DNA of 64,000 nucleotides from Cellulosimicrobium cellulans (GTDB taxonomy: Bacteria; Actinomycetota; Actinomycetes; Actinomycetales; Cellulomonadaceae). The notes under the pieces are model-generated. The model ran no database searches. It was not told the DNA's origin and saw only the letters and a program-made list of their open reading frames with translations. Made by a program: the position numbers and the translations under genes. Below, in pieces: positions 1-64,000 of this stretch. The stretch lies in NCBI RefSeq assembly GCF_016921195.1, contig NZ_JAFGYF010000002.1, positions 124,001-188,000 of the forward strand, in the 5' to 3' direction. Position 1 is the stretch's first letter. Every line of letters starts with the position of its first letter.

Positions 1-2
1 TC

Positions 3-2546
3 TGCTACGCGCTCGGCATCACGGCCGTCGACGCGGTGAAGCACGGCCTGCTGTTCGAGCGCTTCCTCGCGCCCGAGCGCGACGGCCCGCCGGACATCGA
101 CATCGACATCGAGTCCGCGCGGCGCGAGGAGGTCATCCAGCACGTCTACGAGAAGTTCGGCCGCACGCACGCCGCGCAGGTCGCGAACGTCATCTCCTAC
201 CGGCCCAAGTCTGCGGTGCGGGATGCGGCCCGGGCGCTCGGGTACGACGTCGGGCAGGCCGACGCGTGGAGCAAGTCCATCGAGCGGTGGGGGTCGCTGC
301 GCGGCCCCGACCCGTCGTCGCCCGCGGCCGACCGCAAGGCCAAGGAGGTCGCCATCGCGACGAAGACCGCCGAGAAGGACGCCGAGAAGGCTCGCCTGTG
401 GGGGTCGCGCGACGTGGGTTCGGCGGGGAGGGGGGTGGGATCGTCGCGCACCGGCACGTCCCGCGCCGCCGCCTCTCGCGACGAACGTCCGCACACCGGG
501 CATCGTGGCGACTGGTCGCCCGACCTGAGCGGCCGGAGCGCGTGGCGACCGCGCGTCGTCGACCCGCTCGCGGTGGACGAGGGCGAGGTCCTGCGCGCGG
601 ACGACACGCACGACGTCGTGCCCGCGCACCGGCCGCCGTCGGCCGCGCAGGAGGGGGAGATCCCCGAGGCGGTGCTCGACCTCGCCGACCGGATGTTCCG
701 GCTCCCGCGGCACCTGGGCATCCACTCGGGCGGCATGGTCATGTGCGACCGCCCCGTCATCGAGGTGTGCCCCGTCGAGTGGGCGCGCATGGAGGGCCGC
801 ACCGTCCTGCAGTGGGACAAGGAGGACTGCGCGGACGCCGGGCTCGTGAAGTTCGACCTCCTCGGCCTCGGGATGCTCACGGCGCTGCGCATCGGGTTCG
901 ACCTCGTGGAACGGCACGAGGGCGGCCCGCGCCTCGCGCTGCACACGCTGCCCGAGGACGACCCGGCGGTGTACGACCTGCTGTGCGCGGCCGACACCGT
1001 CGGCGTGTTCCAGGTCGAGTCGCGCGCCCAGATGGCGACGCTGCCCCGGCTGCAGCCGCGGAACTTCTACGACATCGTCATCGAGGTCGCGCTCATCCGT
1101 CCCGGGCCGATCCAGGGTGGTTCCGTGCACCCGTACATCAACCGCGCGCGGGGGCGGGAGGAGGTGACGTTCCTCCACCCGCTGCTCAAGAAGTCGCTCG
1201 GCAAGACGAAGGGCGTGCCGCTGTTCCAGGAGCAGCTCATGCAGATGGCGATCGACGTCGCGGGCTTCTCCCCGAAGGAGTCCGACCAGCTCCGGCGCGC
1301 GATGGGGTCCAAGCGGTCCGTCGAGCGCATGGAGGAGCTGCGCGGGCGGCTCATGGACGGGATGCGCAAGAAGGGCGTCACCGACCCGGCCGTGCGCGAG
1401 GAGATCTACGACAAGCTCAAGGCGTTCGCGGACTTCGGGTTCCCCGAGTCGCACGCGTACTCGTTCGCGTTCCTCGTCTACGCGAGCTCGTGGCTCAAGG
1501 TGCACCACCCCGCCGCGTTCTACGCGGGGCTGCTCGCGGCGCAGCCCATGGGGTTCTACTCGCCCCAGTCTCTCGTGGCGGACGCGCGCCGCCACGGCGT
1601 CACCGTGCTGCGCCCCGACGTCAACGCGTCCGACGTCGAGGCGACGGTCGAGCGGCTGCCCGCCGACCATGCGGGTACCGACCGTCCCGGCGGCCGGACG
1701 GGCGACAGCCGCATGCTCGGCGGGGAGGTGCGGATCGACACCGCGTTCGGGCCGGAGCCCGACCTCGGGCTCGCGGTGCGGCTCGGGCTCGCGAGCGTGC
1801 GCGGGCTCGGCAAGGACGCGGCCGAGCGCGTCGTCGCGGCGCGCGGGACGCCGGGGGAGGGCCGGCCCTTCAGCGACCTGCGCGACCTCGTGCGGCGCGT
1901 CGACCTCACGACGGCCCAGCTCGAGGGGCTCGCGACCGCCGGGGCGACGGACTGCCTCGGCGTGACGCGGCGCGAGGCGCTGTGGGCGGCGGGCGCGCTC
2001 GCGCAGGAGGGCCCGGGGACGCTGCCGGGCGTGAGCGTCGGCGTCGAGGCCCCGGCGCTGCCCGGCATGACCGACGTCGAGACCGCCGTCGCCGACGTGT
2101 GGGCCACGGGCGTGTCCGCCGACTCCTACCCGACGCAGTACGTGCGTGACGGCCTGACGGCGGCCGGGGTGCTCACCGTCGTCGGAGCGGTCGAGGTGTC
2201 GCGCGAGATCGAGCGGGTCGACGAGGCGGAGCGCGCGGCGGGCGAGGTGCCGGGGACGCGCCCGCACCCGTCGTCGCGCGTCGCGGTGGGCGGCGTCGTC
2301 ACGCACCGCCAGCGCCCCGGGACGGCCGGGGGCGTGACGTTCCTGTCGCTCGAGGACGAGACGGGGATCCTCAACGTCGTGTGCTCGCCCGGGCTGTGGC
2401 AGCGGTTCCGGAAGGTCGCGCGCGGGTCCGCGGCGCTCGTCGTGCGCGGGCGGCTGGAGCGGGCCGACGGCGCCACGAACCTCGTCGCGGAGCACCTCGC
2501 GCCGCTCTCGCTCCAGGTCGCGACGACGTCGCGCGACTTCCACTGA
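3..2546 (+). CDS. dnaE2: Error-prone DNA polymerase DnaE2 (5' end outside window)
   Basis: This is the C-terminal part of the C-family translesion polymerase that acts with ImuA/ImuB in SOS mutagenesis. The open frame runs in from the window edge (CYALGITAVDAVKHG...). The palm carries PPDIDIDIES, with two catalytic Asp, and VKFDLLGLGML, with the third. The fingers motif RHLGIHSGGMVM is present, and a C-terminal OB fold (GGVVTHRQRPGTAGGVTFLS) precedes the SRDFH end typical of DnaE2. About 110 Arg/Ala/Gly-rich residues (roughly nt 297-660) lie between DAWSKSIERWG and EIPEAVLDLA, where usual DnaE2 has a short linker. The missing 5' part should hold the PHP domain. Confidence 0.95.
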   Translation, partial: CYALGITAVDAVKHGLLFERFLAPERDGPPDIDIDIESARREEVIQHVYEKFGRTHAAQVANVISYRPKSAVRDAARALGYDVGQADAWSKSIERWGSLRGPDPSSPAADRKAKEVAIATKTAEKDAEKARLWGSRDVGSAGRGVGSSRTGTSRAAASRDERPHTGHRGDWSPDLSGRSAWRPRVVDPLAVDEGEVLRADDTHDVVPAHRPPSAAQEGEIPEAVLDLADRMFRLPRHLGIHSGGMVMCDRPVIEVCPVEWARMEGRTVLQWDKEDCADAGLVKFDLLGLGMLTALRIGFDLVERHEGGPRLALHTLPEDDPAVYDLLCAADTVGVFQVESRAQMATLPRLQPRNFYDIVIEVALIRPGPIQGGSVHPYINRARGREEVTFLHPLLKKSLGKTKGVPLFQEQLMQMAIDVAGFSPKESDQLRRAMGSKRSVERMEELRGRLMDGMRKKGVTDPAVREEIYDKLKAFADFGFPESHAYSFAFLVYASSWLKVHHPAAFYAGLLAAQPMGFYSPQSLVADARRHGVTVLRPDVNASDVEATVERLPADHAGTDRPGGRTGDSRMLGGEVRIDTAFGPEPDLGLAVRLGLASVRGLGKDAAERVVAARGTPGEGRPFSDLRDLVRRVDLTTAQLEGLATAGATDCLGVTRREALWAAGALAQEGPGTLPGVSVGVEAPALPGMTDVETAVADVWATGVSADSYPTQYVRDGLTAAGVLTVVGAVEVSREIERVDEAERAAGEVPGTRPHPSSRVAVGGVVTHRQRPGTAGGVTFLSLEDETGILNVVCSPGLWQRFRKVARGSAALVVRGRLERADGATNLVAEHLAPLSLQVATTSRDFH

Positions 2547-2652
2547 CGGGTTCGTCGCCGTCCGGTGGGCGCGCGTGGTAGGAACGGAGCGGTCAGGGCC
2601 CGGCGTGCGACGGCGGGTCGTCCGCACCGGCTCACCGACGAGAGGACCCGCG

Positions 2653-2934
2653 ATGCCACCCCGCCTCACCGCCCGCACGATGTTCTGGACCGGCGTCGGC
2701 CTCACCGTGGGGAGCGCCCTCGTCCAGAACGTCGGTCTCGCGAACCTCACCTACTCCTTCGTCGGCACGTGGTTCGTGGGCCTGCTCCTCACCGTGCTGC
2801 AGGTCGCGTTCACCGGCGGCGTCGTGCTCGCCGCCGGGTCGTTCGTCGTCCGGGCGCTGCAGCCCGACGACGGCGCCCCGCACAAGGAGGCGGCGTCGAC
2901 GCCGTGGGAGGACCGCGACAACCGGCTGTCCTGA
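2653..2934 (+). CDS. Small two-helix membrane protein
   Basis: A 93-residue protein of unknown function. The ATG at 2653 follows the ribosome binding site GAGAGGA, which makes it a better start than upstream in-frame codons. Two hydrophobic stretches (about residues 8-30 and 36-66) suggest two membrane helices, followed by a charged cytoplasmic tail ending in WEDRDNRLS. It lies about 100 bases after dnaE2 on the same strand and is probably transcribed separately. I do not recognise the family. Confidence 0.7.
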   Translation: MPPRLTARTMFWTGVGLTVGSALVQNVGLANLTYSFVGTWFVGLLLTVLQVAFTGGVVLAAGSFVVRALQPDDGAPHKEAASTPWEDRDNRLS

Positions 2935-3003
2935 CCCCCGCCCCGGACGCGCCCGAGCAGTCCCGTGCCAGCAGCCCCGCGCCGGCAGGTCGACGGCGTG
3001 GGG

Positions 3004-3405
3004 CTACGGAGCGATGGGCGCGACGACGCAGACCTCGAACGTGTCGCGCGCGCGGCGCAGCAGGTACCGGACCTCCTGCGCCTCCTGCTCGTTCGCGTAC
3101 TCGTCGCGGTAGCTCCAGCGCACGCGCGCCCACACGAGCGCGTCGCCGACCTCCTCGACGTCCTCGAGGTGGGCGACGACACCGACGAGGCCACGTTCGC
3201 GGAACCCGCGTGCGGTCTCGATGGTCGACTCGCGCACGTCCTCCGGGTCGGCGAGGAGCACCGACCCGGTCGACCCGACCACGAGCGCCGGGAACGCGTA
3301 GCTCTCGCCGATCGTGTCGAGGTCGCCCGTGGAGAGGGCGACCCCGTAGGTCGTGAGGAACGTCTGGACGTCGTCGGCGTCGAAGGACGCGGTGGAGGGA
3401 TCCAT
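3004..3405 (-). CDS. SnoaL/NTF2-like protein
   Basis: A 133-residue protein with the pattern of a SnoaL-like NTF2 fold. An N-terminal helix (FLTTYGVALSTGDLDTIGESY) leads into a strand about the age of one domain (FPALVVGSTGSVLLAD), and later strands include ALVWARVRWSYRD and RARDTFEVCVVAP. Such domains act as small hydrolases, isomerases or ligand-binding subunits, and the sequence does not tell which. It starts at an ATG with only a weak Shine-Dalgarno and lies just downstream of the leftward oxidoreductase gene, with a gap of about 60 bases. Confidence 0.65.
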   Translation of the reverse strand: MDPSTASFDADDVQTFLTTYGVALSTGDLDTIGESYAFPALVVGSTGSVLLADPEDVRESTIETARGFRERGLVGVVAHLEDVEEVGDALVWARVRWSYRDEYANEQEAQEVRYLLRRARDTFEVCVVAPIAP

Positions 3406-3464
3406 GGTCCCGTTCTACCGCGTCGGTCCGGCGTCGGCGCGGCCGGGCGCCTCGGCCGCGCGCG

Positions 3465-4403
3465 TCAGGCGGGCAGGGCCGCGGTGACCTGCTCGAGGAG
3501 CGCGAGGTCGGCGAGGACCGTCGCTTGCTCGGCGTGGATCCGGTCGGCGTCGTCGGCCGCGGCCGGGCGCGCCGTCGTGCCCGCAGGGGTGCCGGACGCC
3601 GGCGTGAGGACCGCGAGCGCGTGCTCGACCACCGGGGCGAGGTAGTCGGCGCCGAGCACGACCTCGGAGCGCTCGGCGCCGCGCGGCGTGCGCACCGCGA
3701 CCGTGAACCCCGCGGTCGGGTGGGCGACCGGGTCGAGGAAGCGCAGCCGGACGGGGACGTCGTCCAGCCGGGTGGTCGCCACGATCCCGTCCGTCGAGCT
3801 CGTCACGACGGGCGGCGCCCACCCCACGCCGCGAGGACCGCCCACCACGGCGCGCGCCGCCTCCACGACGTGGATGCCGAGGAAGAACAGCCCGTCGCGC
3901 TCGTCGGCCGGGTCGGCGGGTCCCGACACCTCCACGACCGGCCCGGCCGACGTCGTCGCCGCGCCGGCCGTGCCGGCGGCGAGGACGGCGCGGGCGGCCG
4001 CGACCTCGGGAGCGAACCGCAGCGCGGACGCCGTCGTCACGGCGGCGCCGTGGGCGCGGGCCACGTCGAGCGTGGCCCGCGCGTCGGCGACCGACGCCGC
4101 GAACGGCTTGTCGACGAGCACCGGGACGCCCGCGCGCAGGAGCGTGCGGGCCGCGGCGCCGTGGAGCCGGCCCGCGCGGTGGGCGACGAACGCCGCGTCG
4201 ACCCGGCCGACGACGTCGGGCACGGTGACCAGATCCTCGGCGAGGGCGAGCCCGCCCGCCGCGGCGAGCTCCGCGCGCCGGGCCGGCTCGCCGTCGACGA
4301 GCGCGACGACGCGCACGCCCGGCCAGCGCCGCTCGACCTCGACGAGCCGGAGGTAGTGGTCGGCGTGGGACGAGTCGAGGCCGACGAGGGCGAGGCGCAG
4401 CAC
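3465..4403 (-). CDS. Gfo/Idh/MocA-family oxidoreductase
   Basis: A 312-residue NAD(P)-dependent sugar or polyol oxidoreductase, cytoplasmic. It has an N-terminal Rossmann fold (LRLALVGLDSSHADHY) and a VDKPFAAS motif around residue 100 that replaces the usual EKP catalytic motif. The C-terminal alpha/beta domain includes a HVVEAARAVVG segment. GTG start. Family members act on inositols, scyllo-inosose, glucose and 3-keto-glycosides; the substrate here is unknown. It sits downstream of the RIO kinase gene with a 48-base gap, and no sugar transporter is adjacent. Confidence 0.8.
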   Translation of the reverse strand: MLRLALVGLDSSHADHYLRLVEVERRWPGVRVVALVDGEPARRAELAAAGGLALAEDLVTVPDVVGRVDAAFVAHRAGRLHGAAARTLLRAGVPVLVDKPFAASVADARATLDVARAHGAAVTTASALRFAPEVAAARAVLAAGTAGAATTSAGPVVEVSGPADPADERDGLFFLGIHVVEAARAVVGGPRGVGWAPPVVTSSTDGIVATTRLDDVPVRLRFLDPVAHPTAGFTVAVRTPRGAERSEVVLGADYLAPVVEHALAVLTPASGTPAGTTARPAAADDADRIHAEQATVLADLALLEQVTAALPA

Positions 4404-4451
4404 GCGGCGATCGTCCCACGCCGCGCGCTGCGTCCTCCGGTCGTCGTACCG

Positions 4452-5384
4452 TCACCACGCCTCGGCGAGCAGCAGCGCGAAGAGCTCGTCGGCGTCGGTC
4501 TCGAGCCCGCGTGCGGCGAACCACGCGGACATCGTGCGGCAGTCGCGCAGCAGGAGCTCGGTGCCGAACGGGTTCGCCACGAGGTCGACGACCTGCGGCA
4601 GGTCGATGATGACGAGCCGGTCGCCGTCCGCGAGGACGTTGTACGGCGACAGGTCGCCGTGCGCGTAGCCGAGCCGCGCGAGCACGGCCATGCCGTCGCG
4701 GAGCTGGTCCCACCACGACGCGAGCAGGTCCGGGTCGGGGCGGGTGCGCGCGAGGCGAGGCGCGGCCTCGTGCGCGACGCCGTCCGACGTGCCGACGAAC
4801 TCCATGAGGATCTCGTTGCCGTCGATCTGCACCGGGTAGGGCACGGGAGCCCCCGCGGACCACAGCTCGCCGAGGGCGGCGAACTCCGCCGCTGCCCACT
4901 GCCCGGCCGCGACCTGGCGGCCGTAGCGGGACTTGCGGTCGAGCGCGCGCCGGTCGCGCGTGCGGCGCACGCGGCGGTCCTCGGTGTAGACCGTGTCGCG
5001 CCGGAACGCGCGGTGGTCGAGGTCCCGGTAACGCTTGGCGGCGAGCAGCGTGCGCTGGGCGGCGTCGTCGGGGACGGCGCGCTCGACGAGGAACACGTCC
5101 GCTTCCTTGCCGGTCTTGAGCACGCCGAGCTCGGTGTCGACGGCCGCGTCGGCGGTGACGACCCAGTCGGGGCGCGGCTCGGGTCCGCGCTGCCCCTTCT
5201 CGACGGCGGACCACGTGGACCAGCGCTGGTCGTCGCCGAGCGCGGCGTCGAGGACGCCCGCGGTCGGACCGGCGTCGTCGAGGTCGTCGCGGCGCCGCAG
5301 GCGGCGGGGCGGGGGAGTACGGGGGTCTCCCGCGAACGTCGGCGGGAGGTACGGGTCGGGGTACAGCAGGTCGTGCTCGGGCAC
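4452..5384 (-). CDS. RIO-type serine protein kinase
   Basis: A 310-residue RIO1-like atypical kinase. The P-loop-equivalent region is VLKTGKEADVFLVE, followed by an invariant-Lys region (LAAKRYRD). The catalytic loop is YAHGDLSPYNVL with Asp and Asn in place, and the metal-binding strand is LVIIDLPQVVD. The start chosen is GTG at 5384 because GAAGGAG lies about 9 bases upstream. The frame remains open further upstream but without a good ribosome site. Bacterial RIO kinases often occur near stress or ribosome-related genes, and the target is unknown. A 19-codon leader ORF and a hairpin precede it. Confidence 0.85.
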   Translation of the reverse strand: MPEHDLLYPDPYLPPTFAGDPRTPPPRRLRRRDDLDDAGPTAGVLDAALGDDQRWSTWSAVEKGQRGPEPRPDWVVTADAAVDTELGVLKTGKEADVFLVERAVPDDAAQRTLLAAKRYRDLDHRAFRRDTVYTEDRRVRRTRDRRALDRKSRYGRQVAAGQWAAAEFAALGELWSAGAPVPYPVQIDGNEILMEFVGTSDGVAHEAAPRLARTRPDPDLLASWWDQLRDGMAVLARLGYAHGDLSPYNVLADGDRLVIIDLPQVVDLVANPFGTELLLRDCRTMSAWFAARGLETDADELFALLLAEAW

Positions 5385-5452
5385 GGGTGGGCTCCTTCGG
5401 GCGGGGAGCGCACGGCGCCGGCGCTGCCGCCTCGCGGGCGGCGGCGGGCGCG

Positions 5453-5469
5453 GACCGTCTCGGACGGTC
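5453..5469 (-). promoter_or_regulatory. Leader hairpin before RIO kinase
   Basis: A perfect 7-bp stem (GACCGTC / GACGGTC) with a 3-base loop lies between the leader peptide stop and the RIO kinase start. There is no T-tract. It could be part of an attenuation or translation-control element, but nothing decides this. Confidence 0.35.
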
Positions 5470-5479
5470 GTCGACCGGC

Positions 5480-5539
5480 CTAGCGGCGGTCGGTGCTCCC
5501 GGGGGTGGTGGACACGCGAGCGTGGGTCGTCCAGCTCAT
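5480..5539 (-). CDS. Putative 19-aa leader peptide upstream of RIO kinase
   Basis: A very short ORF (MSWTTHARVSTTPGSTDRR, then TAG) preceded by GGAAGGAGG eight bases before the ATG, one of the strongest ribosome sites in the window. It lies 95 bases upstream of the RIO kinase start on the same strand, with a hairpin between them (5453-5469). This layout is that of a regulatory leader peptide. Function and translation are inferred only; no amino-acid run suggests a specific sensed residue. Confidence 0.4.
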   Translation of the reverse strand: MSWTTHARVSTTPGSTDRR

Positions 5540-5678
5540 GGCGTTCCTCCTTCCTCCGGTGCCCGACGGCGCGGGCGACGTCCTGCGACCGTCCCACCCG
5601 GGCGCGGGACGGGGCAAGGGAATTACCGCGCTCGTGATCGTGCTCGCGATCGCGCGCGGTGACCGCGGCCGTGGCCGC

Positions 5679-6506
5679 TCAGGCGACGCCCGACGCCAGC
5701 GCCTGGATCGCCGACGCGACGCGCTCGTACGTCCCCTGGGTGTCGTAGCCCATCTGGTCGAGCGCCGACCACACGAACCCGACGGTCGCGTAGAGGCCGA
5801 CGGCCGTCGCGAGGATCCACTCGCGCACGGACCCGGTGTCGCCGAGCAGGGGGAGGGCGAAGCTGCCGCTGGGGCGCCACACGTCGTCGACGACGAGGGA
5901 CCTTCGCACCCACCGCGGGGAGCGGAGCTTCACCGGCCACAGCAGCGGCGCGCCGTTGGTCGTGAGCACGTCGCCCAGGATGTGCACGGTCACGCCGATC
6001 CCGACGGCGACCGGGAGCCAGTTCCACTCCTCGGGCGAGAAGAGCGCGACGAGGGCCGCGACGGTCAGCGACGTGACCCAGGGCATGAGCTTGCCGCGCC
6101 GCGTGAGCTTGAGCGCCTTGAGCGCGAGGGCGACGAGCAGGACCGCGAGGAGGCCTCCGCCCACGTAGACCGTGCCGAAGCTCTCCGTCTCGACCGTGAC
6201 CAGGCCCACGAGCCACGCGAGCGCCGTGAACACCGCGATGCCGAGGAACGAGTGCGTGCCCTGGCGGTGGCCGCCGGAGATCGTCTCGACCGCGTCGGAC
6301 ACCCACTCGCTCACGGGCGGCAGCGAGTGCGCGAACGTCCCGTTGTGGTGGTCGGCGTCGGGGAGGAGCGCGGCCCCGGCGCACACGACCGCACCCGTCA
6401 TGACGCCGACCGACGACACGGGGTGCCACCCGAGCGCGAACGGGGCGGTGGACGTCACCGCGACCCAGGCGGCGGCTCCGGTCGCGGCGTGGTGGGCGCC
6501 CATCAT
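5679..6506 (-). CDS. YdjM-type membrane-bound metal-dependent hydrolase
   Basis: A 275-residue inner-membrane protein of the YdjM / LexA-binding hydrolase family. The N-terminal MMGAHHAATGAAAW carries the paired His of the family. LLPDADHHNGTFAHSL (about residues 48-63) and GHRQGTHSF provide further Asp/His metal ligands, and HILGDVLTTNG gives the last motif. Several hydrophobic helices lie between. Start is the first of two ATGs after GGAGA. The family's substrate is unknown, and some members are DNA-damage induced. The next leftward unit (leader peptide, RIO kinase) lies about 140 bases downstream and may be transcribed separately. Confidence 0.85.
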   Translation of the reverse strand: MMGAHHAATGAAAWVAVTSTAPFALGWHPVSSVGVMTGAVVCAGAALLPDADHHNGTFAHSLPPVSEWVSDAVETISGGHRQGTHSFLGIAVFTALAWLVGLVTVETESFGTVYVGGGLLAVLLVALALKALKLTRRGKLMPWVTSLTVAALVALFSPEEWNWLPVAVGIGVTVHILGDVLTTNGAPLLWPVKLRSPRWVRRSLVVDDVWRPSGSFALPLLGDTGSVREWILATAVGLYATVGFVWSALDQMGYDTQGTYERVASAIQALASGVA

Positions 6507-6879
6507 GGCGGCGGGTCTCCTGTCGTCGGCCCGGCCGCGTGGTGCGTCGGCGTCGGGAGGTGTGTCCGGAACGTCCGGAACCCTACCGGGTGCCGCCGAC
6601 AGCCCCGGTCGTTCGTCGTCCGGAGCGCCGAGGGTCGGCGCGCCAGAAAGAAAAGTGTGCCAGGCACCGCTGGCCTCCGGCCGACCCGCCGGCCGAGCCC
6701 CCACGGGCGAGAGGTGGTGGCCTGCGTCCTGTGCGAAGGCTTCGCGCGGGGGCCGGCGATCCCACCGGGCGCGGAGGGCCGAGCTCGACTCCGGGCAAGA
6801 AAGGGCCGCCGGCCGGCGGCCCTCCGGGCGGCGTGCGGGACCTCGGTCGGAGAATTTCTGACTAATGCGGGAAATAGGG
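6507..6879. other. Gene-free, palindrome-rich spacer
   Basis: I see no credible gene here. Two sites stand out. An A-rich tract, AAAAGTGTGCCAGGCACC, lies at 6651-6668 and contains the arm pair GTGCC/GGCAC. A perfect 20-base palindrome lies at 6803-6822 (GGGCCGCC, GGCC, GGCGGCCC). The stretch separates the leftward YdjM gene from the rightward small transcription unit and may contain the YdjM promoter. Confidence 0.6.
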
Positions 6880-6908
6880 TTGTGTCGATCGGGAAAGGCG
6901 CGTAGGGT
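6880..6908 (+). promoter_or_regulatory. Sigma-70-type promoter for the 43-aa ORF
   Basis: A -35 box TTGTGT (6880-6885) is separated by exactly 17 bases from a -10 box TAGGGT (6903-6908), in a locally AT-richer patch. Expected start is near 6915, leaving a 5' leader of about 55 bases before the GTG at 6971. The promoter before the 1261-aa secreted protein (36428-36456) has the same -10 box and spacing. Confidence 0.6.
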
Positions 6909-6970
6909 CTTCCTCGGTCGACGACATTCCGGTGCGTGGGCCACCCGACGCGACCGAGAGGAGCAGTACC

Positions 6971-7102
6971 GTGCGCGAACCCGTCCAGCAGGACCGGCGA
7001 CGTCCCGTGCTGCCCTGCGAGCAGCCGCGCGTCGTGCTGCCCGTGGCGTATCTCAGCGTGTCCTCGTTCCTCGCCGGCGACTCCGGCGGTCCTGTCGTCT
7101 GA
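6971..7102 (+). CDS. Small 43-aa protein in its own transcription unit
   Basis: A short ORF starting at GTG 6971, preceded by GAGAGGAG about 6 bases upstream. The product begins MREPVQQDRRRPVLP and ends FLAGDSGGPVV, with one Cys. It has no signal peptide or clear membrane helix. It is bracketed by a well-formed promoter and an intrinsic terminator, so it should be expressed as a monocistronic unit. I do not recognise a family. It lies immediately upstream of two tRNA-Arg genes and rtcB. A leader or regulatory RNA with an incidental ORF is the alternative. Confidence 0.5.
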   Translation: MREPVQQDRRRPVLPCEQPRVVLPVAYLSVSSFLAGDSGGPVV

Positions 7103-7120
7103 CCACAGCGTCGCACGACA

Positions 7121-7154
7121 GGCCGTCCCGGGACATCACCGGGGCGGCCTTTTT
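7121..7154 (+). terminator. Intrinsic terminator after the 43-aa ORF
   Basis: An 11-bp stem (GGCCGTCCCGG / CCGGGGCGGCC, one G-T pair) with a 7-base loop is followed directly by TTTTTC. This is the clearest rho-independent terminator in the window. Confidence 0.85.
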
Positions 7155-7255
7155 CTTGTGCGTGAATGCGTCCGAGCAGGGTGCATTTCTCGTGCCGCCA
7201 TTCTGCTCCATAGCCGTCGGCGCGCATTTGTCGTGCGCCTGCGGTGAAAAGCACT

Positions 7256-7327
7256 GCCGTCGTCGTCCAACGGACACGACGCCGCTCTACGGAAGCGGAG
7301 ACGGGGGTTCGACTCCCTCCGAGGGCA
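7256..7327 (+). tRNA. Atypical tRNA-Arg (anticodon ACG)
   Basis: A cloverleaf can be folded. The acceptor is GCCGTCG / CGAGGGC with a G-G mismatch at pair 4-69. The D arm is GTCC...CGAC with a C-C at pair 13-22. The anticodon stem CCGCT / AGCGG is perfect, with loop CTACGGA giving ACG at 7289-7291. The variable loop has four bases and the T arm is GGGGG-TTCGACT-CCCTC. Discriminator A is at 7327 and CCA is not encoded. The T8-C9 junction and GTCC-AACGG D arm look like Glu/Gln-type tRNAs rather than the usual Arg(ACG) with AGCTCAA. It may be a divergent or degenerate Arg tRNA. Confidence 0.6.
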
Positions 7328-7371
7328 CCTGGACGCCTCGCGTCCCGTCTGCTCGACGTTAAGGAGCACCA

Positions 7372-7444
7372 GCGCGCGTAGCTCAGCGGACAGAGCGCCG
7401 GCTTCCGGAGCCGGGCGTCGGGGGTTCGAGTCCTCCCGCGCGCA
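7372..7444 (+). tRNA. tRNA-Arg (anticodon CCG)
   Basis: A complete cloverleaf: acceptor GCGCGCG / CGCGCGC, all paired; TA at 8-9; D arm GCTC...GAGC; anticodon stem CCGGC / GCCGG. The loop TTCCGGA gives CCG at 7405-7407. The T arm is GGGGG-TTCGAGT-CCTCC, with one G-T pair. Discriminator A is at 7444, followed by CCT, so CCA must be added after transcription. It reads CGG, a common codon at this GC content, and lies 44 bases after the other tRNA-Arg. Confidence 0.95.
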
Positions 7445-7448
7445 CCTC

Positions 7449-7467
7449 GCCGCCCCGCCGGGGCGGC
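7449..7467 (+). terminator. Hairpin after tRNA-Arg(CCG)
   Basis: A perfect 8-bp GC stem (GCCGCCCC / GGGGCGGC) with a 3-base loop lies just after the tRNA. There is no T-tract, so it could be a terminator or a processing signal. It ends 37 bases before the rtcB start. Confidence 0.45.
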
Positions 7468-7504
7468 GTCATGATCGTCAGGACGACCCGAGGAGGTCAG
7501 CATC

Positions 7505-8737
7505 GTGAGCACCGAGGCCCACGCGTTCCCCGTCCCGCTGTCGGGCGCGAAGGCACTCACCCTCATGTGGGCGCACGAGCACGCCGTCGAGCCCGCCGCG
7601 CTGCAGCAGCTGCGCAACATCGCCGCGCTGCCGTGGGTCGAGGGCGTGCGCGTCATGCCGGACGTCCACCTGGGCAAGGGCGCGACCGTCGGCTCGGTCA
7701 TCGCGATGCGCGACGCCGTGTCGCCCAACGCGGTAGGCGTGGACATCGGCTGCGGCATGATCGGCGTCCGCACGTCCCTCACCGCGGAGGACCTGCCCGA
7801 CGACCTCGGGCCGGTCCGCGCGCGCATCGAGGCCGCCGTCCCCGTCGGGTTCCACGCGCACGGCGAGCCGGTCGATCCGCACCGGTTGCGCTCGATCTCC
7901 GGGCGCGGTCCGGCCGAGGTCGCTCGCGGCGCGGACGCGTTCTGGTCGCGGTTCTCCGGCCTGCACGGCCGTGTCTCGGACATCGAGGGCCGTGCGCGCC
8001 GCCAGCTAGGGACGCTTGGCTCGGGCAATCATTTTGTTGAGTTGTGTCTGGATCAGTTCGGTTCCGTCTGGCTCCAGCTGCACTCGGGGTCGCGGAACAT
8101 CGGCAAGACGCTGGCCGAGCAGCACGTCGCCGTCGCGAAGCGCCTCGAGCACAACCAGGGGCTCGTCGACCGCGAGCTCGCGGTGTTCCTCGGCGGCACG
8201 CCGGAGATGGACGCGTACCTCGCCGACCTGTGGTGGGCGCAGGAGTACGCGGCGCGGTCGCGTGCGGTCATGATGACGCTCGTCGTCGACGCCGTGCGTG
8301 CGTCGTTCCCGGGTCGGGAGATCGCGTTCGACGAGGCCGTGAACGTCCACCACAACTACGTCGCGGTCGAGCACGTCGACGGCCAGGAGCTCGTCGTGAC
8401 CCGCAAGGGCGCGATCCGGGCGGGGAAGGGCGATCTCGGGCTCATCCCCGGGTCGATGGGCACCGGCTCGTACATCGTGCGCGGGCTCGGGAACCCGGAG
8501 TCCTACTGGTCGGCGTCGCACGGTGCGGGGCGTCGCATGTCCCGCACCAAGGCGAAGAAGACCTTCACGCTCGACGACCTCGCCGCCCAGACGGCGGGCG
8601 TCGAGTGCCGCAAGGACGTCGGGGTGCTGGACGAGATCCCGGGCGCGTACAAGGACCTCGACGAGGTCATCCGCGCGCAGTCCGACCTCGTCGAGGTCGT
8701 CGCGCGGCTCACGACGCTCCTCTGCGTCAAGGGCTGA
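7505..8737 (+). CDS. rtcB: RtcB family RNA-splicing ligase
   Basis: A 410-residue RNA ligase that joins 2',3'-cyclic phosphate (or 3'-phosphate) to 5'-OH ends in a GTP- and Mn-dependent reaction. Motifs include MPDVHLGKGATVGS, VGVDIGCGMIGV (metal Cys), LGSGNHFVELC (Asn/His), LQLHSGSRNIG, NVHHNY, GSMGTGSYIV and SHGAGRRMSR with the guanylylated His. GTG start with GAGGAGG upstream. Codons around 8008-8067 (CTA, CTT, AAT, CAT, TTT, GTT, TTG, TGT, GAT) are unlike the rest of the gene. The ligase follows two tRNA-Arg genes, which fits a tRNA-repair role. Confidence 0.95.
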   Translation: MSTEAHAFPVPLSGAKALTLMWAHEHAVEPAALQQLRNIAALPWVEGVRVMPDVHLGKGATVGSVIAMRDAVSPNAVGVDIGCGMIGVRTSLTAEDLPDDLGPVRARIEAAVPVGFHAHGEPVDPHRLRSISGRGPAEVARGADAFWSRFSGLHGRVSDIEGRARRQLGTLGSGNHFVELCLDQFGSVWLQLHSGSRNIGKTLAEQHVAVAKRLEHNQGLVDRELAVFLGGTPEMDAYLADLWWAQEYAARSRAVMMTLVVDAVRASFPGREIAFDEAVNVHHNYVAVEHVDGQELVVTRKGAIRAGKGDLGLIPGSMGTGSYIVRGLGNPESYWSASHGAGRRMSRTKAKKTFTLDDLAAQTAGVECRKDVGVLDEIPGAYKDLDEVIRAQSDLVEVVARLTTLLCVKG

Positions 8738-8798
8738 AGCACAGGGCGCGACCTGCTCGGCGGGGAGCCGGGGCGGGCCTCGGGCCGGGCATGGATCG

Positions 8799-10374
8799 TC
8801 AGGGGTGGTCGCGGGGGAGGCGGACCGTGAACGTCGTGCCCGTGGGCCCGGGTTCGTCCGCGGTCGCGGACGTCACGGTGATCGTGCCGCCGTGGGCGGT
8901 CACGATGGCGTCGGCGATGGCGAGGCCGAGGCCGGTGGAGCCGCCGGTGCGGTTGCGCGCGTCGTCGCCGCGCGTGAAGCGGCGGAAGAGCGTCGGGCGC
9001 AAGGTCGCCGGGATGCCGGGGCCGTCGTCGGCGACGGAGAGCACGACGTCGTCGCCGCCGGTCGCGAGCCGTACCTCGACGTGGGTGCCGGGCGGGGTGT
9101 GCGTGCGGGCGTTCGCGAGGAGGTTCGCGAGCACCTGCCGCAGGCTCGCCTCGTCGCCGGTGACCTCGAGGTCGACGTCGTCGTCCGGCGCGTCGTCGAA
9201 CCCGTCGGGCGGGTCGGCCGCGAGGTCGAGGTCGAGGTCCTCGCCGGGCAGGTCGAGCGCCCAGTCGTGGTCGGGGCCGGCGGCGTGGGCGTCCATGACG
9301 GCATCGACGGCGAGCGCCGCGAGGTCGACGGGCGCGCGGTCGAGCGGGCGGCCCGCGTCGAGCCGGGCGAGGAGCAGGAGGTCCTCGACGAGCCCGGTCA
9401 TGCGCACGGCCTCGGACTCGATGCGGTCGAGCGAGCGCGCGGTGGCGGTCGGGACGTCGTCGGGGGAGCGGCGCACGAGCTCGGCGTAGCCGCGGATGGA
9501 GGCGAGCGGGGTGCGCAGCTCGTGGCTGGCGTCGGCGACGAACCGCCGCACCTGGGTCTCGGAGTCGTGCCGCGCCTGGAGCGAGGTCTCGACGTTCTCG
9601 AGCATGCGGTTGAGCGCGGCCCCCACCTGCCCGACCTCGGTGCGCTCGTCGGTGAGGTCAGGGGGGACGCGCGGGATGGCGTCGATCTCGCCCTGTGCGA
9701 GCTCGAGCTCGGAGACGCGGCTCGCGGCGGCGGCGACTCCGTCGAGCGGTCGCAGCGAGCGCCGCACGAGCCACGTGCCGAGGAGCACGGCGGCGAGCAG
9801 GCCCGCGGCGCCGAGCCCGACCTCGATGAGCACGTACTTCTCGACGGTCGCGTCGACCGGCTCGGTGCTCGAGGCGACGACGACGGGCTGGTCGTCGTCC
9901 GTGGTCCGGTGCACGGCGCGGAAGGACCCGAGCTCCGGCAGGTCGACGTCGTGCGCCTCGCCGTCGGCGGGCACGTCCTCGAGCGCGGCGACCTGCGCGG
10001 CGTCGAGCGTGACGCGCTCCAGCGTGGGGCTGACGTACTGGGCGAGCACGATCTCCCCGCCGTCGTAGCGCAGGACGGCGCTGCCGGGGCCGGTGCCTGC
10101 GGGGAAGCGGGACGGGTCGTCGGGCGGCCCGCCGGGGTCGGGCGCGGCGCCGCTGCCGTCGGGCGGCTGCTGCGCCGGGGCGTCCGGGCCGTCCCCGAAG
10201 CCACGGGCGAGCCGCTCGCTCGCCTGCTCGAGCCCGCGGTCGACCTGCTCGACGAGCTGGGTGCGCAGCGCGAGCGCGGACGCGGCGGCGAGCCCGACGG
10301 TGACGAGCAGCACGACGCCGGCGAGCACGAGCACGAGGCGGCGGCGCAGCGCCGTCGGGCGTCGCGCGAGCGCG

Positions 10375-10382
<8 letters not shown>
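8799..10382 (-). CDS. HAMP-domain sensor histidine kinase
   Basis: A 527-residue membrane sensor kinase. TM1 is near residues 15-37 (LVLVLAGVVLLVTVGLAAAS), followed by an extracytoplasmic sensor of about 130 residues. TM2 (GLGAAGLLAAVLLGTWLV) comes next, then HAMP and the H-box FVADASHELRTPLASIRGY. The ATPase domain has N-box LLANARTH, G1 DDGPGIP and G2 GSTGLGLAIADAI. It starts with GTG and overlaps the response regulator stop by 8 bases (GTGCCTGA), so the two are translationally coupled. The architecture resembles TcrY/MprB-type kinases. The signal is unknown. Confidence 0.9.
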
Positions 10383-11145
<763 letters not shown>

Positions 11146-11277
11146 GGCTCCAGCGTCCCGCGGCTCGCGGGGGCGTGCCTGTGGTGACCCTGTGCGGGCG
11201 CTGTGTCCCGGTGGCCGCTGTGGCGCGGCCGAGGGGTCCGGGTGAGATCGCCGCGCGGATGTCATGGAATCCTTGAC

Positions 11278-11299
11278 TTTTGAACGGTCGCCGTCAAAA
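11278..11299 (+). promoter_or_regulatory. Inverted repeat in the ThuA upstream region
   Basis: TTTTGAACGG and CCGTCAAAA flank a 3-base centre and are complementary apart from one extra A. A TTGACT hexamer (11273-11278) overlaps the left arm. The site lies about 130 bases before the ThuA start and could be an operator over a promoter. No clear -10 box is visible. Confidence 0.35.
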
Positions 11300-11431
11300 C
11301 TCGCAGCATCGGCAGCAGCCGACGTCCACGCACGCAGGAGTGCGCGCGCCGCCGGGATGCCGAGGGTGCCCGGGGACCGACCGGGATCCGAACGCCCGGC
11401 TCGCGCTCTCGACGACGAGGGAGAAGCACGC

Positions 11432-12877
11432 ATGGATTTGTTCAGCGGAACGACGATCAGACGGGCGGTGGCGGCCGCGGTCGCGCTGCCGCTCGCGGGC
11501 GGGGCGACGCTCGTGGCCGCCGGCCCGGCCGCAGCCGACGAGGAGGGCTACAAGATCCTCGTGGTCGGCGAGACGCTCGGGTTCCGGCACTCGCACATCG
11601 ACGACACCACGCGCGCGCTCATCGCGCTCGGTGCCGACAACGGCTTCACGGTCGACGTGTGGGACCCGCCGAACGACTCCGCGGGCTGGTGGGGGGCCGG
11701 CTCGCCGGGCCAGCCCGACCTGAGCCTGGACTCGTCGCCGTTCACGAGCGCCGAGGACCTGGCCCAGTACGCGACCATCGTCTTCGCGTCGCCGGTCGAC
11801 AACACGAACTCCCTCAACCCCGCGACCCCGCGCCTGCTCGACGACGCCGAGCTCGCGGCGTTCCAGGGCTACATCCGCGGCGGCGGCGGGTTCGTCGGCC
11901 TGCACGCGGCGACGGACACGATGCACACCGTCCCCTGGTACAGCGAGCTCACCGGTGGTGGCGCGCGGTTCGTCAGCCACCCGCAGCAGCAGACGGCGAC
12001 GATGCGCGTCGAGAGCCCCGCCCACCCCTCGACCGCGCACCTGCCGGCCGTCTGGGAGCGGTTCGACGAGTGGTACAACTACACGACCAACCCGCGCGAG
12101 GACGTGCACGTCCTCATCACGCTCGACGAGTCGACGTACAACCCCGGCAACAACGCCATGGGCGAGGACCACCCGATCGCGTGGTGCCAGAACTTCGAGG
12201 GCGGCCGCTCGTGGTACGAGGGCGCCGGGCACACCGACGCCTCGTGGACCGACCCGCTCTTCCTCGAGCACGTGCTCAAGGGCGTCGAGTGGACGGCGGG
12301 CGTCGTCGAGGGCGGCGGCAACTGCGTCACCTTCGGCGAGGTCGACGAGGTCGTGGCGGGCCTGAACACCTCCGCGGTGGGCGACGGCGTCATCGCGGGC
12401 GCGATCTCGTCGCTGCTCGGCAGCGCGCGCAGCGCGGCCGACGCGGACGACCCGGCGACCGCGGTCCAGGTCCTGGGCGGCGCACGGTCGCTCGTCGACC
12501 ACCTGTCCGCGGCCGCGGGCGACCGTGAGCTGCTCGCGTCGAAGATCGACGACCTCGTCGTCTGGCAGAGCGCGCTCGTGGACGAGGGCCCCGCGATCGA
12601 CCTCGCCGCAGAGGCCGAGCTGCGGACGATGGGCGGCAAGCAGTACGTCGCGGTGCGCGTGCTCAACGAGGACGACACCCCCGTCGACATCACCCTGGCG
12701 ACTCCGTACGGCAGCAAGGAGTTCGCCGACGTGGCGCCCGGCAAGAACGCCTACCAGTCGTTCGCGACCCGGCTCGTCGAGGCTCCGTCCGGCGAGGTGA
12801 CCGTCACGGCCACGACCGAGCGCGACGGCGAGACGGTGACCGAGGAGCTCGTGCTCGCCTACGCGGGCACGGACTGA
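11432..12877 (+). CDS. Secreted ThuA-domain protein with C-terminal accessory domain
   Basis: A 481-residue exported protein. The signal peptide (RRAVAAAVALPLAGGATLVA) is probably cleaved after PAAA. Residues about 38-295 form a ThuA-like glutamine-amidotransferase fold (KILVVGETLGFRHSHID; GGGGFVGLHAATDT; GGGARFVSHPQ; WCQNFEGGRSWYEGAGH). About 85 helical residues resembling FIVAR spacers follow. The last 85 residues (QYVAVRVLNEDDTP ... TPYGSKEF ... NAYQSFATR) match the ends of the proteins at 36626-40411 and 63031-63999. ThuA proteins act in disaccharide and 3-keto-sugar use. Start ATG 11432 after AGGGAG. Confidence 0.88.
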   Translation: MDLFSGTTIRRAVAAAVALPLAGGATLVAAGPAAADEEGYKILVVGETLGFRHSHIDDTTRALIALGADNGFTVDVWDPPNDSAGWWGAGSPGQPDLSLDSSPFTSAEDLAQYATIVFASPVDNTNSLNPATPRLLDDAELAAFQGYIRGGGGFVGLHAATDTMHTVPWYSELTGGGARFVSHPQQQTATMRVESPAHPSTAHLPAVWERFDEWYNYTTNPREDVHVLITLDESTYNPGNNAMGEDHPIAWCQNFEGGRSWYEGAGHTDASWTDPLFLEHVLKGVEWTAGVVEGGGNCVTFGEVDEVVAGLNTSAVGDGVIAGAISSLLGSARSAADADDPATAVQVLGGARSLVDHLSAAAGDRELLASKIDDLVVWQSALVDEGPAIDLAAEAELRTMGGKQYVAVRVLNEDDTPVDITLATPYGSKEFADVAPGKNAYQSFATRLVEAPSGEVTVTATTERDGETVTEELVLAYAGTD

Positions 12878-12896
12878 CCCGTCGTCCGACACCCCC

Positions 12897-12935
12897 GACG
12901 GCGCCCGTCGCACCCCGCGTGCGGCGGGCGCCGTC
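12897..12935. terminator. Bidirectional terminator hairpin
   Basis: An outer 11-bp stem (GACGGCGCCCG / CGGGCGCCGTC) continues after one mismatch into CGCAC / GTGCG with a 5-base loop. It sits between the converging ThuA and PTE-like genes. There is no T-tract, as is common in high-GC actinobacteria. Confidence 0.7.
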
Positions 12936-12982
12936 GCGCACCCGTACGGTCGCGGTGCGGCGAGCAGGCGGCGCTGCCGCCG

Positions 12983-14032
12983 TCAGGCGGTGAGCATCGC
13001 CACCGGGTTGTCGTGCGTGAGGCGGGCGAGCACGTCGCGCGGCACGCCGCGGGCGGCGAGCATCTCCGTGAACACCGTCGGGACGTAGGCGAACCCGTTG
13101 CCCCCGTGCTGCACCCACATCTGCTTGAGGAACACGTCGTGGCTGAGCAGCACCTGGCCCGCGTGACCGCCCTCGACGAGGCGCTGCACCGCCGTGGCGG
13201 TCGTGTGCGGGTCGGGGGACACGCCCTCCTTCGGGAAGGTGATGTCCATGCCGACCATGTCGAACTCGAGCCAGACGCCGCGCTCGGCCACGGACCGCTG
13301 GTAGTCCGGGTCGTCCGCGGACGGGTCCATGTGGCACAGCACGACCTTCTCGGGCCGCACGCCCACCTCGTCGAGCACGAGGTCGAGCACCTCGTGCGCG
13401 CGCCGCTGCCACCCGGGCAGGTGCACCTGGAGCGCGACGTGCGGGTGCTCGCGCTGCGCGAGGGCCGCCGCGCGCAGCGATGCGGCCTCGCCGGCGGTGA
13501 ACGACGGCGAGACGCCGATCTCGCCGATGATGCCGGGGCGCACGCCGGTCCCGCCGATCCCGTCGGCGAGCTCCGCGACGATCGCGGACGCCTGGGCGTC
13601 CACGGCCGCGGCCGCGATGCGGTCGCCCTCGAACTTCTCCAGGTACGCGCCGCAGCCCGCGACCACGTGCAGCCCGGTGCGGCGCGCGACCTCCGCGAGG
13701 CGCTCGGGGTTGCGCCCGATCGCGGCGCTCGACGTCGCGTCGACGATCGTGCGGCCGCCCAGCGCGGCGAAGCTCTCGAGCTCCGCCGCGACCGCGGCGA
13801 CCGGCTTGTCGGCGATGTTGTCCGCGCAGCAGTACGGGTCCTGGCGCAGCGCCCACGCGAGCGACGCGGACACCGGGGCCTCGACGACCGCCTCGGAGAA
13901 GCGGTAGCTCGGCGGGTCGAGCACCCCGGACAAGTCGTTGAACAGGTGCTCGTGCGGGAGCGTGAGGCCGAGGTCCGCGGCCGCGGCGCGGCCGGTGACG
14001 GTCTGGACGTGGCCGGCGGGCGTGACGCTCAT
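12983..14032 (-). CDS. Phosphotriesterase-family metal hydrolase
   Basis: A 349-residue TIM-barrel amidohydrolase. Metal motifs are LTLPHEHLF (HxH, about residues 24-32), IIGEIGVS, VALQVHLPGW, VVLCHMDPS and VLLSHDVF with the final Asp. The bridging residue appears to be Glu (GEIG) rather than carboxylated Lys, as in the PTE-homology/lactonase branch. These enzymes hydrolyse lactones or sugar phosphates more often than organophosphates. It is last in the operon and overlaps the transporter by ATGA. A sugar-lactone or phosphate step in the same pathway as the kinase is plausible. Confidence 0.85.
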   Translation of the reverse strand: MSVTPAGHVQTVTGRAAAADLGLTLPHEHLFNDLSGVLDPPSYRFSEAVVEAPVSASLAWALRQDPYCCADNIADKPVAAVAAELESFAALGGRTIVDATSSAAIGRNPERLAEVARRTGLHVVAGCGAYLEKFEGDRIAAAAVDAQASAIVAELADGIGGTGVRPGIIGEIGVSPSFTAGEAASLRAAALAQREHPHVALQVHLPGWQRRAHEVLDLVLDEVGVRPEKVVLCHMDPSADDPDYQRSVAERGVWLEFDMVGMDITFPKEGVSPDPHTTATAVQRLVEGGHAGQVLLSHDVFLKQMWVQHGGNGFAYVPTVFTEMLAARGVPRDVLARLTHDNPVAMLTA

Positions 14033-15135
14033 CGCCGGCTCGCCTCGCCCGCCTCGCCGCCCGCGACCGCCGCGGCCACGGCGTCCTCGTGCGCGCCGTC
14101 GCCCGGCTCGTCGGGGTGGGCCGCCTTGCCCGACGGGATCATGCCGATCCCGGCGGCGACGAGCGCGATGACGGTACCGATCACGGTCGCGACGTGGACG
14201 GTGTGCCCGAGCGCCGGGATCGCGGCGTCCAGGACGAGCGAGCCGACGAGCTGGCCCGCGACGGACGCGAGGCCGAGCAGCAGCAGCCCGAGGCCGCGCA
14301 CGAGGAGCGCCATGAGCGCGATGGAGAGCAGGCCGAGCGGGCCGCCCAGGTACATCCACCACTCGCTCGGGAGCTGGAAGTCGACGCCGCCCGTCGCCGC
14401 GCGCACGAGGTAGGCGACCAGCAGCGCGGTGAAGCCCACGAGGAAGTTCCACCCGATCGAGACGAGCATCGAGCCGGTGACGTCGGCGACGGCCGCGTTC
14501 CCGGCGGGCTGCCAGCCCGCGAGCAGGCCGCCCACGAACGGCATGATCGCCAGGACGATCGTGTGCGGCACGGAGAAGCTCGGCGAGATGACCACGACGG
14601 TCGCCGCGATGGCGAGCGCGGCGCCCAGGAGCCGGGTCGCGGTGAGCGGCTGCTTGACCGACGCCGTGACGCCGAGGCGGTCGCAGACGACGCCCGAGAT
14701 GACGAGGCCGGAGATGAGCGAGATCTGGAACGTGGCGACGCCCAGGACGCCGACGGTGACGCCCTCGGAGAGGACGATGACGGCGCCGCACAGGCCCGCG
14801 AGGTAGTTCCACCACGGGATGGTGCGCGAGCGGATGAGGCCGGGGATCGCGAGCGCCTCGCGTCGGGTCGCGGGGCGCGCGAACACGACGACGAACATGA
14901 GGACCAGGCCGGTCCCGAACGAGATGAGCGCGGCGGCGTGGCCGTCGCCGATCGTCTTGCCGAGCTGGCCGTTGACGGCCGCCTGCATGGGGCCGAGGGC
15001 CCCCGCGAGGACGGTCGCGACGACGAGCAGGGCGGTCGCGGTGTCCTTGACCCTGCTGCGGCGGGCTGACGAGTTCAGAGCACCTCCCTGAGTGCCGGAC
15101 GGGGAACCGGTGGTCGCCGGCGTGGTGTGCTTCAT
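14029..15135 (-). CDS. DMT-superfamily (YdcZ-like) transporter
   Basis: A 368-residue integral membrane protein with about ten hydrophobic helices in two similar halves. The first half has ALGPMQAAVNGQLGKTIG and FQISLISGLVISGVVCDRLG; the second has GWQPAGNAAVADVTGSM and GQLVGSLVLDAAI. This matches the duplicated YdcZ/DUF606 type of the drug/metabolite transporter superfamily. It lies between the kinase and hydrolase genes of the LacI-linked operon and probably moves the pathway's sugar or nucleoside. Start ATG 15135 follows GGAGGAAGG. Confidence 0.85.
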   Translation of the reverse strand: MKHTTPATTGSPSGTQGGALNSSARRSRVKDTATALLVVATVLAGALGPMQAAVNGQLGKTIGDGHAAALISFGTGLVLMFVVVFARPATRREALAIPGLIRSRTIPWWNYLAGLCGAVIVLSEGVTVGVLGVATFQISLISGLVISGVVCDRLGVTASVKQPLTATRLLGAALAIAATVVVISPSFSVPHTIVLAIMPFVGGLLAGWQPAGNAAVADVTGSMLVSIGWNFLVGFTALLVAYLVRAATGGVDFQLPSEWWMYLGGPLGLLSIALMALLVRGLGLLLLGLASVAGQLVGSLVLDAAIPALGHTVHVATVIGTVIALVAAGIGMIPSGKAAHPDEPGDGAHEDAVAAAVAGGEAGEASRR

Positions 15136-15171
15136 TGCGTGACCGTGCCTTCCTCCGACGGTACGTCGGAC

Positions 15172-16092
15172 TTAGCTGTGGAGCGGAATCCTGGTGCCCT
15201 CGAGGGCCAGGTCGGTGGCGCGCGGCAGGGAGTCGACGGCGCCGTGGCGGGTGGTGGTGGAGGCGGCGACGCGCGCCGCCCAGCGGGCGGACTCGACGAG
15301 GTCGCCGCCGTGGAGGAGGCCGTCCGCGAGCGCCGCGCAGAACGAGTCGCCGGCGGCGGTCGTGTCGACGGCGTCGACGCGCACTGCCGGGACGGTGACC
15401 GGTGCGCGGCCCGCGGGGACGACGAGCGCGCCGTCGGCCCCGAGGGTGACGACGACGTCCCCGGGGTGGTCGAGCGCGCGCACCATGGCGAGCACGGCGT
15501 CGGTGCCGACGGGCTCGTCGTCCGCGCCGACGAGGGTCGCGAGCTCGAACCGGTTGGGCACGAGCACGCGGAACGCGGAGCGCACGTCGGCGGGCAGCGG
15601 GACGGCGGGCGCCGGGTTGAGCACGGTGGTGCCCGTCGCGGTGGCCGCGACGGCGCGCAGGGCACCGAGCGGCGTCTCGCACTGGCACAGCACGGCCGCG
15701 GCGTCGCGGACGAGGTCGGCGCGCTGGGTGACGAACGCCTCGTCCACGACGGCGTTCGCGCCGGGCTCGATGACGATGGTCGACTCGGGCTGCTCCCACA
15801 GCACGACGGCGACTCCCGTGGGGCGGTCCGCCGTCGCGAGGCCGTCGAGGACGAGGCCCTCGACGGCGAGGCGACGGCGGATCGCGCGGCCGTCGTCGTC
15901 GTCCCCGACGGCGCCGACCATGGCGACGCGCCGACCGAGCCGGGCGGCGGCGACGGCCTGGTTGGCGCCCTTGCCGCCGGGGGAGCGGACGAGGCCCGTC
16001 GCGGAGACGGTCTCGCCCGAGCGGGGCAGGCGGTCGACGGTCAGCCTGAGGTCCATGTTCAGGCTGCCGACGACCACCACCTCGGGCGTCAT
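15172..16092 (-). CDS. PfkB-family sugar kinase (ribokinase-like)
   Basis: A 306-residue cytoplasmic kinase. It has the N-terminal VVVVGSLNMDLRLTVDRLP and the substrate motif GGKGANQAVAAARLG (about residues 41-55). NPAP and PNRFELATLVG occur mid-protein, and the C-terminal anion hole is DTTAAGDSFCAALADGL with catalytic Asp. It is close to ribokinase/deoxyribokinase. It overlaps the upstream ThuA-like gene by one base (TGATG). With the transporter and the LacI regulator it suggests uptake and phosphorylation of a pentose or nucleoside-derived sugar. Confidence 0.88.
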   Translation of the reverse strand: MTPEVVVVGSLNMDLRLTVDRLPRSGETVSATGLVRSPGGKGANQAVAAARLGRRVAMVGAVGDDDDGRAIRRRLAVEGLVLDGLATADRPTGVAVVLWEQPESTIVIEPGANAVVDEAFVTQRADLVRDAAAVLCQCETPLGALRAVAATATGTTVLNPAPAVPLPADVRSAFRVLVPNRFELATLVGADDEPVGTDAVLAMVRALDHPGDVVVTLGADGALVVPAGRAPVTVPAVRVDAVDTTAAGDSFCAALADGLLHGGDLVESARWAARVAASTTTRHGAVDSLPRATDLALEGTRIPLHS

Positions 16093-16835
16093 CAGCCCGC
16101 GAGCCAGGTGACGGCCTGGCCGAACAGCGGGCCGTAGCCGGCCCAGTCCATGAACTCGCGCGGGGCCCAGTGGGGGGAGATGTCGGAGGCGAACGCGAGC
16201 GTGCGCCCCCGGCCCTCGGTGCGGACGGCGACGAGCGGGCGGCCCTCGATGGTGGCGAGGACGGTCGCGTCGGCCTTGGCGGTGAGGCGCTGGTAGCCGA
16301 GGAGGATCGGCCACTCGCGGTCGAGACCCGCGGTGACGGGGTGCTCGACGTCGGTCAGGGTGCCGCCGATGCCCTCGGGGGTCTCCTCGCGGTCGTCGTA
16401 CGGGAGGATGTCGACGGGCAGGACGGCCTCGACGGCGGTGCCGTGGTAGTTCGCCTTGGCCTGGAAGCCCTGGAAGCTGAGGTAGCCGCCGGCCATCATC
16501 AGGCCGCCGCCGCGGCGGACCCACTCGGCGAGGAGCTTGAGCCGGTTCGGGAACGGGCGCCCCTGGGAGAACACGACCGGCGGCAGCAGGAGCGAGTTGG
16601 CGCCGATGTCCGACAGGATCACGACGTCGTAGGCGTCGAGCTCGTCGAGCGTCGAGGGGAAGTCCTCGGCGACGAGGTGCGAGGGCAGGTGCGTGACCTC
16701 GTGGCCCTCGGCGGCCAGCGCCTCGAGCAGGCGCGCGCACCCGATCTCGAGCTGGGCGTGGGGGAACGCGTCGTACCCCTTGTAGTCGGTGGTCGCGTTG
16801 ATCCACGACTCCCCGGCGAGCAGAACCCGGCTCAT
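16092..16835 (-). CDS. Cytoplasmic glutamine-amidotransferase-like (ThuA-like) protein
   Basis: A 247-residue protein of the class I glutamine-amidotransferase-like fold, related to ThuA. It has MSRVLLAGESWIN at the start, YDVVILSDIGANSLLLP, WVRRGGGLMMAGGYLSFQG at the nucleophile-elbow position without Cys, and FASDISPHWAP near the end. Start ATG 16835 follows a perfect AAGGAGG; the frame is open further upstream but lacks such a site. It is first in the four-gene operon. Two TTGCGCAA operators lie 47-75 bases upstream. Function in the pathway is unknown. Confidence 0.85.
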   Translation of the reverse strand: MSRVLLAGESWINATTDYKGYDAFPHAQLEIGCARLLEALAAEGHEVTHLPSHLVAEDFPSTLDELDAYDVVILSDIGANSLLLPPVVFSQGRPFPNRLKLLAEWVRRGGGLMMAGGYLSFQGFQAKANYHGTAVEAVLPVDILPYDDREETPEGIGGTLTDVEHPVTAGLDREWPILLGYQRLTAKADATVLATIEGRPLVAVRTEGRGRTLAFASDISPHWAPREFMDWAGYGPLFGQAVTWLAG

Positions 16836-16881
16836 CCCGGCCTCCTTGCGATCAGGTCGCGCGGCGACGTCCTCGACGACG

Positions 16882-16909
16882 TTGCGCAACGTTGTGTAGC
16901 GTTGCGCAA
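16882..16909. promoter_or_regulatory. Paired TTGCGCAA operators between the operon and lacI-type gene
   Basis: Perfect 8-base palindromes TTGCGCAA occur at 16882-16889 and 16902-16909, centre to centre 20 bases, so both lie on about the same helix face. They sit between the divergent operon and regulator genes. The CG-centred palindrome is typical for LacI-family proteins. A third copy is inside the regulator gene (17037-17044). Confidence 0.75.
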
Positions 16910-17020
16910 GACCGTAGGGGGCGGGCGGCGCGGCTGTCAACACCGTGCACCTCCGCGCGCGGCCCGACGCTCCCGGTAGAGTGCAGGGGATCTGGGGGAC
17001 CGCCCCGAGGAAGGGGAGCC

Positions 17021-18043
17021 ATGACGCTCACGCGTGTTGCGCAACGTGCCGGCGTGTCGGCCTCGACGGCGTCGCGCTACCTGCGCGGGCAGCTCAACGT
17101 GCAGCCGGAGACGGCGGCGCGGATCGACGCCGCCGTGCGCGAGGTCGGGTACGTCGTCCCCGCCCCGGGCCCGGCCCCGCGCGAGGACGAGCGCCGCACC
17201 GGGGTGGTCGCGCTCGTCGTCCCCGACTTCGTCAACCCGTTCTTCACCGCCCTCGCCGAGGAGGTCGCGCGCCTCGCGGGCGACCGCCGGGTCCCGCTCG
17301 TCGTCGCGCTGTCGACGCGGCACGGCGACGCCGAGTCCGGCCTGGGCCAGCTCCTCGCGAGCGACGGCTCGCTCGGCGGCGTCGTCTACGTGGGCATGTC
17401 ACGCACCGACGACCGCCTCGCGCGCGCTGTCGCGGACGGCCTGCCCGTCGTCGTCATCGACGAGGAGGTCGACCTCGACCTGCCCGTCGAGACGATCACC
17501 GTGGACAACTACGGCGGCGCCTACCAGGCCACGAGCTACCTCGTGCAGCAGGGGCACCGCCGCATCGCGCACGTCGCCGGGCCCGCCGAGCTCTCGACGA
17601 CGCAGGACCGCCTGCGGGGCTACGTCGACGCGATGCACGACGCCGGTCTCGACGTCGACCCGGACCTGGTGCGCCACGGGCCGTACACCGAGCAGTTCGG
17701 CGCCTCGACGTTCCCCTACCTCACGCGGCCCGGGAACGCGCCGACGGCCGTGTTCGTCGGCAGCGACATCGTCGCCGTCGGGATGCTGGGCGCGGCCGAG
17801 CTGCACGGCATCTCCATCCCCGACGACCTCTCGGTGGTGGGCTGCGACGGCATCCGCGTCGGCCAGTGGCTGCGCCCCAAGCTCACGACGCTCGAGCAGC
17901 CCGTCGCGGCGCTCGCGCTCGCCGCCATGGACGCGATCGAGCGGTCCATGACCGGCGACCGCCGTGCCGGCGCGCCCGCCCGCACGGTCCTTCCCCTGCA
18001 TCTCGTCGTGCGGGGCTCGGTCGCGCGGGTCGCGACGGCCTGA
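17021..18043 (+). CDS. LacI-family transcriptional regulator
   Basis: A 340-residue repressor. The N-terminal helix-turn-helix and hinge are MTLTRVAQRAGVSASTASRY and GYVVPAP. The periplasmic-binding-like domain contains VVALVVPDFVNPFF, GGVVYVGMSRTDD, QGHRRIAHVAGP, VFVGSDIVAVGML and LSVVGCDGIRVGQW. ATG 17021 follows GAGGAAGGGGAG. A possible -10 box TAGAGT is at 16977-16982. It is divergent from the ThuA-like/kinase/transporter/hydrolase operon and most likely represses it and itself through TTGCGCAA sites. One site falls in its own codons 6-8. Confidence 0.93.
   Translation: MTLTRVAQRAGVSASTASRYLRGQLNVQPETAARIDAAVREVGYVVPAPGPAPREDERRTGVVALVVPDFVNPFFTALAEEVARLAGDRRVPLVVALSTRHGDAESGLGQLLASDGSLGGVVYVGMSRTDDRLARAVADGLPVVVIDEEVDLDLPVETITVDNYGGAYQATSYLVQQGHRRIAHVAGPAELSTTQDRLRGYVDAMHDAGLDVDPDLVRHGPYTEQFGASTFPYLTRPGNAPTAVFVGSDIVAVGMLGAAELHGISIPDDLSVVGCDGIRVGQWLRPKLTTLEQPVAALALAAMDAIERSMTGDRRAGAPARTVLPLHLVVRGSVARVATA
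17037..17044. promoter_or_regulatory. Third TTGCGCAA site, inside the LacI coding region
   Basis: The same palindrome as at 16882 and 16902 occurs 16 bases inside the regulator gene, across the codons for V-A-Q. It is about 135 bases from the other pair and could act as an auxiliary operator for looping or roadblock. Chance occurrence is possible, since codons for Ala-Gln can create it. Confidence 0.4.
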
Positions 18044-18074
18044 CCCCCGGGCCGGGCGCTGCGGCCGCCGGCGG

Positions 18075-19424
18075 TCAGTCCTCGCGCGCGGGTCGTGCGC
18101 CGCGCGCCCGGCCCGTCCAGCGCATGACGCCGTAGAGGACCGCGCCGACCGCGAGCAGGATCCCCGCACGCAGCCACGTGACCGCGTCCTGCTGCGTGAG
18201 CAGCAGGACGCACGACGCGACGCCGAGCACCGGCACGACCGTCGCGACGCGGAAGTGCGGTGCGTCGACCGGGTCGCGCCGCAGCACGAGGACCGCGACG
18301 TTCGTCGAGGCGAACACGAGCAGCAGGAGCAGCACGACCGTCTCGGCGAGCCCCGCCACGTCCCCCGTGAAGACGAGCCCCATCGCGACCGCCGTTGTCA
18401 CGACGATCGCGACCCACGGCGTGCGGCGGCGCGGGAGCACGCGCCCGAGCGTGGCCGGCAGCAGGCCCTGCTCGGCCATGCCGTACGCGAGCCGGCTCGC
18501 CATGATCATCGTGAGCAGCGCCCCGTTCGCGACGGCGATCAGCGCGACGAGGGAGAAGACCCACGCGGGCACCGACCCCTCCGCGTCGACGACCTCGAGC
18601 AGGGGACCGGTCGAGCCGGCGAGCGTCTCGGGGTCGACGACCGCGACCGCGGCGACGCCCACCGCGACGTACACGACCCCGGCCGTGACGAGCGCGCCGA
18701 AGAGCGCGCGCGGGTAGGTGCGGCGCACGTCGCGCACCTCCTCCGCGAGGTTCGCCGAGGTCTCGAACCCCACGAACGAGTAGTACGCGAGGATCGCCGC
18801 CGCGAGGACGGCGAGCGCCGGCGTCGTGCCCTCCGCGAACTGCGTGACGCGGCCCGGCGACCCCTCGCCGCGCCCCAGCACGACGGCGGCGAGCACGACG
18901 ACGAGCACGAGGCCGGACAGCTCGATCGCGGTCATCGCGACGTTGGCGCGCAGCGACTCCTTGATGCCGCGCGCGTTGAGCGCCGCCACGACGGCGAGGA
19001 ACAGCACGGCCACGAGCCGGTCGGGCGCGTCGACGAACGTCGCGAAGTAGTCGCCGGCGAAGGCCAGCGAGAGCCCGGCGGCGCTCGTCACGCCCGCGGC
19101 GAGCATCGAGAAGCCCACGAGGAACGACACGAGCGGGCTGCGGAACGCCCGGTCGGCGAACACCGCGGCGCCCCCGGCCCGCGGATACTTCGTCACGAGC
19201 TCGGCGTACGAGCCGGCGGTGAGGAGGGCCAGGCCGAGGGCGACGAGGAGCGGCAGCCAGACGGCGCCGCCCACCTCGCCCGCCATCTCGCCGACGAGCG
19301 CGTAGACGCCCGCGCCGAGCACGTCGCCGAGGATGAAGAGGTACAGCAGCCGTCCGCCGACCGAGCGGGACAGCTTGGTGTCCGGGTCGGCGGCCTGCTG
19401 CTGGGGTGCGGTCGGTGCGCTCAT
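18075..19424 (-). CDS. APC-family amino acid permease
   Basis: A 449-residue membrane protein with about 12 helices. The first helix region is LLYLFILGDVLGAGVYALVG with the unwound Gly-rich motif of APC transporters. YPRAGGAAVFADRAF and YYSFVGFETSANLAEEVRD (helix 6 with the substrate-site Phe and Glu) follow. Start ATG 19424 gives a 20-residue cytoplasmic N-terminus. It stands alone between the LacI gene (convergent) and the rightward glycan genes. Likely cationic or broad amino acid uptake; the substrate is not clear. Confidence 0.88.
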   Translation of the reverse strand: MSAPTAPQQQAADPDTKLSRSVGGRLLYLFILGDVLGAGVYALVGEMAGEVGGAVWLPLLVALGLALLTAGSYAELVTKYPRAGGAAVFADRAFRSPLVSFLVGFSMLAAGVTSAAGLSLAFAGDYFATFVDAPDRLVAVLFLAVVAALNARGIKESLRANVAMTAIELSGLVLVVVLAAVVLGRGEGSPGRVTQFAEGTTPALAVLAAAILAYYSFVGFETSANLAEEVRDVRRTYPRALFGALVTAGVVYVAVGVAAVAVVDPETLAGSTGPLLEVVDAEGSVPAWVFSLVALIAVANGALLTMIMASRLAYGMAEQGLLPATLGRVLPRRRTPWVAIVVTTAVAMGLVFTGDVAGLAETVVLLLLLVFASTNVAVLVLRRDPVDAPHFRVATVVPVLGVASCVLLLTQQDAVTWLRAGILLAVGAVLYGVMRWTGRARGARPARED

Positions 19425-19625
19425 CGGGTCACCGTGCCACGGCCGGGGTTTGCTCGCGGCCCGAGCGAGGCGCCTCTCGCGGCGGCGCCGGAGCACGTGC
19501 GAGCCGCGTGGGCCCGTGTGAGCGTGAAGGTCCCGGGTCCAGCAGCGAGCCCGTCCGCACGAGCGCGACCGGCCGGGACCAGGCGTCCCGAGCCACGGTC
19601 GCGCACCGTCGCGAGGAGACGAGCC

Positions 19626-19913
19626 ATGGGTGACAGCTCGGAGACGAGGACCACGACCGACCACGACGAGATCCGCTCGTGGGTCGAGGAGAACGGCGGG
19701 ACGCCGGCGAGCGTGCGCGGCACGGAGAGCGGCGGGGACGAGGCCGGCGTGCTCCGGATCGACTTCCCCGGCGGCGCGGGCGAGGACGAGCTCGAGCACG
19801 TCTCGTGGGAGACGTGGTTCGAGAAGTTCGACGCCGAGGGCCTCGCGTTCCTCTACCAGGCGCAGCGCGCGGGAGGGGGCGGCAGCACCTTCTTCAAGGT
19901 GGTGCGCCGATGA
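19626..19913 (+). CDS. Small acidic conserved actinobacterial protein
   Basis: A 95-residue soluble acidic protein with HDEIRSWVEENGGTPASVRG, GVLRIDFPG and WETWFEKFDAEGLAFLYQ. Proteins of this type are common in actinobacteria and are sometimes wrongly labelled as a glucan branching enzyme. No catalytic motif is visible. ATG 19626 follows GAGGAG. Its stop overlaps the start of the UXS-like gene (ATGA), so it is the first gene of that three-gene unit. Confidence 0.75.
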   Translation: MGDSSETRTTTDHDEIRSWVEENGGTPASVRGTESGGDEAGVLRIDFPGGAGEDELEHVSWETWFEKFDAEGLAFLYQAQRAGGGGSTFFKVVRR

Positions 19914-20947
19914 GCGCCCCGGCGGCGCGCCGCCCGGTGCGGCGCGCGGTCGTGCTGGGCGGCGCCGGGTTCGTGGGCAGCCACGTGTGCGAGGGGCTCG
20001 TGGCCCAGGGCACCGAGGTCGTGTGCGTAGACGACCTGTCGACCGGCGACGTCCGCAACCTCGACGCCCTGAGCGACGAGCCCCGGTTCCGGTTCGTCGA
20101 GGCCGACGTCAGCGCGGGGGTCGACGTCCCGGACGCCGACCGGGTCGACCTCGTGCTGCACCTCGCGTCGCCGGCCTCGCCCGTGGACTACCTGCGGCTC
20201 CCGCTCGAGACCCTCCTCGTCGGCTCCGCGGGGACGCGCCACGCGCTCGAGCTCGCCCAGCGGGCCGGGGCCAGGTTCGTCCTCGCCTCGACGTCGGAGG
20301 TCTACGGGGACCCGGAGGTGCACCCCCAGCGCGAGGACTACTGGGGGAACGTCAACCCGATCGGGCCGCGCAGCGTCTACGACGAGTCCAAGCGGTTCGC
20401 CGAGGCGACGACGGCCGCCTACCGACGGTCCCGTGGCGTGGACGCGGGCATCGTGCGGATCTTCAACACCTACGGGCCGCGCATGCGCGGCCACGACGGG
20501 CGCATGGTCCCCACGTTCGTGCGCCAGGCGCTCGCGGGCGAGCCGCTCACCGTGGCCGGGGACGGGTCCCAGACGCGCTCGGTCTGCTACGTGGACGACC
20601 TCGTCGAGGGCATGCTCGCGTTCGCGCGCTCCGGTCACCCGGGCCCGGTGAACCTGGGTGACCCGACCGAGCTCACGGTGGCCCGCGTGGCCGAGGACGT
20701 GCTCGCCGCGACGGGGAGCGACGCGGGTGTCGTCCACGTCGACCTGCCCGAGGACGACCCCCGCCGCCGCCGCCCCGACACGACGCTCGCGGAGCGCGTC
20801 CTGGGCTGGCGCGCGCGGACACCGTGGCCCGAGGGCCTGGCCCGCACGGTCGCGTGGTTCCGCGAGGAGGCGGGGCGCGGCGCGGTGGTCCCCGCGGGAG
20901 CGGTCGGGACCCCGGCGATCGCCGGCGAGGGAGGGACGGGCGCATGA
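19910..20947 (+). CDS. UDP-glucuronate decarboxylase-like SDR epimerase (UXS type)
   Basis: A 345-residue extended short-chain dehydrogenase with Rossmann GGAGFVGSHVCEGL and HLASPASPVDY. The catalytic Ser/Tyr/Lys lie in STSEVYG and YDESKRFAE. Hallmarks of UDP-xylose synthase are YWGNVNPIGPRS and YGPRMRGHDGRM, followed by GDGSQTRSVCYVDDLV. It should convert UDP-glucuronate to UDP-xylose or a 4-keto pentose. The next gene encodes the matching dehydrogenase, coupled by ATGA, which supports a UDP-pentose branch for the glycan locus. Confidence 0.87.
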   Translation: MSAPAARRPVRRAVVLGGAGFVGSHVCEGLVAQGTEVVCVDDLSTGDVRNLDALSDEPRFRFVEADVSAGVDVPDADRVDLVLHLASPASPVDYLRLPLETLLVGSAGTRHALELAQRAGARFVLASTSEVYGDPEVHPQREDYWGNVNPIGPRSVYDESKRFAEATTAAYRRSRGVDAGIVRIFNTYGPRMRGHDGRMVPTFVRQALAGEPLTVAGDGSQTRSVCYVDDLVEGMLAFARSGHPGPVNLGDPTELTVARVAEDVLAATGSDAGVVHVDLPEDDPRRRRPDTTLAERVLGWRARTPWPEGLARTVAWFREEAGRGAVVPAGAVGTPAIAGEGGTGA

Positions 20948-22284
20948 GGCTCTCGGTGCACGGGTGCGGCTACCTCGGGGCCGTGCACGCCGCGGCCATG
21001 GCGCGGCTCGGTCACGACGTCGTCGGCATCGACGTCGACCGAGCCCGGGTCGCCGCGCTCGCCGACGGTCGAGCCCCGTTCTTCGAGCCGGGGCTCGCGG
21101 CGCTCCTGGCCGACCCCGACGGCCCGGGCTCCCTCACGTTCTCGACCGACGCCGCACGCGCCGCCGACGCCGACGTGCACTTCCTGTGCGTCGGGACGCC
21201 CCAGTCGGCCGGGAGCGGGGTGGCCGATCTGCAGCAGCTCGACGCGGCGCTCGGCGCGCTGCGACCGCACCTGCGGCCGGGTGCGGTCGTGGTCGGCAAG
21301 TCGACCGTGCCCGTCGGCACGGCGGAGCGGCTCGCGCGTGACCTGCCCGCCGGCGTCGGGCTCGCGTGGAACCCGGAGTTCCTGCGCGAGGGCCACGCGG
21401 TCGCCGACACGCTGCACCCCGACCGGCTGGTCTACGGCGTGCCCGAGGACGGCGGCGCCCTCGTGGAGCGCCTCGACGCGGTCTACGCGCCGCTCCTGGA
21501 CGACGGCGTGCCGCGCCTCGTGACCGACCTCGCCACGGCGGAGCTGGCCAAGGTCGCGGCGAACGCGTTCCTGGCGACGAAGATCTCGTTCGCGAACGCG
21601 GTGGCGGAGGTGTGCGAGGCCGCGGGCGGCGACGCGGTCGCGCTCGTCGGCACGATGGCGCTCGACCGCCGCATCGGCGGCGAGTACCTGGGCGTGGGGC
21701 TGGGGTTCGGGGGCGGGTGCCTGCCCAAGGACATCCGTGCGTTCGCGGCCCGGGCGCGCGAGCTCGGGGTGGGACCGGCGGTGTCGTTCCTCGACGAGGT
21801 CGACGCGATCAACGACCGTTGCCGCGACCGTGCCGTGGAGCTCGCGCGCACGGCGTGCGGGGGCTCGCTCGCGGGCCGCCGCGTCGCGGTCCTCGGCGCG
21901 GCGTTCAAGCCGGACAGCGACGACGTGCGCAGCTCGCCCGCGCTCGCGCTGGCCCGGGCGCTCGCCGCCGAGGGCGCGCAGGTCGTGGTCACGGACCCGC
22001 AGGCCCTGGCGCTCGCGCAGGCGGTCGCGCCCGAGCTCGGGTACGCGGCCGACGCGCGCGAGGCGGCCGCGGGCGCCGACGTCGTCGTCCTCGCCACCGA
22101 GTGGGACGAGTACCGCGCGCTCGACCCGGACGACCTCGCCGACGCGGTGCGCGCGCCCCGGCTGGTCGACGCGCGCAACGCCGTCGACGGCGACCGGTGG
22201 CGCGCGGCCGGGTGGGACGTGCGCGCGCTCGGCGTGGCCGCCGTCCGTGCGGGCCGACCTCAGTCGAGCAGCCCCACGGCGTAG
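20944..22284 (+). CDS. UDP-glucose/GDP-mannose dehydrogenase family protein
   Basis: A 446-residue nucleotide-sugar dehydrogenase. N-terminal Rossmann is VHGCGYLGAVHAAAMARLGH. STVPVGT and NPEFLREG identify the family. The catalytic Cys is in GFGGGCLPKDIRAF, and a C-terminal domain contains LGAAFKPDSDDVRSSPA. It should oxidise UDP-glucose to UDP-glucuronate with two NAD. It overlaps the UXS-like gene by ATGA. Its last 25 bases overlap the 3' end of the leftward DUF6480 gene. Confidence 0.9.
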   Translation: MRLSVHGCGYLGAVHAAAMARLGHDVVGIDVDRARVAALADGRAPFFEPGLAALLADPDGPGSLTFSTDAARAADADVHFLCVGTPQSAGSGVADLQQLDAALGALRPHLRPGAVVVGKSTVPVGTAERLARDLPAGVGLAWNPEFLREGHAVADTLHPDRLVYGVPEDGGALVERLDAVYAPLLDDGVPRLVTDLATAELAKVAANAFLATKISFANAVAEVCEAAGGDAVALVGTMALDRRIGGEYLGVGLGFGGGCLPKDIRAFAARARELGVGPAVSFLDEVDAINDRCRDRAVELARTACGGSLAGRRVAVLGAAFKPDSDDVRSSPALALARALAAEGAQVVVTDPQALALAQAVAPELGYAADAREAAAGADVVVLATEWDEYRALDPDDLADAVRAPRLVDARNAVDGDRWRAAGWDVRALGVAAVRAGRPQSSSPTA

Positions 22285-22514
22285 CCGACGAAGAACAGGG
22301 CCACGAGGACCGCGACCGCCCCGACGACACCGACCCACAGCCACGGCACCGCGCGGTGCGGGCCGTGCTCCTCGTGGCCCTGCGGCGCGCTCACCTGGTC
22401 CTCGGCGGGCGGCGTCTCGCCGGGCTGCACGTCGCCGCTCGCCGAGAAGTCGGCGGCCGGTGAGCGGTGCGAGGCGTCCAGCGGGTCGGGGTCGGGGGAG
22501 TCGGGGCCGGTCAT
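22260..22514 (-). CDS. DUF6480-like small membrane protein
   Basis: An 84-residue protein. It has a polar N-terminus with DPDPLDAS and the segment VQPGETPPAEDQVS characteristic of DUF6480. One C-terminal membrane helix follows (VPWLWVGVVGAVAVLVALFF). Function is unknown. Such genes are common in actinobacterial stress loci. It is last in the leftward series, just after the SDR pseudogene, and ends inside the converging dehydrogenase gene. Confidence 0.8.
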   Translation of the reverse strand: MTGPDSPDPDPLDASHRSPAADFSASGDVQPGETPPAEDQVSAPQGHEEHGPHRAVPWLWVGVVGAVAVLVALFFVGYAVGLLD

Positions 22515-22566
22515 GGTGCGGTCCTTCCGTCGGTCGGGTCGGTGGGGTCGGCGCGCCGGGCGCGTG

Positions 22567-23212
22567 TCACGGGCGGCGCCAGTCGTCCGAGGTGAGGTGC
22601 GAGCCGGCCATCGGTCCCATCCGGAGCATGCCGCCGTCGACCGGCCAGGACGGGGGTCAGCAGCCCCAGGCCGCCCTTCGCGGCGCAGTACGGGGCGGCG
22701 CCGACGCGCGGCGCGTGCTCGTGCACGCTCGTGACGTTGACCACGCGACCGCCGCGTCCCCCGACGATCACGTGCCGTGCCGCGGCCTGCGTCAGGACGA
22801 ACGGGCCGTCGAGGTCCGTCGTCAGCACCTCGCGCCACGTGGCCAGGTCGAGGTCGAGGAACGGCGTCGAGGTGCCCGTCCCGGCGACGTTGACGAGCGC
22901 GTCGACCCGGCCGAGCTCGGCCGCGAGGGCGTCCACCGCGGGGACGAGCGCGTCGAGGTCGGGGACCTCCACGCGACGGGTCACCGCCGTCGCGCCCGCG
23001 TCCCGGACCTGCCGCGCGGTCTCCTGCACCTCGTCCTCGTCGGCGTACCAGCACAGGCCGAGGTCGAACCCGTCGGCCGCGAGCGCGACGGCGGTGGCCC
23101 GTCCGATGCCGGACTCGGAGCCCGTGACGAGCGCCACGGGGCGCTCGTGCGCTCCCTCGGCAGCGGGGGCCGCGGGCCGGGCGGTGCGCGGGTCGAGATC
23201 GGGAGACGTCAT
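22567..23212 (-). pseudogene. SDR oxidoreductase with internal deletion
   Basis: The first 150 or so codons encode a normal classical SDR (VALVTGSESGIGRA; LVNVAGTG; VNVTSVHEHAP; YCAAKGGLGLLT with catalytic Tyr/Lys). Directly after this, near 22650-22662, the frame shifts into sequence that in another frame reads VDGGMLRMGPMAGSHLTSDD and stops at 22567. That is the family's usual C-terminal end. About 65-75 residues (the segment after the catalytic Lys, including the substrate loop) are missing. The in-frame reading runs on to 22511 as low-complexity sequence. The start overlaps the GT9 stop by ATGA. Confidence 0.8.
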
Positions 23213-24321
23213 GACCCGACCCTCCGGACCCCGCCGCCCGCACGCATCTCGGCGGCGCCCTCCGGTGCCGCGAGGAGGGACCGCGCGGCCTCGACGACCT
23301 CGTCGACCGTGATCCGGGCGAGCGCCGGGTCGAGGTCGGCGGCGTGCGGGTCGCCGCGGTGCGCACCGGGCTGGGGCTCCGTGCCGCCGTGCCAGAGCAC
23401 CGCGTGGCGCTCGGGGTCCACGGCGGGCCCCCACGTCGCCGGCGGGGTCGGCCCGAACAGGACGACGGACGGGGTGCCGTACGCCGTGGCGAGGTGGGCG
23501 ACGCCCGTGTCGCCGCACACCACGAGCCGCGCGGTCGCGACGACGTCGGCGAGCGCGGGCAGGTCGAGCGTGCCCGCGGTGTCGGTCAGGCTGCCGGTCC
23601 CGTCCGGCGCCCCCGCGAGGCCGCCGAGCGAGGCGTCCGCGTCCGCGACGACGCGCGCGCACAGGTCGCGCTCGTCCGCGCTTCCCGTGACGACGACGTC
23701 GTGCCCCGCGGCGGCGAGTTCGCGCGCGACGGCGGCGAACCGGTCCGCCGGCCAGCGGCGCGAGCCCGACGCCGCGCCGGGGTGCACGACGACGTGCCGC
23801 CCGCGCGACGCGGGCGGGTCGAGACGCAGGTCCTCGCGCGAGCACGCGCCGCCCGCGGCCGTCACGAGCCGGCACCAGCGGTCGACCTCGTGCTCGTCCG
23901 GGTCCCAGTCCGGCCCGGCGACGCCCGCCTCGCGCGACGCGAACGCGACGAGGTGCTCGGGCGCGGTGTCGAGGAGCACGCGGTGGCTCTCCGGCCCGCT
24001 GCCGTGCAGGTTCACGGCGACGTGCCCGGACGGCGGGGCGCCGGTCACCGTCTCGGACTCCTCGACCCACGCGAGGGGTTCGAGGCCCCGCGCGGGCACC
24101 ACGCCGTCGACCAGCCCGAGGTCGCGGAGCCAGCCGCCCACCTCCTCGGGAGCGGCGAGCAGGACGCGGCGCCCGGGCCACGCGCGACGCACGCCGCGCA
24201 GGGCGGGGACCGCCGTGAGCGCGTCCCCCAGACCGAGCGCGCGCAGCACGAGGACCGTGCCCTCGTCCTGGTCGGCGAGCCCCGGCAGGTCGGGCGTCGG
24301 CTCGGTCGCGCCCGCCGTCAC
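23209..24321 (-). CDS. Glycosyltransferase family 9 (heptosyltransferase-like)
   Basis: A 370-residue GT-B transferase with VLVLRALGLGDALTAVPALR at the N-terminus, HVVVHPGAASGSRRWP marking the ADP-heptose binding site of GT9 enzymes, VVTGSADE, and the C-terminal VVCGDTGVAHLATAYGTPSV. It would transfer heptose from ADP-heptose to a growing glycan. GTG 24321 overlaps the upstream SDR stop (GTGA). It is one of two GT9 enzymes in this operon, which matches the heptose biosynthesis genes. Confidence 0.88.
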   Translation of the reverse strand: MTAGATEPTPDLPGLADQDEGTVLVLRALGLGDALTAVPALRGVRRAWPGRRVLLAAPEEVGGWLRDLGLVDGVVPARGLEPLAWVEESETVTGAPPSGHVAVNLHGSGPESHRVLLDTAPEHLVAFASREAGVAGPDWDPDEHEVDRWCRLVTAAGGACSREDLRLDPPASRGRHVVVHPGAASGSRRWPADRFAAVARELAAAGHDVVVTGSADERDLCARVVADADASLGGLAGAPDGTGSLTDTAGTLDLPALADVVATARLVVCGDTGVAHLATAYGTPSVVLFGPTPPATWGPAVDPERHAVLWHGGTEPQPGAHRGDPHAADLDPALARITVDEVVEAARSLLAAPEGAAEMRAGGGVRRVGS

Positions 24322-25052
24322 GGCCACGACGTCTCGCCGGACGCCATGACGAGCATCTCGCGGATCTCGCAGCCCACGGGCTGGCGCAGCGCGGTGACGA
24401 CGGCGGCGGCGGTCGCGCGCGGGTCGTTGAGGTCGGCGTCGGGGCCGGGCTTGTACTGCTCCGTGCGGCCGTCGAAGAACGCTGTGCGCATCCCGCCGGG
24501 CACGAGGCACGTCACGCCGACGCGTCCGGCGAGCTCGGCGGCGAGCGCCTGGGAGAACCCCCGCACGGCGAACTTGGACGCGCAGTAGGCGGTCGCGTCC
24601 GAGACGCCCTTGAGGCCGAGCGTGGACGCGACCGTGACGACCGTGCCGCGGCGCTCCTCGAGGAAGGGCAGCGCGGCGCGCACGACGGCGACCGTGCCGA
24701 ACAGGTTGACGCGCACGACGCGCTCCCACGTCTCGACGTCGATCTCGTCGAGCCGCCCGCACGCGTCGGTGCCGGCGGCGGTGACGACCGCGTCGGGCGG
24801 GCCCACCTCCAGCGCGAGGCGCTCGACGGCCGCGGCCGCGGCGGCCGAGTCGGACAGGTCGACGACGGCGTGCGGGACGGCGCCCGCGGGCGCGACCCGG
24901 TCGAGGACGACCGGCTTGCCGCCCGCCGCGGTCACGGCGTCGACGAGCGCGGCGCCGAGGCCGCTCGCGCCGCCCGTGACGTAGACGGTGCCGAGCTCGC
25001 GCGGGACCGGGGCCTGGTCGGGCTGCTGGGTGGACGAGGTGGTCGAGGTCAT
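24318..25052 (-). CDS. Short-chain dehydrogenase/reductase
   Basis: A 244-residue classical SDR: cofactor motif YVTGGASGLGAALVDA, NNAG-equivalent VTAAGTD, catalytic Ser in VTVASTLG, YCASKFAVRG, and PGGMRT after the active site. It could make or modify a keto-sugar in the glycan pathway, but the substrate is not visible. It is intact, unlike the SDR two genes downstream. Coupled to the heptose fusion gene (ATGA) and to the GT9 gene (GTGA). Confidence 0.85.
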   Translation of the reverse strand: MTSTTSSTQQPDQAPVPRELGTVYVTGGASGLGAALVDAVTAAGGKPVVLDRVAPAGAVPHAVVDLSDSAAAAAAVERLALEVGPPDAVVTAAGTDACGRLDEIDVETWERVVRVNLFGTVAVVRAALPFLEERRGTVVTVASTLGLKGVSDATAYCASKFAVRGFSQALAAELAGRVGVTCLVPGGMRTAFFDGRTEQYKPGPDADLNDPRATAAAVVTALRQPVGCEIREMLVMASGETSWP

Positions 25053-27205
25053 GCGGTGGTCTCCTCCGTCAGGGTCGGGAGCCCGGGCGCGAACCGCCCG
25101 GAGCGTTCGAGGATCGAGGTCGTGGAGCGACCGTCGACGTAGGGCAGGACGACGACCCGGCCGCCGTGGCGCCGGACCACCTCCGCCTCGGGCAAGGTCT
25201 CCTCGGTGTAGTCGCCGCCCTTCGCCCACACGTCCGGCCGCAGGCGGTCGAGCGCGGCACGGGGGTCGTCCTCGTCGAACACGACGACGGCCGACACGCA
25301 GTCGAGCGCGGCGAGGACGCGCGCGCGGTCGGCCTGCCCGACGACGGGCCGCTCGGGGCCCTTGAGCCGGCGGACCGACGCGTCGCCGTTGAGGAGGACC
25401 ACGAGGTGGTCGCCGAGGCGCGCCGCGGCCTCGAGCGTCGCGACGTGACCGGCGTGGAGGATGTCGAAGCACCCGCCGGTGGCGACCACGGTGCCCCCGC
25501 GTGCGCGCAGGCGTGCCGCCACGTCCTCGGGGGTCGCGTCCGTGCCGGCGGGCGCGGCGGCCTGTCCCGGCGCCGTCCGCCGAGTCCCGGACGCGTGCCC
25601 GGTCGCCGCGTCCGCGCGTCGGCGGTAGCCCTCGGCGCCGCCGGTGGCGACCCACTCCGACGCCGACCCGACCGCGGCGACGACCGCCTCGAGGAGCTCG
25701 GCACCCCGGGCGAGCGCGACCGCCGCGGTCGAGGCGAACCGGTCGCCCGCGCCGCACGGGTCGCCGTGCGCCGCGGGCGCGGGCGCGTACGCGGGCTCGC
25801 CGTCGGCGCGCGCGACGAACGCCCCTTGCTCGCCCGCGGTGACGCACACCGCGCCCACGCCCCACGCCGCGGCGAGCGACCGGGCGAGGCCCCCCGGGTC
25901 GTCGGCGCGCACGTCGAGCCCGAGCGCCTCCGCGGCGTCGAGCGCCTCGGCGAGGTTGGGCGTCACGAGCGCGGTCCCGGGCACGGGCGGCCCGCCGCGC
26001 GGGTGCGGGTCCCACACGACCGTCCGGTCGCGGGCCGCGTGCTCGAGCGCGTCGCGCACCGGGCCGGCGTGCGTCGTCCCGGCACCGTAGTCCGAGACGA
26101 GGACCACGTCGGCGCCCGCGAGCGCCGCGCGGACGGCGCGCTCGGGCACGTCGTCCGGGCGCGCCGGACCGCCGTCGTCGACGCGCACGACGGTCTGCCC
26201 GCCCGAGCGCACGCGCGTCTTGCGCCGCGTCGTGCCCACCTGGGGCAGCGCGACGACGTCGAGGTGCGGGCGCAGCAGCGCGCGCAGCTCGCGCCCCGCG
26301 TCGTCGTCGCCGAGCGGCGCGACGAGGCGCACGGGCGCGGCGTCGGCCGCGAGGAGGGCCGTGAGCCCCGCGCCGCCCGGGCTGCGCCGGACGCCGAGCG
26401 TGTCGACCACGGGCACGGGCCCGTCGGGGGAGAATCGCGTGACCTGGCCGTCGACGTCGCGGTCGAGCAGCACGTCCCCGACGACGACGACGCGCGGCGC
26501 GTCGGGCGGCACGGGCGGCACCGGTGTCTCGGGCTCGTCGCGGAGCTCGTCGCGCGGCACCGTGCCGGGCGCGTCGGCGCGAGACGCCGCCTCCCGGTGC
26601 CGCACGTGCGCGTCGAGCGCCGCGCACAGCGCGTGCACGACGACGAGGTGGAGCTCCTGGACCGACGAGGTCGACGCCCCGTGCAGCGCCAGCACGTCGT
26701 CGCACGCCGCGGCGAGCGAGGAGTCCCGCGGTCCGGTGAGGGCCCACGTCGTGAGGCCGAGCTCGCGCGCGCGACGGGCCGCGGCGACGACGTTCTCGCT
26801 CTCGCCCGAGGTGGACAGCAGCACGAGGACGTCGCCCGGGCGCCCGTGCGCGGCGACCTGGCGCGCGTACATCTCCCCGATGCCGTAGTCGTTGACGATC
26901 GCGGTGAGGCTCGACGTCTCGGCGTGCAGGCTGATCGCCGACAGGGGCGTGCGCTCGCCGTCGAAGCGCCCCACGAGCTCGGCCGTGAGGTGCTGCGCCT
27001 CCGCGGCGCTGCCGCCGTTGCCCGCGACGAGCAGGCGCCCGCCCGCGAGCACCGTGTCGGCGAGCCGCGCGCCCCACGCGTCGAGGCGCCCGGCCTCGGC
27101 GGTGAGCAGGTCGAGCCCGTCGTGCAGGTCCGCGGCGTGGTCGCGCAGCCAGCGCCGGGCCGCGTCCTGCGGTCCGTCGGCGCGCCCGGTCCCGTGCGCG
27201 GTCAC
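25049..27205 (-). CDS. Trifunctional GmhA-HldE fusion for NDP-heptose synthesis
   Basis: A 718-residue protein in three parts. Residues about 1-205 are a SIS-domain sedoheptulose-7-phosphate isomerase (LLVAGNGGSAAEAQHLTAEL; LLSTSGESENV). Residues about 240-540 are a PfkB-type heptose-7-phosphate 1-kinase (VVVVGDVLLDRDVDG; CGAGDRFASTAAVAL with catalytic Asp). Residues about 575-718 are a nucleotidyltransferase (VATGGCFDILHAGHV, HxGH; WAKGGDYTEETLPE). In Gram-negatives GmhA and HldE are separate. GTG 27205 overlaps the upstream GT stop (GTGA). It supplies three of the four steps; GmhB is fused to a glycosyltransferase in the same operon. Confidence 0.9.
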   Translation of the reverse strand: MTAHGTGRADGPQDAARRWLRDHAADLHDGLDLLTAEAGRLDAWGARLADTVLAGGRLLVAGNGGSAAEAQHLTAELVGRFDGERTPLSAISLHAETSSLTAIVNDYGIGEMYARQVAAHGRPGDVLVLLSTSGESENVVAAARRARELGLTTWALTGPRDSSLAAACDDVLALHGASTSSVQELHLVVVHALCAALDAHVRHREAASRADAPGTVPRDELRDEPETPVPPVPPDAPRVVVVGDVLLDRDVDGQVTRFSPDGPVPVVDTLGVRRSPGGAGLTALLAADAAPVRLVAPLGDDDAGRELRALLRPHLDVVALPQVGTTRRKTRVRSGGQTVVRVDDGGPARPDDVPERAVRAALAGADVVLVSDYGAGTTHAGPVRDALEHAARDRTVVWDPHPRGGPPVPGTALVTPNLAEALDAAEALGLDVRADDPGGLARSLAAAWGVGAVCVTAGEQGAFVARADGEPAYAPAPAAHGDPCGAGDRFASTAAVALARGAELLEAVVAAVGSASEWVATGGAEGYRRRADAATGHASGTRRTAPGQAAAPAGTDATPEDVAARLRARGGTVVATGGCFDILHAGHVATLEAAARLGDHLVVLLNGDASVRRLKGPERPVVGQADRARVLAALDCVSAVVVFDEDDPRAALDRLRPDVWAKGGDYTEETLPEAEVVRRHGGRVVVLPYVDGRSTTSILERSGRFAPGLPTLTEETTA

Positions 27206-28473
27206 GGCGCGCTCACCGCCCGCAGCGCACGCGCGCCGACGACCGGCCGCGATCGCCCTGGCGCGACCCGCCGCGCGGCCACGACGCGCTCGTACGACTC
27301 GGCGGTGCGGGCCGCGACCGTCGACCAGCCGTACAGGTGCTCGGCCCGGACACGCGCGGCCGAGCCGAGGCGCTCCGCGAACGCCGGGTCGTCGGCGAGC
27401 CGCCGCAGTGCCGTCGCGAGCGCGCCCGGGTCGCGTGGCGGGACGAGGATGCCGGTGCGGCCGTCGACGACCGAGTCGAGCAGCCCGCCCACGGCCGCGC
27501 CGACGACGGGCCTGCCGCACGCGGCCGCCTCGAGCGGCACGATGCCGAACGGCTCGTACCAGGGGTCGCACACCACGGCGTCGGCCGCGTGCATGAGCTC
27601 GCGCACGTCGTCCTGGGTGACGCTGCCCACGAACCGGACGCGGTCCGTGACGCCGCACGCGTCGGCGACGGCGCGCAGCCGGAGCACCTCCGGGTCGTCG
27701 TCCATCGCGTCCGCCGCCGGGCCGCCCGCGACCACCAGCTCGGCCCCCGGCAGCTCCGCGAGCGCCTCGATCACCGTGTCCACGCCCTTGCGCTCGACGA
27801 GGCGGCCGACCGAGAGCAGGCGCAGGCTCCCGGGTGCGCGGTGCAGGTGCTCCGTGCGGTCGGCGTCGGGCAGGAACCGGCCGAGGTCGACCCCGCACGG
27901 GACCACGTCGATGCGGTCGGGGTCCGCGCCGAGGGCCACGAGCTCGGCGACCTCGTCGGCGCACGTCGCGACGATCCGGTCGACCGCGCGGCACAGCAGG
28001 CGCTCGCGGGCGACGCGCTCGGCGGGGCTCGTGTCGTGCGCGCCCTGGTGGCGGCGCTTGACCGACCCGAGCGCGTGGAACGTCTGCACGAGCGGCACGC
28101 CGAGCGCGGGCGCGGAGAGCAGGCCCGCGATCCCGGACATCCAGAAGTGCGCGTGCACGACGTCGGGGCGCGGCCCGGGCTCGATCCACCGCCGCAGGAG
28201 GTCCGCGCCGAACGCGTCCATGTGGGGCAGGAGGTCGTCCTTGGGCACGGCCACCGGCGGGCCGGCGTCCACGTGGACGACGTCCACGCCGCGCGCGAGG
28301 GGCACGCGCTCGGGGAGGGACGCGTCGTCGCGGCGCGTGAACACCTCGACGCGGTGGCCCTGGGCGCCGAGCCGGGTGGCGAGCGACGCGACGTGCACGT
28401 TCTGCCCGCCCGCGTCGACGCCACCGAGCGCGGCGAGGGGGCTGGCGTGCTCGGAGATCATCGCGATCTTCAT
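27202..28473 (-). CDS. Glycosyltransferase family 4
   Basis: A 423-residue retaining GT-B enzyme. N-terminal IAMISEHASPLAALGGVDAG with the GG loop is followed by DVVHAHFWMSG and FHALGSVK. The donor domain has LLSVGRLVERKGVDTVIEAL and WYEPFGIVPLEAAACGRPVV (E-x7-E). It resembles sucrose-phosphate-synthase/MshA-like GT4 enzymes that use UDP- or GDP-sugars. It overlaps its neighbours by ATGA and GTGA in the heptose operon. Donor and acceptor unknown. Confidence 0.88.
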   Translation of the reverse strand: MKIAMISEHASPLAALGGVDAGGQNVHVASLATRLGAQGHRVEVFTRRDDASLPERVPLARGVDVVHVDAGPPVAVPKDDLLPHMDAFGADLLRRWIEPGPRPDVVHAHFWMSGIAGLLSAPALGVPLVQTFHALGSVKRRHQGAHDTSPAERVARERLLCRAVDRIVATCADEVAELVALGADPDRIDVVPCGVDLGRFLPDADRTEHLHRAPGSLRLLSVGRLVERKGVDTVIEALAELPGAELVVAGGPAADAMDDDPEVLRLRAVADACGVTDRVRFVGSVTQDDVRELMHAADAVVCDPWYEPFGIVPLEAAACGRPVVGAAVGGLLDSVVDGRTGILVPPRDPGALATALRRLADDPAFAERLGSAARVRAEHLYGWSTVAARTAESYERVVAARRVAPGRSRPVVGARALRAVSAP

Positions 28474-29480
28474 GAGGTCACCTCCGTCAGGACCGTGTCC
28501 CAGCGCCGCAGGAACGCGGCGTGGGAGTAGTGCTCGAGCACGTGGGCGCGCGCCGCCCGGCCGTGCTCGCGTGCGTCGTCGGGGTCGGCGAGCCAGCGCC
28601 GCGCGGTCGCGGCGAGCTCGTCGGGGCGGGAGCTGAGGAGCCCCGCGGCCGGGGGCACCGCGACGGGCGCCTCCGTCGTCGGCAGGGCGAGGACGGGCAT
28701 GCCGAGCGCCATCGCCTCCAGCAGGGAGAGCCCCAGGCTGGTCCAGCGGTAGGGGTGCAGGTAGGCGCGCGACGTCGCGAGCCGTGCGTGCATCGCGGCC
28801 TGCGGGACGTCGTCGTGCAGGCCGTGCGGCAGATCGTGCGGCGCGGCGCCGGGCGCCGGGGACAGGTGCTCGGCGAGCTTGCCGACGCCCATGCCGTAGA
28901 CGTCGAGCGGCACGCGGCGGCCGAGGCCCACGAGCACGTCGGTCCCGGCGACGCGCCAGCGGCGCACCGGCTCGTTCACCACGGCGCCGACGCTCGCCCG
29001 CTCGCCCGTGTACAGCGGCCCGGGGTCGGGGATGCCGTGGTCGACCACGGTCGTGCGCGCGTCGCCCGTGTCCCACATGAGCGCGTTGAAGGCCGTCACG
29101 TGGACGATCGGCACGAGGCCCTCCTCGACGACGTCGAGGTCGGCGAGCGGGTGGCGCGTCGAGGCCGCGTGGCCGGTGGGGGCGTTGTGCTCGACGTAGA
29201 CGGCGGGGACGTCGCGGCCGGGCACGAGCCCGGTCCAGCGGCGCAGGAGCTCGACCTCCTCGGGGCGCTGGAGGACCACGACGTCGATCGCGCGGTCCGT
29301 CGCGAGGTCGGCGAGCTCGTCCGGCGCGACCTCGCGGGCCCCGGGCGGCCAGTCCCAGGTGCGCGCACGACCGCGGCCGTCGGGCCCGCGGTCCGGGACG
29401 ACCGGGACGAGGTACTCGTGACCGCCCGCGACGAAGGCCGTCGCCCAGGATCCGTGCACGTGCCAGACGAGGATCCTCAT
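28470..29480 (-). CDS. Glycosyltransferase (GT-B, GT4-like)
   Basis: A 336-residue transferase. It starts MRILVWHVHGSWATAFVAGG, has YVEHNAPTGHAA and VPIVHVTAFNALMW in the acceptor domain, and YRWTSLGLSLLEAMALGMPV in the donor domain with the E-x7-E-like motif. The gene is common next to GT9/HldE genes in actinobacterial glycan loci. Donor and acceptor are unknown. Coupled by ATGA to both neighbours. Confidence 0.82.
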   Translation of the reverse strand: MRILVWHVHGSWATAFVAGGHEYLVPVVPDRGPDGRGRARTWDWPPGAREVAPDELADLATDRAIDVVVLQRPEEVELLRRWTGLVPGRDVPAVYVEHNAPTGHAASTRHPLADLDVVEEGLVPIVHVTAFNALMWDTGDARTTVVDHGIPDPGPLYTGERASVGAVVNEPVRRWRVAGTDVLVGLGRRVPLDVYGMGVGKLAEHLSPAPGAAPHDLPHGLHDDVPQAAMHARLATSRAYLHPYRWTSLGLSLLEAMALGMPVLALPTTEAPVAVPPAAGLLSSRPDELAATARRWLADPDDAREHGRAARAHVLEHYSHAAFLRRWDTVLTEVTS

Positions 29481-30565
29481 CGCGCCACCCCCGCGACCGA
29501 CGGCGTCGTGGTGCGGCTCGGGCGGGGCTCGGGAGTCCCCACGACGTGCGGGACCTCGAGCCGCGCGACGGCGGCGACGACGTCGTCGGGCTCGATCCCG
29601 CCCAGGCACGGGTGCCCGGCGACCGGGCAGACCCGGGCGCGCGTGTCGCGGCACGCGGCGTGCTGGTCGCCCAGCACGACCACGGGGACCCCCCAGGGCG
29701 CCCACCGTCCGGCCGGGACGACGGGCGCGAAGAGGGACACCACCGGCGTGCCGACCGCGGCGGCGAGGTGCGCGGGGCCGGTGTTGCCGACGACGACGCA
29801 CCGCGCCCCAGCGAGCACGGCGGCCAGGCCCGCGAGGTCGGTGCGGCCCGAGAGGTCCCGGGCGCGGCCTGCCGCGACGTGGGCGCCCAGCGCGGTCTCG
29901 CCCGGGCCGCCCGTCACGACGACCTCCCGGCCCGACGCCACGAGCGCCGCGACGAGCTCCCGCGCGTGGTCGGGCGCCGGCGCCCGGGCGGGCACCGAAG
30001 CCCCCGGGTGCACGACGACGTACGGCTCGGCGGGGACGAGGTCCGCGACGTCCGGGAGCGGACGCCGCACGCGCAGCCCGTCCCCGTCGGGCGGCCCGCC
30101 GAACCCCGCGGCCCGCACGAGGTCGAGCGCCGCCTCCACCTCGTGCAGGCCGGGCGGGCGCGTGTGGCGCACGTCGAGGAGCGAGCCGGGGTAGTCCTCG
30201 CTCACCGCGGCGACGTGCCCGACCCCGGCGAGCCGCAGGAGCATCGCCGCCGGGAGCGGGCTCTGGTGGAACGAGGTGAAGACGACCGCGGCGGCGTAGC
30301 GCCGCGCGGCGAGGCTGCCGACGAGGTCGAGGACGGTCGTGCGGTCCACGGGCGGGGGCCGGTAGCCGGACCACGGCGCGTCGAACACGAGCACGTCGCG
30401 CACGTCCGGGAGCAGCCGTGCCGCGGCGTGGCCCGCGGGCGCCGCCAGCACGTCGACCCGGCCGCCGCGGGGCGCGACCGCGTGCGCCATCGCCCGGATC
30501 GCAGGACCCGTGAGCAGGACGTCGCCGTCGCTGTCGAGGCGCACGGCGAGCACGTCGGCGCTCAT
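29477..30565 (-). CDS. Glycosyltransferase family 9 (heptosyltransferase-like)
   Basis: A 362-residue GT9 enzyme: VLAVRLDSDGDVLLTGPAIR at the N-terminus, YVVVHPGASVPARAP, VVTGGPGETALGAHV, and CVVVGNTGPAHLAAAVGTPV. A Cys-rich segment (CRDTRARVCPVAGHPCLGG) near residues 315-335 is unusual and may bind metal or form disulfides. It is the second GT9 of the operon and probably adds a heptose. ATG 30565 lies within the stop overlap of the GT2-GmhB gene. Confidence 0.88.
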   Translation of the reverse strand: MSADVLAVRLDSDGDVLLTGPAIRAMAHAVAPRGGRVDVLAAPAGHAAARLLPDVRDVLVFDAPWSGYRPPPVDRTTVLDLVGSLAARRYAAAVVFTSFHQSPLPAAMLLRLAGVGHVAAVSEDYPGSLLDVRHTRPPGLHEVEAALDLVRAAGFGGPPDGDGLRVRRPLPDVADLVPAEPYVVVHPGASVPARAPAPDHARELVAALVASGREVVVTGGPGETALGAHVAAGRARDLSGRTDLAGLAAVLAGARCVVVGNTGPAHLAAAVGTPVVSLFAPVVPAGRWAPWGVPVVVLGDQHAACRDTRARVCPVAGHPCLGGIEPDDVVAAVARLEVPHVVGTPEPRPSRTTTPSVAGVAR

Positions 30566-32211
30566 GCCGCCCGCTCCTCGGTGCGGGACGCGTCACCGGG
30601 GTCGGCGCCGTCCGGGCCGGCGTCGGTGGCGACGGCGGGGAGGCGGTCGCCGAGCGCGCGGACGGCGTCGGCGAGGTCGACCGCGACGCGGGGCGCGGCG
30701 GCGACCTCCTCGGGGCGCGTCACGGGCGTCGGCACGAGGACCGGCGCGGCGCCCGCAGCGAGCGCCGCGCCGACGTCGGCGCCGATGTCGCCGACCACGG
30801 CGCACCGCCACGTCTCGACGCCGAGCGCGTCCGCCGCCGCGAGCACGAGGCCCGGCCCGGGCTTGCGGCACGCGCACGCGTCGTCCGGTGCGTGCGGGCA
30901 CACCTGCCACGTGTCGAACGGGCCGAGCAGCTCGTCCACGCGCGCGTTCACCGCGTCGACCTGCGCGCGGGTGACGAGCCCGCGCCCGATCCCGGACTGG
31001 TTGGACACGACGCCGAGCCGGACCCCCCGTGCCCGCAGGTCGTCGAGCACCGCGCGCGCGCCGTCGACGGGGCGCACGGCCGACGGGTCCCCGTTGTACG
31101 GGACGTCGTGCACGAGCGTGCCGTCGCGGTCGAGCAGCACCGCCGCGAGGGGAGGGGGCCACGGGTCGAGCCCGCGGCGGGAGGCGAACGCGCCCGCGAC
31201 GCGGTGCCCCACGGCGGCGAACGGGATGAGGGCGCTCGTCCACGCCATGCGGCGCAGCTCGGGCCCGAACCCGTCGTCGCCCGGTCGCGGTCCGGGCGCG
31301 AGGCGGCGGCCGAGGAACTGCGCGGTGAGGGCCGTCCAGCCGAGCGCGCCGAGCGCCGCGACGCGCGGACGCCGGGCGAGCAGCCCGCCGACGCCGACGG
31401 CCGCGGCTCCGACGGTCGCGACGTGCCACGCGAGACGGCCGCGGCCCGTCTCGGCGCGCTCGCGCCAGCGCGGCCCGTGCAGCGCGCGGAACGTGGCGTC
31501 GTCGCGCGTGCCGGCCTGGACGCGCAGGCTCACCGCGTCGTCCGCCGGGCGCACGGGGTGGGTCGTCGTGCGCGTCCCGCGCACGACCGCCCAGCCCGCG
31601 TCGCGCACGCGCAGCGCCAGGTCGGCGTCCTCGCGATAGGCACGGGGGAAGCGCTCGTCGAACCCGCCGACCTCCTCGAGCGCGGCACGGCGGTAGGCCA
31701 TGTCGGCGGTCGCCCACGCCGCGCGCTCGAGGCCCGCGGTCCCGCGCTCCCAGTCCGTCGGTCGTCGGTCGGCGGGCAGCGGCACGTGGAGCCCGCCCTG
31801 CACACCGCCGGTGCGCGGCGCCGCCGTCGCGAGGTCGCGCTCCAGCAGCGCGCCCCAGCCGGCCGGGAGCTCGACGTCGTCGTCGAGGAACACGACCCAC
31901 GGCGCGGAGGTCGAGCGCCACCCCGCGTTGCGGGCCGCGGCCGGTCCACGACCGCCCGTGCGCACGACTCGCGCACCGAGCGCGCGCCCGGCCGCGCCGA
32001 GGTCGAGCGGGGCGGGCACCGGGTCGTCCGTGCCCGGCAGCGGCAGGCGTCGGTCGTCCGCGACGACGACCTCGGCCGGTCCGGGGGCGCCCGGCCCGTC
32101 GCCCTGGGCGACGAGCGTCTCCAGGAGGCGGTCGAGCGACGGGCGGCCGATCGTGGGCACGACGACGGCGTACGGGACCGGGGACGCGGGTCGGGCCGCG
32201 GGCGCGCTCAC
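30562..32211 (-). CDS. GT2 glycosyltransferase fused to GmhB-type heptose bisphosphatase
   Basis: A 549-residue fusion. Residues about 10-225 are a GT-A transferase (YAVVVPTIGRPSLDRLLETL; VVFLDDDVELPAGW with the metal DxD; FDERFPRAYREDADLALRV). A middle part (about 270-350) has hydrophobic segments. Residues about 365-510 are a HAD phosphatase (AVLLDRDGTLVHDVPYNG; VVSNQSGIGRG; CRKPGPGLV). CPHAPDDACACRKP carries the Cys/His zinc site typical of GmhB. It should dephosphorylate heptose 1,7-bisphosphate. GTG 32211 overlaps the carbamoyltransferase stop. Confidence 0.87.
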   Translation of the reverse strand: MSAPAARPASPVPYAVVVPTIGRPSLDRLLETLVAQGDGPGAPGPAEVVVADDRRLPLPGTDDPVPAPLDLGAAGRALGARVVRTGGRGPAAARNAGWRSTSAPWVVFLDDDVELPAGWGALLERDLATAAPRTGGVQGGLHVPLPADRRPTDWERGTAGLERAAWATADMAYRRAALEEVGGFDERFPRAYREDADLALRVRDAGWAVVRGTRTTTHPVRPADDAVSLRVQAGTRDDATFRALHGPRWRERAETGRGRLAWHVATVGAAAVGVGGLLARRPRVAALGALGWTALTAQFLGRRLAPGPRPGDDGFGPELRRMAWTSALIPFAAVGHRVAGAFASRRGLDPWPPPLAAVLLDRDGTLVHDVPYNGDPSAVRPVDGARAVLDDLRARGVRLGVVSNQSGIGRGLVTRAQVDAVNARVDELLGPFDTWQVCPHAPDDACACRKPGPGLVLAAADALGVETWRCAVVGDIGADVGAALAAGAAPVLVPTPVTRPEEVAAAPRVAVDLADAVRALGDRLPAVATDAGPDGADPGDASRTEERAA

Positions 32212-33884
32212 GCCGTCGCCCCGGACGGAGCGGCGAACACGTCGGCGCGGCGCACGAGGTGCGGGCCGAGCACGAGCGCGTCGACGGGCGCGGAGCCGAA
32301 GAGCTCGAGCGCGTCGCGCGGGTCGTCGACCATGGGGCGGCCCGCGGTGTTGAGGCTCGTGTTGACGACGACGGGCAGCCCGGTGAGCTCCTTGAACGCG
32401 CGGATCGTGGCCTGCAGGCGCGGCGTCGAGTCGTCGACGGTCTGGATGCGCGCGGTCCCGTCCACGTGCACGACGGCCGCGATGCGCTCGCGCCACGCGG
32501 GAGCGACCTCGTGCACGAACAGCATGTACGGGCTCGGGACCGGTCCGCCCGAGAAGATCTCGGGCGCGTCCTCCAGCAGCACCATGGGGGCGACCGGGCG
32601 GAACTGCTCGCGCCCCTTGACGTCGTTGAGCCGTTCCAGGTTCTCCACCGGCCCGGGGTGCGCGAGCAGCGAGCGGTGCCCGAGCGCGCGCGGGCCGAGC
32701 TCGGCGCGGCCGTCGAACCACGCGACGATCCCGTCGTCCGCGAGGATGCGCCCCACCTCGGCCGGCAGGTCGTCGGGCGTCGTGAAGGGCACCTTGGCCG
32801 TGCGCAGCCACCGCGCCAGCGCCTCGTCGCCCCACGCGCGGCCGAGCGCCGCCGAGCCCATCGGCTCCACCGTGTCGCCGGCATCCGCGGCGAGCTGGAG
32901 CGCGGCGCCCAGCGCCGTGCCGGAGTCGCCCGCCGCGGGCTGGACCCAGACCTCCTCGAACGGCGACTCGCGCCAGACGCGCGAGTTCGCGACGCAGTTC
33001 AGCGCCGTGCCGCCCGCCATGGTCAGGACGCGGTCACCGGTCTGGCCGTGCAGCCACGTGGCGAGGTCGACGAGCACCTCCTCGAGCCGGGCCTGCACGG
33101 AGGCCGCGAGGTCGGCATGCTCGGCCCGGCCGCCGTGCTCGGTGCCCCACGTGCCGTCGTCGGTGCGCGGGGGAGCCCAGCGCTCCCAGTCCGGGACCTC
33201 GGCGACGAACCCGCCGTCGCCCGTCGCGTAGACGACCTCGCGCAGGTCGTCGAGGAAGCGCGGCTCGCCGTAGGAGGCGAGCGCCATGACCTTGTACTCG
33301 TCGCTCGACCGGAGGAACCCCAGGTGCTCGGTGAGCGACTCGTACACGAGCCCGAGGGAGTGGGGGAGCTCCTGGCTCGCGAGCACCTCCAGGCGGCCGT
33401 GGTCGTAGCGGCCCGCGAGGTGCGACGAGCGCTCGCCGCGGCCGTCGAGCGACAGGACGCTCGCCACGGGGAACGGGGAGGCGAGCGCGGCCGACGCCGC
33501 GTGCGCGACCTCGTGCGGCACGAACCGCACCGTCGACGGGGACAGGCCCGGCAGCGCGGTGGCGAGGAACTGCGGCGCGCGCTCGGCGTACTGCACGCGC
33601 AGCCAGTCCCACGGGTCCGGCAGACCCATCTCCTCCGCGGGCTTGGCGAGCGCGGGGTCGAACGAGTAGGCCACGGCGTCGAGGTCCTGGGGGCGCAGCC
33701 CGCCCTCCTCGAGGCACCAGGCCATCGCCTTCTCGGGCAGCTCCCACGCCGCGAAGGGCAGCGGGCGCTTGCCGTGCTTGCGCCGTGAGAAGCGCTCCTC
33801 CTCCGCGGCGGCGACGACGCGCCCGTCGACGACGAGGGCGGCGGACGGGTCGTGGAACAGGGCGTTGACACCGAGGACGCGCAT
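32208..33884 (-). CDS. Carbamoyltransferase (NodU/CmcH/TobZ family)
   Basis: A 558-residue enzyme that transfers carbamoyl from carbamoyl phosphate, via carbamoyl-AMP, to a hydroxyl group. The N-terminal Kae1-like domain has VLGVNALFHDPSAALVVDG and AAEEERFSRRKHG. HEVAHAASAA and LSLDGRGERSS follow, with LTMAGGTALNCVANSR mid-protein. The C-terminal YrdC-like domain carries GPRALGHRSLLAHP and VVVNTSLNTAGRPMVD. It is first in the leftward glycan operon; ATG 33884 follows GGGAGG. It likely carbamoylates heptose or another sugar of the glycan. Confidence 0.93.
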   Translation of the reverse strand: MRVLGVNALFHDPSAALVVDGRVVAAAEEERFSRRKHGKRPLPFAAWELPEKAMAWCLEEGGLRPQDLDAVAYSFDPALAKPAEEMGLPDPWDWLRVQYAERAPQFLATALPGLSPSTVRFVPHEVAHAASAALASPFPVASVLSLDGRGERSSHLAGRYDHGRLEVLASQELPHSLGLVYESLTEHLGFLRSSDEYKVMALASYGEPRFLDDLREVVYATGDGGFVAEVPDWERWAPPRTDDGTWGTEHGGRAEHADLAASVQARLEEVLVDLATWLHGQTGDRVLTMAGGTALNCVANSRVWRESPFEEVWVQPAAGDSGTALGAALQLAADAGDTVEPMGSAALGRAWGDEALARWLRTAKVPFTTPDDLPAEVGRILADDGIVAWFDGRAELGPRALGHRSLLAHPGPVENLERLNDVKGREQFRPVAPMVLLEDAPEIFSGGPVPSPYMLFVHEVAPAWRERIAAVVHVDGTARIQTVDDSTPRLQATIRAFKELTGLPVVVNTSLNTAGRPMVDDPRDALELFGSAPVDALVLGPHLVRRADVFAAPSGATA

Positions 33885-33998
33885 GGGGCTGCGAGCCTCC
33901 CTGGATCGGGTCAGGCTCGTGGTGCGCCCCGAGAAACGTGGGCCACCGCCTGACGCGTGCGGGTCGGCTCTGCTGCAACCCGTCTTCACCCTCACCCG

Positions 33999-34012
33999 GA
34001 GAAGCGCTTCTC
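33999..34012. promoter_or_regulatory. Perfect palindrome GAGAAGCGCTTCTC
   Basis: A 14-base perfect palindrome with a GCGC centre lies between the divergent carbamoyltransferase operon (start 33884) and the aldehyde dehydrogenase gene (start 34071). The form is that of LacI-family operators in actinobacteria, such as the CebR-type GAGCGCTC core. It is 59 bases upstream of the dehydrogenase ATG. The binding protein is unknown; the only LacI regulator in this window appears to prefer TTGCGCAA. Confidence 0.55.
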
Positions 34013-34070
34013 GCACGCCCACGCCGCACCTGTACGTAGTTCTCTTCGTGTCGTTCTCCAGGAGGCCCGT

Positions 34071-35507
34071 ATGACCATGTCGACCGCCCCGACCACCCGT
34101 CGCCTCGACTCGACCGCGCCGGCCGCGGACCGACGCCTCGAGCGGACCGACCCCTCGACAGGCCGCCCCGCCGCCCCGGTCCGGTGCGCGACGGCCGACG
34201 AGGTCGACGCCGCCGTCCGCGCCGCCGCGGCCGCCTGGCCCGCGTGGCGCGCGACGGCGCCGGCCGACCGCGCCGCCGCCCTGCGCACCGCGGCGCGGTC
34301 CGTGCGCGAGGCCGCCGACGAGCTCGGCGCGCTGCTGCGGGCGACGACGGGTCGGCTCGAGGCCGAGGCACGTGCCTCGGCCGAGGTCGCGGCGGACCTG
34401 CTCGACGAGGCCGCGGTCGCGGGCCTCGGGCGCGCGGGGCGGGTCCTCGCCGGGGACCCCGCGGCGCTGGACGTCGTGCGTCGCGAGCCCCGCGGCGTCG
34501 TCGCCGTGATCACGCCGTGGAACGACCCGTACCCCGCCGCCGCGGGGCTGCTCGCCGCGGCGCTCGTCACCGGCAACGCGGTCGTGCACAAGCCGTCCGA
34601 GCGCAGCGACGCACCCGGGGTCCGCCTGGCCCAGCTCGTGGCCACGGCCCTCCCGGCGGACGTGCTGCGGGTCGTGAGCGGGGACGGCGGGACGGGCGAG
34701 GCGCTCGTCGCGCACGACGGCGTCGCGCTCGTCGCGCACGTCGGGTCGACGGCCGCGGGACGCCGGATCGCGGCCGTCGCCGGGGCGCGCGGCGCGAAGG
34801 TGCTGCTCGAGAACGGCGGCAAGGACCCGATCGTGGTCGACGCGGGCGTGGACCCGGTCCTCGCCGCCCGCCAGATCGCGACGGGGGCGTTCACCAACGG
34901 CGGGCAGCTCTGCACCGCGGTCGAGCGCGCCTACGTCGTCGAGGAGGTCGCGGACGCCGTCGTCGCCGAGCTGGCGCGCCTCGCGGACGAGGTGGTGGTG
35001 GGCGACCCCGGCGACGACGCCACGACGATGGGGCCGCTCGTCGACGACGAGCAGCTCGCGGTCGTGGAGGAGCACGTGCGCGGGGCGCTCGCGGCGGGCG
35101 CGGAGCTCGTCACGGGCGCGCGACGGCTCGACCGGCCGGGGTCGTACTACGCGCCCACCGTGCTCGACCGCTGCCCGGACGACGTCGACCTGCTCACCGC
35201 CGAGACGTTCGGCCCCGTCGCGCCGGTCGTGCGCGTGGCGGACTTCGACGAGGGCCTGCGCCGCGCGTCCGCGTCGGCCTACGGGCTCGCGGCGACCGTG
35301 CTCACGCCGTCGCTCGCCCACGCGCTGCGCGCGGCGGACGTGCTCGACGTCGGCACGGTCAAGGTCAACGCGGTGTTCGGCGGCGCGCCGGGCGGGTCGG
35401 CCGACCCGCGCCGTGGCAGCGGCGGGGGAGCGGGGTACGGGCCGGACCTGCTCGACGAGATGACCGTCCGCAAGGCCGTCCACCTCGAAGGGCTGGGGGA
35501 GCCGTGA
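34071..35507 (+). CDS. Aldehyde dehydrogenase
   Basis: A 478-residue NAD(P)-dependent aldehyde dehydrogenase. Key motifs are VAVITPWNDPYPAAAG (cofactor region), VVHKPSERS, LLENGGKDPIVVDAG (general-base Glu), FTNGGQLCTAVERAY (nucleophile Cys) and ETFGPVAPVVRV. The N-terminus before RCATADEVDAAV is polar and about 40 residues long. ATG 34071 follows AGGAGG. It is coupled to the MBL hydrolase gene by GTGA. The substrate is unknown. Confidence 0.9.
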   Translation: MTMSTAPTTRRLDSTAPAADRRLERTDPSTGRPAAPVRCATADEVDAAVRAAAAAWPAWRATAPADRAAALRTAARSVREAADELGALLRATTGRLEAEARASAEVAADLLDEAAVAGLGRAGRVLAGDPAALDVVRREPRGVVAVITPWNDPYPAAAGLLAAALVTGNAVVHKPSERSDAPGVRLAQLVATALPADVLRVVSGDGGTGEALVAHDGVALVAHVGSTAAGRRIAAVAGARGAKVLLENGGKDPIVVDAGVDPVLAARQIATGAFTNGGQLCTAVERAYVVEEVADAVVAELARLADEVVVGDPGDDATTMGPLVDDEQLAVVEEHVRGALAAGAELVTGARRLDRPGSYYAPTVLDRCPDDVDLLTAETFGPVAPVVRVADFDEGLRRASASAYGLAATVLTPSLAHALRAADVLDVGTVKVNAVFGGAPGGSADPRRGSGGGAGYGPDLLDEMTVRKAVHLEGLGEP

Positions 35508-36301
35508 GCGGCCGCGCGAGCGCGACGCTCACGTTCGGCGGGACGGCGACCGCGCTCCTGCGGTTCGGGCGCTTCACCGTGCTCACCGACCCGAACTTCC
35601 TGCACCGCGGCCAGTGGGCGTACCTCGGCAAGGGCCTCGCGTCGCGGCGCCGCACGGAGCCGGCGTTCGGGCCGACCGGGCTGCCGCCGCTCGACGCGAT
35701 CGTCCTGTCGCACCTGCACGGCGACCACTTCGACCGCGTCGCCCGGCGCGGCCTGACACGCCAGGTGCCGCTCCTCACCACGCCGTCCGCGGCGCGGCGC
35801 CTCGCGCGCCACCACTTCGCGACGGTGGGCATGCCGACCGGCACGATCGAGACGTTCCGGTCGGGCAAGGAGACGCTCGACGTGGAGTCGGTCCCGGCCA
35901 TCCACGCGCGGGGCGCCCTGCGTGCGCTGCTGCCGGAGGTCATGGGCACCGTCTACACCCACCGCGTGGACGGGGACCGTCAGACCCAGGTGTACGTCAC
36001 GGGCGACACGCTCACCGGGGACCACGTCGACGTCGTCGCGCGCGCGTTCCCGCATCTCGACTCGGTCGTCGCCCACCTCGGTGGGACGCGCATCCTCGGC
36101 CGGACGGTGACCATGGACGACGTCCAGGGGGCCGACCTCGTACGGCGCGTCGGCGTGCCGCTCGTCGTCCCGGTCCACTACGACGACTACGGCGTCTTCC
36201 GCAGCCCGCTGCGCGACTTCCTCGCCCGGTCGCCGCAGCTGCCCGGCGTCGAGATCCGCCCCGTCGCGCGGGGCGCGACGGTCGGCCTGCGGGTCGACTG
36301 A
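35504..36301 (+). CDS. MBL-fold metallo-hydrolase (UlaG-like)
   Basis: A 265-residue metallo-beta-lactamase-fold protein. The metal motif LSHLHGDHFDRVA (HxHxDH) is about residue 70. VESVPAIHARG, TQVYVTGDT, VVAHLGGTRI and VVPVHYDDYGVF supply the remaining ligands. The N-terminal LTFGGTATALLRFGRFTVLTDP is typical of the UlaG/RomA-like branch that includes sugar-lactone and phospholipid hydrolases. GTG start overlaps the dehydrogenase stop. A lactone- or ester-opening step paired with aldehyde oxidation is possible. Confidence 0.85.
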   Translation: MSGRASATLTFGGTATALLRFGRFTVLTDPNFLHRGQWAYLGKGLASRRRTEPAFGPTGLPPLDAIVLSHLHGDHFDRVARRGLTRQVPLLTTPSAARRLARHHFATVGMPTGTIETFRSGKETLDVESVPAIHARGALRALLPEVMGTVYTHRVDGDRQTQVYVTGDTLTGDHVDVVARAFPHLDSVVAHLGGTRILGRTVTMDDVQGADLVRRVGVPLVVPVHYDDYGVFRSPLRDFLARSPQLPGVEIRPVARGATVGLRVD

Positions 36302-36308
36302 CAGCCGC

Positions 36309-36380
36309 GCTGGTCGAGCGCGACCGGCCGTCGACCGGCCGGCGATCGCCGGGCGACCAGCACGGTCGCGCTCGGTTTTC
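36309..36380 (+). terminator. Terminator with alternative pairings after MBL gene
   Basis: Two mutually exclusive stems can form. GCTGGTCG (36309-36316) can pair with CGACCAGC (36354-36361). CGAGCGCGACC (36315-36325) can pair with GGTCGCGCTCG (36364-36374), followed by GTTTTC. An inner CCGGCC-rich hairpin fits inside either. The second form is a good intrinsic terminator for the dehydrogenase/MBL unit. Confidence 0.6.
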
Positions 36381-36427
36381 GTGAGCAGCCCAGCCCAACT
36401 TTTCGCCGCCATAATTCGACTTCTGAC

Positions 36428-36456
36428 TTGGCATCATCGAAAGTCCGTCCTAGGGT
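36428..36456 (+). promoter_or_regulatory. Sigma-70-type promoter of the secreted fusion protein
   Basis: TTGGCA (36428-36433), a 17-base spacer and TAGGGT (36451-36456) lie in a clearly AT-richer patch. The implied start is near 36463, giving a GC-rich leader of about 165 bases before GTG 36626. I see no gene in the leader; it holds GC-rich inverted repeats but no recognised riboswitch. Confidence 0.65.
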
Positions 36457-36625
36457 CGAGTGCAGCGCAGGGCCGTGACGGCCCCGCGCGGGCCCCGGTC
36501 CCTGGGGCCGTCCACCCATCCGGGTCGACCGATCAGCGGCGATCGTCGAGCAGCGGCACCGAGCACAGGTGCCGCGCTGCTGGTCGGGGACCACGGGCTC
36601 CTCGATCCACGTCAAGGAGGACGTT

Positions 36626-39600
36626 GTGCACAGACCAACCACGGGCCGACGCAGGCTCGCCCGAGGTGCCGCGGCGGCGCTGTCCGCCGCGTTGCTCGTC
36701 CCGCTCGCGATGAGCGGAGCGAGCGCGCACCCCGGCCACGGCGAAGACGACGGCGGGACGGCCGCCGAAGCCGCGCAGGACGACGCGGCTCTCGACTGGA
36801 ACAACTACGAGAAGGTCCTGCTGAGCAAGGACACCGGCGAGCCGATCGACCTCGCCGTGCTGCCCGACTCGCGAGTCCTGCACACCGCGCGCGACGGCGT
36901 CGTCCGCCTCACGGACACCGCGACCGGCCGCACGACGCAGGTCGCGAAGCTGGACGTCTACGCGAACTCCGAGGACGGGCTGCAGGGCATCTCCCTGGAC
37001 CCGAACTTCGAGGAGAACGGGTACGTCTACCTCGTGTACGCGCCCCGCGTCATGGAGGGCACCTCGCCCACCGGGGTCGAGTACCCAGAGACGACGCCGC
37101 AGGGCAGCGCGCCGAACTCGCTCCCCGCGGGCGAGGACGAGAGCTACTGGGACCGCTGGCTGGGCTACAACCAGCTCTCCCGCTTCACGTGGGACGCGGA
37201 GAGCAGCACGCTCGACCTGGACAGCGAGCGCGTGATCCTCAAGGTCGACGCGCAGCGCGGCCAGTGCTGCCACGTCGGTGCCGACATCGCGTGGGACGCC
37301 GAGGGCAACCTCTTCCTGTCCACGGGTGACAACACCCCGGCCGGCACCCCCGGGGCCGACGGCTACGCGCCGAACAACAACGCGCCCGGCATGAACCCGG
37401 GGTTCGACGCCCGCCGGGGCGCCGGCAGCACGAACGACCTGCGCGGCGCGATCCTGCGGATCAACCCGATCGAGGACATCCCGGCCGGTACCGAGGTCGG
37501 CCCCGGCTCCACGTACACGATCCCCGAGGGCAACCTCTTCGACGACCCGCAGTACGAGGGGTCCGAGGACCTGGTGCGCGAGGAGATCTACGTGATGGGG
37601 GTGCGCAACCCGTTCCGGATCGACTACGACGTCGAGTCCGGCGCGCTCGTCTGGGGCGACTACGGCCCCGACGCGGCGAACGCCAACCCCGACCGCGGCC
37701 CCATGGGCTACGTCGAGTGGCAGCTGACGACCGAGCCGATGAACGGCGGCTGGCCCTACTGCCACGGCCCCAACGCGAACTACAACGAGTGGGACTTCGC
37801 GACCGCCACCCCGGGTGAGTGGTTCGACTGCGAGGCCGGGGCGACGAACAACTCCACGTGGAACACCGGCCTGGAGGTCCTGCCGCCGGCGACCGCGCCG
37901 CAGGTCTACTACGGCGACCGCCCCGGCGACCAGCCCGAGCTGCTCGACCCGCTGGTCGAGCTCGGCGGCACGGGACAGGCGCCCATGGGCGGCCCGATCT
38001 TCCGTTCCGCGGACTACCCGGACGCGCCGGGCAAGTTCCCTGCGTACTGGGACGGCAAGCCGTTCATGGCCGAGTTCTCCCAGGACTACGTCGTCGCGTT
38101 CACCCTGGACGAGCTCTCCTCCGCCGGTGAGGTCACCGCGGTCGAGGACTTCCTGCCGAACGCCCACCTGGAGACGGTGAACCAGCCGATCTGGGACAAC
38201 GTCATGGACATGGAGTTCGGGCCCGACGGGTCGATGTACGTCCTGGAGTACGGTGACGGCTTCTTCCGCCAGAACCCGGACGCCGGGCTGTACCGGATCA
38301 CCTACGGTTCGGAGAACAAGACGCCGCGCGCGGCGATCACCGCGTCCCCGATCTCGGGCAGCGACGCGCCGCTCGAGGTGACCTTCGACGCCTCGGCGAC
38401 CACGGACGCGGAGACCCCGAACGAGGGCCTGACCTTCGACTGGGACTTCGACGCCGACGGTGAGTACGACGCCCAGGGTGAGACGGTGACGCACACGTTC
38501 ACCGAGCGCGGCCGGTTCGCGGTGCAGCTGCGCGTGACGGACCCGGAGGGCAACTTCGGTCTCGCGATCCAGCAGATCACCGTCGGCAACACCGCCCCGG
38601 AGATCACGCTGAGCCAGCCCGACGGCGCCATCTTCGACTGGGGCGACGCCGTCCCGTACACCGTCTCGGTGCACGACGCCGAGGACGGCGACGACCCGGT
38701 GTGCCGCAACATCCAGTACACCTTCGGGCTCGGCCACAACGAGCACGCCCACCCCGAGGTGAGCGGGCGAGCGGCGGACACCGAGGCCGGCTGCGGCTTC
38801 ACGATCCAGACGAGCCCCGACGCCGTCGAGCACGGCGAGGGCGAGAAGATCTTCGGCACGCTCGTCGTGACCTACACGGACCAGGCCCAGGGCGACGTGC
38901 CCGCCATCACCGGCGAGGCCACGCACGTCCTCAAGCCCCAGGCGCAGCAGGCCGAGTGGTTCGACGCGGCCGAGGGCGTCGAGGTCGTCGAGGACGCGGC
39001 GGCGAGCGCCGGACGCTCCGTGACCTCGTTCGACGAGGGCGACTCGTTCACCTACCGGCCGCTCGCACTCGTCCATGCCCCGACGGGCGAGGCGGTCGAC
39101 GAGGTCACCGTCCGGGGCAGCGGCGAGGGCACCGTCACGCTGAGCTGGCAGGGCGCGGGGGCCGAGCCCACCGAGCCGCTGGCCGACTTCGCCTTCACGG
39201 GCGAGGGCTGGCAGGACGTCACGCAGACGCTGAGCAGCGTGCCCGAGGGCTCCGGCGCGGTCGTCGTGACGACCACCGGCGGCGTCGACGTCGACACGGT
39301 GACGTTCGCCGTGGGCGACGGCAGCACCGAGCCGGTCGTCGTGCCGGTCGAGCAGGTGTCCATCCAGATGTTCTCGCTCATCCCGTGGGTCAACGAGGCG
39401 GGCCTGCCGGCCGTGCTCGAGCGCCTGTCGGAGATCGGCTTCACGAACATCGAGCCCTTCGGCGGCAACTTCTCCGGCTACACCGCCGAGGAGTTCCGTG
39501 CGCTGGCCGACTCCTACGGCCTCAGCGTGAAGTCGTCGCACTACAACGTCGACGAGGCCACGTTCGACGCGACCCTGGACTACGTGGGGACGCTCGGCCA

Positions 39601-40411
39601 GGAGTACGTCGGCTCGGGCGGCTGGCCCGCACCGGGCATCGGCACCTACGAGAACACGCTCGCGACGGCCGAGGCCATGAACCGGCTCGGGGAGCGCGCG
39701 GTCGACGCCGGCTTCACGAAGTTCTTCGGCCACAACCACGACGGCGAGTTCCGCACGACGTACGAGCACGAGGGGGAGACGCTCTCGGCCTGGGAGATCC
39801 TGGTCCGCGAGACGAACCCCGAGTACGTGACGTTCCAGCTCGACGTCGCGTGGGCCGCCCACGCGGGCGTCGACGTCCCGGCGCTCATCGAGCAGTACGG
39901 CGACCGGATCGAGCTGCTCCACGTCAAGGACGCCACCGGCCTGAACGCGGGCGGCCGCCCGTCGTTCACCAACCTGGGCGAGGGCGAGGTGCCGCTGCAG
40001 GAGATCCTCACGGCGGCCCAGGAGGCCGGCGTCGCGTACTACGTCCTCGAGTGGGACCAGGCGCCCGACGGCGAGGACTTCGCGGCCCACGGCTTCGAGT
40101 ACCTCACCGGCGTCCCCGCCGGAGAGGCCGGGCCCGACGTCACGGCGACCGCGCAGGCGCGCTGCCTCGCGGGCAAGGCCTACGTCGCGGTCCGTGCCCT
40201 CAACGAGGACGACGTGCCGCTGACGGTGACGCTCGAGACGCCGTACGGCACGAAGACGGTCGAGAACGTCGCCCCGGGCGCGAACGCCTACCAGTCGTTC
40301 GCCGTCCGGTCCGGTGCGGTCGAGGCCGGCTCCGCCACGGTCACCGCCACCGACGCCGAGGGGAGGACGGCCACGGTCACGGCCGAGCACGACGCGCTGT
40401 CGTGCAGCTGA
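36626..40411 (+). CDS. Secreted multidomain protein: dehydrogenase-like propeller, PKD, sugar-binding-like module, TIM-barrel isomerase, shared C-terminal domain
   Basis: A 1261-residue exported protein; GTG 36626 follows AAGGAGG. The signal peptide ends near GASAHPG. Residues about 45-560 are a PQQ sugar/sorbosone-dehydrogenase-like propeller (DGLQGISLDPNFEENGYVYL; CCHVGADIAWDAEGNLFLST; VRNPFRIDYD). About 565-660 is PKD (FDASATTDAETP; FDWDFDADGEYD), then an Ig-like part. About 774-905 is a beta-rich carbohydrate-binding-like module. About 908-1165 is a xylose-isomerase-like barrel (YGLSVKSSHYNVDEATFD; FGHNHDGEF; FQLDVAWAA; LLHVKDATG). The final 84 residues (RCLAGKAYVAVRALNEDD ... SCS) are shared with two other secreted proteins here. 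Confidence 0.9.
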   Translation: MHRPTTGRRRLARGAAAALSAALLVPLAMSGASAHPGHGEDDGGTAAEAAQDDAALDWNNYEKVLLSKDTGEPIDLAVLPDSRVLHTARDGVVRLTDTATGRTTQVAKLDVYANSEDGLQGISLDPNFEENGYVYLVYAPRVMEGTSPTGVEYPETTPQGSAPNSLPAGEDESYWDRWLGYNQLSRFTWDAESSTLDLDSERVILKVDAQRGQCCHVGADIAWDAEGNLFLSTGDNTPAGTPGADGYAPNNNAPGMNPGFDARRGAGSTNDLRGAILRINPIEDIPAGTEVGPGSTYTIPEGNLFDDPQYEGSEDLVREEIYVMGVRNPFRIDYDVESGALVWGDYGPDAANANPDRGPMGYVEWQLTTEPMNGGWPYCHGPNANYNEWDFATATPGEWFDCEAGATNNSTWNTGLEVLPPATAPQVYYGDRPGDQPELLDPLVELGGTGQAPMGGPIFRSADYPDAPGKFPAYWDGKPFMAEFSQDYVVAFTLDELSSAGEVTAVEDFLPNAHLETVNQPIWDNVMDMEFGPDGSMYVLEYGDGFFRQNPDAGLYRITYGSENKTPRAAITASPISGSDAPLEVTFDASATTDAETPNEGLTFDWDFDADGEYDAQGETVTHTFTERGRFAVQLRVTDPEGNFGLAIQQITVGNTAPEITLSQPDGAIFDWGDAVPYTVSVHDAEDGDDPVCRNIQYTFGLGHNEHAHPEVSGRAADTEAGCGFTIQTSPDAVEHGEGEKIFGTLVVTYTDQAQGDVPAITGEATHVLKPQAQQAEWFDAAEGVEVVEDAAASAGRSVTSFDEGDSFTYRPLALVHAPTGEAVDEVTVRGSGEGTVTLSWQGAGAEPTEPLADFAFTGEGWQDVTQTLSSVPEGSGAVVVTTTGGVDVDTVTFAVGDGSTEPVVVPVEQVSIQMFSLIPWVNEAGLPAVLERLSEIGFTNIEPFGGNFSGYTAEEFRALADSYGLSVKSSHYNVDEATFDATLDYVGTLGQEYVGSGGWPAPGIGTYENTLATAEAMNRLGERAVDAGFTKFFGHNHDGEFRTTYEHEGETLSAWEILVRETNPEYVTFQLDVAWAAHAGVDVPALIEQYGDRIELLHVKDATGLNAGGRPSFTNLGEGEVPLQEILTAAQEAGVAYYVLEWDQAPDGEDFAAHGFEYLTGVPAGEAGPDVTATAQARCLAGKAYVAVRALNEDDVPLTVTLETPYGTKTVENVAPGANAYQSFAVRSGAVEAGSATVTATDAEGRTATVTAEHDALSCS

Positions 40412-40434
40412 CACCGGCTTGACGGCCAGGAGCG

Positions 40435-40470
40435 CCGGGTGAGGCGGACGTCCGACGCCGCCTCACCCGG
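40435..40470. terminator. Terminator hairpin 1 after the secreted fusion gene
   Basis: A perfect 13-bp stem (CCGGGTGAGGCGG / CCGCCTCACCCGG) with a 10-base loop lies 24 bases after the stop codon at 40411. There is no T-tract. Confidence 0.7.
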
Positions 40471-40492
40471 GCTCCCGCCGGCCCCGCATGAG

Positions 40493-40534
40493 CGACGGCC
40501 CGGAGACGAGAGAGATCTCGTCTCCGGGCCGTCG
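40493..40534. terminator. Terminator hairpin 2, 19-bp perfect stem
   Basis: A perfect 19-bp stem from 40493-40511 and 40516-40534 closes on a GAGA tetraloop. It sits between the converging secreted-fusion and DUF3618 genes and should stop transcription from both sides. It ends 18 bases from the DUF3618 stop. Confidence 0.8.
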
Positions 40535-40551
40535 CGTCGCGCGTCGGGGCC

Positions 40552-41175
40552 TCAGCCCTCCTTGACCTGGTCGCGGACGTCGGCCGCGGCCTCCTTGCCG
40601 TGCTGGCCCACGGACTGCGCCGCGTCCTTCGCGGCGTCGCGGACGGCCTCCGCGCCCTCCTTCGCGGGCTCCTTGAGGTCCTCCACGACCTCCTGCGCCG
40701 TGGACCTCACGTCCTCGACGAGCGGCGCCGCCTTCTCCTTGACCCCGACCGCGGCGCGCTGCTCGGTGCGGGTCGACGGGAGGAGCGAGGCGACGACGAG
40801 GCCGACGCCGAACGCGACGAGGCCTACCGCGAGCGGGTTGCCCTGCGTCTGGTCGCGCACCGCGCGCGGCGCGGAGCCGACGGTCTCGGCGACCGAGGAC
40901 GCCGTGCTGCGCGCCGAGTCGGCGACCGACGACGCTGCCTCGCGGCCGCGCTCGGCGACCCCGTGCGACGTGTCGCGGGCCGAGCCCATGGTGTCGTGCG
41001 CCGTGCCCATGACGCGGTCCTTGACGCTCGTCACGCCCGACCGCACGCGGTCCACCTGGCGGCGCGCCACGTTGCCGGGCTTCACCTTCTCCCCGAGGGC
41101 GTCGACGTCGCGGCTCAGCTCGGTCCGCGTGCGCTCGATGTCCGCCCGGATCTCCTCCGGATCGCTGGTGCTCAT
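40552..41175 (-). CDS. DUF3618-domain protein
   Basis: A 207-residue protein. The N-terminal DPEEIRADIERTRTELSRDV is the DUF3618 signature. A long helical, Ala/Ser-rich region and one membrane helix (NPLAVGLVAFGVGLVVASLL, about residue 120) follow. The tail is rich in Lys/Glu/Ala with LEA-like repeats (VKEKAAPLVEDV; EDLKEPAKEGAEAV). Function is unknown. It is coupled by ATGA to the holin-like gene, forming the common actinobacterial envelope-stress trio. Confidence 0.85.
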   Translation of the reverse strand: MSTSDPEEIRADIERTRTELSRDVDALGEKVKPGNVARRQVDRVRSGVTSVKDRVMGTAHDTMGSARDTSHGVAERGREAASSVADSARSTASSVAETVGSAPRAVRDQTQGNPLAVGLVAFGVGLVVASLLPSTRTEQRAAVGVKEKAAPLVEDVRSTAQEVVEDLKEPAKEGAEAVRDAAKDAAQSVGQHGKEAAADVRDQVKEG

Positions 41176-41678
41176 GAGTTCTTCTCCTCGTGTCCTCGGA
41201 CGGCGTTCGGGATCTTCTTGAGGGTGTCCGTGGTCTCGGGCATGCCCTCGACCGTGCGCAGCTCCTTGCGCCCGCGCGCCGCGAGCACCGCGGCGACGAT
41301 CGCCCACAGCACCGCGACGACCACGGCCGACCAGCCACGGCCCATGACGGCGCCGAGCGCCCACCACAGCGCCACCGAGAGGAACAGCAGGACCATGTGG
41401 CCCGCCACCCCCGCGCCGGCGAGCATCCCGGCGCCCTTCCCGGCGCGCTGCGCCGACTGCTTGGCCTCGGCCTTGGCGAGCTCGACCTCCTGGCGCATGA
41501 GGGTCGACAGGTCGCGGCTCACCTCGGCGACGAGCTCGCCGAGGCTCTGCTGCTCGGCCTGCTGGTCCGCCGACGTCGGCACGGGCTGCGGCGTGGCCGC
41601 GACGCCCGGGTCGGGGCCGCTGCCCGTCGTGTGCCGCCCGGTGTTCGCCGCGGCGAACGGGTCAGGGGTGTACGACAT
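41172..41678 (-). CDS. Phage-holin-superfamily 3 (DUF1469-like) membrane protein
   Basis: A 168-residue protein. A disordered N-terminus precedes the helix SLGELVAEVSRDLSTLMRQE, typical of holin superfamily 3 (actinobacterial). Two membrane helices lie near GVAGHMVLLFLSVALWWALG and WSAVVVAVLWAIVAAVLAA. I chose ATG 41678, 9 bases after GGGAGG, over a GTG at 41687 that sits directly on the ribosome site. It overlaps the upstream gene's 3' end by 17 bases and the DUF3618 gene by ATGA. Despite the name it is a cellular envelope protein. Confidence 0.82.
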   Translation of the reverse strand: MSYTPDPFAAANTGRHTTGSGPDPGVAATPQPVPTSADQQAEQQSLGELVAEVSRDLSTLMRQEVELAKAEAKQSAQRAGKGAGMLAGAGVAGHMVLLFLSVALWWALGAVMGRGWSAVVVAVLWAIVAAVLAARGRKELRTVEGMPETTDTLKKIPNAVRGHEEKNS

Positions 41679-42573
41679 CGGGGCCACCTCCCGGCCGGGC
41701 GCCCGAGCCGGGCGTCGTGGGCGGGTACGACGGCGGCGCCGGGTCGCCCTCCGCGGCGGTCGCCACGTCCGGGTCCTGCGCCGGACGGTCGTTCGCGAGG
41801 CCCGGGTACGCGCCCGCGGTCCCGACGTCCGGCTCGCCCCGCGTCCCCGTCCCCGTGCCGGTCGTGCCGGTCGTGCCCGTCGTCCCGCCGAGTCCCGCGG
41901 TGCCGGTCGAGCCCGTCGTCCCGCCGAGCCCCGCGGTGCCGGTCGGGCCCGAGGTCCCGACCGGGGCGGCGTGCGCGCCGCGCGTGCCCGTCGTACCTGT
42001 GCCTGACGTGTCGTCCGCGCGGTCGGAGCCCGTGTCCGGTGCGTCCTTCATGCCGCGCACGAGCCGCCCGACCAGCAGGCCCGCCCCGGCGGCGAGGAGG
42101 AGGAACGTGCCTGGACGACGCCGGGCGAAGCTCTCGACCTCGTGCAGCACGGACGAGGGCTCGCGGTCCTCGAACCACTGCGCCACCTGCCCGGTGGCGT
42201 CCCCGGCGCGCCGGACCAGGTCGGTCGCATAACCGGGGTCCTCGGTGCCGTCCGCCATCTGGCGGAGCTCGTCGCCGAGGGACCGGAGCCCGCCCGCGAG
42301 GCGCTCCTGCTGCGTGCGCGCCTGGTCGGCGAGCTCGGTGCGGGTCTGGTCCACCAGACCCCGTGCGCGGTCCTTCGCCTCGTGCGCGACGTCGCGCGCC
42401 TTCTCCTTCGCGTCCTGCGCGACGTCGCGGCCCGCGTCGCCCACCTGTGACGCGGCCTCGCTCGCGCGCTCCTTCACCCCGGTCGCGGCGCTGCCGCTCT
42501 CCCCGGTTCCCTGCGACGTCCCGACACCCGGCGAACCGGGCCCCGAGCCGTACGGCACGTTCGTCTCGCTCAT
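41662..42573 (-). CDS. Membrane-anchored LEA-like protein with Gly/Thr-rich repeat tail
   Basis: A 303-residue protein. The N-terminal third is a charged helix with LEA-like repeats (VAQDAKEKARDVAHEAKDRA). One membrane segment follows (GTFLLLAAGAGLLVGRLVRG, about residues 170-190). The tail is a low-complexity Gly/Thr repeat (GLGGTTGSTGTA, then GLGGTTG again), encoded by a 36-base DNA repeat around 41884-41950. The end is acidic and Pro-rich. ATG 42573 follows GGGAG. It is first of the three-gene unit with the holin-like and DUF3618 genes. Function unknown. Confidence 0.78.
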   Translation of the reverse strand: MSETNVPYGSGPGSPGVGTSQGTGESGSAATGVKERASEAASQVGDAGRDVAQDAKEKARDVAHEAKDRARGLVDQTRTELADQARTQQERLAGGLRSLGDELRQMADGTEDPGYATDLVRRAGDATGQVAQWFEDREPSSVLHEVESFARRRPGTFLLLAAGAGLLVGRLVRGMKDAPDTGSDRADDTSGTGTTGTRGAHAAPVGTSGPTGTAGLGGTTGSTGTAGLGGTTGTTGTTGTGTGTRGEPDVGTAGAYPGLANDRPAQDPDVATAAEGDPAPPSYPPTTPGSGARPGGGPDVVHP

Positions 42574-42845
42574 GGTCGGACTCCCGTCGTCGTCGCCGCG
42601 CTGGGGCGGCGTGACTGGCGACGGAGCGCAGGCCGTGCCGGGCTCTCGCTCCGCCGGTACGGCCACCTCCTGGACCACCTCTCACGCTAGGTCAGGGTCG
42701 CGCGCACACAACTGGAGAGCACCCCCGGCCCGGGGTTGCGAGCGACCGGAGCCTTGCGACCGTGGGAGTGGTCGAGCAGCCGGCCGCCACCGTGCCGGGC
42801 GTCGCCCGGCCGCACGGCGCCCCCGGGCGCAGGAGGGTTTCGATC

Positions 42846-43103
42846 ATGGCCACAGGAGAGACCGGGTTCGACGACGTCACGTTCGACCTCATCTCGGTGC
42901 AGTACCACTCGCTCAAGGCCGGGCACGACTACGGCCAGTACGTGCGCGACGCCCGCAACGCGGGCAAGGAGGAGATCGCGACCTTCTTCGAGAAGGTCAT
43001 GGCGGAGGACTCCGAGCGGGCGCAGCAGTGCCACCGCTTCCTCGCCGAGCTCACGCAGCACGGGACGTCCGCGACGTCGCCGCAGGGCTCCGAACAGGGC
43101 TGA
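42846..43103 (+). CDS. Small conserved helical protein
   Basis: An 85-residue acidic, helical protein: FDDVTFDLISVQYHSLKAGH, YGQYVRDARNAGKEEIATFF and SERAQQCHRFLAELTQH. It looks like half of a ferritin-like four-helix bundle, with His/Glu at helix-facing positions, but no metal motif is certain. ATG 42846 follows AGGAGG. It is upstream of the diiron-like enzyme gene on the same strand, about 115 bases away. Confidence 0.75.
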   Translation: MATGETGFDDVTFDLISVQYHSLKAGHDYGQYVRDARNAGKEEIATFFEKVMAEDSERAQQCHRFLAELTQHGTSATSPQGSEQG

Positions 43104-43218
43104 CACGGCGGCTGGGCCGCTCGCGAGCAGGGTCTCGGCTCGCGAGCGCGGCCGACCCTGGGGAGCATGGCGGTGGCGTCGAGCACGGGCGCCGTCCGCG
43201 CGAGCGCGAGGAGCCCGC

Positions 43219-44415
43219 ATGACCTTCACCGCCCCCGCCGAGGTCCCGGACGCCCCGGCGACCGTCCCCGCACCGGCCGGGCCCGTGCCCGGCGCCCCCG
43301 CGGCGCCCGGCACGGGTCGCCTGCCCCTGCCGCGGCCGCGCGGCCCGTTGACCGCGGCGCTGGTCGGCGCGCTCGTCGACGGGCCGCCGGGGGCCGACGC
43401 GGCCGAGCGGCTGCGGGCGGTCCGAGACGCCCTGCCCGCCGCTCTGGACGCGGCCGGCGGGCGGTTCCTCCAGGACGACGACGTGCAGCTCGCCCTCACG
43501 GTGCTCTACGAGCTGCACTACCGCGGCGTCGAGGGCGTCGACGACGCGTGGGAGTGGGAGCCCGCGCTCCTCGCCGTCCGCGCGACCCTCGAGGGGCCCT
43601 TCGAGACCGCCGTGCGCGAACGCGCGGGGCAGCCCGACGGCGCGGAGACCGATGCCGCCGGCGTCGCCCGGCGGCTCTTCGAGCTCGCCGCCGCGGACGA
43701 CGGCCCGAGCCTGTCGCGCTACGTCGCCAAGCGTGCGGACGCCGACCAGGCGCGCGAGCTCCTGGCGCTCAAGTCGCTGTACCAGCTCAAGGAGGCCGAC
43801 CCCCACACGTGGGCCGTGCCCCGGCTCGCCGGGACGCCCAAGGCCGCGCTCGTGGAGATCCAGGCCGACGAGTACGGGGGAGGCCGGCCCGGGCGCATGC
43901 ACGCCGAGCTGTTCGCGCGCGCGATGCGCGGCGTCGGGCTCGACGACACGTACGGGCGCTACGTCGACGCGGTCCCCGCGGTGGTCCTCGCGGCGGTCAA
44001 CACGATGTCGCTGTTCGGCCTTCACCGTCGGCTGCGGGGCGCGATCGTGGGGCACCTCGCCGCGTTCGAGATGACGTCGTCGGTGCCCAGCCGCCTCTAC
44101 GGCAACGGGTTCCGGCGCCTGGGCCACGACGCGGACACGACCTGGTACTTCGACGAGCACGTCGAGGCGGACGCCGTCCACGAGCAGATCGCGGCGCGCG
44201 ACCTGGCCGGCCGGCTCGTCGAGCAGGAGCCCGCGCTGCGCGACGACGTCCTGCTGGGCGCGGCCGCGTGCCTCGCCGTCGAGGGCGACGTCGCCGCGCA
44301 CGCGCTCGAGCGCTGGCAGGCGGGGGAGTCCGCGCTGCGCGCGCCGCTCGGACCCGTCGCGGCGAGCCCGACGCCGGGCGCGGACGCCGGGGACGAGGAC
44401 CGTCCGCGTGCCTGA
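43219..44415 (+). CDS. Iron-containing redox enzyme family (heme-oxygenase-like diiron) protein
   Basis: A 398-residue protein. After a Pro/Ala-rich N-terminus it contains LALTVLYELHYRGVE, EIQADEYGGGRPGRMHAELF and FDEHVEADAVHEQIAAR. The Glu and His pairs in these helices match the heme-oxygenase-like di-iron family that includes actinobacterial iron-containing redox enzymes. The reaction is unknown. ATG 43219 follows GAGGAG. Its end overlaps the glycosyltransferase start by 8 bases (GTGCCTGA). Confidence 0.7.
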   Translation: MTFTAPAEVPDAPATVPAPAGPVPGAPAAPGTGRLPLPRPRGPLTAALVGALVDGPPGADAAERLRAVRDALPAALDAAGGRFLQDDDVQLALTVLYELHYRGVEGVDDAWEWEPALLAVRATLEGPFETAVRERAGQPDGAETDAAGVARRLFELAAADDGPSLSRYVAKRADADQARELLALKSLYQLKEADPHTWAVPRLAGTPKAALVEIQADEYGGGRPGRMHAELFARAMRGVGLDDTYGRYVDAVPAVVLAAVNTMSLFGLHRRLRGAIVGHLAAFEMTSSVPSRLYGNGFRRLGHDADTTWYFDEHVEADAVHEQIAARDLAGRLVEQEPALRDDVLLGAAACLAVEGDVAAHALERWQAGESALRAPLGPVAASPTPGADAGDEDRPRA

Positions 44416-45409
44416 CGTGACCTACGTGCTGCCGCTGCGCCGCGACCGGTTCGACGAGCGCGCGGCGGCCGAGCTGTCCCGGTACCTGGCGCGCCTCCTG
44501 CCCCGCGCGGAGGTCGTCGTCGCCGACGGCTCGCCCGCCGAGGTCCGCGCGCGGCACGCGGCGTCGTGGCCCGACGGCACCCGGACCGTCGCCGTCCCGG
44601 CGCCGCCGCCAGGGTGCAACGGCAAGGTCGTCGGCGTGCTCGCGGCACTGGCCGCGGCCTCCACCCCGGCGGTCGTCCTCGCGGACGACGACGTGCGGTG
44701 GGACGCCGCGACGCTCGACGAGGCGCTCGCGGCGCTCGACGACGCCGACCTCGTCGTGCCGCAGAACGTGTTCGACCCGGCGCCCTGGCACGCGCGCTGG
44801 GACACCGCGCGCTCGCTCGTGAACCGGGCCCTCGGGCACGACTGGTCGGGCACGGTCGTGCTGCGACGCGACGCGCTGGGCCCTGAGGGGTACGACGCCC
44901 GGGTGCTGTTCGAGAACCTCGAGCTCGAGCGCACGGCGCTCGCCCGGGGCGGACGGGTCGTGCACCGGCCCGACCTGTTCGTGGACCGCCGGCCGCCCCG
45001 GGTGCGCACCTTCCTCGAGCAGCGCGTGCGGCAGGCGTACGACTCGTTCGCCCAGCCCGCGCGGCTCACCGCGGAGCTCGCGCTCGCCCCGGTCCTCGCC
45101 GCGTGCGTCGCCGGGGCGGCGCGCTCCGACGGCGCCTGGCGCGCGGCGTGGACGGTCGTGGTCGTGATCGTGCTCGGGAGCGCGGCCCTCGTCGCCGAGG
45201 TGGGGCGGCGCGCCGCCGGGGGAGCCGCGGCCTGGCCGCCGACGGCAGCGTTGTGGGCCCCCGCGTGGCTGCTCGAGCGCGCGGTGTGCGCGTGGGTCGC
45301 CCTCGGGTGGCGCCTGCGCGGCGGGGTGCCCTACCGCGGGACGCGGATCCGCCGCGCCGCCCACTCGCTGGAGGAGCTGCGCGCTGCGTCCGGGGAGGCA
45401 CCGCGGTGA
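44408..45409 (+). CDS. Glycosyltransferase family 2-like membrane protein
   Basis: A 333-residue protein. The GT-A domain begins VTYVLPLRRDRFDERAAAEL and has PGCNGKVVGVLAAL and VVLADDDVRWD, with a DDD metal motif. It has an LFENLELERTALARGG acceptor-loop region. Two or three C-terminal membrane helices follow (LAPVLAACVAGAA; TVVVVIVLGSAALVAEV). It is coupled to the diiron-like gene upstream and by GTGA to the CDGSH gene. It resembles lipid- or carotenoid-linked glycosyltransferases; the substrate is unknown. Confidence 0.78.
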   Translation: MPDVTYVLPLRRDRFDERAAAELSRYLARLLPRAEVVVADGSPAEVRARHAASWPDGTRTVAVPAPPPGCNGKVVGVLAALAAASTPAVVLADDDVRWDAATLDEALAALDDADLVVPQNVFDPAPWHARWDTARSLVNRALGHDWSGTVVLRRDALGPEGYDARVLFENLELERTALARGGRVVHRPDLFVDRRPPRVRTFLEQRVRQAYDSFAQPARLTAELALAPVLAACVAGAARSDGAWRAAWTVVVVIVLGSAALVAEVGRRAAGGAAAWPPTAALWAPAWLLERAVCAWVALGWRLRGGVPYRGTRIRRAAHSLEELRAASGEAPR

Positions 45410-45666
45410 CGGGGGAACCGCGTGGCCACGCGGAGGAGGTCGTCGTGACCGCCTGCCCCGACGGCCCGCTGCTCGTCCGTGGCCCCGCCCGCCTCGTCGA
45501 CCGGGAGGGGAACGAGATCGAGCGGCACCGCGCGACCGTCGCGCTGTGCCGGTGCGGCGGAACGGCGATCCCGCCGTGGTGCGACGGGACGCACAAGGTC
45601 AACGGCTACCGCAGCGGGGACGACGACGGACGCTCCACGGCGCGCGAGGCAGGGACGGGCGCGTAG
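45406..45666 (+). CDS. CDGSH-type iron-sulfur protein
   Basis: An 86-residue protein with one CDGSH-type [2Fe-2S] motif, CRCGGTAIPPWCDGTH, in which three Cys and one His hold the cluster. The first 50 residues match the short actinobacterial CDGSH form. Start GTG overlaps the preceding stop (GTGA). The last 61 bases overlap the 3' end of the converging SDR gene. Probably an electron-transfer partner for the diiron-like enzyme of the same operon. Confidence 0.85.
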   Translation: MTGEPRGHAEEVVVTACPDGPLLVRGPARLVDREGNEIERHRATVALCRCGGTAIPPWCDGTHKVNGYRSGDDDGRSTAREAGTGA

Positions 45667-46445
45667 AACCAGCCGTGGAACGCGGCCCGGGCGGGCTGCG
45701 GCAGGACGCGCGCGACGGCCAGCATCACGCCGCCCTGGACGCCCGTGACCACCTCCGGCCGACCGTGGAGCAGCGCGTCCACCGCATGCCGCGCCGCAGC
45801 CGCGGGTCGCGGCTTGGGCAGGCGGCCCACGTGGGTGCGCTCCATCCCCGCCTCGCGGAAGAACGGCGTGCGCGTCGGGCCCGGCAGGAGGGCGGTGACC
45901 GTGACGCCCGTCCCGGCGAGCTCGCTCCGCAGGGACCACGCGAACGAGCGCAGGAACGCCTTGGAGGCGGCGTAGGTCGCGAAGTGCGGCGCGGGCATCT
46001 CCCCGGCGACGGACGACGTGACGAGGATCCGGCCGCGTCCCTGCGCCAGGAGGTCCGGCAGGACCAGGTGGGTCAGGTGGGCCACCGAGCGCACGTTGAG
46101 GTCCAGGAGACGCAGCTGGTCCTCGAGCGGGGTGCGCGCGAACGCGCCGTGCACGCCCACCCCCGCGTTGAGGACGACGGCCGAGACGCCGAGCTCGCGC
46201 GCGCGCCGGGCGGTCGCCTCGACCCCGCGGGGTGTCGCCAGGTCGACGGTGAGCCCTTCGTGCGCGCCACCGTGCGCGCAGAGGTCGCGCACGGTGGGCT
46301 CGACGTCGCGGTCCGCGACCACGAGCACGTCGTTCCCCCGGCGCGCGAGCTCCACCGCGAGCGCGCGTCCGATCCCGCTCGTCGCGCCGGTCACGAGGGC
46401 GGTGCCGCGGTCCGCCGGGGGACGCGCGGGTCGTGCGGCGGTCAC
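45606..46445 (-). CDS. Short-chain dehydrogenase/reductase
   Basis: A 279-residue SDR of the YqjQ/DltE-like type: LVTGATSGIGRALAVELARR, DLATPRG, LNAGVGVHG, catalytic Ser/Tyr/Lys in VTSSVAGEMP and YAASKAFLRS, and PGPTRTPFF. GTG 46445 overlaps the DUF2231 stop (GTGA). The C-terminal region PQPARAAFHGWFYAP follows a short hydrophobic stretch and may attach to the membrane. Substrate unknown. Confidence 0.85.
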   Translation of the reverse strand: MTAARPARPPADRGTALVTGATSGIGRALAVELARRGNDVLVVADRDVEPTVRDLCAHGGAHEGLTVDLATPRGVEATARRARELGVSAVVLNAGVGVHGAFARTPLEDQLRLLDLNVRSVAHLTHLVLPDLLAQGRGRILVTSSVAGEMPAPHFATYAASKAFLRSFAWSLRSELAGTGVTVTALLPGPTRTPFFREAGMERTHVGRLPKPRPAAAARHAVDALLHGRPEVVTGVQGGVMLAVARVLPQPARAAFHGWFYAPVPASRAVERPSSSPLR

Positions 46446-47047
46446 GGCAGGTCCGGGACGTCGTCGTCGCCGAGCACGACCTCCGCGGGCGGCTCCCGCA
46501 GCGCCTGGGCGAGGTGCCCGCCGAGGAACGCGCTCGCGCCGGCGACGGCGTATCCGAGCATCGAGACCGCGACCCCGGACCGGTGCCGCCCGCCGCGGCG
46601 CAGCAGCCACGACGTGCCGTAGAGCAGCGAGACGCCCGTGTTGAGGGCCGCGTGGACGGCGCCGACGCGACGGGCGCGCCGGTCGACGTCGAGGTAGTCG
46701 GCGAGTCCGGTGAGGGCCGTCGGCGCGACGGCCAGCACGCCGAGCCCGACCAGCCGCTGCGCCGCCGGGGCGCTCCGCTCGCCCCCGACGAGGTCGAGCA
46801 CGGCCGCGCTGGTCCACAGACCGACCGGGACGTCGGTCAGGGTCGCGTGGAGCGCATGGCCCAGCGAGCGGCCGTGCAGCTCCTCGCGCAGACGGCCATG
46901 GGACGGGACGACGGCGAGCGCGACGCCGCGGACCGTGCTCGAGAGGTCGTCGAGCGCGGTCGCGTCCTCGAGCCGCCGCGCGAGGCGCAGGAGGACGGGG
47001 GAGTCCGCATCGTCGCGGTCGGTGGCGGTGCTGCGGGGATCGGACAT
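46442..47047 (-). CDS. DUF2231-like membrane protein
   Basis: A 201-residue protein. After an acidic N-terminus, GHALHATLTDVPVGLWTSAAV is the DUF2231 start with the conserved His and Pro. Four hydrophobic helices follow (VGLGVLAVAPTALTGLADYL; AVHAALNTGVSLLYGTSWLL; VSMLGYAVAGASAFLGGHL). The family often accompanies Rieske or redox proteins. It is first of a two-gene leftward unit with the SDR. ATG 47047. Confidence 0.8.
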   Translation of the reverse strand: MSDPRSTATDRDDADSPVLLRLARRLEDATALDDLSSTVRGVALAVVPSHGRLREELHGRSLGHALHATLTDVPVGLWTSAAVLDLVGGERSAPAAQRLVGLGVLAVAPTALTGLADYLDVDRRARRVGAVHAALNTGVSLLYGTSWLLRRGGRHRSGVAVSMLGYAVAGASAFLGGHLAQALREPPAEVVLGDDDVPDLP

Positions 47048-47480
47048 GGGCGCTCCTCGGGTCGTCGCGCTCCCCTTCTCGAAGCCCTGCGTCGACCGTA
47101 GGCAGGATCGGCCGCGCTCGCGCGCGAGACCCCCGGACGCACGTCGCCCTCGTCCTGGCGCGCCGGGACGAGGGCGGTTCGTCGCGGGGCAGGCGTGCGG
47201 CGGTCTTCTTCACCGGCTGCCGTGCGACGGGAACCACGCTAGGGCGCGCCGTCGCCCGCCGCGCTCCGGCCGAGGGTGAATTTCCCGCCCTGCGGAGGAG
47301 CCGGCGCGCTGGGCACGAGCCCGCGCGCGCGGCCGTCGCACGGCACCGGCCCTTCCCAGATGCGACCGGGTGCGGGCGGCTCCACGCTGGAGGGACGCTC
47401 GACGCGTCGAGAACGGGCGCGTGCCGTGGTCCTCCTGCGCACGCCGTGCGGAGAGGGCCGACCTCCCCGAGGGAGAGACC
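47048..47480. other. Gene-free region with long inverted repeat
   Basis: I see no credible gene. It separates the leftward DUF2231 gene and the rightward catalase gene and must hold their promoters. I cannot identify clear -35/-10 boxes. The inverted repeat at 47213-47349 is listed separately. The catalase ribosome site GGGAGAG is at its right edge. Confidence 0.6.
47213..47349. repeat. 137-base element with 16-17-bp inverted ends
   Basis: CCGGCTGCCGTGCGACGG (47213-47230) and CCGTCGCACGGCACCGG (47333-47349) are inverted copies of each other apart from one inserted base. They flank 102 bases with no ORF of note. It could be a small MITE-like insertion, a structured RNA or a long-range operator pair. 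I see no second copy in the window and no clear target-site duplication. Confidence 0.45.
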
Positions 47481-48362
47481 ATGTTCTTCCACCGTCAAGA
47501 GCTCCAGCACCAGGCGACGCCGGACCGCCCGGACGCCGTCTACGCCCGCAAGCTCCAGGAGGTGCTGGGCGGGCAGTACGGCGAGATCACCGTCGCGATG
47601 CAGTACGGCTTCCAGTCCTGGAACACCCACATCCCGGGCAAGTATCGCGACCTGCTCTACGGCATCGGCGCCGAGGAGTTCGGGCACGTCGAGATGCTGG
47701 CGACGATGATCGCGCAGCTCCTGGAGAAGGCTCCCGTCGGCCTCGTCGAGGGCGCCGTGCAGGACGACCCGACCGTGGCCGCGATCGTCGGCGGAACGGA
47801 CCCGCAGCAGGCGATCGTGGCAGGCGCGGGCGCCCGCCCGGTCGACTCGAACGGGAACCCGTGGTCGGCGGGCTACGTGACCGCGAGCGGCAACCTGCTC
47901 GCCGACTTCACGGCGAACGCGAACGCCGAGATGCAGGGCCGGCTCCAGGTCGCCCGGCTCTACCACATGACCGACGACGCGGGCGTCAAGGATCTCCTCG
48001 CCTTCCTGCTCGCGCGCGACACCATGCACCAGAACCAGTGGCTCGCCGCGGCGCAGGAGCTGCGCGACGAGGGCGTCGAGGAGCTGCCCGTGCCGAGCAC
48101 GTTCCCGCTCTCGAAGGAGGACCGTGACGTGGCGTACCAGTACATCAACTTCTCCGACGGCGAGCACGCGTCCGAGGGACGCTGGGCGAGCGGCCCGACC
48201 CCGGACGGCAAGGGCGAGTTCACCTACGTCGCCGAGCCCCCGGCGGGCGTGCCGATGCCGCCGCCCACGACGCCGGACGAGCGGTTCCACGGCACGACGG
48301 GCAAGCCGTCGACGCTCGACAAGGCCAAGGGCGCCGTCAAGGACGCCCTCCACAAGGACTGA
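47481..48362 (+). CDS. Manganese catalase
   Basis: A 293-residue non-heme catalase that splits hydrogen peroxide. The diiron/dimanganese ligands are visible in GGQYGEITVAMQYGFQSW (Glu), GIGAEEFGHVEMLATMIAQL (Glu, His) and the later ARDTMHQNQWLAA (His) with nearby NANAEMQGRLQ. The C-terminal tail is Pro-rich, followed by a Lys-rich end (LDKAKGAVKDALHKD). ATG 47481 follows GGGAGAG. It is followed by DUF4383 and P450 genes on the same strand. Confidence 0.93.
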   Translation: MFFHRQELQHQATPDRPDAVYARKLQEVLGGQYGEITVAMQYGFQSWNTHIPGKYRDLLYGIGAEEFGHVEMLATMIAQLLEKAPVGLVEGAVQDDPTVAAIVGGTDPQQAIVAGAGARPVDSNGNPWSAGYVTASGNLLADFTANANAEMQGRLQVARLYHMTDDAGVKDLLAFLLARDTMHQNQWLAAAQELRDEGVEELPVPSTFPLSKEDRDVAYQYINFSDGEHASEGRWASGPTPDGKGEFTYVAEPPAGVPMPPPTTPDERFHGTTGKPSTLDKAKGAVKDALHKD

Positions 48363-48374
48363 GAGGAGTCCGAC

Positions 48375-48848
48375 ATGACCGCCGCATCCGCACCACGCAG
48401 CGTCGCGAGGGCCGACCGCCCCGCGCGGGGCGTCCACCAGTACCTGGCTCTCGTCATCGGTGTCGTCTACCTGCTCGTGGGCGTCGTCGGGTTCGCGATC
48501 ACGGGCTTCGACGGGTGGACGGTGCACGACCACTCGCAGACCCTGCTCGTCTTCGCGATCAACCCGCTGCACAACGTGGTCCACCTCGTCATCGGGCTCC
48601 TCGGCGTCCTGCTGTGGAGCCGGTCGGCGAGCGCCCGGACGTACGGCTGGATCCTCGCGATCGGCTACGGGGCCGCGTTCGTCTACGGGCTGATCGTGGT
48701 CAACAACGCCGAGGCCAACTTCCTCAACATCAACGGCGCGGACAACGTGCTGCACGCCGTGAGCGCGGCCGCCGGCCTCGCGATCGCGCTGTGGCCGGTG
48801 CGCCGCGACGCCGGACCGGCGACGCCGACCACCCGGACGGGCGCATGA
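48375..48848 (+). CDS. DUF4383-domain membrane protein
   Basis: A 157-residue membrane protein with four hydrophobic helices. HQYLALVIGVVYLLVGVVGF is followed by NPLHNVVHLVIGLLGVLLW with the conserved Asn/His/His, and NINGADNVLHAVSAAAGLA. These are the DUF4383 signature; function unknown. It lies 12 bases after the Mn catalase gene and overlaps the P450 gene by ATGA, so the three are probably one operon. Confidence 0.88.
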   Translation: MTAASAPRSVARADRPARGVHQYLALVIGVVYLLVGVVGFAITGFDGWTVHDHSQTLLVFAINPLHNVVHLVIGLLGVLLWSRSASARTYGWILAIGYGAAFVYGLIVVNNAEANFLNINGADNVLHAVSAAAGLAIALWPVRRDAGPATPTTRTGA

Positions 48849-50200
48849 CCGACACTCCGGTCGATCTCACGGCGAGCGAGACCGGGCGCGTCCTGCGGGA
48901 CGTGCTCGGTCCGCTCGTCGCCCAGGGCGCCATCGTGCGCCGACCCCGCGCGACCGCGTGGGCGGAGCGGCGCCAGGCTGACCGCACGGCACGCCGCCTC
49001 CTGGACCGTCTGCGTTCCCGGTACCACGGGGCACCGCTCGTGGTCCGGCTCGGTGCGCGTCGGCTCGTCCTGGCCACCCGGCCCGAGCACGTCGAACGGA
49101 TCCTCGCCGGGTCGCCCGAGCCGTTCACCCCGGCCTCGTGGGAGAAGCGAGGCGCGCTCGCGCACTTCCAGCCCGACGGCGTGCTCGTCTCCCCGCTCGA
49201 CCTGCGACGCGAGCGGCGCCCGTACAACGAGGCGGTGCTCGACATGTCCGAGCCCGTGCACCACGACGGCGGCGCCCTGGTCGCCGCGGTCGGGCGGGAG
49301 ACGGGAGACCTCCTCGCCGCCGTCGAGGCCTCGGGCCGGCTCGACTGGGACACGTTCGCCGCGTCGGGGTGGCGCGTGGTGCGGACCGCGGTCCTCGGGC
49401 GCGCAGCCCGGGACGACGAGCGGCTCGTGGCGATCCTCGACGCGCTGCGGCGCGACGGGAACTGGTCCTGGTTCCGCCCGCGTCGTCCGTGGCTCCGGGC
49501 CGCCCTGGACCGGCGGATCGCCGAGCACGTCGCCGTGGCGGAGCCGGGGACGCTCGCCGCGCGCGGTCGCGACGCGGGCGGCGCGGACGCGGTGCGTCGG
49601 CAGATCCCGCACTGGCTTTTCGCGTTCGACGCGGCCGGCGCCGCGACCTTCCGTGCGCTGGCCGTGGCCTCGGCCCGCCCGGCCGTCCGCGACCGCCTCC
49701 TCGCGGAGCTGACGACCGCCGGGGACGGGCCGGCCGTGCTCCCGTACGCGCGCGGGTGCGTGCTGGAGTCGGTCCGGCTCTGGCCGACGACGCTCGCGAT
49801 CCTGCGCGACGCGACGTCCCCGGTGCAGTGGGGCGCGCGCGTCCTGCCCGCGGGCACCGGGTTCGTCGTGCTGAGCGCCTACTTCCACCGGGACGCCGAC
49901 CGCCTGCCGTTCGCCGACGCGTTCACGCCCGAGGCGTGGCTCGACGGCCGGGCCGACGACGACTGGGGGCTGGTCCCGTTCAGCGGCGGCCCCGTGTCCT
50001 GCCCGGGTCGCAACGTGGTGCTCCTGCTCGCGTCGCACACGCTGGCGCGCGTCGCGCGGCTCGACCTCGCCGTCGGGCGGGGTCGCTACCTCGCCCGGGA
50101 CCCGCTCCCGCCGACGATGGACCACCTGGGCCTGCGGTTCGGGCTGCGCGGCGAGACGGCCTGGAGCGAGGGCGGGGTGCCCGCCTCGGCGGCGGCGTAG
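48845..50200 (+). CDS. Cytochrome P450
   Basis: A 451-residue P450. The heme-binding loop is FSGGPVSCPGRNVVLLLA with the thiolate Cys. The K-helix ExxR is in VLESVRLWPTTLAILRDA, and the I-helix region is HWLFAFDAAGAATFRALAVA. The N-terminus has no membrane anchor. Related P450s in actinobacteria sit beside Mn catalase, as here. No ferredoxin gene is adjacent. The substrate is unknown; a fatty-acid hydroxylase or peroxygenase-like use of peroxide is possible given the catalase neighbour. Confidence 0.9.
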   Translation: MTDTPVDLTASETGRVLRDVLGPLVAQGAIVRRPRATAWAERRQADRTARRLLDRLRSRYHGAPLVVRLGARRLVLATRPEHVERILAGSPEPFTPASWEKRGALAHFQPDGVLVSPLDLRRERRPYNEAVLDMSEPVHHDGGALVAAVGRETGDLLAAVEASGRLDWDTFAASGWRVVRTAVLGRAARDDERLVAILDALRRDGNWSWFRPRRPWLRAALDRRIAEHVAVAEPGTLAARGRDAGGADAVRRQIPHWLFAFDAAGAATFRALAVASARPAVRDRLLAELTTAGDGPAVLPYARGCVLESVRLWPTTLAILRDATSPVQWGARVLPAGTGFVVLSAYFHRDADRLPFADAFTPEAWLDGRADDDWGLVPFSGGPVSCPGRNVVLLLASHTLARVARLDLAVGRGRYLARDPLPPTMDHLGLRFGLRGETAWSEGGVPASAAA

Positions 50201-50209
50201 CGGCGGCAC

Positions 50210-50246
50210 GACGAGGGCCCGGGTGCGGCGCACCCGGGCCCTCGTC
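50210..50246. terminator. Bidirectional terminator hairpin
   Basis: A perfect 17-bp stem (50210-50226 with 50230-50246) has a 3-base loop. It lies between the P450 gene and the converging 60-aa gene, 10 bases from each stop. Confidence 0.8.
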
Positions 50247-50256
50247 CTGCCGTGCG

Positions 50257-50439
50257 TCACGCGTCGCCGGAGGCCTCGCCGCCCGTGCGCGGGTTGACGT
50301 TCCCGGGCTCGGCGTCGGTGTCGACGTCCTCGTCCGCACCCGAGCCGCTCGCCTGGCGCCCCTCCCGCGGGTTGAGCGACCGGGGGTCGGCGTCCGGGTC
50401 CTCGGCGGGGTCGTAGCCGCGCTCGTCGTTCTCGCTCAT
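50257..50439 (-). CDS. Small acidic disordered protein
   Basis: A 60-residue, strongly acidic protein with two short similar segments (RSLNPREGRQASG and GNVNPRTGGEASG) and many Asp/Glu/Gly. It looks disordered. ATG 50439 follows GAGGAGG, and a terminator hairpin follows the stop, which supports a real gene. Function unknown. Such proteins occur in stress-related loci. Confidence 0.7.
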   Translation of the reverse strand: MSENDERGYDPAEDPDADPRSLNPREGRQASGSGADEDVDTDAEPGNVNPRTGGEASGDA

Positions 50440-50657
50440 GTCGGCCTCCTCGGGCGGTGCTCGATGCTCGGACCACGTCGGACGACGCGGTCCTGCCACC
50501 GTCGCACGGCGCCGCTGCGCTCGCAGGTCCCCGGGTGCCTGCACCGCCAGGCGCTCGTAGCCTGGCGGTGACGGAGACGGTCCCGGGTGGGGGACGCCGT
50601 CGCGGTGGGTCGAGAAGGGGCCGACGGCACGCACCCACGCCAGCCCAGGAGGTCCGG

Positions 50658-51092
50658 ATGCCCGAGCGGACGAGCGCTCTCGACGCCCTGCCACGCCTGC
50701 GGAGCCTCGCGGAGGTCGCCGAGCTCGTCGCGGTCGTGCACCCCCTCTACGTCCGGTTCAGCGGTGGACCCGACCAAGACAGCTCGACCGTGAGCCGCGA
50801 CCACGAGAGCGGCTGCCTGCTGCCGGGCCTGAGCGTGAACCCGATGAACCCCGAGCCCTGGTGGGACCGCCCCGTGGAGCACTGGGTCGCGCGCCAGCTC
50901 TGCCAGTACGCGCACCTCATGACGCCCGAGCGCTTCCCGTGGCTGCTCACGGGCGAGGTGGCGGGGCGCGGGCCCGACTGCGAGCCCCTCCTCGTGGACG
51001 TCGTGCCCGCCGCGTCGGTCGACCCGCGGGTCGTCGACGAGGCCGGGCGCCTCTACCGCGAGGTGTTCGACGCGGGCGACGACGGGACGTGA
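50658..51092 (+). CDS. DUF6098-family protein
   Basis: A 144-residue soluble protein. PRLRSLAEVAELVAVVHPLY, VRFSGGPDQD, SRDHESGCLLPGLSVNPMNP, WWDRPVEHWVARQLCQYAHL and PWLLTGEVAGRGPDCEPLLV match the DUF6098 pattern. Function is unknown. ATG 50658 follows AGGAGG. It stands alone between the divergent acidic-protein gene and the converging alcohol dehydrogenase gene. Confidence 0.85.
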   Translation: MPERTSALDALPRLRSLAEVAELVAVVHPLYVRFSGGPDQDSSTVSRDHESGCLLPGLSVNPMNPEPWWDRPVEHWVARQLCQYAHLMTPERFPWLLTGEVAGRGPDCEPLLVDVVPAASVDPRVVDEAGRLYREVFDAGDDGT

Positions 51093-51110
51093 GCCGTCGC
51101 CCGCGCCGCG

Positions 51111-52298
51111 TCACGCCGCGTCGTCACCGCCCGGCACGAAGACCGCGCGCACGCACCCGTCGGCCTTCCGCTTGAACAGGTCGTACCCGCGCGGCCCGTC
51201 CTCGAGCGACATGACGTGCGTACCGAGGTGCTCGGTCACGAGCTCGTCGCGCGCCATGAGGTCGAGCAGACCGGGGATGTACCGCTGTCCGTGCATCTGC
51301 GCGGAGCGCAGCGTGAGGCCCTTGTTCATGAGCGCACCGAGCGGGAAGCCGTCGGTGAGCGCCGCGAAGACCCCGAGCACGACGACCGTGCCGCCCTTGC
51401 GGCAGTGGTAGATCGCGCGGCGCACGGCCGAGGGCCGGTCCGTCTGGAGCCGCAGCTGCTGCTTGACGCGGTCGACGGCGTCCTCGACGGGGCCGCCGCT
51501 CGCCTCCATGCCGACGGCCTCGATGCACACGTCCGGCCCGCGGCCCGCCGTCATCTCGAGCAGCGCGGGCCCCACGTCGTCGCGCTGGTCGTGGAGCGTC
51601 TCGCACCCCACGTGCGTGCGGACCATCTCGAGGCGGTCGTCGAGCCGGTCGACGACGACCACGCGCTCGGCGCCCCGCAGGACCGCCGCCGCGGCCGCCA
51701 TCTGCCCGACGGCGCCCGCGCCCCAGACCGCGACCGTCGAACCGGGGCCCACGTCGCCCAGGTCCGCGCCCATCCAGCCGGTGGCCGCGGAGTCCGACGC
51801 GAAGAGCGCGCGCGCGTCGTCGACGCCCTCGGGCACCGCGAAGGCGCCGACGTCCGCGAACGGGACGCGCACGTACTCGGCGTGCGAGCCCGCGTAGCCG
51901 CCCATCGCGTGGGAGTAGCCGAAGCACCCGCCGGGCGCGGAGCCCCACAGGGTCTCCGTGATCGCCGGGTTGCGGTTGCCGTTGTCGCACAACGAGTAGA
52001 GCTCGTGCGTGCAGTACCAGCAGCGGCCGCACGCGATGAACGACGAGACCACGACGCGGTCGCCCACCGCGTGCCGCCGGACCTCGGGCCCCACCTCGAC
52101 GACCTCGCCGACGAACTCGTGGCCGAGGACGTCGCCCGAGCGCATGAAGGGGATGTAGCCCCCGAGGAGGTGCAGGTCCGACCCGCACGTGACGGTCCGG
52201 CGCACGCGGACGACGACGTCCTGCGGGTGCTCGATCGTGGGGTCGGGCACGGTGCCGACCTCGAGCTCGTTGACCCCCACCCACTGCAGCGCCCTCAC
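51111..52298 (-). CDS. Zinc-dependent alcohol dehydrogenase (formaldehyde-dehydrogenase-like)
   Basis: A 395-residue medium-chain dehydrogenase. Catalytic zinc ligands are in VTCGSDLHLLGG and GHEFVGEVVEVG. The structural zinc lobe is CGRCWYCTHELYSLC, and the cofactor site is VAVWGAGAVGQMAAAAAV. The long insert around QQLRLQTDRPSAVRRAIYHC is typical of the glutathione-independent formaldehyde-dehydrogenase-like group. GTG 52298 overlaps the preceding stop (GTGA). The substrate is unknown. Confidence 0.9.
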   Translation of the reverse strand: MRALQWVGVNELEVGTVPDPTIEHPQDVVVRVRRTVTCGSDLHLLGGYIPFMRSGDVLGHEFVGEVVEVGPEVRRHAVGDRVVVSSFIACGRCWYCTHELYSLCDNGNRNPAITETLWGSAPGGCFGYSHAMGGYAGSHAEYVRVPFADVGAFAVPEGVDDARALFASDSAATGWMGADLGDVGPGSTVAVWGAGAVGQMAAAAAVLRGAERVVVVDRLDDRLEMVRTHVGCETLHDQRDDVGPALLEMTAGRGPDVCIEAVGMEASGGPVEDAVDRVKQQLRLQTDRPSAVRRAIYHCRKGGTVVVLGVFAALTDGFPLGALMNKGLTLRSAQMHGQRYIPGLLDLMARDELVTEHLGTHVMSLEDGPRGYDLFKRKADGCVRAVFVPGGDDAA

Positions 52299-52717
52299 AG
52301 CCGGCCTCCCGTCCCCGCGCGCCGGATCGCGATCTCCAGCGGCAGCGACGTGAGCGTCGGGCGCCGGGTCACGGCCCGGTCCGGCGGCATGGTCGCCCCG
52401 GTCTCCAGGACCTGCTTCATCGCCCGCAGCGACTGCCGTGCCTCCGCGCGCGAGCCGTGGTGCGAGGTTGTGCGCAGCCGGACCTCCGTCCCGAACGTGC
52501 CGGGCGCGGGCGTGAGCTCGAGCTGGGCGTCGGCCCCGAGCCCCCGCAGTGCCGCCGCGTCGGGGCGGCCGAGCTCCTCGACGAGCTCGTCGTACGGCCG
52601 GTGGACCGTCACCGCGAGCGGCCGGTCGGGACCGTCGTCCTTCCGACCGCGTCGTCGTGCCCACCAGACGACGCCCGCGGCCCCCGCCGCCAGCGCCGTC
52701 GTCCTGAGGACCTTCAT
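52295..52717 (-). CDS. Membrane-anchored SRPBCC-like protein
   Basis: A 140-residue protein. It has one N-terminal hydrophobic segment (RTTALAAGAAGVVWWA) followed by a basic stop. A small alpha/beta domain has LAVTVHRPYDELVEELGRP, QLELTPAPGTFGTEVRLRTT and SLRAMKQVLETGAT. The fold looks like a short SRPBCC/coenzyme-binding domain as found next to such dehydrogenases. It is coupled to the alcohol dehydrogenase by GTGA. Function unknown. Confidence 0.7.
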   Translation of the reverse strand: MKVLRTTALAAGAAGVVWWARRRGRKDDGPDRPLAVTVHRPYDELVEELGRPDAAALRGLGADAQLELTPAPGTFGTEVRLRTTSHHGSRAEARQSLRAMKQVLETGATMPPDRAVTRRPTLTSLPLEIAIRRAGTGGRL

Positions 52718-52768
52718 GGCGTCTCTCCCTCGGGCAAACCGGGACCCGCTCGTCTCGAGGCCTCCTCC

Positions 52769-53578
52769 TCACGCTAGGCCCGGGTGCTCCCGCACGCGCG
52801 CAGTCGCGAGGTCTCGCGGCCGGGACGCCGTGTACCACCCGGCGACCATGAGGACCATGAGCGCGACGTCGACGGCGTCGCCCGCGTAGTACATCAGCTG
52901 CGCGCCGGCGCGCGCGTCGGCGGGGGAGACGCCCGCCGGGGGGTGGGCGTAGAGCCACTTGGCGAGCACGGAGTGGGCGGCGACGAACGCGACGAGGACC
53001 GTCGCCCGCACCCGGAACGAGGCGCGGGACGGGTGCGGGTCGGGCCCGACGAGCGACGCGGTGAGGAGCCAGCCCGCGAGCAGGACGTGCGCGTGCACCA
53101 CCACGTCCACCGGCGCGGAGCCGTGCGCGACGTGGAAGAGCCCCGTCGTGTACAGGAGCCACAGCCCGCCCCCGTCGAGCAGGGCGGCGACGACCGGGTG
53201 GCCGACCACGTGCGCGACCGGAGACCGCAGCGCCGCGCTCACGCGTCGCGCCCGGGCTGCCGGCAGGGCGCGCAGGAGGAGCGAGACCGGAGCGGCGAGG
53301 ACGAGGAGCAGCGGGGCCAGCATGCCCAGGAGGACGTGCCCGGCCATGTGCGCCGTGAAGCTCGCGCGCGACGCCTCGGCGAGCGGCCCGAGCGTCGCGG
53401 CACCCGCGCACGCGAGCCCCGCGTACCAGCACAGGGTCCGCCGCGCAGGCCACGGGCTGCGTGCCCGGGCAGCCCGCAGCCCGACGGCGTACGCGGCGGC
53501 ACCGACAGCGAGAGCGACGACCGCGACGACCGTCAGCAGGGGAGGCCCGGCGGCCGGCACGTGGTCGTGCGGGTGCAT
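52769..53578 (-). CDS. ctaG: Cytochrome c oxidase assembly protein CtaG-like
   Basis: A 269-residue membrane protein with about seven helices. FTAHMAGHVLLGMLAPLLLV contains the conserved His pair of CtaG (caa3-type). VVHAHVLLAGWLLTASLVGPD and GAQLMYYAGDAVDVALMVLM are further family motifs. It is thought to deliver copper to cytochrome oxidase. The start overlaps the DUF2243 stop (TGATG; a GTG one codon earlier is also possible). Confidence 0.87.
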   Translation of the reverse strand: MHPHDHVPAAGPPLLTVVAVVALAVGAAAYAVGLRAARARSPWPARRTLCWYAGLACAGAATLGPLAEASRASFTAHMAGHVLLGMLAPLLLVLAAPVSLLLRALPAARARRVSAALRSPVAHVVGHPVVAALLDGGGLWLLYTTGLFHVAHGSAPVDVVVHAHVLLAGWLLTASLVGPDPHPSRASFRVRATVLVAFVAAHSVLAKWLYAHPPAGVSPADARAGAQLMYYAGDAVDVALMVLMVAGWYTASRPRDLATARVREHPGLA

Positions 53579-54078
53579 CACGCGCTCCCGGCGCCGCCCG
53601 GACGACCGGGCCGCGCACGGCGCAGGACGACCAGCCCGACGACGAGGGCGACGACCGCCGTCCCGATCCACACGACGTCGTAGACGAGGAGGTCGACGCC
53701 GTACCGGATCTGGTGGATCCCGAGGATCTTGTGGTTGAGCACCCCGTCCAGGAGCTGGAAGCCCCCGACGCCGACGACCACGGCGCCCACCCACCGTGCC
53801 CACGAGACCTCGGCGCGGCGGCGGACGTCGGCCAGCAGGAACAGCCCCCAGACGGTGACGAACCAGCCCACCGCGTGGAAGAGGCCGTCCGCGGCGAGCG
53901 CGACCTGCGTCGTCGACAGGTCGTAGAAGTGGTGCCACTGCAGACCCAGGTGGAAGACGAACAGGTCGATGATCGACGCCGCGATCCCGGCGCCGAACAG
54001 GACGCCCGACAGGACGGTCCGGCGGTCGCGGGCTCCCGCGTCGTCCGCCACGCCGGCCGGTGCGTCCCGTCCGGCCAT
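53578..54078 (-). CDS. DUF2243 membrane protein
   Basis: A 166-residue protein with four hydrophobic helices. LFGAGIAASIIDLFVFHLGL, QWHHFYD and GLFHAVGWFVTVWGLFLLAD are the DUF2243 signature. FQLLDGVLNHKILGIHQIRY carries further conserved His. The family usually pairs with CtaG, as here. It may be involved in metal or heme handling. It is coupled on both sides by TGATG overlaps. Confidence 0.88.
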   Translation of the reverse strand: MAGRDAPAGVADDAGARDRRTVLSGVLFGAGIAASIIDLFVFHLGLQWHHFYDLSTTQVALAADGLFHAVGWFVTVWGLFLLADVRRRAEVSWARWVGAVVVGVGGFQLLDGVLNHKILGIHQIRYGVDLLVYDVVWIGTAVVALVVGLVVLRRARPGRPGGAGSA

Positions 54079-54740
54079 CAGACGCCCGTGTCCTCGTCGG
54101 ACGGCTCCGACACCACGAGCGCCCGCAACAGGTGCTCCGCGACCTCGCGCGGGCTCACGTTCCGGTGCCGCGAGGCCGAGTCGATGATGCGGCGCGCCTC
54201 CTCGGCGGAGCACTGGTTGGTCTGCATGATCGCCCCGACGGCGCGTTCCGTGGCGACGGCGTCGGACATGTCGCGGTAGAACCCCGCGGTCGAGTCCTCG
54301 AGCTCGGCGAGCTCGAGGCGCAGCCGAACGGCCGCCGCGACGAGCTGGGCGTACGAGTCGGCCGCGGTGAGGAGCTCGGGGGTCCACGGGTCGGGCGTGC
54401 GGGAGTAGAGGTTGAGCGCGACGGCGACCTCGTCCGCGACGGTCGCCGGGACCGCCGCGGCGGCGACGAATCCCTCCGCGCGGGCCTGACGCGACCAGCG
54501 CTCCCAGCGCGTCGCCTCGTCGACGGCGACGACGAGCCGCGAGCCGGCGTCGATCGCCTCGATGCACGGGCCGGCGTCGTCCAGGGCCTCGGCCTGGTCG
54601 CACCGCGCCGCGGCGTCGGTGCTGCTCCCCGCCCGGACGCTCACGCCGCCCTGGCGCAAGGTCACGCTGATCTCGAGGCCGTGCCCGAGGATCGTGGCGG
54701 CACGCACCGCGAACTCCTGGGGAAAGCTGGCGATGCCCAT
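54078..54740 (-). CDS. GAF and ANTAR domain transcription antitermination regulator
   Basis: A 220-residue cytoplasmic regulator. A GAF domain (about residues 10-140: VSVRAGSSTDAAARCDQAEA; ALNLYSRTPDPWTPE) is followed by an ANTAR RNA-binding domain (AVGAIMQTNQCSAEEARRII; NVSPREVAEHLLRAL). It should bind paired RNA hairpins to prevent termination. I chose ATG 54740 after AGGAAGGGG. A GTG at 54779, with GAGGA upstream, would add 13 residues. First of the unit with DUF2243 and CtaG. Confidence 0.88.
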   Translation of the reverse strand: MGIASFPQEFAVRAATILGHGLEISVTLRQGGVSVRAGSSTDAAARCDQAEALDDAGPCIEAIDAGSRLVVAVDEATRWERWSRQARAEGFVAAAAVPATVADEVAVALNLYSRTPDPWTPELLTAADSYAQLVAAAVRLRLELAELEDSTAGFYRDMSDAVATERAVGAIMQTNQCSAEEARRIIDSASRHRNVSPREVAEHLLRALVVSEPSDEDTGV

Positions 54741-54879
54741 GGCGCGGGCCCCTTCCTGAGTCGTCCCCCGCGTCGTCACGGGGACGTCCTCACGCTACGT
54801 CGGACGGCGTGAGCACGCGCGGACGGGCGTTCCGGCCGTGAGCGGTTGCCAGTGCCGCGCGCAGGACTAGCGTCGCCTC

Positions 54880-55317
54880 ATGGTGACCGTCACACGAGCC
54901 GTCGGATGCTCCCCGGACGCGGTGCTCGGCGTGCTCGCGGACGGGTGGTCGTACTCGACGTGGGTCGTCGGGACGGCGCGCATCCGGGCCGTCGACGACT
55001 CCTGGCCCGCGCCGGGATCGAGGATCCTCCACTCGGTCGGGCTCTGGCCCGCGCTGCTCGACGACGAGACGGTCGTGCGTGCCTGGGACCCCGACCGGGG
55101 GATCGACCTGCAGGCGCGGGGCTGGCCCGCGGGCGAGGCACGCGTGCGCATCGAGGTGCGCCCGACCGAGCAGGGCTGCACCGTGCGGATCACGGAGGAT
55201 GCCGAGAAGGGACCCGGCGCGCTCGTGCCCCGGCCGCTGCGCAGCGCCGTGATCGCCCCCCGGAACGTCGAGTCGCTGCGCCGGCTCGCCTTCCTCGCGG
55301 AGCGCCGGAACCCGTAG
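54880..55317 (+). CDS. SRPBCC-family protein
   Basis: A 145-residue polyketide-cyclase/START-like protein: VTRAVGCSPDAVLGVLADGW, YSTWVVGTARI, WPAPGSRILHSVGLWPALL and GCTVRITEDAEKGP. The fold binds hydrophobic ligands. Proteins like this often neighbour CrtI-like FAD oxidoreductases, as here (converging, 20 bases away). Start ATG 54880. Confidence 0.82.
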   Translation: MVTVTRAVGCSPDAVLGVLADGWSYSTWVVGTARIRAVDDSWPAPGSRILHSVGLWPALLDDETVVRAWDPDRGIDLQARGWPAGEARVRIEVRPTEQGCTVRITEDAEKGPGALVPRPLRSAVIAPRNVESLRRLAFLAERRNP

Positions 55318-55337
55318 CGCGCGGCGCCCGCCTCCGG

Positions 55338-56926
55338 TCAGGGGTCGCGCAGCAGCCGTGCCCAGGCGGTGCGCACGAGCGCGCGGCGCAGGGCCCCGCG
55401 CGGGCCGGACGCGGCGAGCGCGGCGCGCGCCGCGTTCCAGCCGCACGCGCCGTGCACCCCGCCGCCCGGGTGGGCGGACGCGCTCGCGAGGTAGAGCGAC
55501 GTGACCGGTGTCTCCGGCCGGCCGAGGCCGGGCGTCGGCCGCAGGAACAGCTCCTGGTGCACGGCGGACGTCCCGCCGTTGATCGCCCCGCCCGACAGGT
55601 TGGCGTCGGCCGTCTCGAGGTCGGCGGGAGTCTGCACGAAGCGGCCGACGACGGCGTCGGCGAACCCGGGCGCGGCGCGCCCCACCGTGTCCTCGACGCG
55701 CCGCACCGCCTCGTTCACCGCCTCGCGCGTCCAGCGCACGCCGTGGGGCACGTGGGTGTAGGCCCAGGCCGACTCGGTCCCGGCGGGAGAGCGCGACGGG
55801 TCGGACGTCGTCATCTGCCCGAGGACGAGGAAGGGCTGCTCCGGGACCCGGCCTCGCGAGAGCGAGGCCGCGACGTCGACGAACCCTGCCCGGTCGACCC
55901 CGAGGTGCACCGTCCCCGCCGACCGGGCACCGGGCGCGGTCCAGGGGATCGGTCGCTCGAGCGCCCAGCTCACCTTGACGGTCGGGTGGTCCCACTGGAA
56001 CCGGCCGAGGTCGCGCACGAGGCGCGGGGGGAGCGCGTCCGCGCCCACGAGGTCGAGGTAGAGCGCGGGAGCGCTGACGTCGGCGACCACGGCGTGGCGG
56101 GCGCGCACGTGCCGCCCGTCGACCGTGCTCACGCCGACCGCGCGCCCGCGCACCACGTGGACACGGTCGACGCGCGCCCCGGTGACGACGTCGCCGCCGC
56201 GGGCGCGCAGGCGGGTGACCAGCGCGTCCGGGAGCCGTCCGGCGCCCCCGGTCGGGACGGGGAAGCCCACGTCCTGCCCCAGCATGGCGAGCAGCCAGCC
56301 GAACACGCCGCTGCCGGCGGCGTCGGGCGGGACGTCGGCGTGCATCGCGTTGCCCGTGAGGAGCAGGCCGCCGCCCTCGCCGCGGAACTGCTCGTCGGCC
56401 AGGCGGCGCACCGGGAGCACGGCGAGGCGCGCGAGGTCGAGCGTGCCCGCCGCACCCAGGCGGCGCAGCACGCGCAGCACCGGCCCGGCGGCCGGGAGCG
56501 GGCTGAAGAGCGCGTCGAGGAGCGGGTCGCGCACGCGGTCCCAGCCCGCGACGAGCTCGAGCCAAGCGTCGCCGTCGCCGGCCGCGAACTCCTCCAGGCC
56601 GGCGGCGGTGTCCACGGCGCGCTCGCGCAGGACCGCGGCGCGACCGTCGTCGAGCACGTGGGCCAGGGCGTCCGGCGCGCGCGACCACGACAGCCCGTGG
56701 TCCTCCAGGTGCAGCCCCCGGATGACGGGCGACCCGGCAGCCAGCGGGTAGAACGCGCTGAAGAGGTCCGTCTCGTACCCGGGCGCTGCGACCTCGGCGG
56801 AGCGGACCGCTCCGCCGTACGTCTCCTGCGCCTCGAGGACCAGGACGTCCCACCCGGAGTCCGCGAGCGCGTTCGCGGCGACGAGGCCGTTGGGCCCCGC
56901 CCCGACGACGACCGCGTCGACGGTGG

Positions 56927-56936
<10 letters not shown>
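55338..56936 (-). CDS. FAD-dependent oxidoreductase, phytoene-desaturase (CrtI)-like
   Basis: A 532-residue flavoenzyme. The N-terminal dinucleotide motif is VDAVVVGAGPNGLVAANALA, followed by VLVLEAQETYGGAVRS and, near the C-terminus, LYLASASAHPGGGVHGACGW, which closes the FAD site. Family members act on carotenoids or other lipids, but many are uncharacterised. The start is GTG 56936, overlapping the upstream dehydrogenase by 10 bases. It pairs with the zinc alcohol dehydrogenase and the converging SRPBCC gene. Confidence 0.85.
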
Positions 56937-58120
<1,184 letters not shown>

Positions 58121-58169
58121 GGTGGTGCCGTCCTTCCGTGGGTGGTCGTGCGTGGTGCGTGCCTCGGGC

Positions 58170-59129
58170 TCAGCCCTTGCTCCCCGTCGTCGCCACCCCC
58201 TCGACGAAGTGCCGCTGGCCGAGGAAGAAGAGGAGGATCATCGGGAGCGTCGTGATGACGGAGGCCGTGACGACGACCTCCCACTGCGACTCGCCCCCGG
58301 GGCCGAACTGGTCGATGAGGGCCTTGAGCCCGCGCGGGATGGTGAACGTCGACGAGTCCTGCAGGTAGATGAGCGGGCGCATGAGGTCGGTCCACGCGGC
58401 CTGCGCCTCGAAGAGGAACGTGAGCACGAGGGCCGGCCGGCACAACGGCACGGCGATGCGCCAGAACATCTGCCAGTTGTTCGCCCCGTCGAGGCGAGCC
58501 GCCTCGAACGGCTCGCGCGGCAGCCCCAGGAAGAACTGCCGGAGCAGGAACACGTAGAACGCGCTCGCGAAGAGGTTGCCCGCCCACAGCGGCACGTTCG
58601 TGCCGACGAGGCCGAGCTGGTTCCAGATGAGGAACGTCGGGATCATCGTCACGGCGCCGGGCAGCATCATCGTCGCGAGGACGAGGCCGAACAGCGGGCC
58701 GCGACCGCGGAACCGGAAGAACGCGAAGCCCCACGCGACGAGCGCGCTCGAGACCGTGACGAGCCCCGCGGCCAGCACGGTGACGACGACGGTGTTGCCG
58801 AGCCACAGCGCGAGCGGCGCCTCCTGCCAGACGGTCACGTAGTTGTCGAGCGTGAACGTGCGCGGCACGAGCCGGTTGTCGAACACCTCGGCGCGCGGCT
58901 TGAACGACGCCGAGAGCAGCCACAGCAGCGGGTAGACGAACGCCACGGTGGCGAGCACGAGCGCGGCGACCACGACCGCACGGACCCACCGGCGGCGGGG
59001 GCCGCGGCCGCCCCGCGCCGCGCGCGACGGCGGGGGAGGGCCCTGCACCTCCGGGGTCCCGGCCGCAGGGTCGGTGGCGGCGCCCGGGCCGCTCACGGCG
59101 GGGCGCGGGAACGACGGCGCGGTGGTCAT
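58170..59129 (-). CDS. Sugar ABC transporter permease (MalG-like)
   Basis: A 319-residue inner-membrane permease with six helices after a Pro/Gly-rich cytoplasmic N-terminus. The EAA loop is EAARLDGANNWQMFWRIAVP, which docks to the ATPase. TMMLPGAVTMIPTFLI and TIPRGLKALIDQFGPGGESQ are typical of the CUT1 family. It overlaps the other permease by ATGA. No ATPase gene is present, so a shared MsiK-type ATPase elsewhere is likely. Confidence 0.92.
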   Translation of the reverse strand: MTTAPSFPRPAVSGPGAATDPAAGTPEVQGPPPPSRAARGGRGPRRRWVRAVVVAALVLATVAFVYPLLWLLSASFKPRAEVFDNRLVPRTFTLDNYVTVWQEAPLALWLGNTVVVTVLAAGLVTVSSALVAWGFAFFRFRGRGPLFGLVLATMMLPGAVTMIPTFLIWNQLGLVGTNVPLWAGNLFASAFYVFLLRQFFLGLPREPFEAARLDGANNWQMFWRIAVPLCRPALVLTFLFEAQAAWTDLMRPLIYLQDSSTFTIPRGLKALIDQFGPGGESQWEVVVTASVITTLPMILLFFLGQRHFVEGVATTGSKG

Positions 59130-60115
59130 CGCTGCTCCCCCTCGTAGTAGACGAGGCGCCGGGACACGAGGAGCTGGACGAGCGTCACGAGCATGATGAC
59201 GACGAACAGCAGCCACGCGAGCGCCGAGGCGTACCCCATGTGCAGCTCCTGGAACCCCTCCTGGAAGAGGTAGATGACGTAGAACAGCGCGGCGTCGTTG
59301 CGGTAGGTCGAGTTGCCCGCGCCGAAGTAGGCCGAGTACGCCTCCGTGAACATCTGGAAGCCCGCGATGGTGTTGACCACGACGACGAAGAAGAGCGCGC
59401 CGCTGATCATCGGGACGGTCACGGCGCGCGTGCGGCGCCAGAACCCGGCGCCGTCGACGCGCGCGGCGTCGTACAGGTCGTTCGGGACGTTGCGCAGCGC
59501 CGCGAGCAGGATGATGACGGCCGACCCGACGGTCCACAGGCTGATGAGCACGAGGCCGGGCTTGATCCAGCTCTGGTCCGTGGTCCACGACGGGCCCTGG
59601 ATGCCGAACCACGACAGGACCTCGTTGACGATCCCGTACTGGCCGTTGAACAGCAGCAGGAGGAGCACGCCCACGGCGACCGGCGGCGTCATCTTGGGGA
59701 TGAAGAACGCCGTCCGGAAGAACCCCGCGGACCGGCCCGCCTGGTTGAGCAGGAGGGCGAGCGCGAGCCCGACGACCGTGTACAGCGGCACCTGGACGAC
59801 CGTGTACACGAGCGTGTTCCACAGCGAGAGCGCGACCTTCGGGTCCTGCGCCATCTCGCGGTAGTTCTCCAGCCCGACGAACGTCGGGTCGTTGATGACG
59901 TCGTAGTCGGTGAACGACAGGTAGGCGCTGTACACGATGGGCCACGCCGTGAAGACGAGGAAACCGACGATCCACGGGCTGATGAAGCGCAGCGCCGCAT
60001 TGCGCTCGCGGCGCTCGGACGGGCTCGGCCGTCCCTTCCGTCGCCCGGTCGGCGTCGCGCGCGGTCCGCCCGCGGCCGGGGTGGGCAGGTTCGGCGCGAC
60101 GTCCGCTGCCGCCAC
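59126..60115 (-). CDS. Sugar ABC transporter permease (MalF-like)
   Basis: A 329-residue permease with six helices. ISPWIVGFLVFTAWPIVYSA opens the first helix. The EAA-type loop is LYDAARVDGAGFWRRTRAVT, and the region between helices 2 and 3 is LWNTLVYTVVQVPLYTVVG. CUT1 family, partner of the MalG-like gene. GTG 60115 is the start; it lies 2 bases after the binding-protein stop. Confidence 0.92.
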   Translation of the reverse strand: MAAADVAPNLPTPAAGGPRATPTGRRKGRPSPSERRERNAALRFISPWIVGFLVFTAWPIVYSAYLSFTDYDVINDPTFVGLENYREMAQDPKVALSLWNTLVYTVVQVPLYTVVGLALALLLNQAGRSAGFFRTAFFIPKMTPPVAVGVLLLLLFNGQYGIVNEVLSWFGIQGPSWTTDQSWIKPGLVLISLWTVGSAVIILLAALRNVPNDLYDAARVDGAGFWRRTRAVTVPMISGALFFVVVVNTIAGFQMFTEAYSAYFGAGNSTYRNDAALFYVIYLFQEGFQELHMGYASALAWLLFVVIMLVTLVQLLVSRRLVYYEGEQR

Positions 60116-60116
60116 C

Positions 60117-61505
60117 TCAGCCCTCCTCGTCCCACTGGGCCCAGGCGTCGTCGAGCGCCTTCTGGGCCTCGTCCTGAGCCTGCGCGAGGGCGTCGGCGGG
60201 CTCCTGCTGGCCGTTGAGCACGCGGTTGACGGCGTCCTGCCACGCGGTCTCGAACTCGTTGTCCGCGGGGTTGGCGGGCAGCGCGAACGTCGCGTCGTTC
60301 GCCTCGTACATGGCGTCGATCGCGTCCTTCCACGGCTGCGGCGCGTCGTCCGGCACGAGGTCCTCGCGGATCTGCTCGTCCGCGTCCTCGTTGCCGGTGA
60401 GGACACCCGTGAACACGAGACCGTCCTGGGCGCGCGCGTCGGCACGCGCCTGCGCCGCCTGCACCCACGCGTCCGTCTCCGTCATGAGGCGCGCGAAGCG
60501 GCACGCCGCGGCGGGGTTCGCGCTCCCGCGCGGCACGGCCCAGGCCGAGCCCGACGCGAAGGCGATCGCGTCGCCGTCGGGAGTGCGCACGGCGTCGAAC
60601 GCCATGGGCGCGTCGGGCGACGACTCGTTGAGCACGTTGATGTACCACTGCTCCATCGGCATCGCGCCGAGCACGCCCGTCGCGAACTGGTTGCCGGCGC
60701 CGAAGAAGTCCGCGGAGTCGCGGTACGTCTTGACCGCCGGGAACCCGCCCTGGGCGTCGTAGATGCCGACCGCCCACTCGAGCGACTCGACGACCTCGGG
60801 CGCGTCGAGCTGCGCCGTCCGGCCGTCCTCGGACAGCAGGTCCGCCCCGACCGACTTGGCCCACAGCGGCAGGAACTCCGGCAGCTTCGAGTCGAACCCG
60901 ATGACGTTGAGCGTCCCGCCGTCGCTGCGCATCAGCGCCTCGTTCGCGGCGGTGACCGCGTCGCGGTCCGAGCCGTTCACGTCCTCGATCGTGAGCCCGG
61001 CCGCCGACAGCAGGTCGGCGTTCGCCATCGTCACCTGGACCTGGTTGAACTCGGGGATGCCGTACACGCTGCCGTCGAAGGTCACCTGCTCGACCGCCGT
61101 GTCGACGAACGCGTCCATGTCGACGCTCTCGGCGTCGACGCACTCGTCGAGCGGGAGGATCGCGTCGCGCGACGCGAACGTCCCGATCTGGTCGCGGTTG
61201 GCGTAGACGAGGTCGGGCGGGTTGCCGGACGCCACGGCCGAGAGGAAGGCCTGGATGTCGAGCTCGCCCTCGGACAGCCGCACGTCGACGCCCTCGAGGT
61301 CCTGCACGGCGCGGTCGTACCGGACCTCGCCGATCTCGTCGCCGGTGCCGAACCCCATGACCGAGAGCTCGCCGGACGGCGCCTCGTCGGCCGAGAAGTC
61401 GACGTCCGAGCCGTCGTCGCCCGTGCCCTGGGCGCAGCCCGTCAGGGCCAGGGCGGCCACCACCATGCTCGTTCCTGCGGCTGCCGCGCCGCGTCGGCGG
61501 ACCAT
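60117..61505 (-). CDS. Sugar ABC transporter substrate-binding lipoprotein
   Basis: A 462-residue extracellular lipoprotein. The signal and lipobox are VVAALALTGC, with the Cys acylated. The body is a family 1 solute-binding protein (ELSVMGFGTGDEIGEVRYD; YGIPEFNQVQVTMANADLLS; NQFATGVLGAMPMEQWYINV; GSAWAVPRGSANPAAACRFA). The C-terminal helix is rich in Ala/Gln. Two ATGs are adjacent, and I prefer the second (61505), 6 bases after AGGAGG. The ligand is probably an oligosaccharide. First gene of the importer operon. Confidence 0.9.
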   Translation of the reverse strand: MVRRRGAAAAGTSMVVAALALTGCAQGTGDDGSDVDFSADEAPSGELSVMGFGTGDEIGEVRYDRAVQDLEGVDVRLSEGELDIQAFLSAVASGNPPDLVYANRDQIGTFASRDAILPLDECVDAESVDMDAFVDTAVEQVTFDGSVYGIPEFNQVQVTMANADLLSAAGLTIEDVNGSDRDAVTAANEALMRSDGGTLNVIGFDSKLPEFLPLWAKSVGADLLSEDGRTAQLDAPEVVESLEWAVGIYDAQGGFPAVKTYRDSADFFGAGNQFATGVLGAMPMEQWYINVLNESSPDAPMAFDAVRTPDGDAIAFASGSAWAVPRGSANPAAACRFARLMTETDAWVQAAQARADARAQDGLVFTGVLTGNEDADEQIREDLVPDDAPQPWKDAIDAMYEANDATFALPANPADNEFETAWQDAVNRVLNGQQEPADALAQAQDEAQKALDDAWAQWDEEG

Positions 61506-61567
61506 CATCTGCCTCCTCGTGGGAGCCACGGGGGACGGCAGGGGTGCGCGACGCCACCGTGGTGCTC

Positions 61568-61601
61568 GACGGCGTCGGCGGCTGGCTGCACCGACGCCGT
61601 C
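61568..61601. promoter_or_regulatory. Inverted repeat upstream of the binding-protein gene
   Basis: GACGGCGTCGG (61568-61578) and CCGACGCCGTC (61591-61601) are perfect inverted copies around 12 bases. It lies about 65-95 bases upstream of the importer operon start and could be an operator or a 5'-leader stem-loop. No factor is assigned. Confidence 0.45.
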
Positions 61602-61751
61602 AGTGAAGCACCGGCTCTGCCCGCTCACACGTCGAGCCGGTTCTCCGGCGCGCCCGGCGTACCCGGCGCACCCGGCGCGGATCCTGCGGGCGTCCTGGGC
61701 CTCGCACCCGTGGGCGTGCGGGCAGCCGGGGCGCGCGGCAGCCTCGTTCCC

Positions 61752-62879
61752 GTGGCTGGCGAGGACAGGACGGCGGACGGGAGCCGGCGCGGCGCGCGGG
61801 CGGGCGCGCTCGTGGCACGCGCGCGTCGCACCGTGGCGACGGCGCAGCGGCAGTGGGTGCGCCACCCGCGGTGGTCGCTCGCGGTCAAGGGCGCGGTCGC
61901 CGCGGCCGTCGCGTGGTTCGTCGGCGTGCTCGCGCCCGAGCCCTTCTCCGACTACCCCTACTACGCGCCGCTGGGCGCCGTCGTCGCGACGACGAGCACG
62001 CTCGCCCGGTCGGTCCGCGAGTCCACGCAGGCGATCCTCGCGATCCTCGTCGGCGCGGCCATCGCGCGCGGCGTCGACCTCGTCCTCTCGCCGAGCGCGC
62101 TGTCCGTCGCGCTGGTCGTCGGCCTCGCGCTCCTGTGCTCGGGCTGGCGCCGGTTCGGCGAGATGGGCACGTGGGCCGTGACGTCGGCCCTGTTCGTCCT
62201 CATCATCGGCAACGCGGCCAAGGTCGAGTTCGTCGGAGCATACGCGGGGCTCGTCGTCGTCGGCGCGGCCATCGGGGTGGTGATCAACCTCCTGGTCCCG
62301 CCGCTGCCGCTCACCCCGACCGAGGAGGCGCTCGACGGGCTGCGCGACACGCTCGTCGACCAGGTCGAGGCGCTCGCGGACGGGCTCGACGGGGAACGGC
62401 CGCCGTCCGCGGAGGAGTGGGAGGAGCGCCGCCGTGAGGTGGCGCCCACGCTCGCCCGTGCGCGCGACGCGGTCTCGCGCACGCGCGAGGCGGCACGCGC
62501 CAACATCCGCCTGCGCCGCCACCGGGAGTGGGCCGTCTCGCAGGTGCGGCGCGCGCAGGAGCTCGAGGGCTCCGCGGACGTCGTCGAGTCGCTCGTCCGG
62601 CTCCTCGTCGAGTGGGAGCGCGAGGGGCGCGACGATCTCGCCCTCGGCGCCCGCCTGCGCCCGCTCGCGGCGCGCGCGCTCGACGCCTACACGGCCGCTC
62701 TGCGCTCGGTCGGCACCGAGCCCGCGGGCGAGGAGGAGCTGCGCACGCTCGCCGCCCGCGCGGAGGACCTGCGCAGGGCGGTCCGCGAGGCGCGGCGGGA
62801 GGTCGACGAGGACTACTTCGTCGCCGGCGCCGTGGTGCTCTCCCTCCGACGGGGTGCGGCGGTCCTCGCCACGACCTGA
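61752..62879 (+). CDS. FUSC-family (aromatic acid exporter-like) membrane protein
   Basis: About 375 residues. Hydrophobic helices begin at WSLAVKGAVAAAVAWFVGVL. The FUSC signature YYAPLGAVVATTSTLARSVR, GWRRFGEMGTWAVTSALFVL and GVVINLLVPPLPLTP follow. The C-terminal half is a long charged helical cytoplasmic domain. The start is uncertain: in-frame GTGs at 61710, 61716, 61752 and 61812 all lack a good ribosome site, and I use 61752. Substrate unknown. Confidence 0.75.
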   Translation: MAGEDRTADGSRRGARAGALVARARRTVATAQRQWVRHPRWSLAVKGAVAAAVAWFVGVLAPEPFSDYPYYAPLGAVVATTSTLARSVRESTQAILAILVGAAIARGVDLVLSPSALSVALVVGLALLCSGWRRFGEMGTWAVTSALFVLIIGNAAKVEFVGAYAGLVVVGAAIGVVINLLVPPLPLTPTEEALDGLRDTLVDQVEALADGLDGERPPSAEEWEERRREVAPTLARARDAVSRTREAARANIRLRRHREWAVSQVRRAQELEGSADVVESLVRLLVEWEREGRDDLALGARLRPLAARALDAYTAALRSVGTEPAGEEELRTLAARAEDLRRAVREARREVDEDYFVAGAVVLSLRRGAAVLATT

Positions 62880-62938
62880 TCGCGGTGCCGCGCCGGTGCG
62901 TCCGGGGCAGCTCCCGTGCCGCGGCCCAGCGCGCGCAC

Positions 62939-62996
62939 GAGCCGCCCCGGTCCCGCCGGCTGGTCGGACGCAGCCGTCACGGGGCCGGGGCGGCTC
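62939..62996. terminator. Bidirectional terminator stem
   Basis: GAGCCGCCCCGG (62939-62950) and CCGGGGCGGCTC (62985-62996) pair perfectly over 12 bp around a 34-base loop, between the converging FUSC and DUF1080-like genes. Confidence 0.55.
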
Positions 62997-63030
62997 ACGC
63001 GGTCAGGAGGTGGCGCTCACGCGCAGGGGG

Positions 63031-63999
63031 TCACCCGCACGTGTGCGCGTCGTGCTCGACGACGACCTCGCTCGTCACCTCCTCGCCGTCGACCGACGCG
63101 GTCGCGGAGACCGTGACCTCGCCGGCGTCGACCGTCGTGGCACGCGTCGCGAACGACTGGTAGGCGGCCTTGCCGGGCTGGACGTCCGCGACCGTCCGTG
63201 ACCCGAACGCGGTCGTGAGGGTGACGTCGGCGGGTACGTCGGACGCGTTCGTCGCCGCGACGGCGAGGTACGCCTTGCCGGCGAGGCACCGCGGCGAGAC
63301 GGCGACGTCGAGCTCGACCCCGGCGGGTTCCGCGGCCGGCGTGACCACGAGGTCGCGCAGGCTGCCGGTGTTGTCGAACGAGCCGAAACCGACGCGGCCC
63401 TCGGCGAACGTCGTGTCGTTCGCCGTGAGGAGCGGGGTGTCGAGGCCGTCGAGGTACACGGCGATGTCGCCGCTGTCCGCGCAGCGCACGACGCGCACGT
63501 CGTGCCACTCCTCGTCGGTGACCGCCGGGGGAGCCCCGACCGCGCCGTCCCACTGGTCGTCGATCCGCTCCCGGTCCTTGCCGTCGACCTTGAAGATGCC
63601 GTTGTGGGCGTAGATCGTGTTGTCCTGCGAGAGGTGGGCGTAGTAGTACTGCGTGTCCGACTGCCAGCCGAACACCACGATCACGTCCCGGTTGTTCACC
63701 GACGCCGGGGCGTCGAGCCTGACCTCGGCGTCGAGCGCGAACGAGCCGAGCTCGGGACCCTCGGTGAGGACGGCGTACTCGAACGGGCGGCGGATGCCGT
63801 CGTTCGGGTTGTCGCCCGCCTGGGCGAGGACGACCGCGTCGCCGGGGAACTGCCACTTGGCCGGCGTCCGCGGCGCCCAGTGCTCGGCCGCCATGACGTC
63901 CGTGATCGGCTCGCCCGCCGGTGCGCACGACGGTGGTGCGGGAGGCTCGACCGGCTGCGCGCCGAAGAGCGCGTACTGCGCCGCGACCTGCTCGGGCGT
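63031..63999 (-). CDS. Secreted DUF1080/LamG-like protein with shared C-terminal domain (5' end outside window)
   Basis: The C-terminal 322 residues of a larger protein; the frame stays open to the window edge (TPEQVAAQYALFGAQP). Residues after CAPAGEPITDVMAAEHW form a jelly-roll domain of the DUF1080/LamG kind (FEYAVLTEGPELGSFALDAE; YYYAHLSQDNTIYAHNGIFK; EWHDVRVVRCADSGDIAVYL; RVGFGSFDNTGSLRDLVV). The final 85 residues (RCLAGKAYLAVAATNASDVP ... HTCG) match the ends of the ThuA and propeller-fusion proteins. DUF1080 domains include 3-keto-disaccharide hydrolases/lyases. Export is inferred from its relatives, since the N-terminus is not visible. Confidence 0.82.
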   Translation of the reverse strand, partial: TPEQVAAQYALFGAQPVEPPAPPSCAPAGEPITDVMAAEHWAPRTPAKWQFPGDAVVLAQAGDNPNDGIRRPFEYAVLTEGPELGSFALDAEVRLDAPASVNNRDVIVVFGWQSDTQYYYAHLSQDNTIYAHNGIFKVDGKDRERIDDQWDGAVGAPPAVTDEEWHDVRVVRCADSGDIAVYLDGLDTPLLTANDTTFAEGRVGFGSFDNTGSLRDLVVTPAAEPAGVELDVAVSPRCLAGKAYLAVAATNASDVPADVTLTTAFGSRTVADVQPGKAAYQSFATRATTVDAGEVTVSATASVDGEEVTSEVVVEHDAHTCG

Positions 64000-64000
64000 C

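Follow-up and report, generated by a model that had tools for sequence, protein, structure and literature searches.

A recurrent Ig-like domain at the C-terminus of putatively exported enzymes in Cellulosimicrobium, with a possible role in surface retention

Within a 64,000-nucleotide window of the Cellulosimicrobium cellulans genome (the whole stretch of DNA analysed), three proteins end in a similar region of about 90 residues, which raises the question of what such a shared end contributes. An earlier note had claimed that three different secreted enzymes finish in one module, and alignment of the three ends bears this out: they are homologous, with copies 2 and 3 being 50% and 48% identical to the first copy and 31 of 93 columns invariant (Table 1). 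The catalytic parts, described in that note as unrelated, are only partly so, as copy 1 follows a ThuA domain (residues 97–344 of protein P0001; Pfam, E=1.6e-62) whereas copies 2 and 3 both follow GSDH (glucose/sorbosone dehydrogenase), and some paralogues carry ThuA and GSDH in a single chain. The ThuA-family protein, for which the start at 11432 is our choice, has a hydrophobic N-terminus, and it is this N-terminal stretch that ends in ATLVAAGPAAADEE. The CBM6 match in the copy 2 protein is below the cut-off, and the N-terminus of the copy 3 protein lies outside the window (to ~66927 with the numbering continued). A cysteine pair had been noted in two of the three ends, and copies 2 and 3 do have both residues while the ThuA copy has neither. 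An acidic end, in contrast, is not a family feature, as most copies in this genome finish C-G, C-S or C-A.

Table 1. Positions of the three module copies and of the proteins that they end.
Feature	Position	Strand	Basis
Probable secreted ThuA-family protein with module copy 1	11432..12877	+	Pfam ThuA; hydrophobic N-terminus
Module copy 1, cysteine-free	12602..12874	+	Alignment of three ends; E=3.4e-47 in own genome; AlphaFold2 model
GSDH - PKD - (CBM6) - AP_endonuc_2 protein with module copy 2, probably secreted	36626..40411	+	Pfam; hydrophobic N-terminus
Module copy 2, with Cys 9 and Cys 89 (module numbering)	40139..40408	+	Alignment; E=2.2e-44 in own genome; AlphaFold2 model
C-terminal part of GSDH - LamG protein with module copy 3, probably secreted	63031..64000	-	Locus L142; hydrophobic N-terminus; Pfam GSDH, Laminin_G_3
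Module copy 3, both cysteines	63034..63312	-	Alignment; E=1.4e-47 in own genome

A profile was built from the three ends and searched against the same genome, where it found 45 copies; the three building copies scored between E=2e-44 and E=1e-47, and copies outside the profile reached 1.5e-40 at best. The three copies first counted are thus present as stated, but the count was far too small. All 45 copies are C-terminal, as are all 113 distinct copies from 78 named loci, with one further copy, outside these loci, being internal; the internal, low-scoring Ig repeats of L141 (best E=3.7e-5) were excluded from the copy count. Across Cellulosimicrobium, 27–65 matches per genome were found in each of the 17 genomes searched, while only 5 of 20 genomes from other genera of the family had any, one genome of another genus also showing a strongly expanded set. 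As the module is present in Oerskovia, Micromonospora, Paractinoplanes, Nonomuraea and Clavibacter as well, 'lineage-specific' overstates the huge expansion in the genus, and the family is lineage-expanded. Carriage by phages found no match among 50,697 phage records, and 4 of 72,556 plasmid records matched, one of them an 11.85-Mb record taken as a chromosome. Concerted evolution is unsupported: 52 of the 113 named copies had a best match of at least 80% to their own genome, and the best within-genome paralogue had a median of 67%. Between distant orthologues the module evolves faster than the enzyme (for ThuA L053, 59% in the module and 77% in the enzyme part).

All 45 carriers of the genome were scanned for Pfam domains. 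Most are glycan enzymes, most of the carriers are long multi-domain proteins, and by Pfam name their targets range over pullulan or starch, mannan, arabinoxylan, sialosides, proteins and nucleic acid. Five are clearly non-glycan enzymes (a subtilase, an M28 peptidase, a nuclease/5′-nucleotidase, a purple acid phosphatase and an asparaginase), which makes a single shared substrate unlikely; two more, an esterase and a GDSL hydrolase, may or may not act on glycans. On our reading, 29 of the 45 have another likely binding domain (for example, CBM6, F5/8 or LamG). CBM2 and the module were never found together, as none of the nine CBM2 places in the genome falls in a module ORF, and in the seven CBM2 ORFs read through to the stop CBM2 lies at or near the C-terminus. 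Whether the carriers are exported had been put forward as a check, and a Sec-type hydrophobic N-terminus in 43 of 45, from a lenient hydropathy scan run without background control, suggests that they are.

The earlier note had allowed that the module might prove to be an already named family, yet neither Pfam and NCBIfam with the three whole proteins, nor Pfam with the three ends, nor both libraries with 58 copies gave a convincing one for the module. Among the 58 copies, the best Pfam match was DUF7489 (E=0.0033, one member), the commonest weak one DUF4232 (12 copies, best E=0.0061) and the best from NCBIfam a VCBS repeat (E=1.7e-4, two members); CBM_35 and CBM_6 matched two copies and one copy (best E 0.017–0.03), and none of the curated family cut-offs, compared for member 1, was reached. 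Sequence searches of the PDB with the three-row profile gave no match at E<=1; the 58-row profile gave four weak ones at E<=10, two of these being designed Ig proteins. By title and start of abstract, with supplements outside the search, no paper describing the module was found among those listed on Cellulosimicrobium, wall anchoring or C-terminal sorting; full-text hits for AYQSF were unrelated by the same standard. The C. cellulans genome paper PMC8325422 contains none of the terms C-terminal, domain of unknown, cell surface and sortase, and the available portion of PMC10167667 makes no mention of the module. It is thus a frequent domain without a name in the family databases.

A non-catalytic β sandwich had been anticipated, and AlphaFold2 predicted seven strands both for copy 2 (model m906b3cc36336; pLDDT 98.1, pTM 0.88) and for copy 1 (model mb4351c5cb038; pLDDT 97.2). 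The two ends modelled share one predicted fold, as a common module demands, and a compact seven-strand Ig-like sandwich is well supported by these models. The closest known folds are Ig-, FnIII- and PKD-like sandwiches, including residues 940–1043 of Trueperella pyogenes lacto-N-biosidase (9fyn), an enzyme for which no paper was found; structures were compared for copy 2, by VIA-align 2 on Foldseek's top chains. Of 158 copies, 141 have both cysteines and the other 17 have neither; since the pair is kept or lost together in every copy, a disulfide is probable, in line with the disulfide closure first proposed. A covalent isopeptide bond (Lys with Asn/Asp) is judged improbable, since Lys occupies position 13 in no more than 122 of the 158. 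Within the genome, Y51 (44 of 45), A17 (44), R57 (44) and S53 (41) are nearly invariant. Residues of strands B and E predicted to point outward have a mean entropy of 1.26 (n=9) against 1.94 in the other strands (n=20; p=0.009), in a grouping picked after the columns had been viewed; the conserved face is defined by strand parity, not coordinates, and parity is ambiguous for strands A and D.

What stands in place of the module in related enzymes was read from 80 distinct tails of four module-carrying families. An LPXTG-like motif with a membrane helix and a basic end was found in eight, counted without a background control (L198, L207, L219, L222, L228, L248, L253 and L271), with some in each of the four families; the two motifs of the pullulanase family, LSLTG and LGLTG, are far from canonical. 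The other 72 tails have no LPXTG-like signal, many of them being without any recognisable device, and the L232 relative ends in SLH. Sortase-type signals share their enzyme families with the module, which is itself a folded domain lacking LPXTG motif, membrane helix and basic tail; all 45 carriers in this genome end in the module and not in such a signal. Each of the 17 Cellulosimicrobium genomes has 0–1 matches to PF00746 (LPXTG), a model that missed the LAKTG tails of G030. An inverse relation between module and LPXTG counts is not clean: several module-less genera also have zero LPXTG matches, so low counts occur beyond the module-rich genomes too. Nor does the module require a free C-terminus, since L211 continues for ~106 residues with CBM5/12-like repeats and some Micromonospora copies for eight residues beyond the last Cys, which weakens any sorting dependent on such an end.

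At a probability of about 0.45, the module may be an Ig-like domain at the C-terminus by which Sec-exported enzymes are held at or close to the surface of the producing cell without sortase. The enzyme would leave by Sec with its N-terminal signal peptide; outside, the module would fold as the predicted sandwich, with a disulfide probably tying the first strand to the last residues, and the face around Y15, A17, R19, Y51 and S53, plus Q52 and R57, would bind a common envelope ligand, perhaps a wall polymer or surface protein, so that one ligand gives many different enzymes the same address. The wall association originally proposed is plausible to this extent, because the carriers are diverse and the tails of relatives carry sortase signals, CBM5/12-like repeats or SLH, while the ligand and the cell-surface location are what we infer. 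Retention at the surface is favoured by the C-terminal position, the copy number, the diverse partners, the tail slot, the exclusion of CBM2 and the conserved face. Against it count the carriers with another binding domain, the tails without LPXTG, the extensions past the module, its faster drift, the ambiguous strand parity, the non-canonical LSLTG and LGLTG, and the low LPXTG counts in module-less genera. A bolder form is doubtful: that Cellulosimicrobium, and perhaps a neighbouring genus, runs a genus-wide sortase-independent display, in which the module on ~45 mostly unrelated enzymes would be read through one conserved face by just one receptor or wall polymer dedicated to it, as a monoderm functional counterpart of type IX CTDs that largely replaces LPXTG anchoring.

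Alternatively, though this is unlikely, the module could be a carbohydrate-binding one for a polysaccharide substrate (for example, arabinoxylan or a fungal-wall glycan), with the non-glycan enzymes bearing it so as to attach to the same debris of plants or fungi. Glycans are the targets of most recognised carriers, the module occupies the slot that CBM2 or CBM5/12-like repeats take in other enzymes, and tyrosines that are conserved and predicted to lie exposed on one face of a sheet would fit a glycan; yet the polymers attacked, by Pfam name, differ widely, CBM2 never shares an ORF with the module, and the CBM_35 and CBM_6 matches are weak and few. Less probable again is a stabilising cap, protease-resistant and disulfide-closed, that guards long exported proteins without a specific ligand. 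Compactness, the probable disulfide, the mostly long and multi-domain carriers, the lack of need for a partner gene and the faster drift of the module would all suit a cap, which, however, leaves unexplained the near invariance of predicted-exposed Y51, A17, R57 and S53, as well as the low-copy distant relatives (L206, L211, L225 and L281) that keep the fold signature and lack YQSF.

A true sorting signal for one dedicated machine (a receptor, protease or ligase), maybe modified or removed, is very improbable. Many copies per genome, C-terminal position and patchy distribution speak for it, as does a likeness to the T9SS CTD of Bacteroidota, which, according to the accessible part of PMC10994853, ends exported proteins as a 7-stranded β-sandwich. 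The module's own C-terminal sandwich is a predicted one, and extensions beyond it are tolerated in some copies. Its host is a monoderm bacterium, which needs no outer-membrane export step; moreover, the T9SS CTD family, included in the Pfam and NCBIfam libraries, is absent from the module's matches there at E<=0.1.

For surface retention of many enzymes at one address, the WxL and SLH domains of Firmicutes offer an analogy, as do, at the level of function, the CTDs of type IX secretion substrates. As described in the accessible part of PMC5817068, WxL domains attach non-covalently to the surface from the C-terminus of extracellular proteins, have two Trp-x-Leu motifs in the last 120–190 residues and occur mainly in Lactobacillales and Bacillales. 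Both domains are C-terminal on proteins that are, for the module, putatively exported, with surface attachment known for WxL and proposed for the module; the latter differs in being actinobacterial, in showing no conserved Trp column across 158 copies and in lacking the two motifs. PEP-CTERM/EpsH and GlyGly-CTERM/rhombosortase are also C-terminal homology regions of exported proteins with sporadic distribution, PEP-CTERM being a short domain (PMC1569441 and PMC3237569, as far as accessible), whereas the module is globular and of ~90 residues.

Surface retention, if true, would give Actinobacteria a folded tag for surface display, and would offer a tag by which exported enzymes could be targeted in a group that serves as a source of yeast-lytic and hemicellulolytic enzymes; even as a generic cap, a domain this frequent and unnamed deserves an entry in family databases. 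The tag would mark dozens of proteins per genome, one being a close homologue of the CcMan5 mannosidase, whose crystal constructs (2xsg and 4aq0) stop well short of the module.

The translated proteins of the three starting copies (one ThuA protein and two GSDH proteins) align over their last 90-93 residues with 31 invariant columns, the second and third ends being 50 and 48% identical to the first. The shared pattern described in the earlier note, (R)CLAGKxYxAV, N, T(P/A)(Y/F)G, V-x-PG and AYQSFA-x-R, is present in these ends, and its account of the cysteines is borne out, with both found in two copies and neither in the ThuA copy; where both occur, they would form a disulfide.

Coordinates of the window, the module copies and other features (G000, own genome, 4.58 Mb; C, contig)
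Feature	Sequence	Start	End	Strand	Remark
Window	G000:C12	124001	188000		
ThuA protein, copy 1	Window		12877	+	
GSDH protein, copy 2	Window		40411	+	
GSDH protein, copy 3	Window		63031	-	Start outside window; complete frame is locus L142
GH51 carrier	L145 (G000:C9)	3647	6742		
Carrier cluster	G000:C9	8390	47744		
Accessory-domain carrier	L146	7771	9477		
1796-aa frame	L141 (G000:C23)	844	6234		

Searched with a profile built from the three ends, the own genome gave 46 matches at E<=0.001, of which 45 were counted as copies; the one left out is an internal Ig repeat of the L141 protein with a low score. At the same threshold, 25 of 59 genomes (own plus relatives) matched. They comprise every one of the 17 in the same genus, at 27-65 matches per genome, 5 of 20 belonging to other genera of the family (with 36, 4, 4, 2 and 1 matches) and 3 of 22 in the remainder of the order (2, 1 and 1). 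In a phylum sample, at least 6 of 396 genomes, own genome counted, matched at E<=1e-6, which is a lower bound because at most 13 candidates were scored per genome. The named-record collection contained at least 579 matching stretches, 214 of which encode a relative; the best 80 of these 214, lying in 78 loci, belong to Cellulosimicrobium, Oerskovia flava, Micromonospora and Paractinoplanes, plus one record under the name Sphaerisporangium cinnabarinum that was taken as misnamed. Nonomuraea and Clavibacter also possess the module. As it occurs in these other genera, the lineage specificity proposed in the earlier note does not stand; given the numbers per genome within the genus, the module is lineage-expanded rather than lineage-specific.

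All 45 own-genome carriers were scanned against Pfam. The glycoside hydrolases comprise GH43 (8), GH92 (3), GH13 pullulanase, GH10 with deacetylase, GH2, GH30, GH51 and GH127, alongside a BNR sialidase-like and a glucoamylase-like protein. Eight carriers have ThuA and/or GSDH and/or AP_endonuc_2 domains, three are of the 3-keto-disaccharide hydrolase type, and others are a subtilase, an M28 peptidase, an endonuclease/5′-nucleotidase, a purple acid phosphatase, an asparaginase, a putative esterase and a GDSL hydrolase. Five carriers are clearly not glycan enzymes; for the esterase and the GDSL hydrolase, glycan substrates are possible. By our reading, 29 of the 45 also have another likely binding domain (CBM, F5/8, LamG, PA14 or ricin-type). 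Pfam recognised no catalytic domain in 8 of the 45: accessory domains alone were matched in six (L130, L131, L134, L135, L146 and L152) and nothing whatever in L139 and L161. Eight carriers lie inside 40 kb of one contig, seven of them GH43, GH51 or GH127 enzymes. Carrier L133 (G000:C18) is closely homologous to CcMan5, the crystallised GH92 enzyme of C. cellulans; 2xsg and 4aq0 match only up to residue 834 of the 1619-residue query, thus the solved constructs stop before the module.

The module is the final domain of the open frame in 45 of 45 own-genome copies, and all 113 distinct copies of the 78 named loci finish within 15 residues of the stop. Among 42 rows from other fetched loci, a partly redundant set including own-genome repeats, 39 are terminal and two run into the locus edge; the remaining one, L211, is non-terminal. 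C-terminal placement is therefore a strong rule. By a lenient hydropathy scan, 43 of 45 carriers begin with a hydrophobic segment of the Sec type (raw count uncorrected for background), and the carriers are presumably exported; the GH51 carrier has no flag, and that of L138 was discounted by eye. The N-terminal part of this GH51 carrier is out of frame with the rest, through either a sequencing error or a broken gene.

In the 45 profile-found own copies, G37 and F54 are invariant, A17, T34, Y51, Q52 and R57 are each kept in 44 and S53 in 41. Among 158 copies, 113 of which come from loci found with patterns from module parts, G37 and F54 are kept in 158, T34 and R57 in 157, V44 and Y51 in 156, A17 and Q52 in 153 and S53 in 133. 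Designed Ig proteins align weakly with the module; in this alignment, read by eye, V18, A20, A50, Q52 and F54 point inward and A17, R19, T21, Y51 and S53 outward. By strand parity over 157 distinct rows, mean entropy at outward positions was 1.26 in strands B and E (n=9) versus 1.94 in the rest (n=20; P=0.009), an exploratory test because B and E were picked after the columns had been seen; the pairs DE, BE and BD have the three lowest entropies among 21. The module thus probably has one conserved face, which would be exposed. Low-copy distant relatives (L206, L211, L225 and L281) retain the scaffold and the F without YQSF. Close orthologues conserve module and enzyme to about the same degree, whereas in distant ones the module is the less conserved (77% for the enzyme and 59% for the module in the ThuA orthologue L053).

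For four carriers, the C-terminal ends of homologues from beyond the genus were read, 80 tails in all (nuclease 32, pullulanase 22, GSDH/AP 15 and subtilase 11); some homologues match one half of the query only, and the GSDH/AP tails are 15 distinct closed ones from loci chosen for fetching, one being an own-genome homologue. An LPXTG-like motif with hydrophobic segment and basic end occurs in 8 of 80, at least one per family (raw count uncorrected for background): LAKTG (three), LASTG, LPQTG, LSQTG and the non-canonical LSLTG and LGLTG, the last two being the only ones in the pullulanase family. PF00746 gave 0-1 matches per genome in the genus, a model that also missed the LAKTG tails of G030 and likewise gave 0 in some module-free genera. 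SLH-like repeats were seen in one tail, a simple pattern flagged six as CBM5/12-like, and six proteins hold the module itself, including L211, also flagged CBM5/12-like. Of the remaining tails, some show Ig-like repeats or a Trp-rich end, and others no recognisable device. Six module-free relatives (L223, L226, L243, L245, L247 and L249) have short, Trp-rich, amphipathic-looking tails ending, for example, in WWPW or DLITGWF, possibly another surface-association device. Four GSDH-family proteins of other genera (L197, L199, L200 and L201) finish in a tandem repeat of another kind, ~75 residues long and closing CG or CD at the stop, perhaps the C-terminal module of another lineage.

Module homology, copy number, position, predicted fold, cysteine co-occurrence and carriers were computed here; ligand and cellular location we infer. 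The module resembles a common address more than a substrate-specific binder, because many chemistries share one position and one probably conserved face, and because in some relatives SLH, a covalent anchor or repeats of the polymer-binding type occupy its place. Retention on the producer's own surface is tentatively the best single explanation (probability about 0.45). That the module is a CBM seems unlikely: module and CBM2 are mutually exclusive in the own genome (0 of 9 CBM2 places inside a module ORF). CBM2 itself lies at or near the C-terminus in all seven CBM2 ORFs read to the stop. A ligand-free cap is somewhat harder still to credit. A sorting signal read by a machine is improbable; a free C-terminus is not required by the module, which in L211 is followed by ~106 residues with CBM5/12-like repeats, and eight residues lie beyond the last Cys in some Micromonospora copies.

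Domains for surface association at the C-terminus are already known as a kind; the novelty of the module lies in its sequence, lineage and scale. No Pfam or NCBIfam family convincingly covers it, the best sequence match among solved structures has E=0.0069, and no description was found, by title and start of abstract, among the top-listed results from 5.39 million open papers.

The L141 protein, a single frame whose domains were read by eye, combines an ECF sigma factor-like region with an Ala/Gly-rich stretch, a hydrophobic segment and a Thr/Pro linker. It also contains several Ig-like repeats, of which some weakly resemble the module, and its end is aromatic and CBM5/12-like; judged from this layout, it may possibly be a membrane-spanning, polymer-sensing sigma factor.
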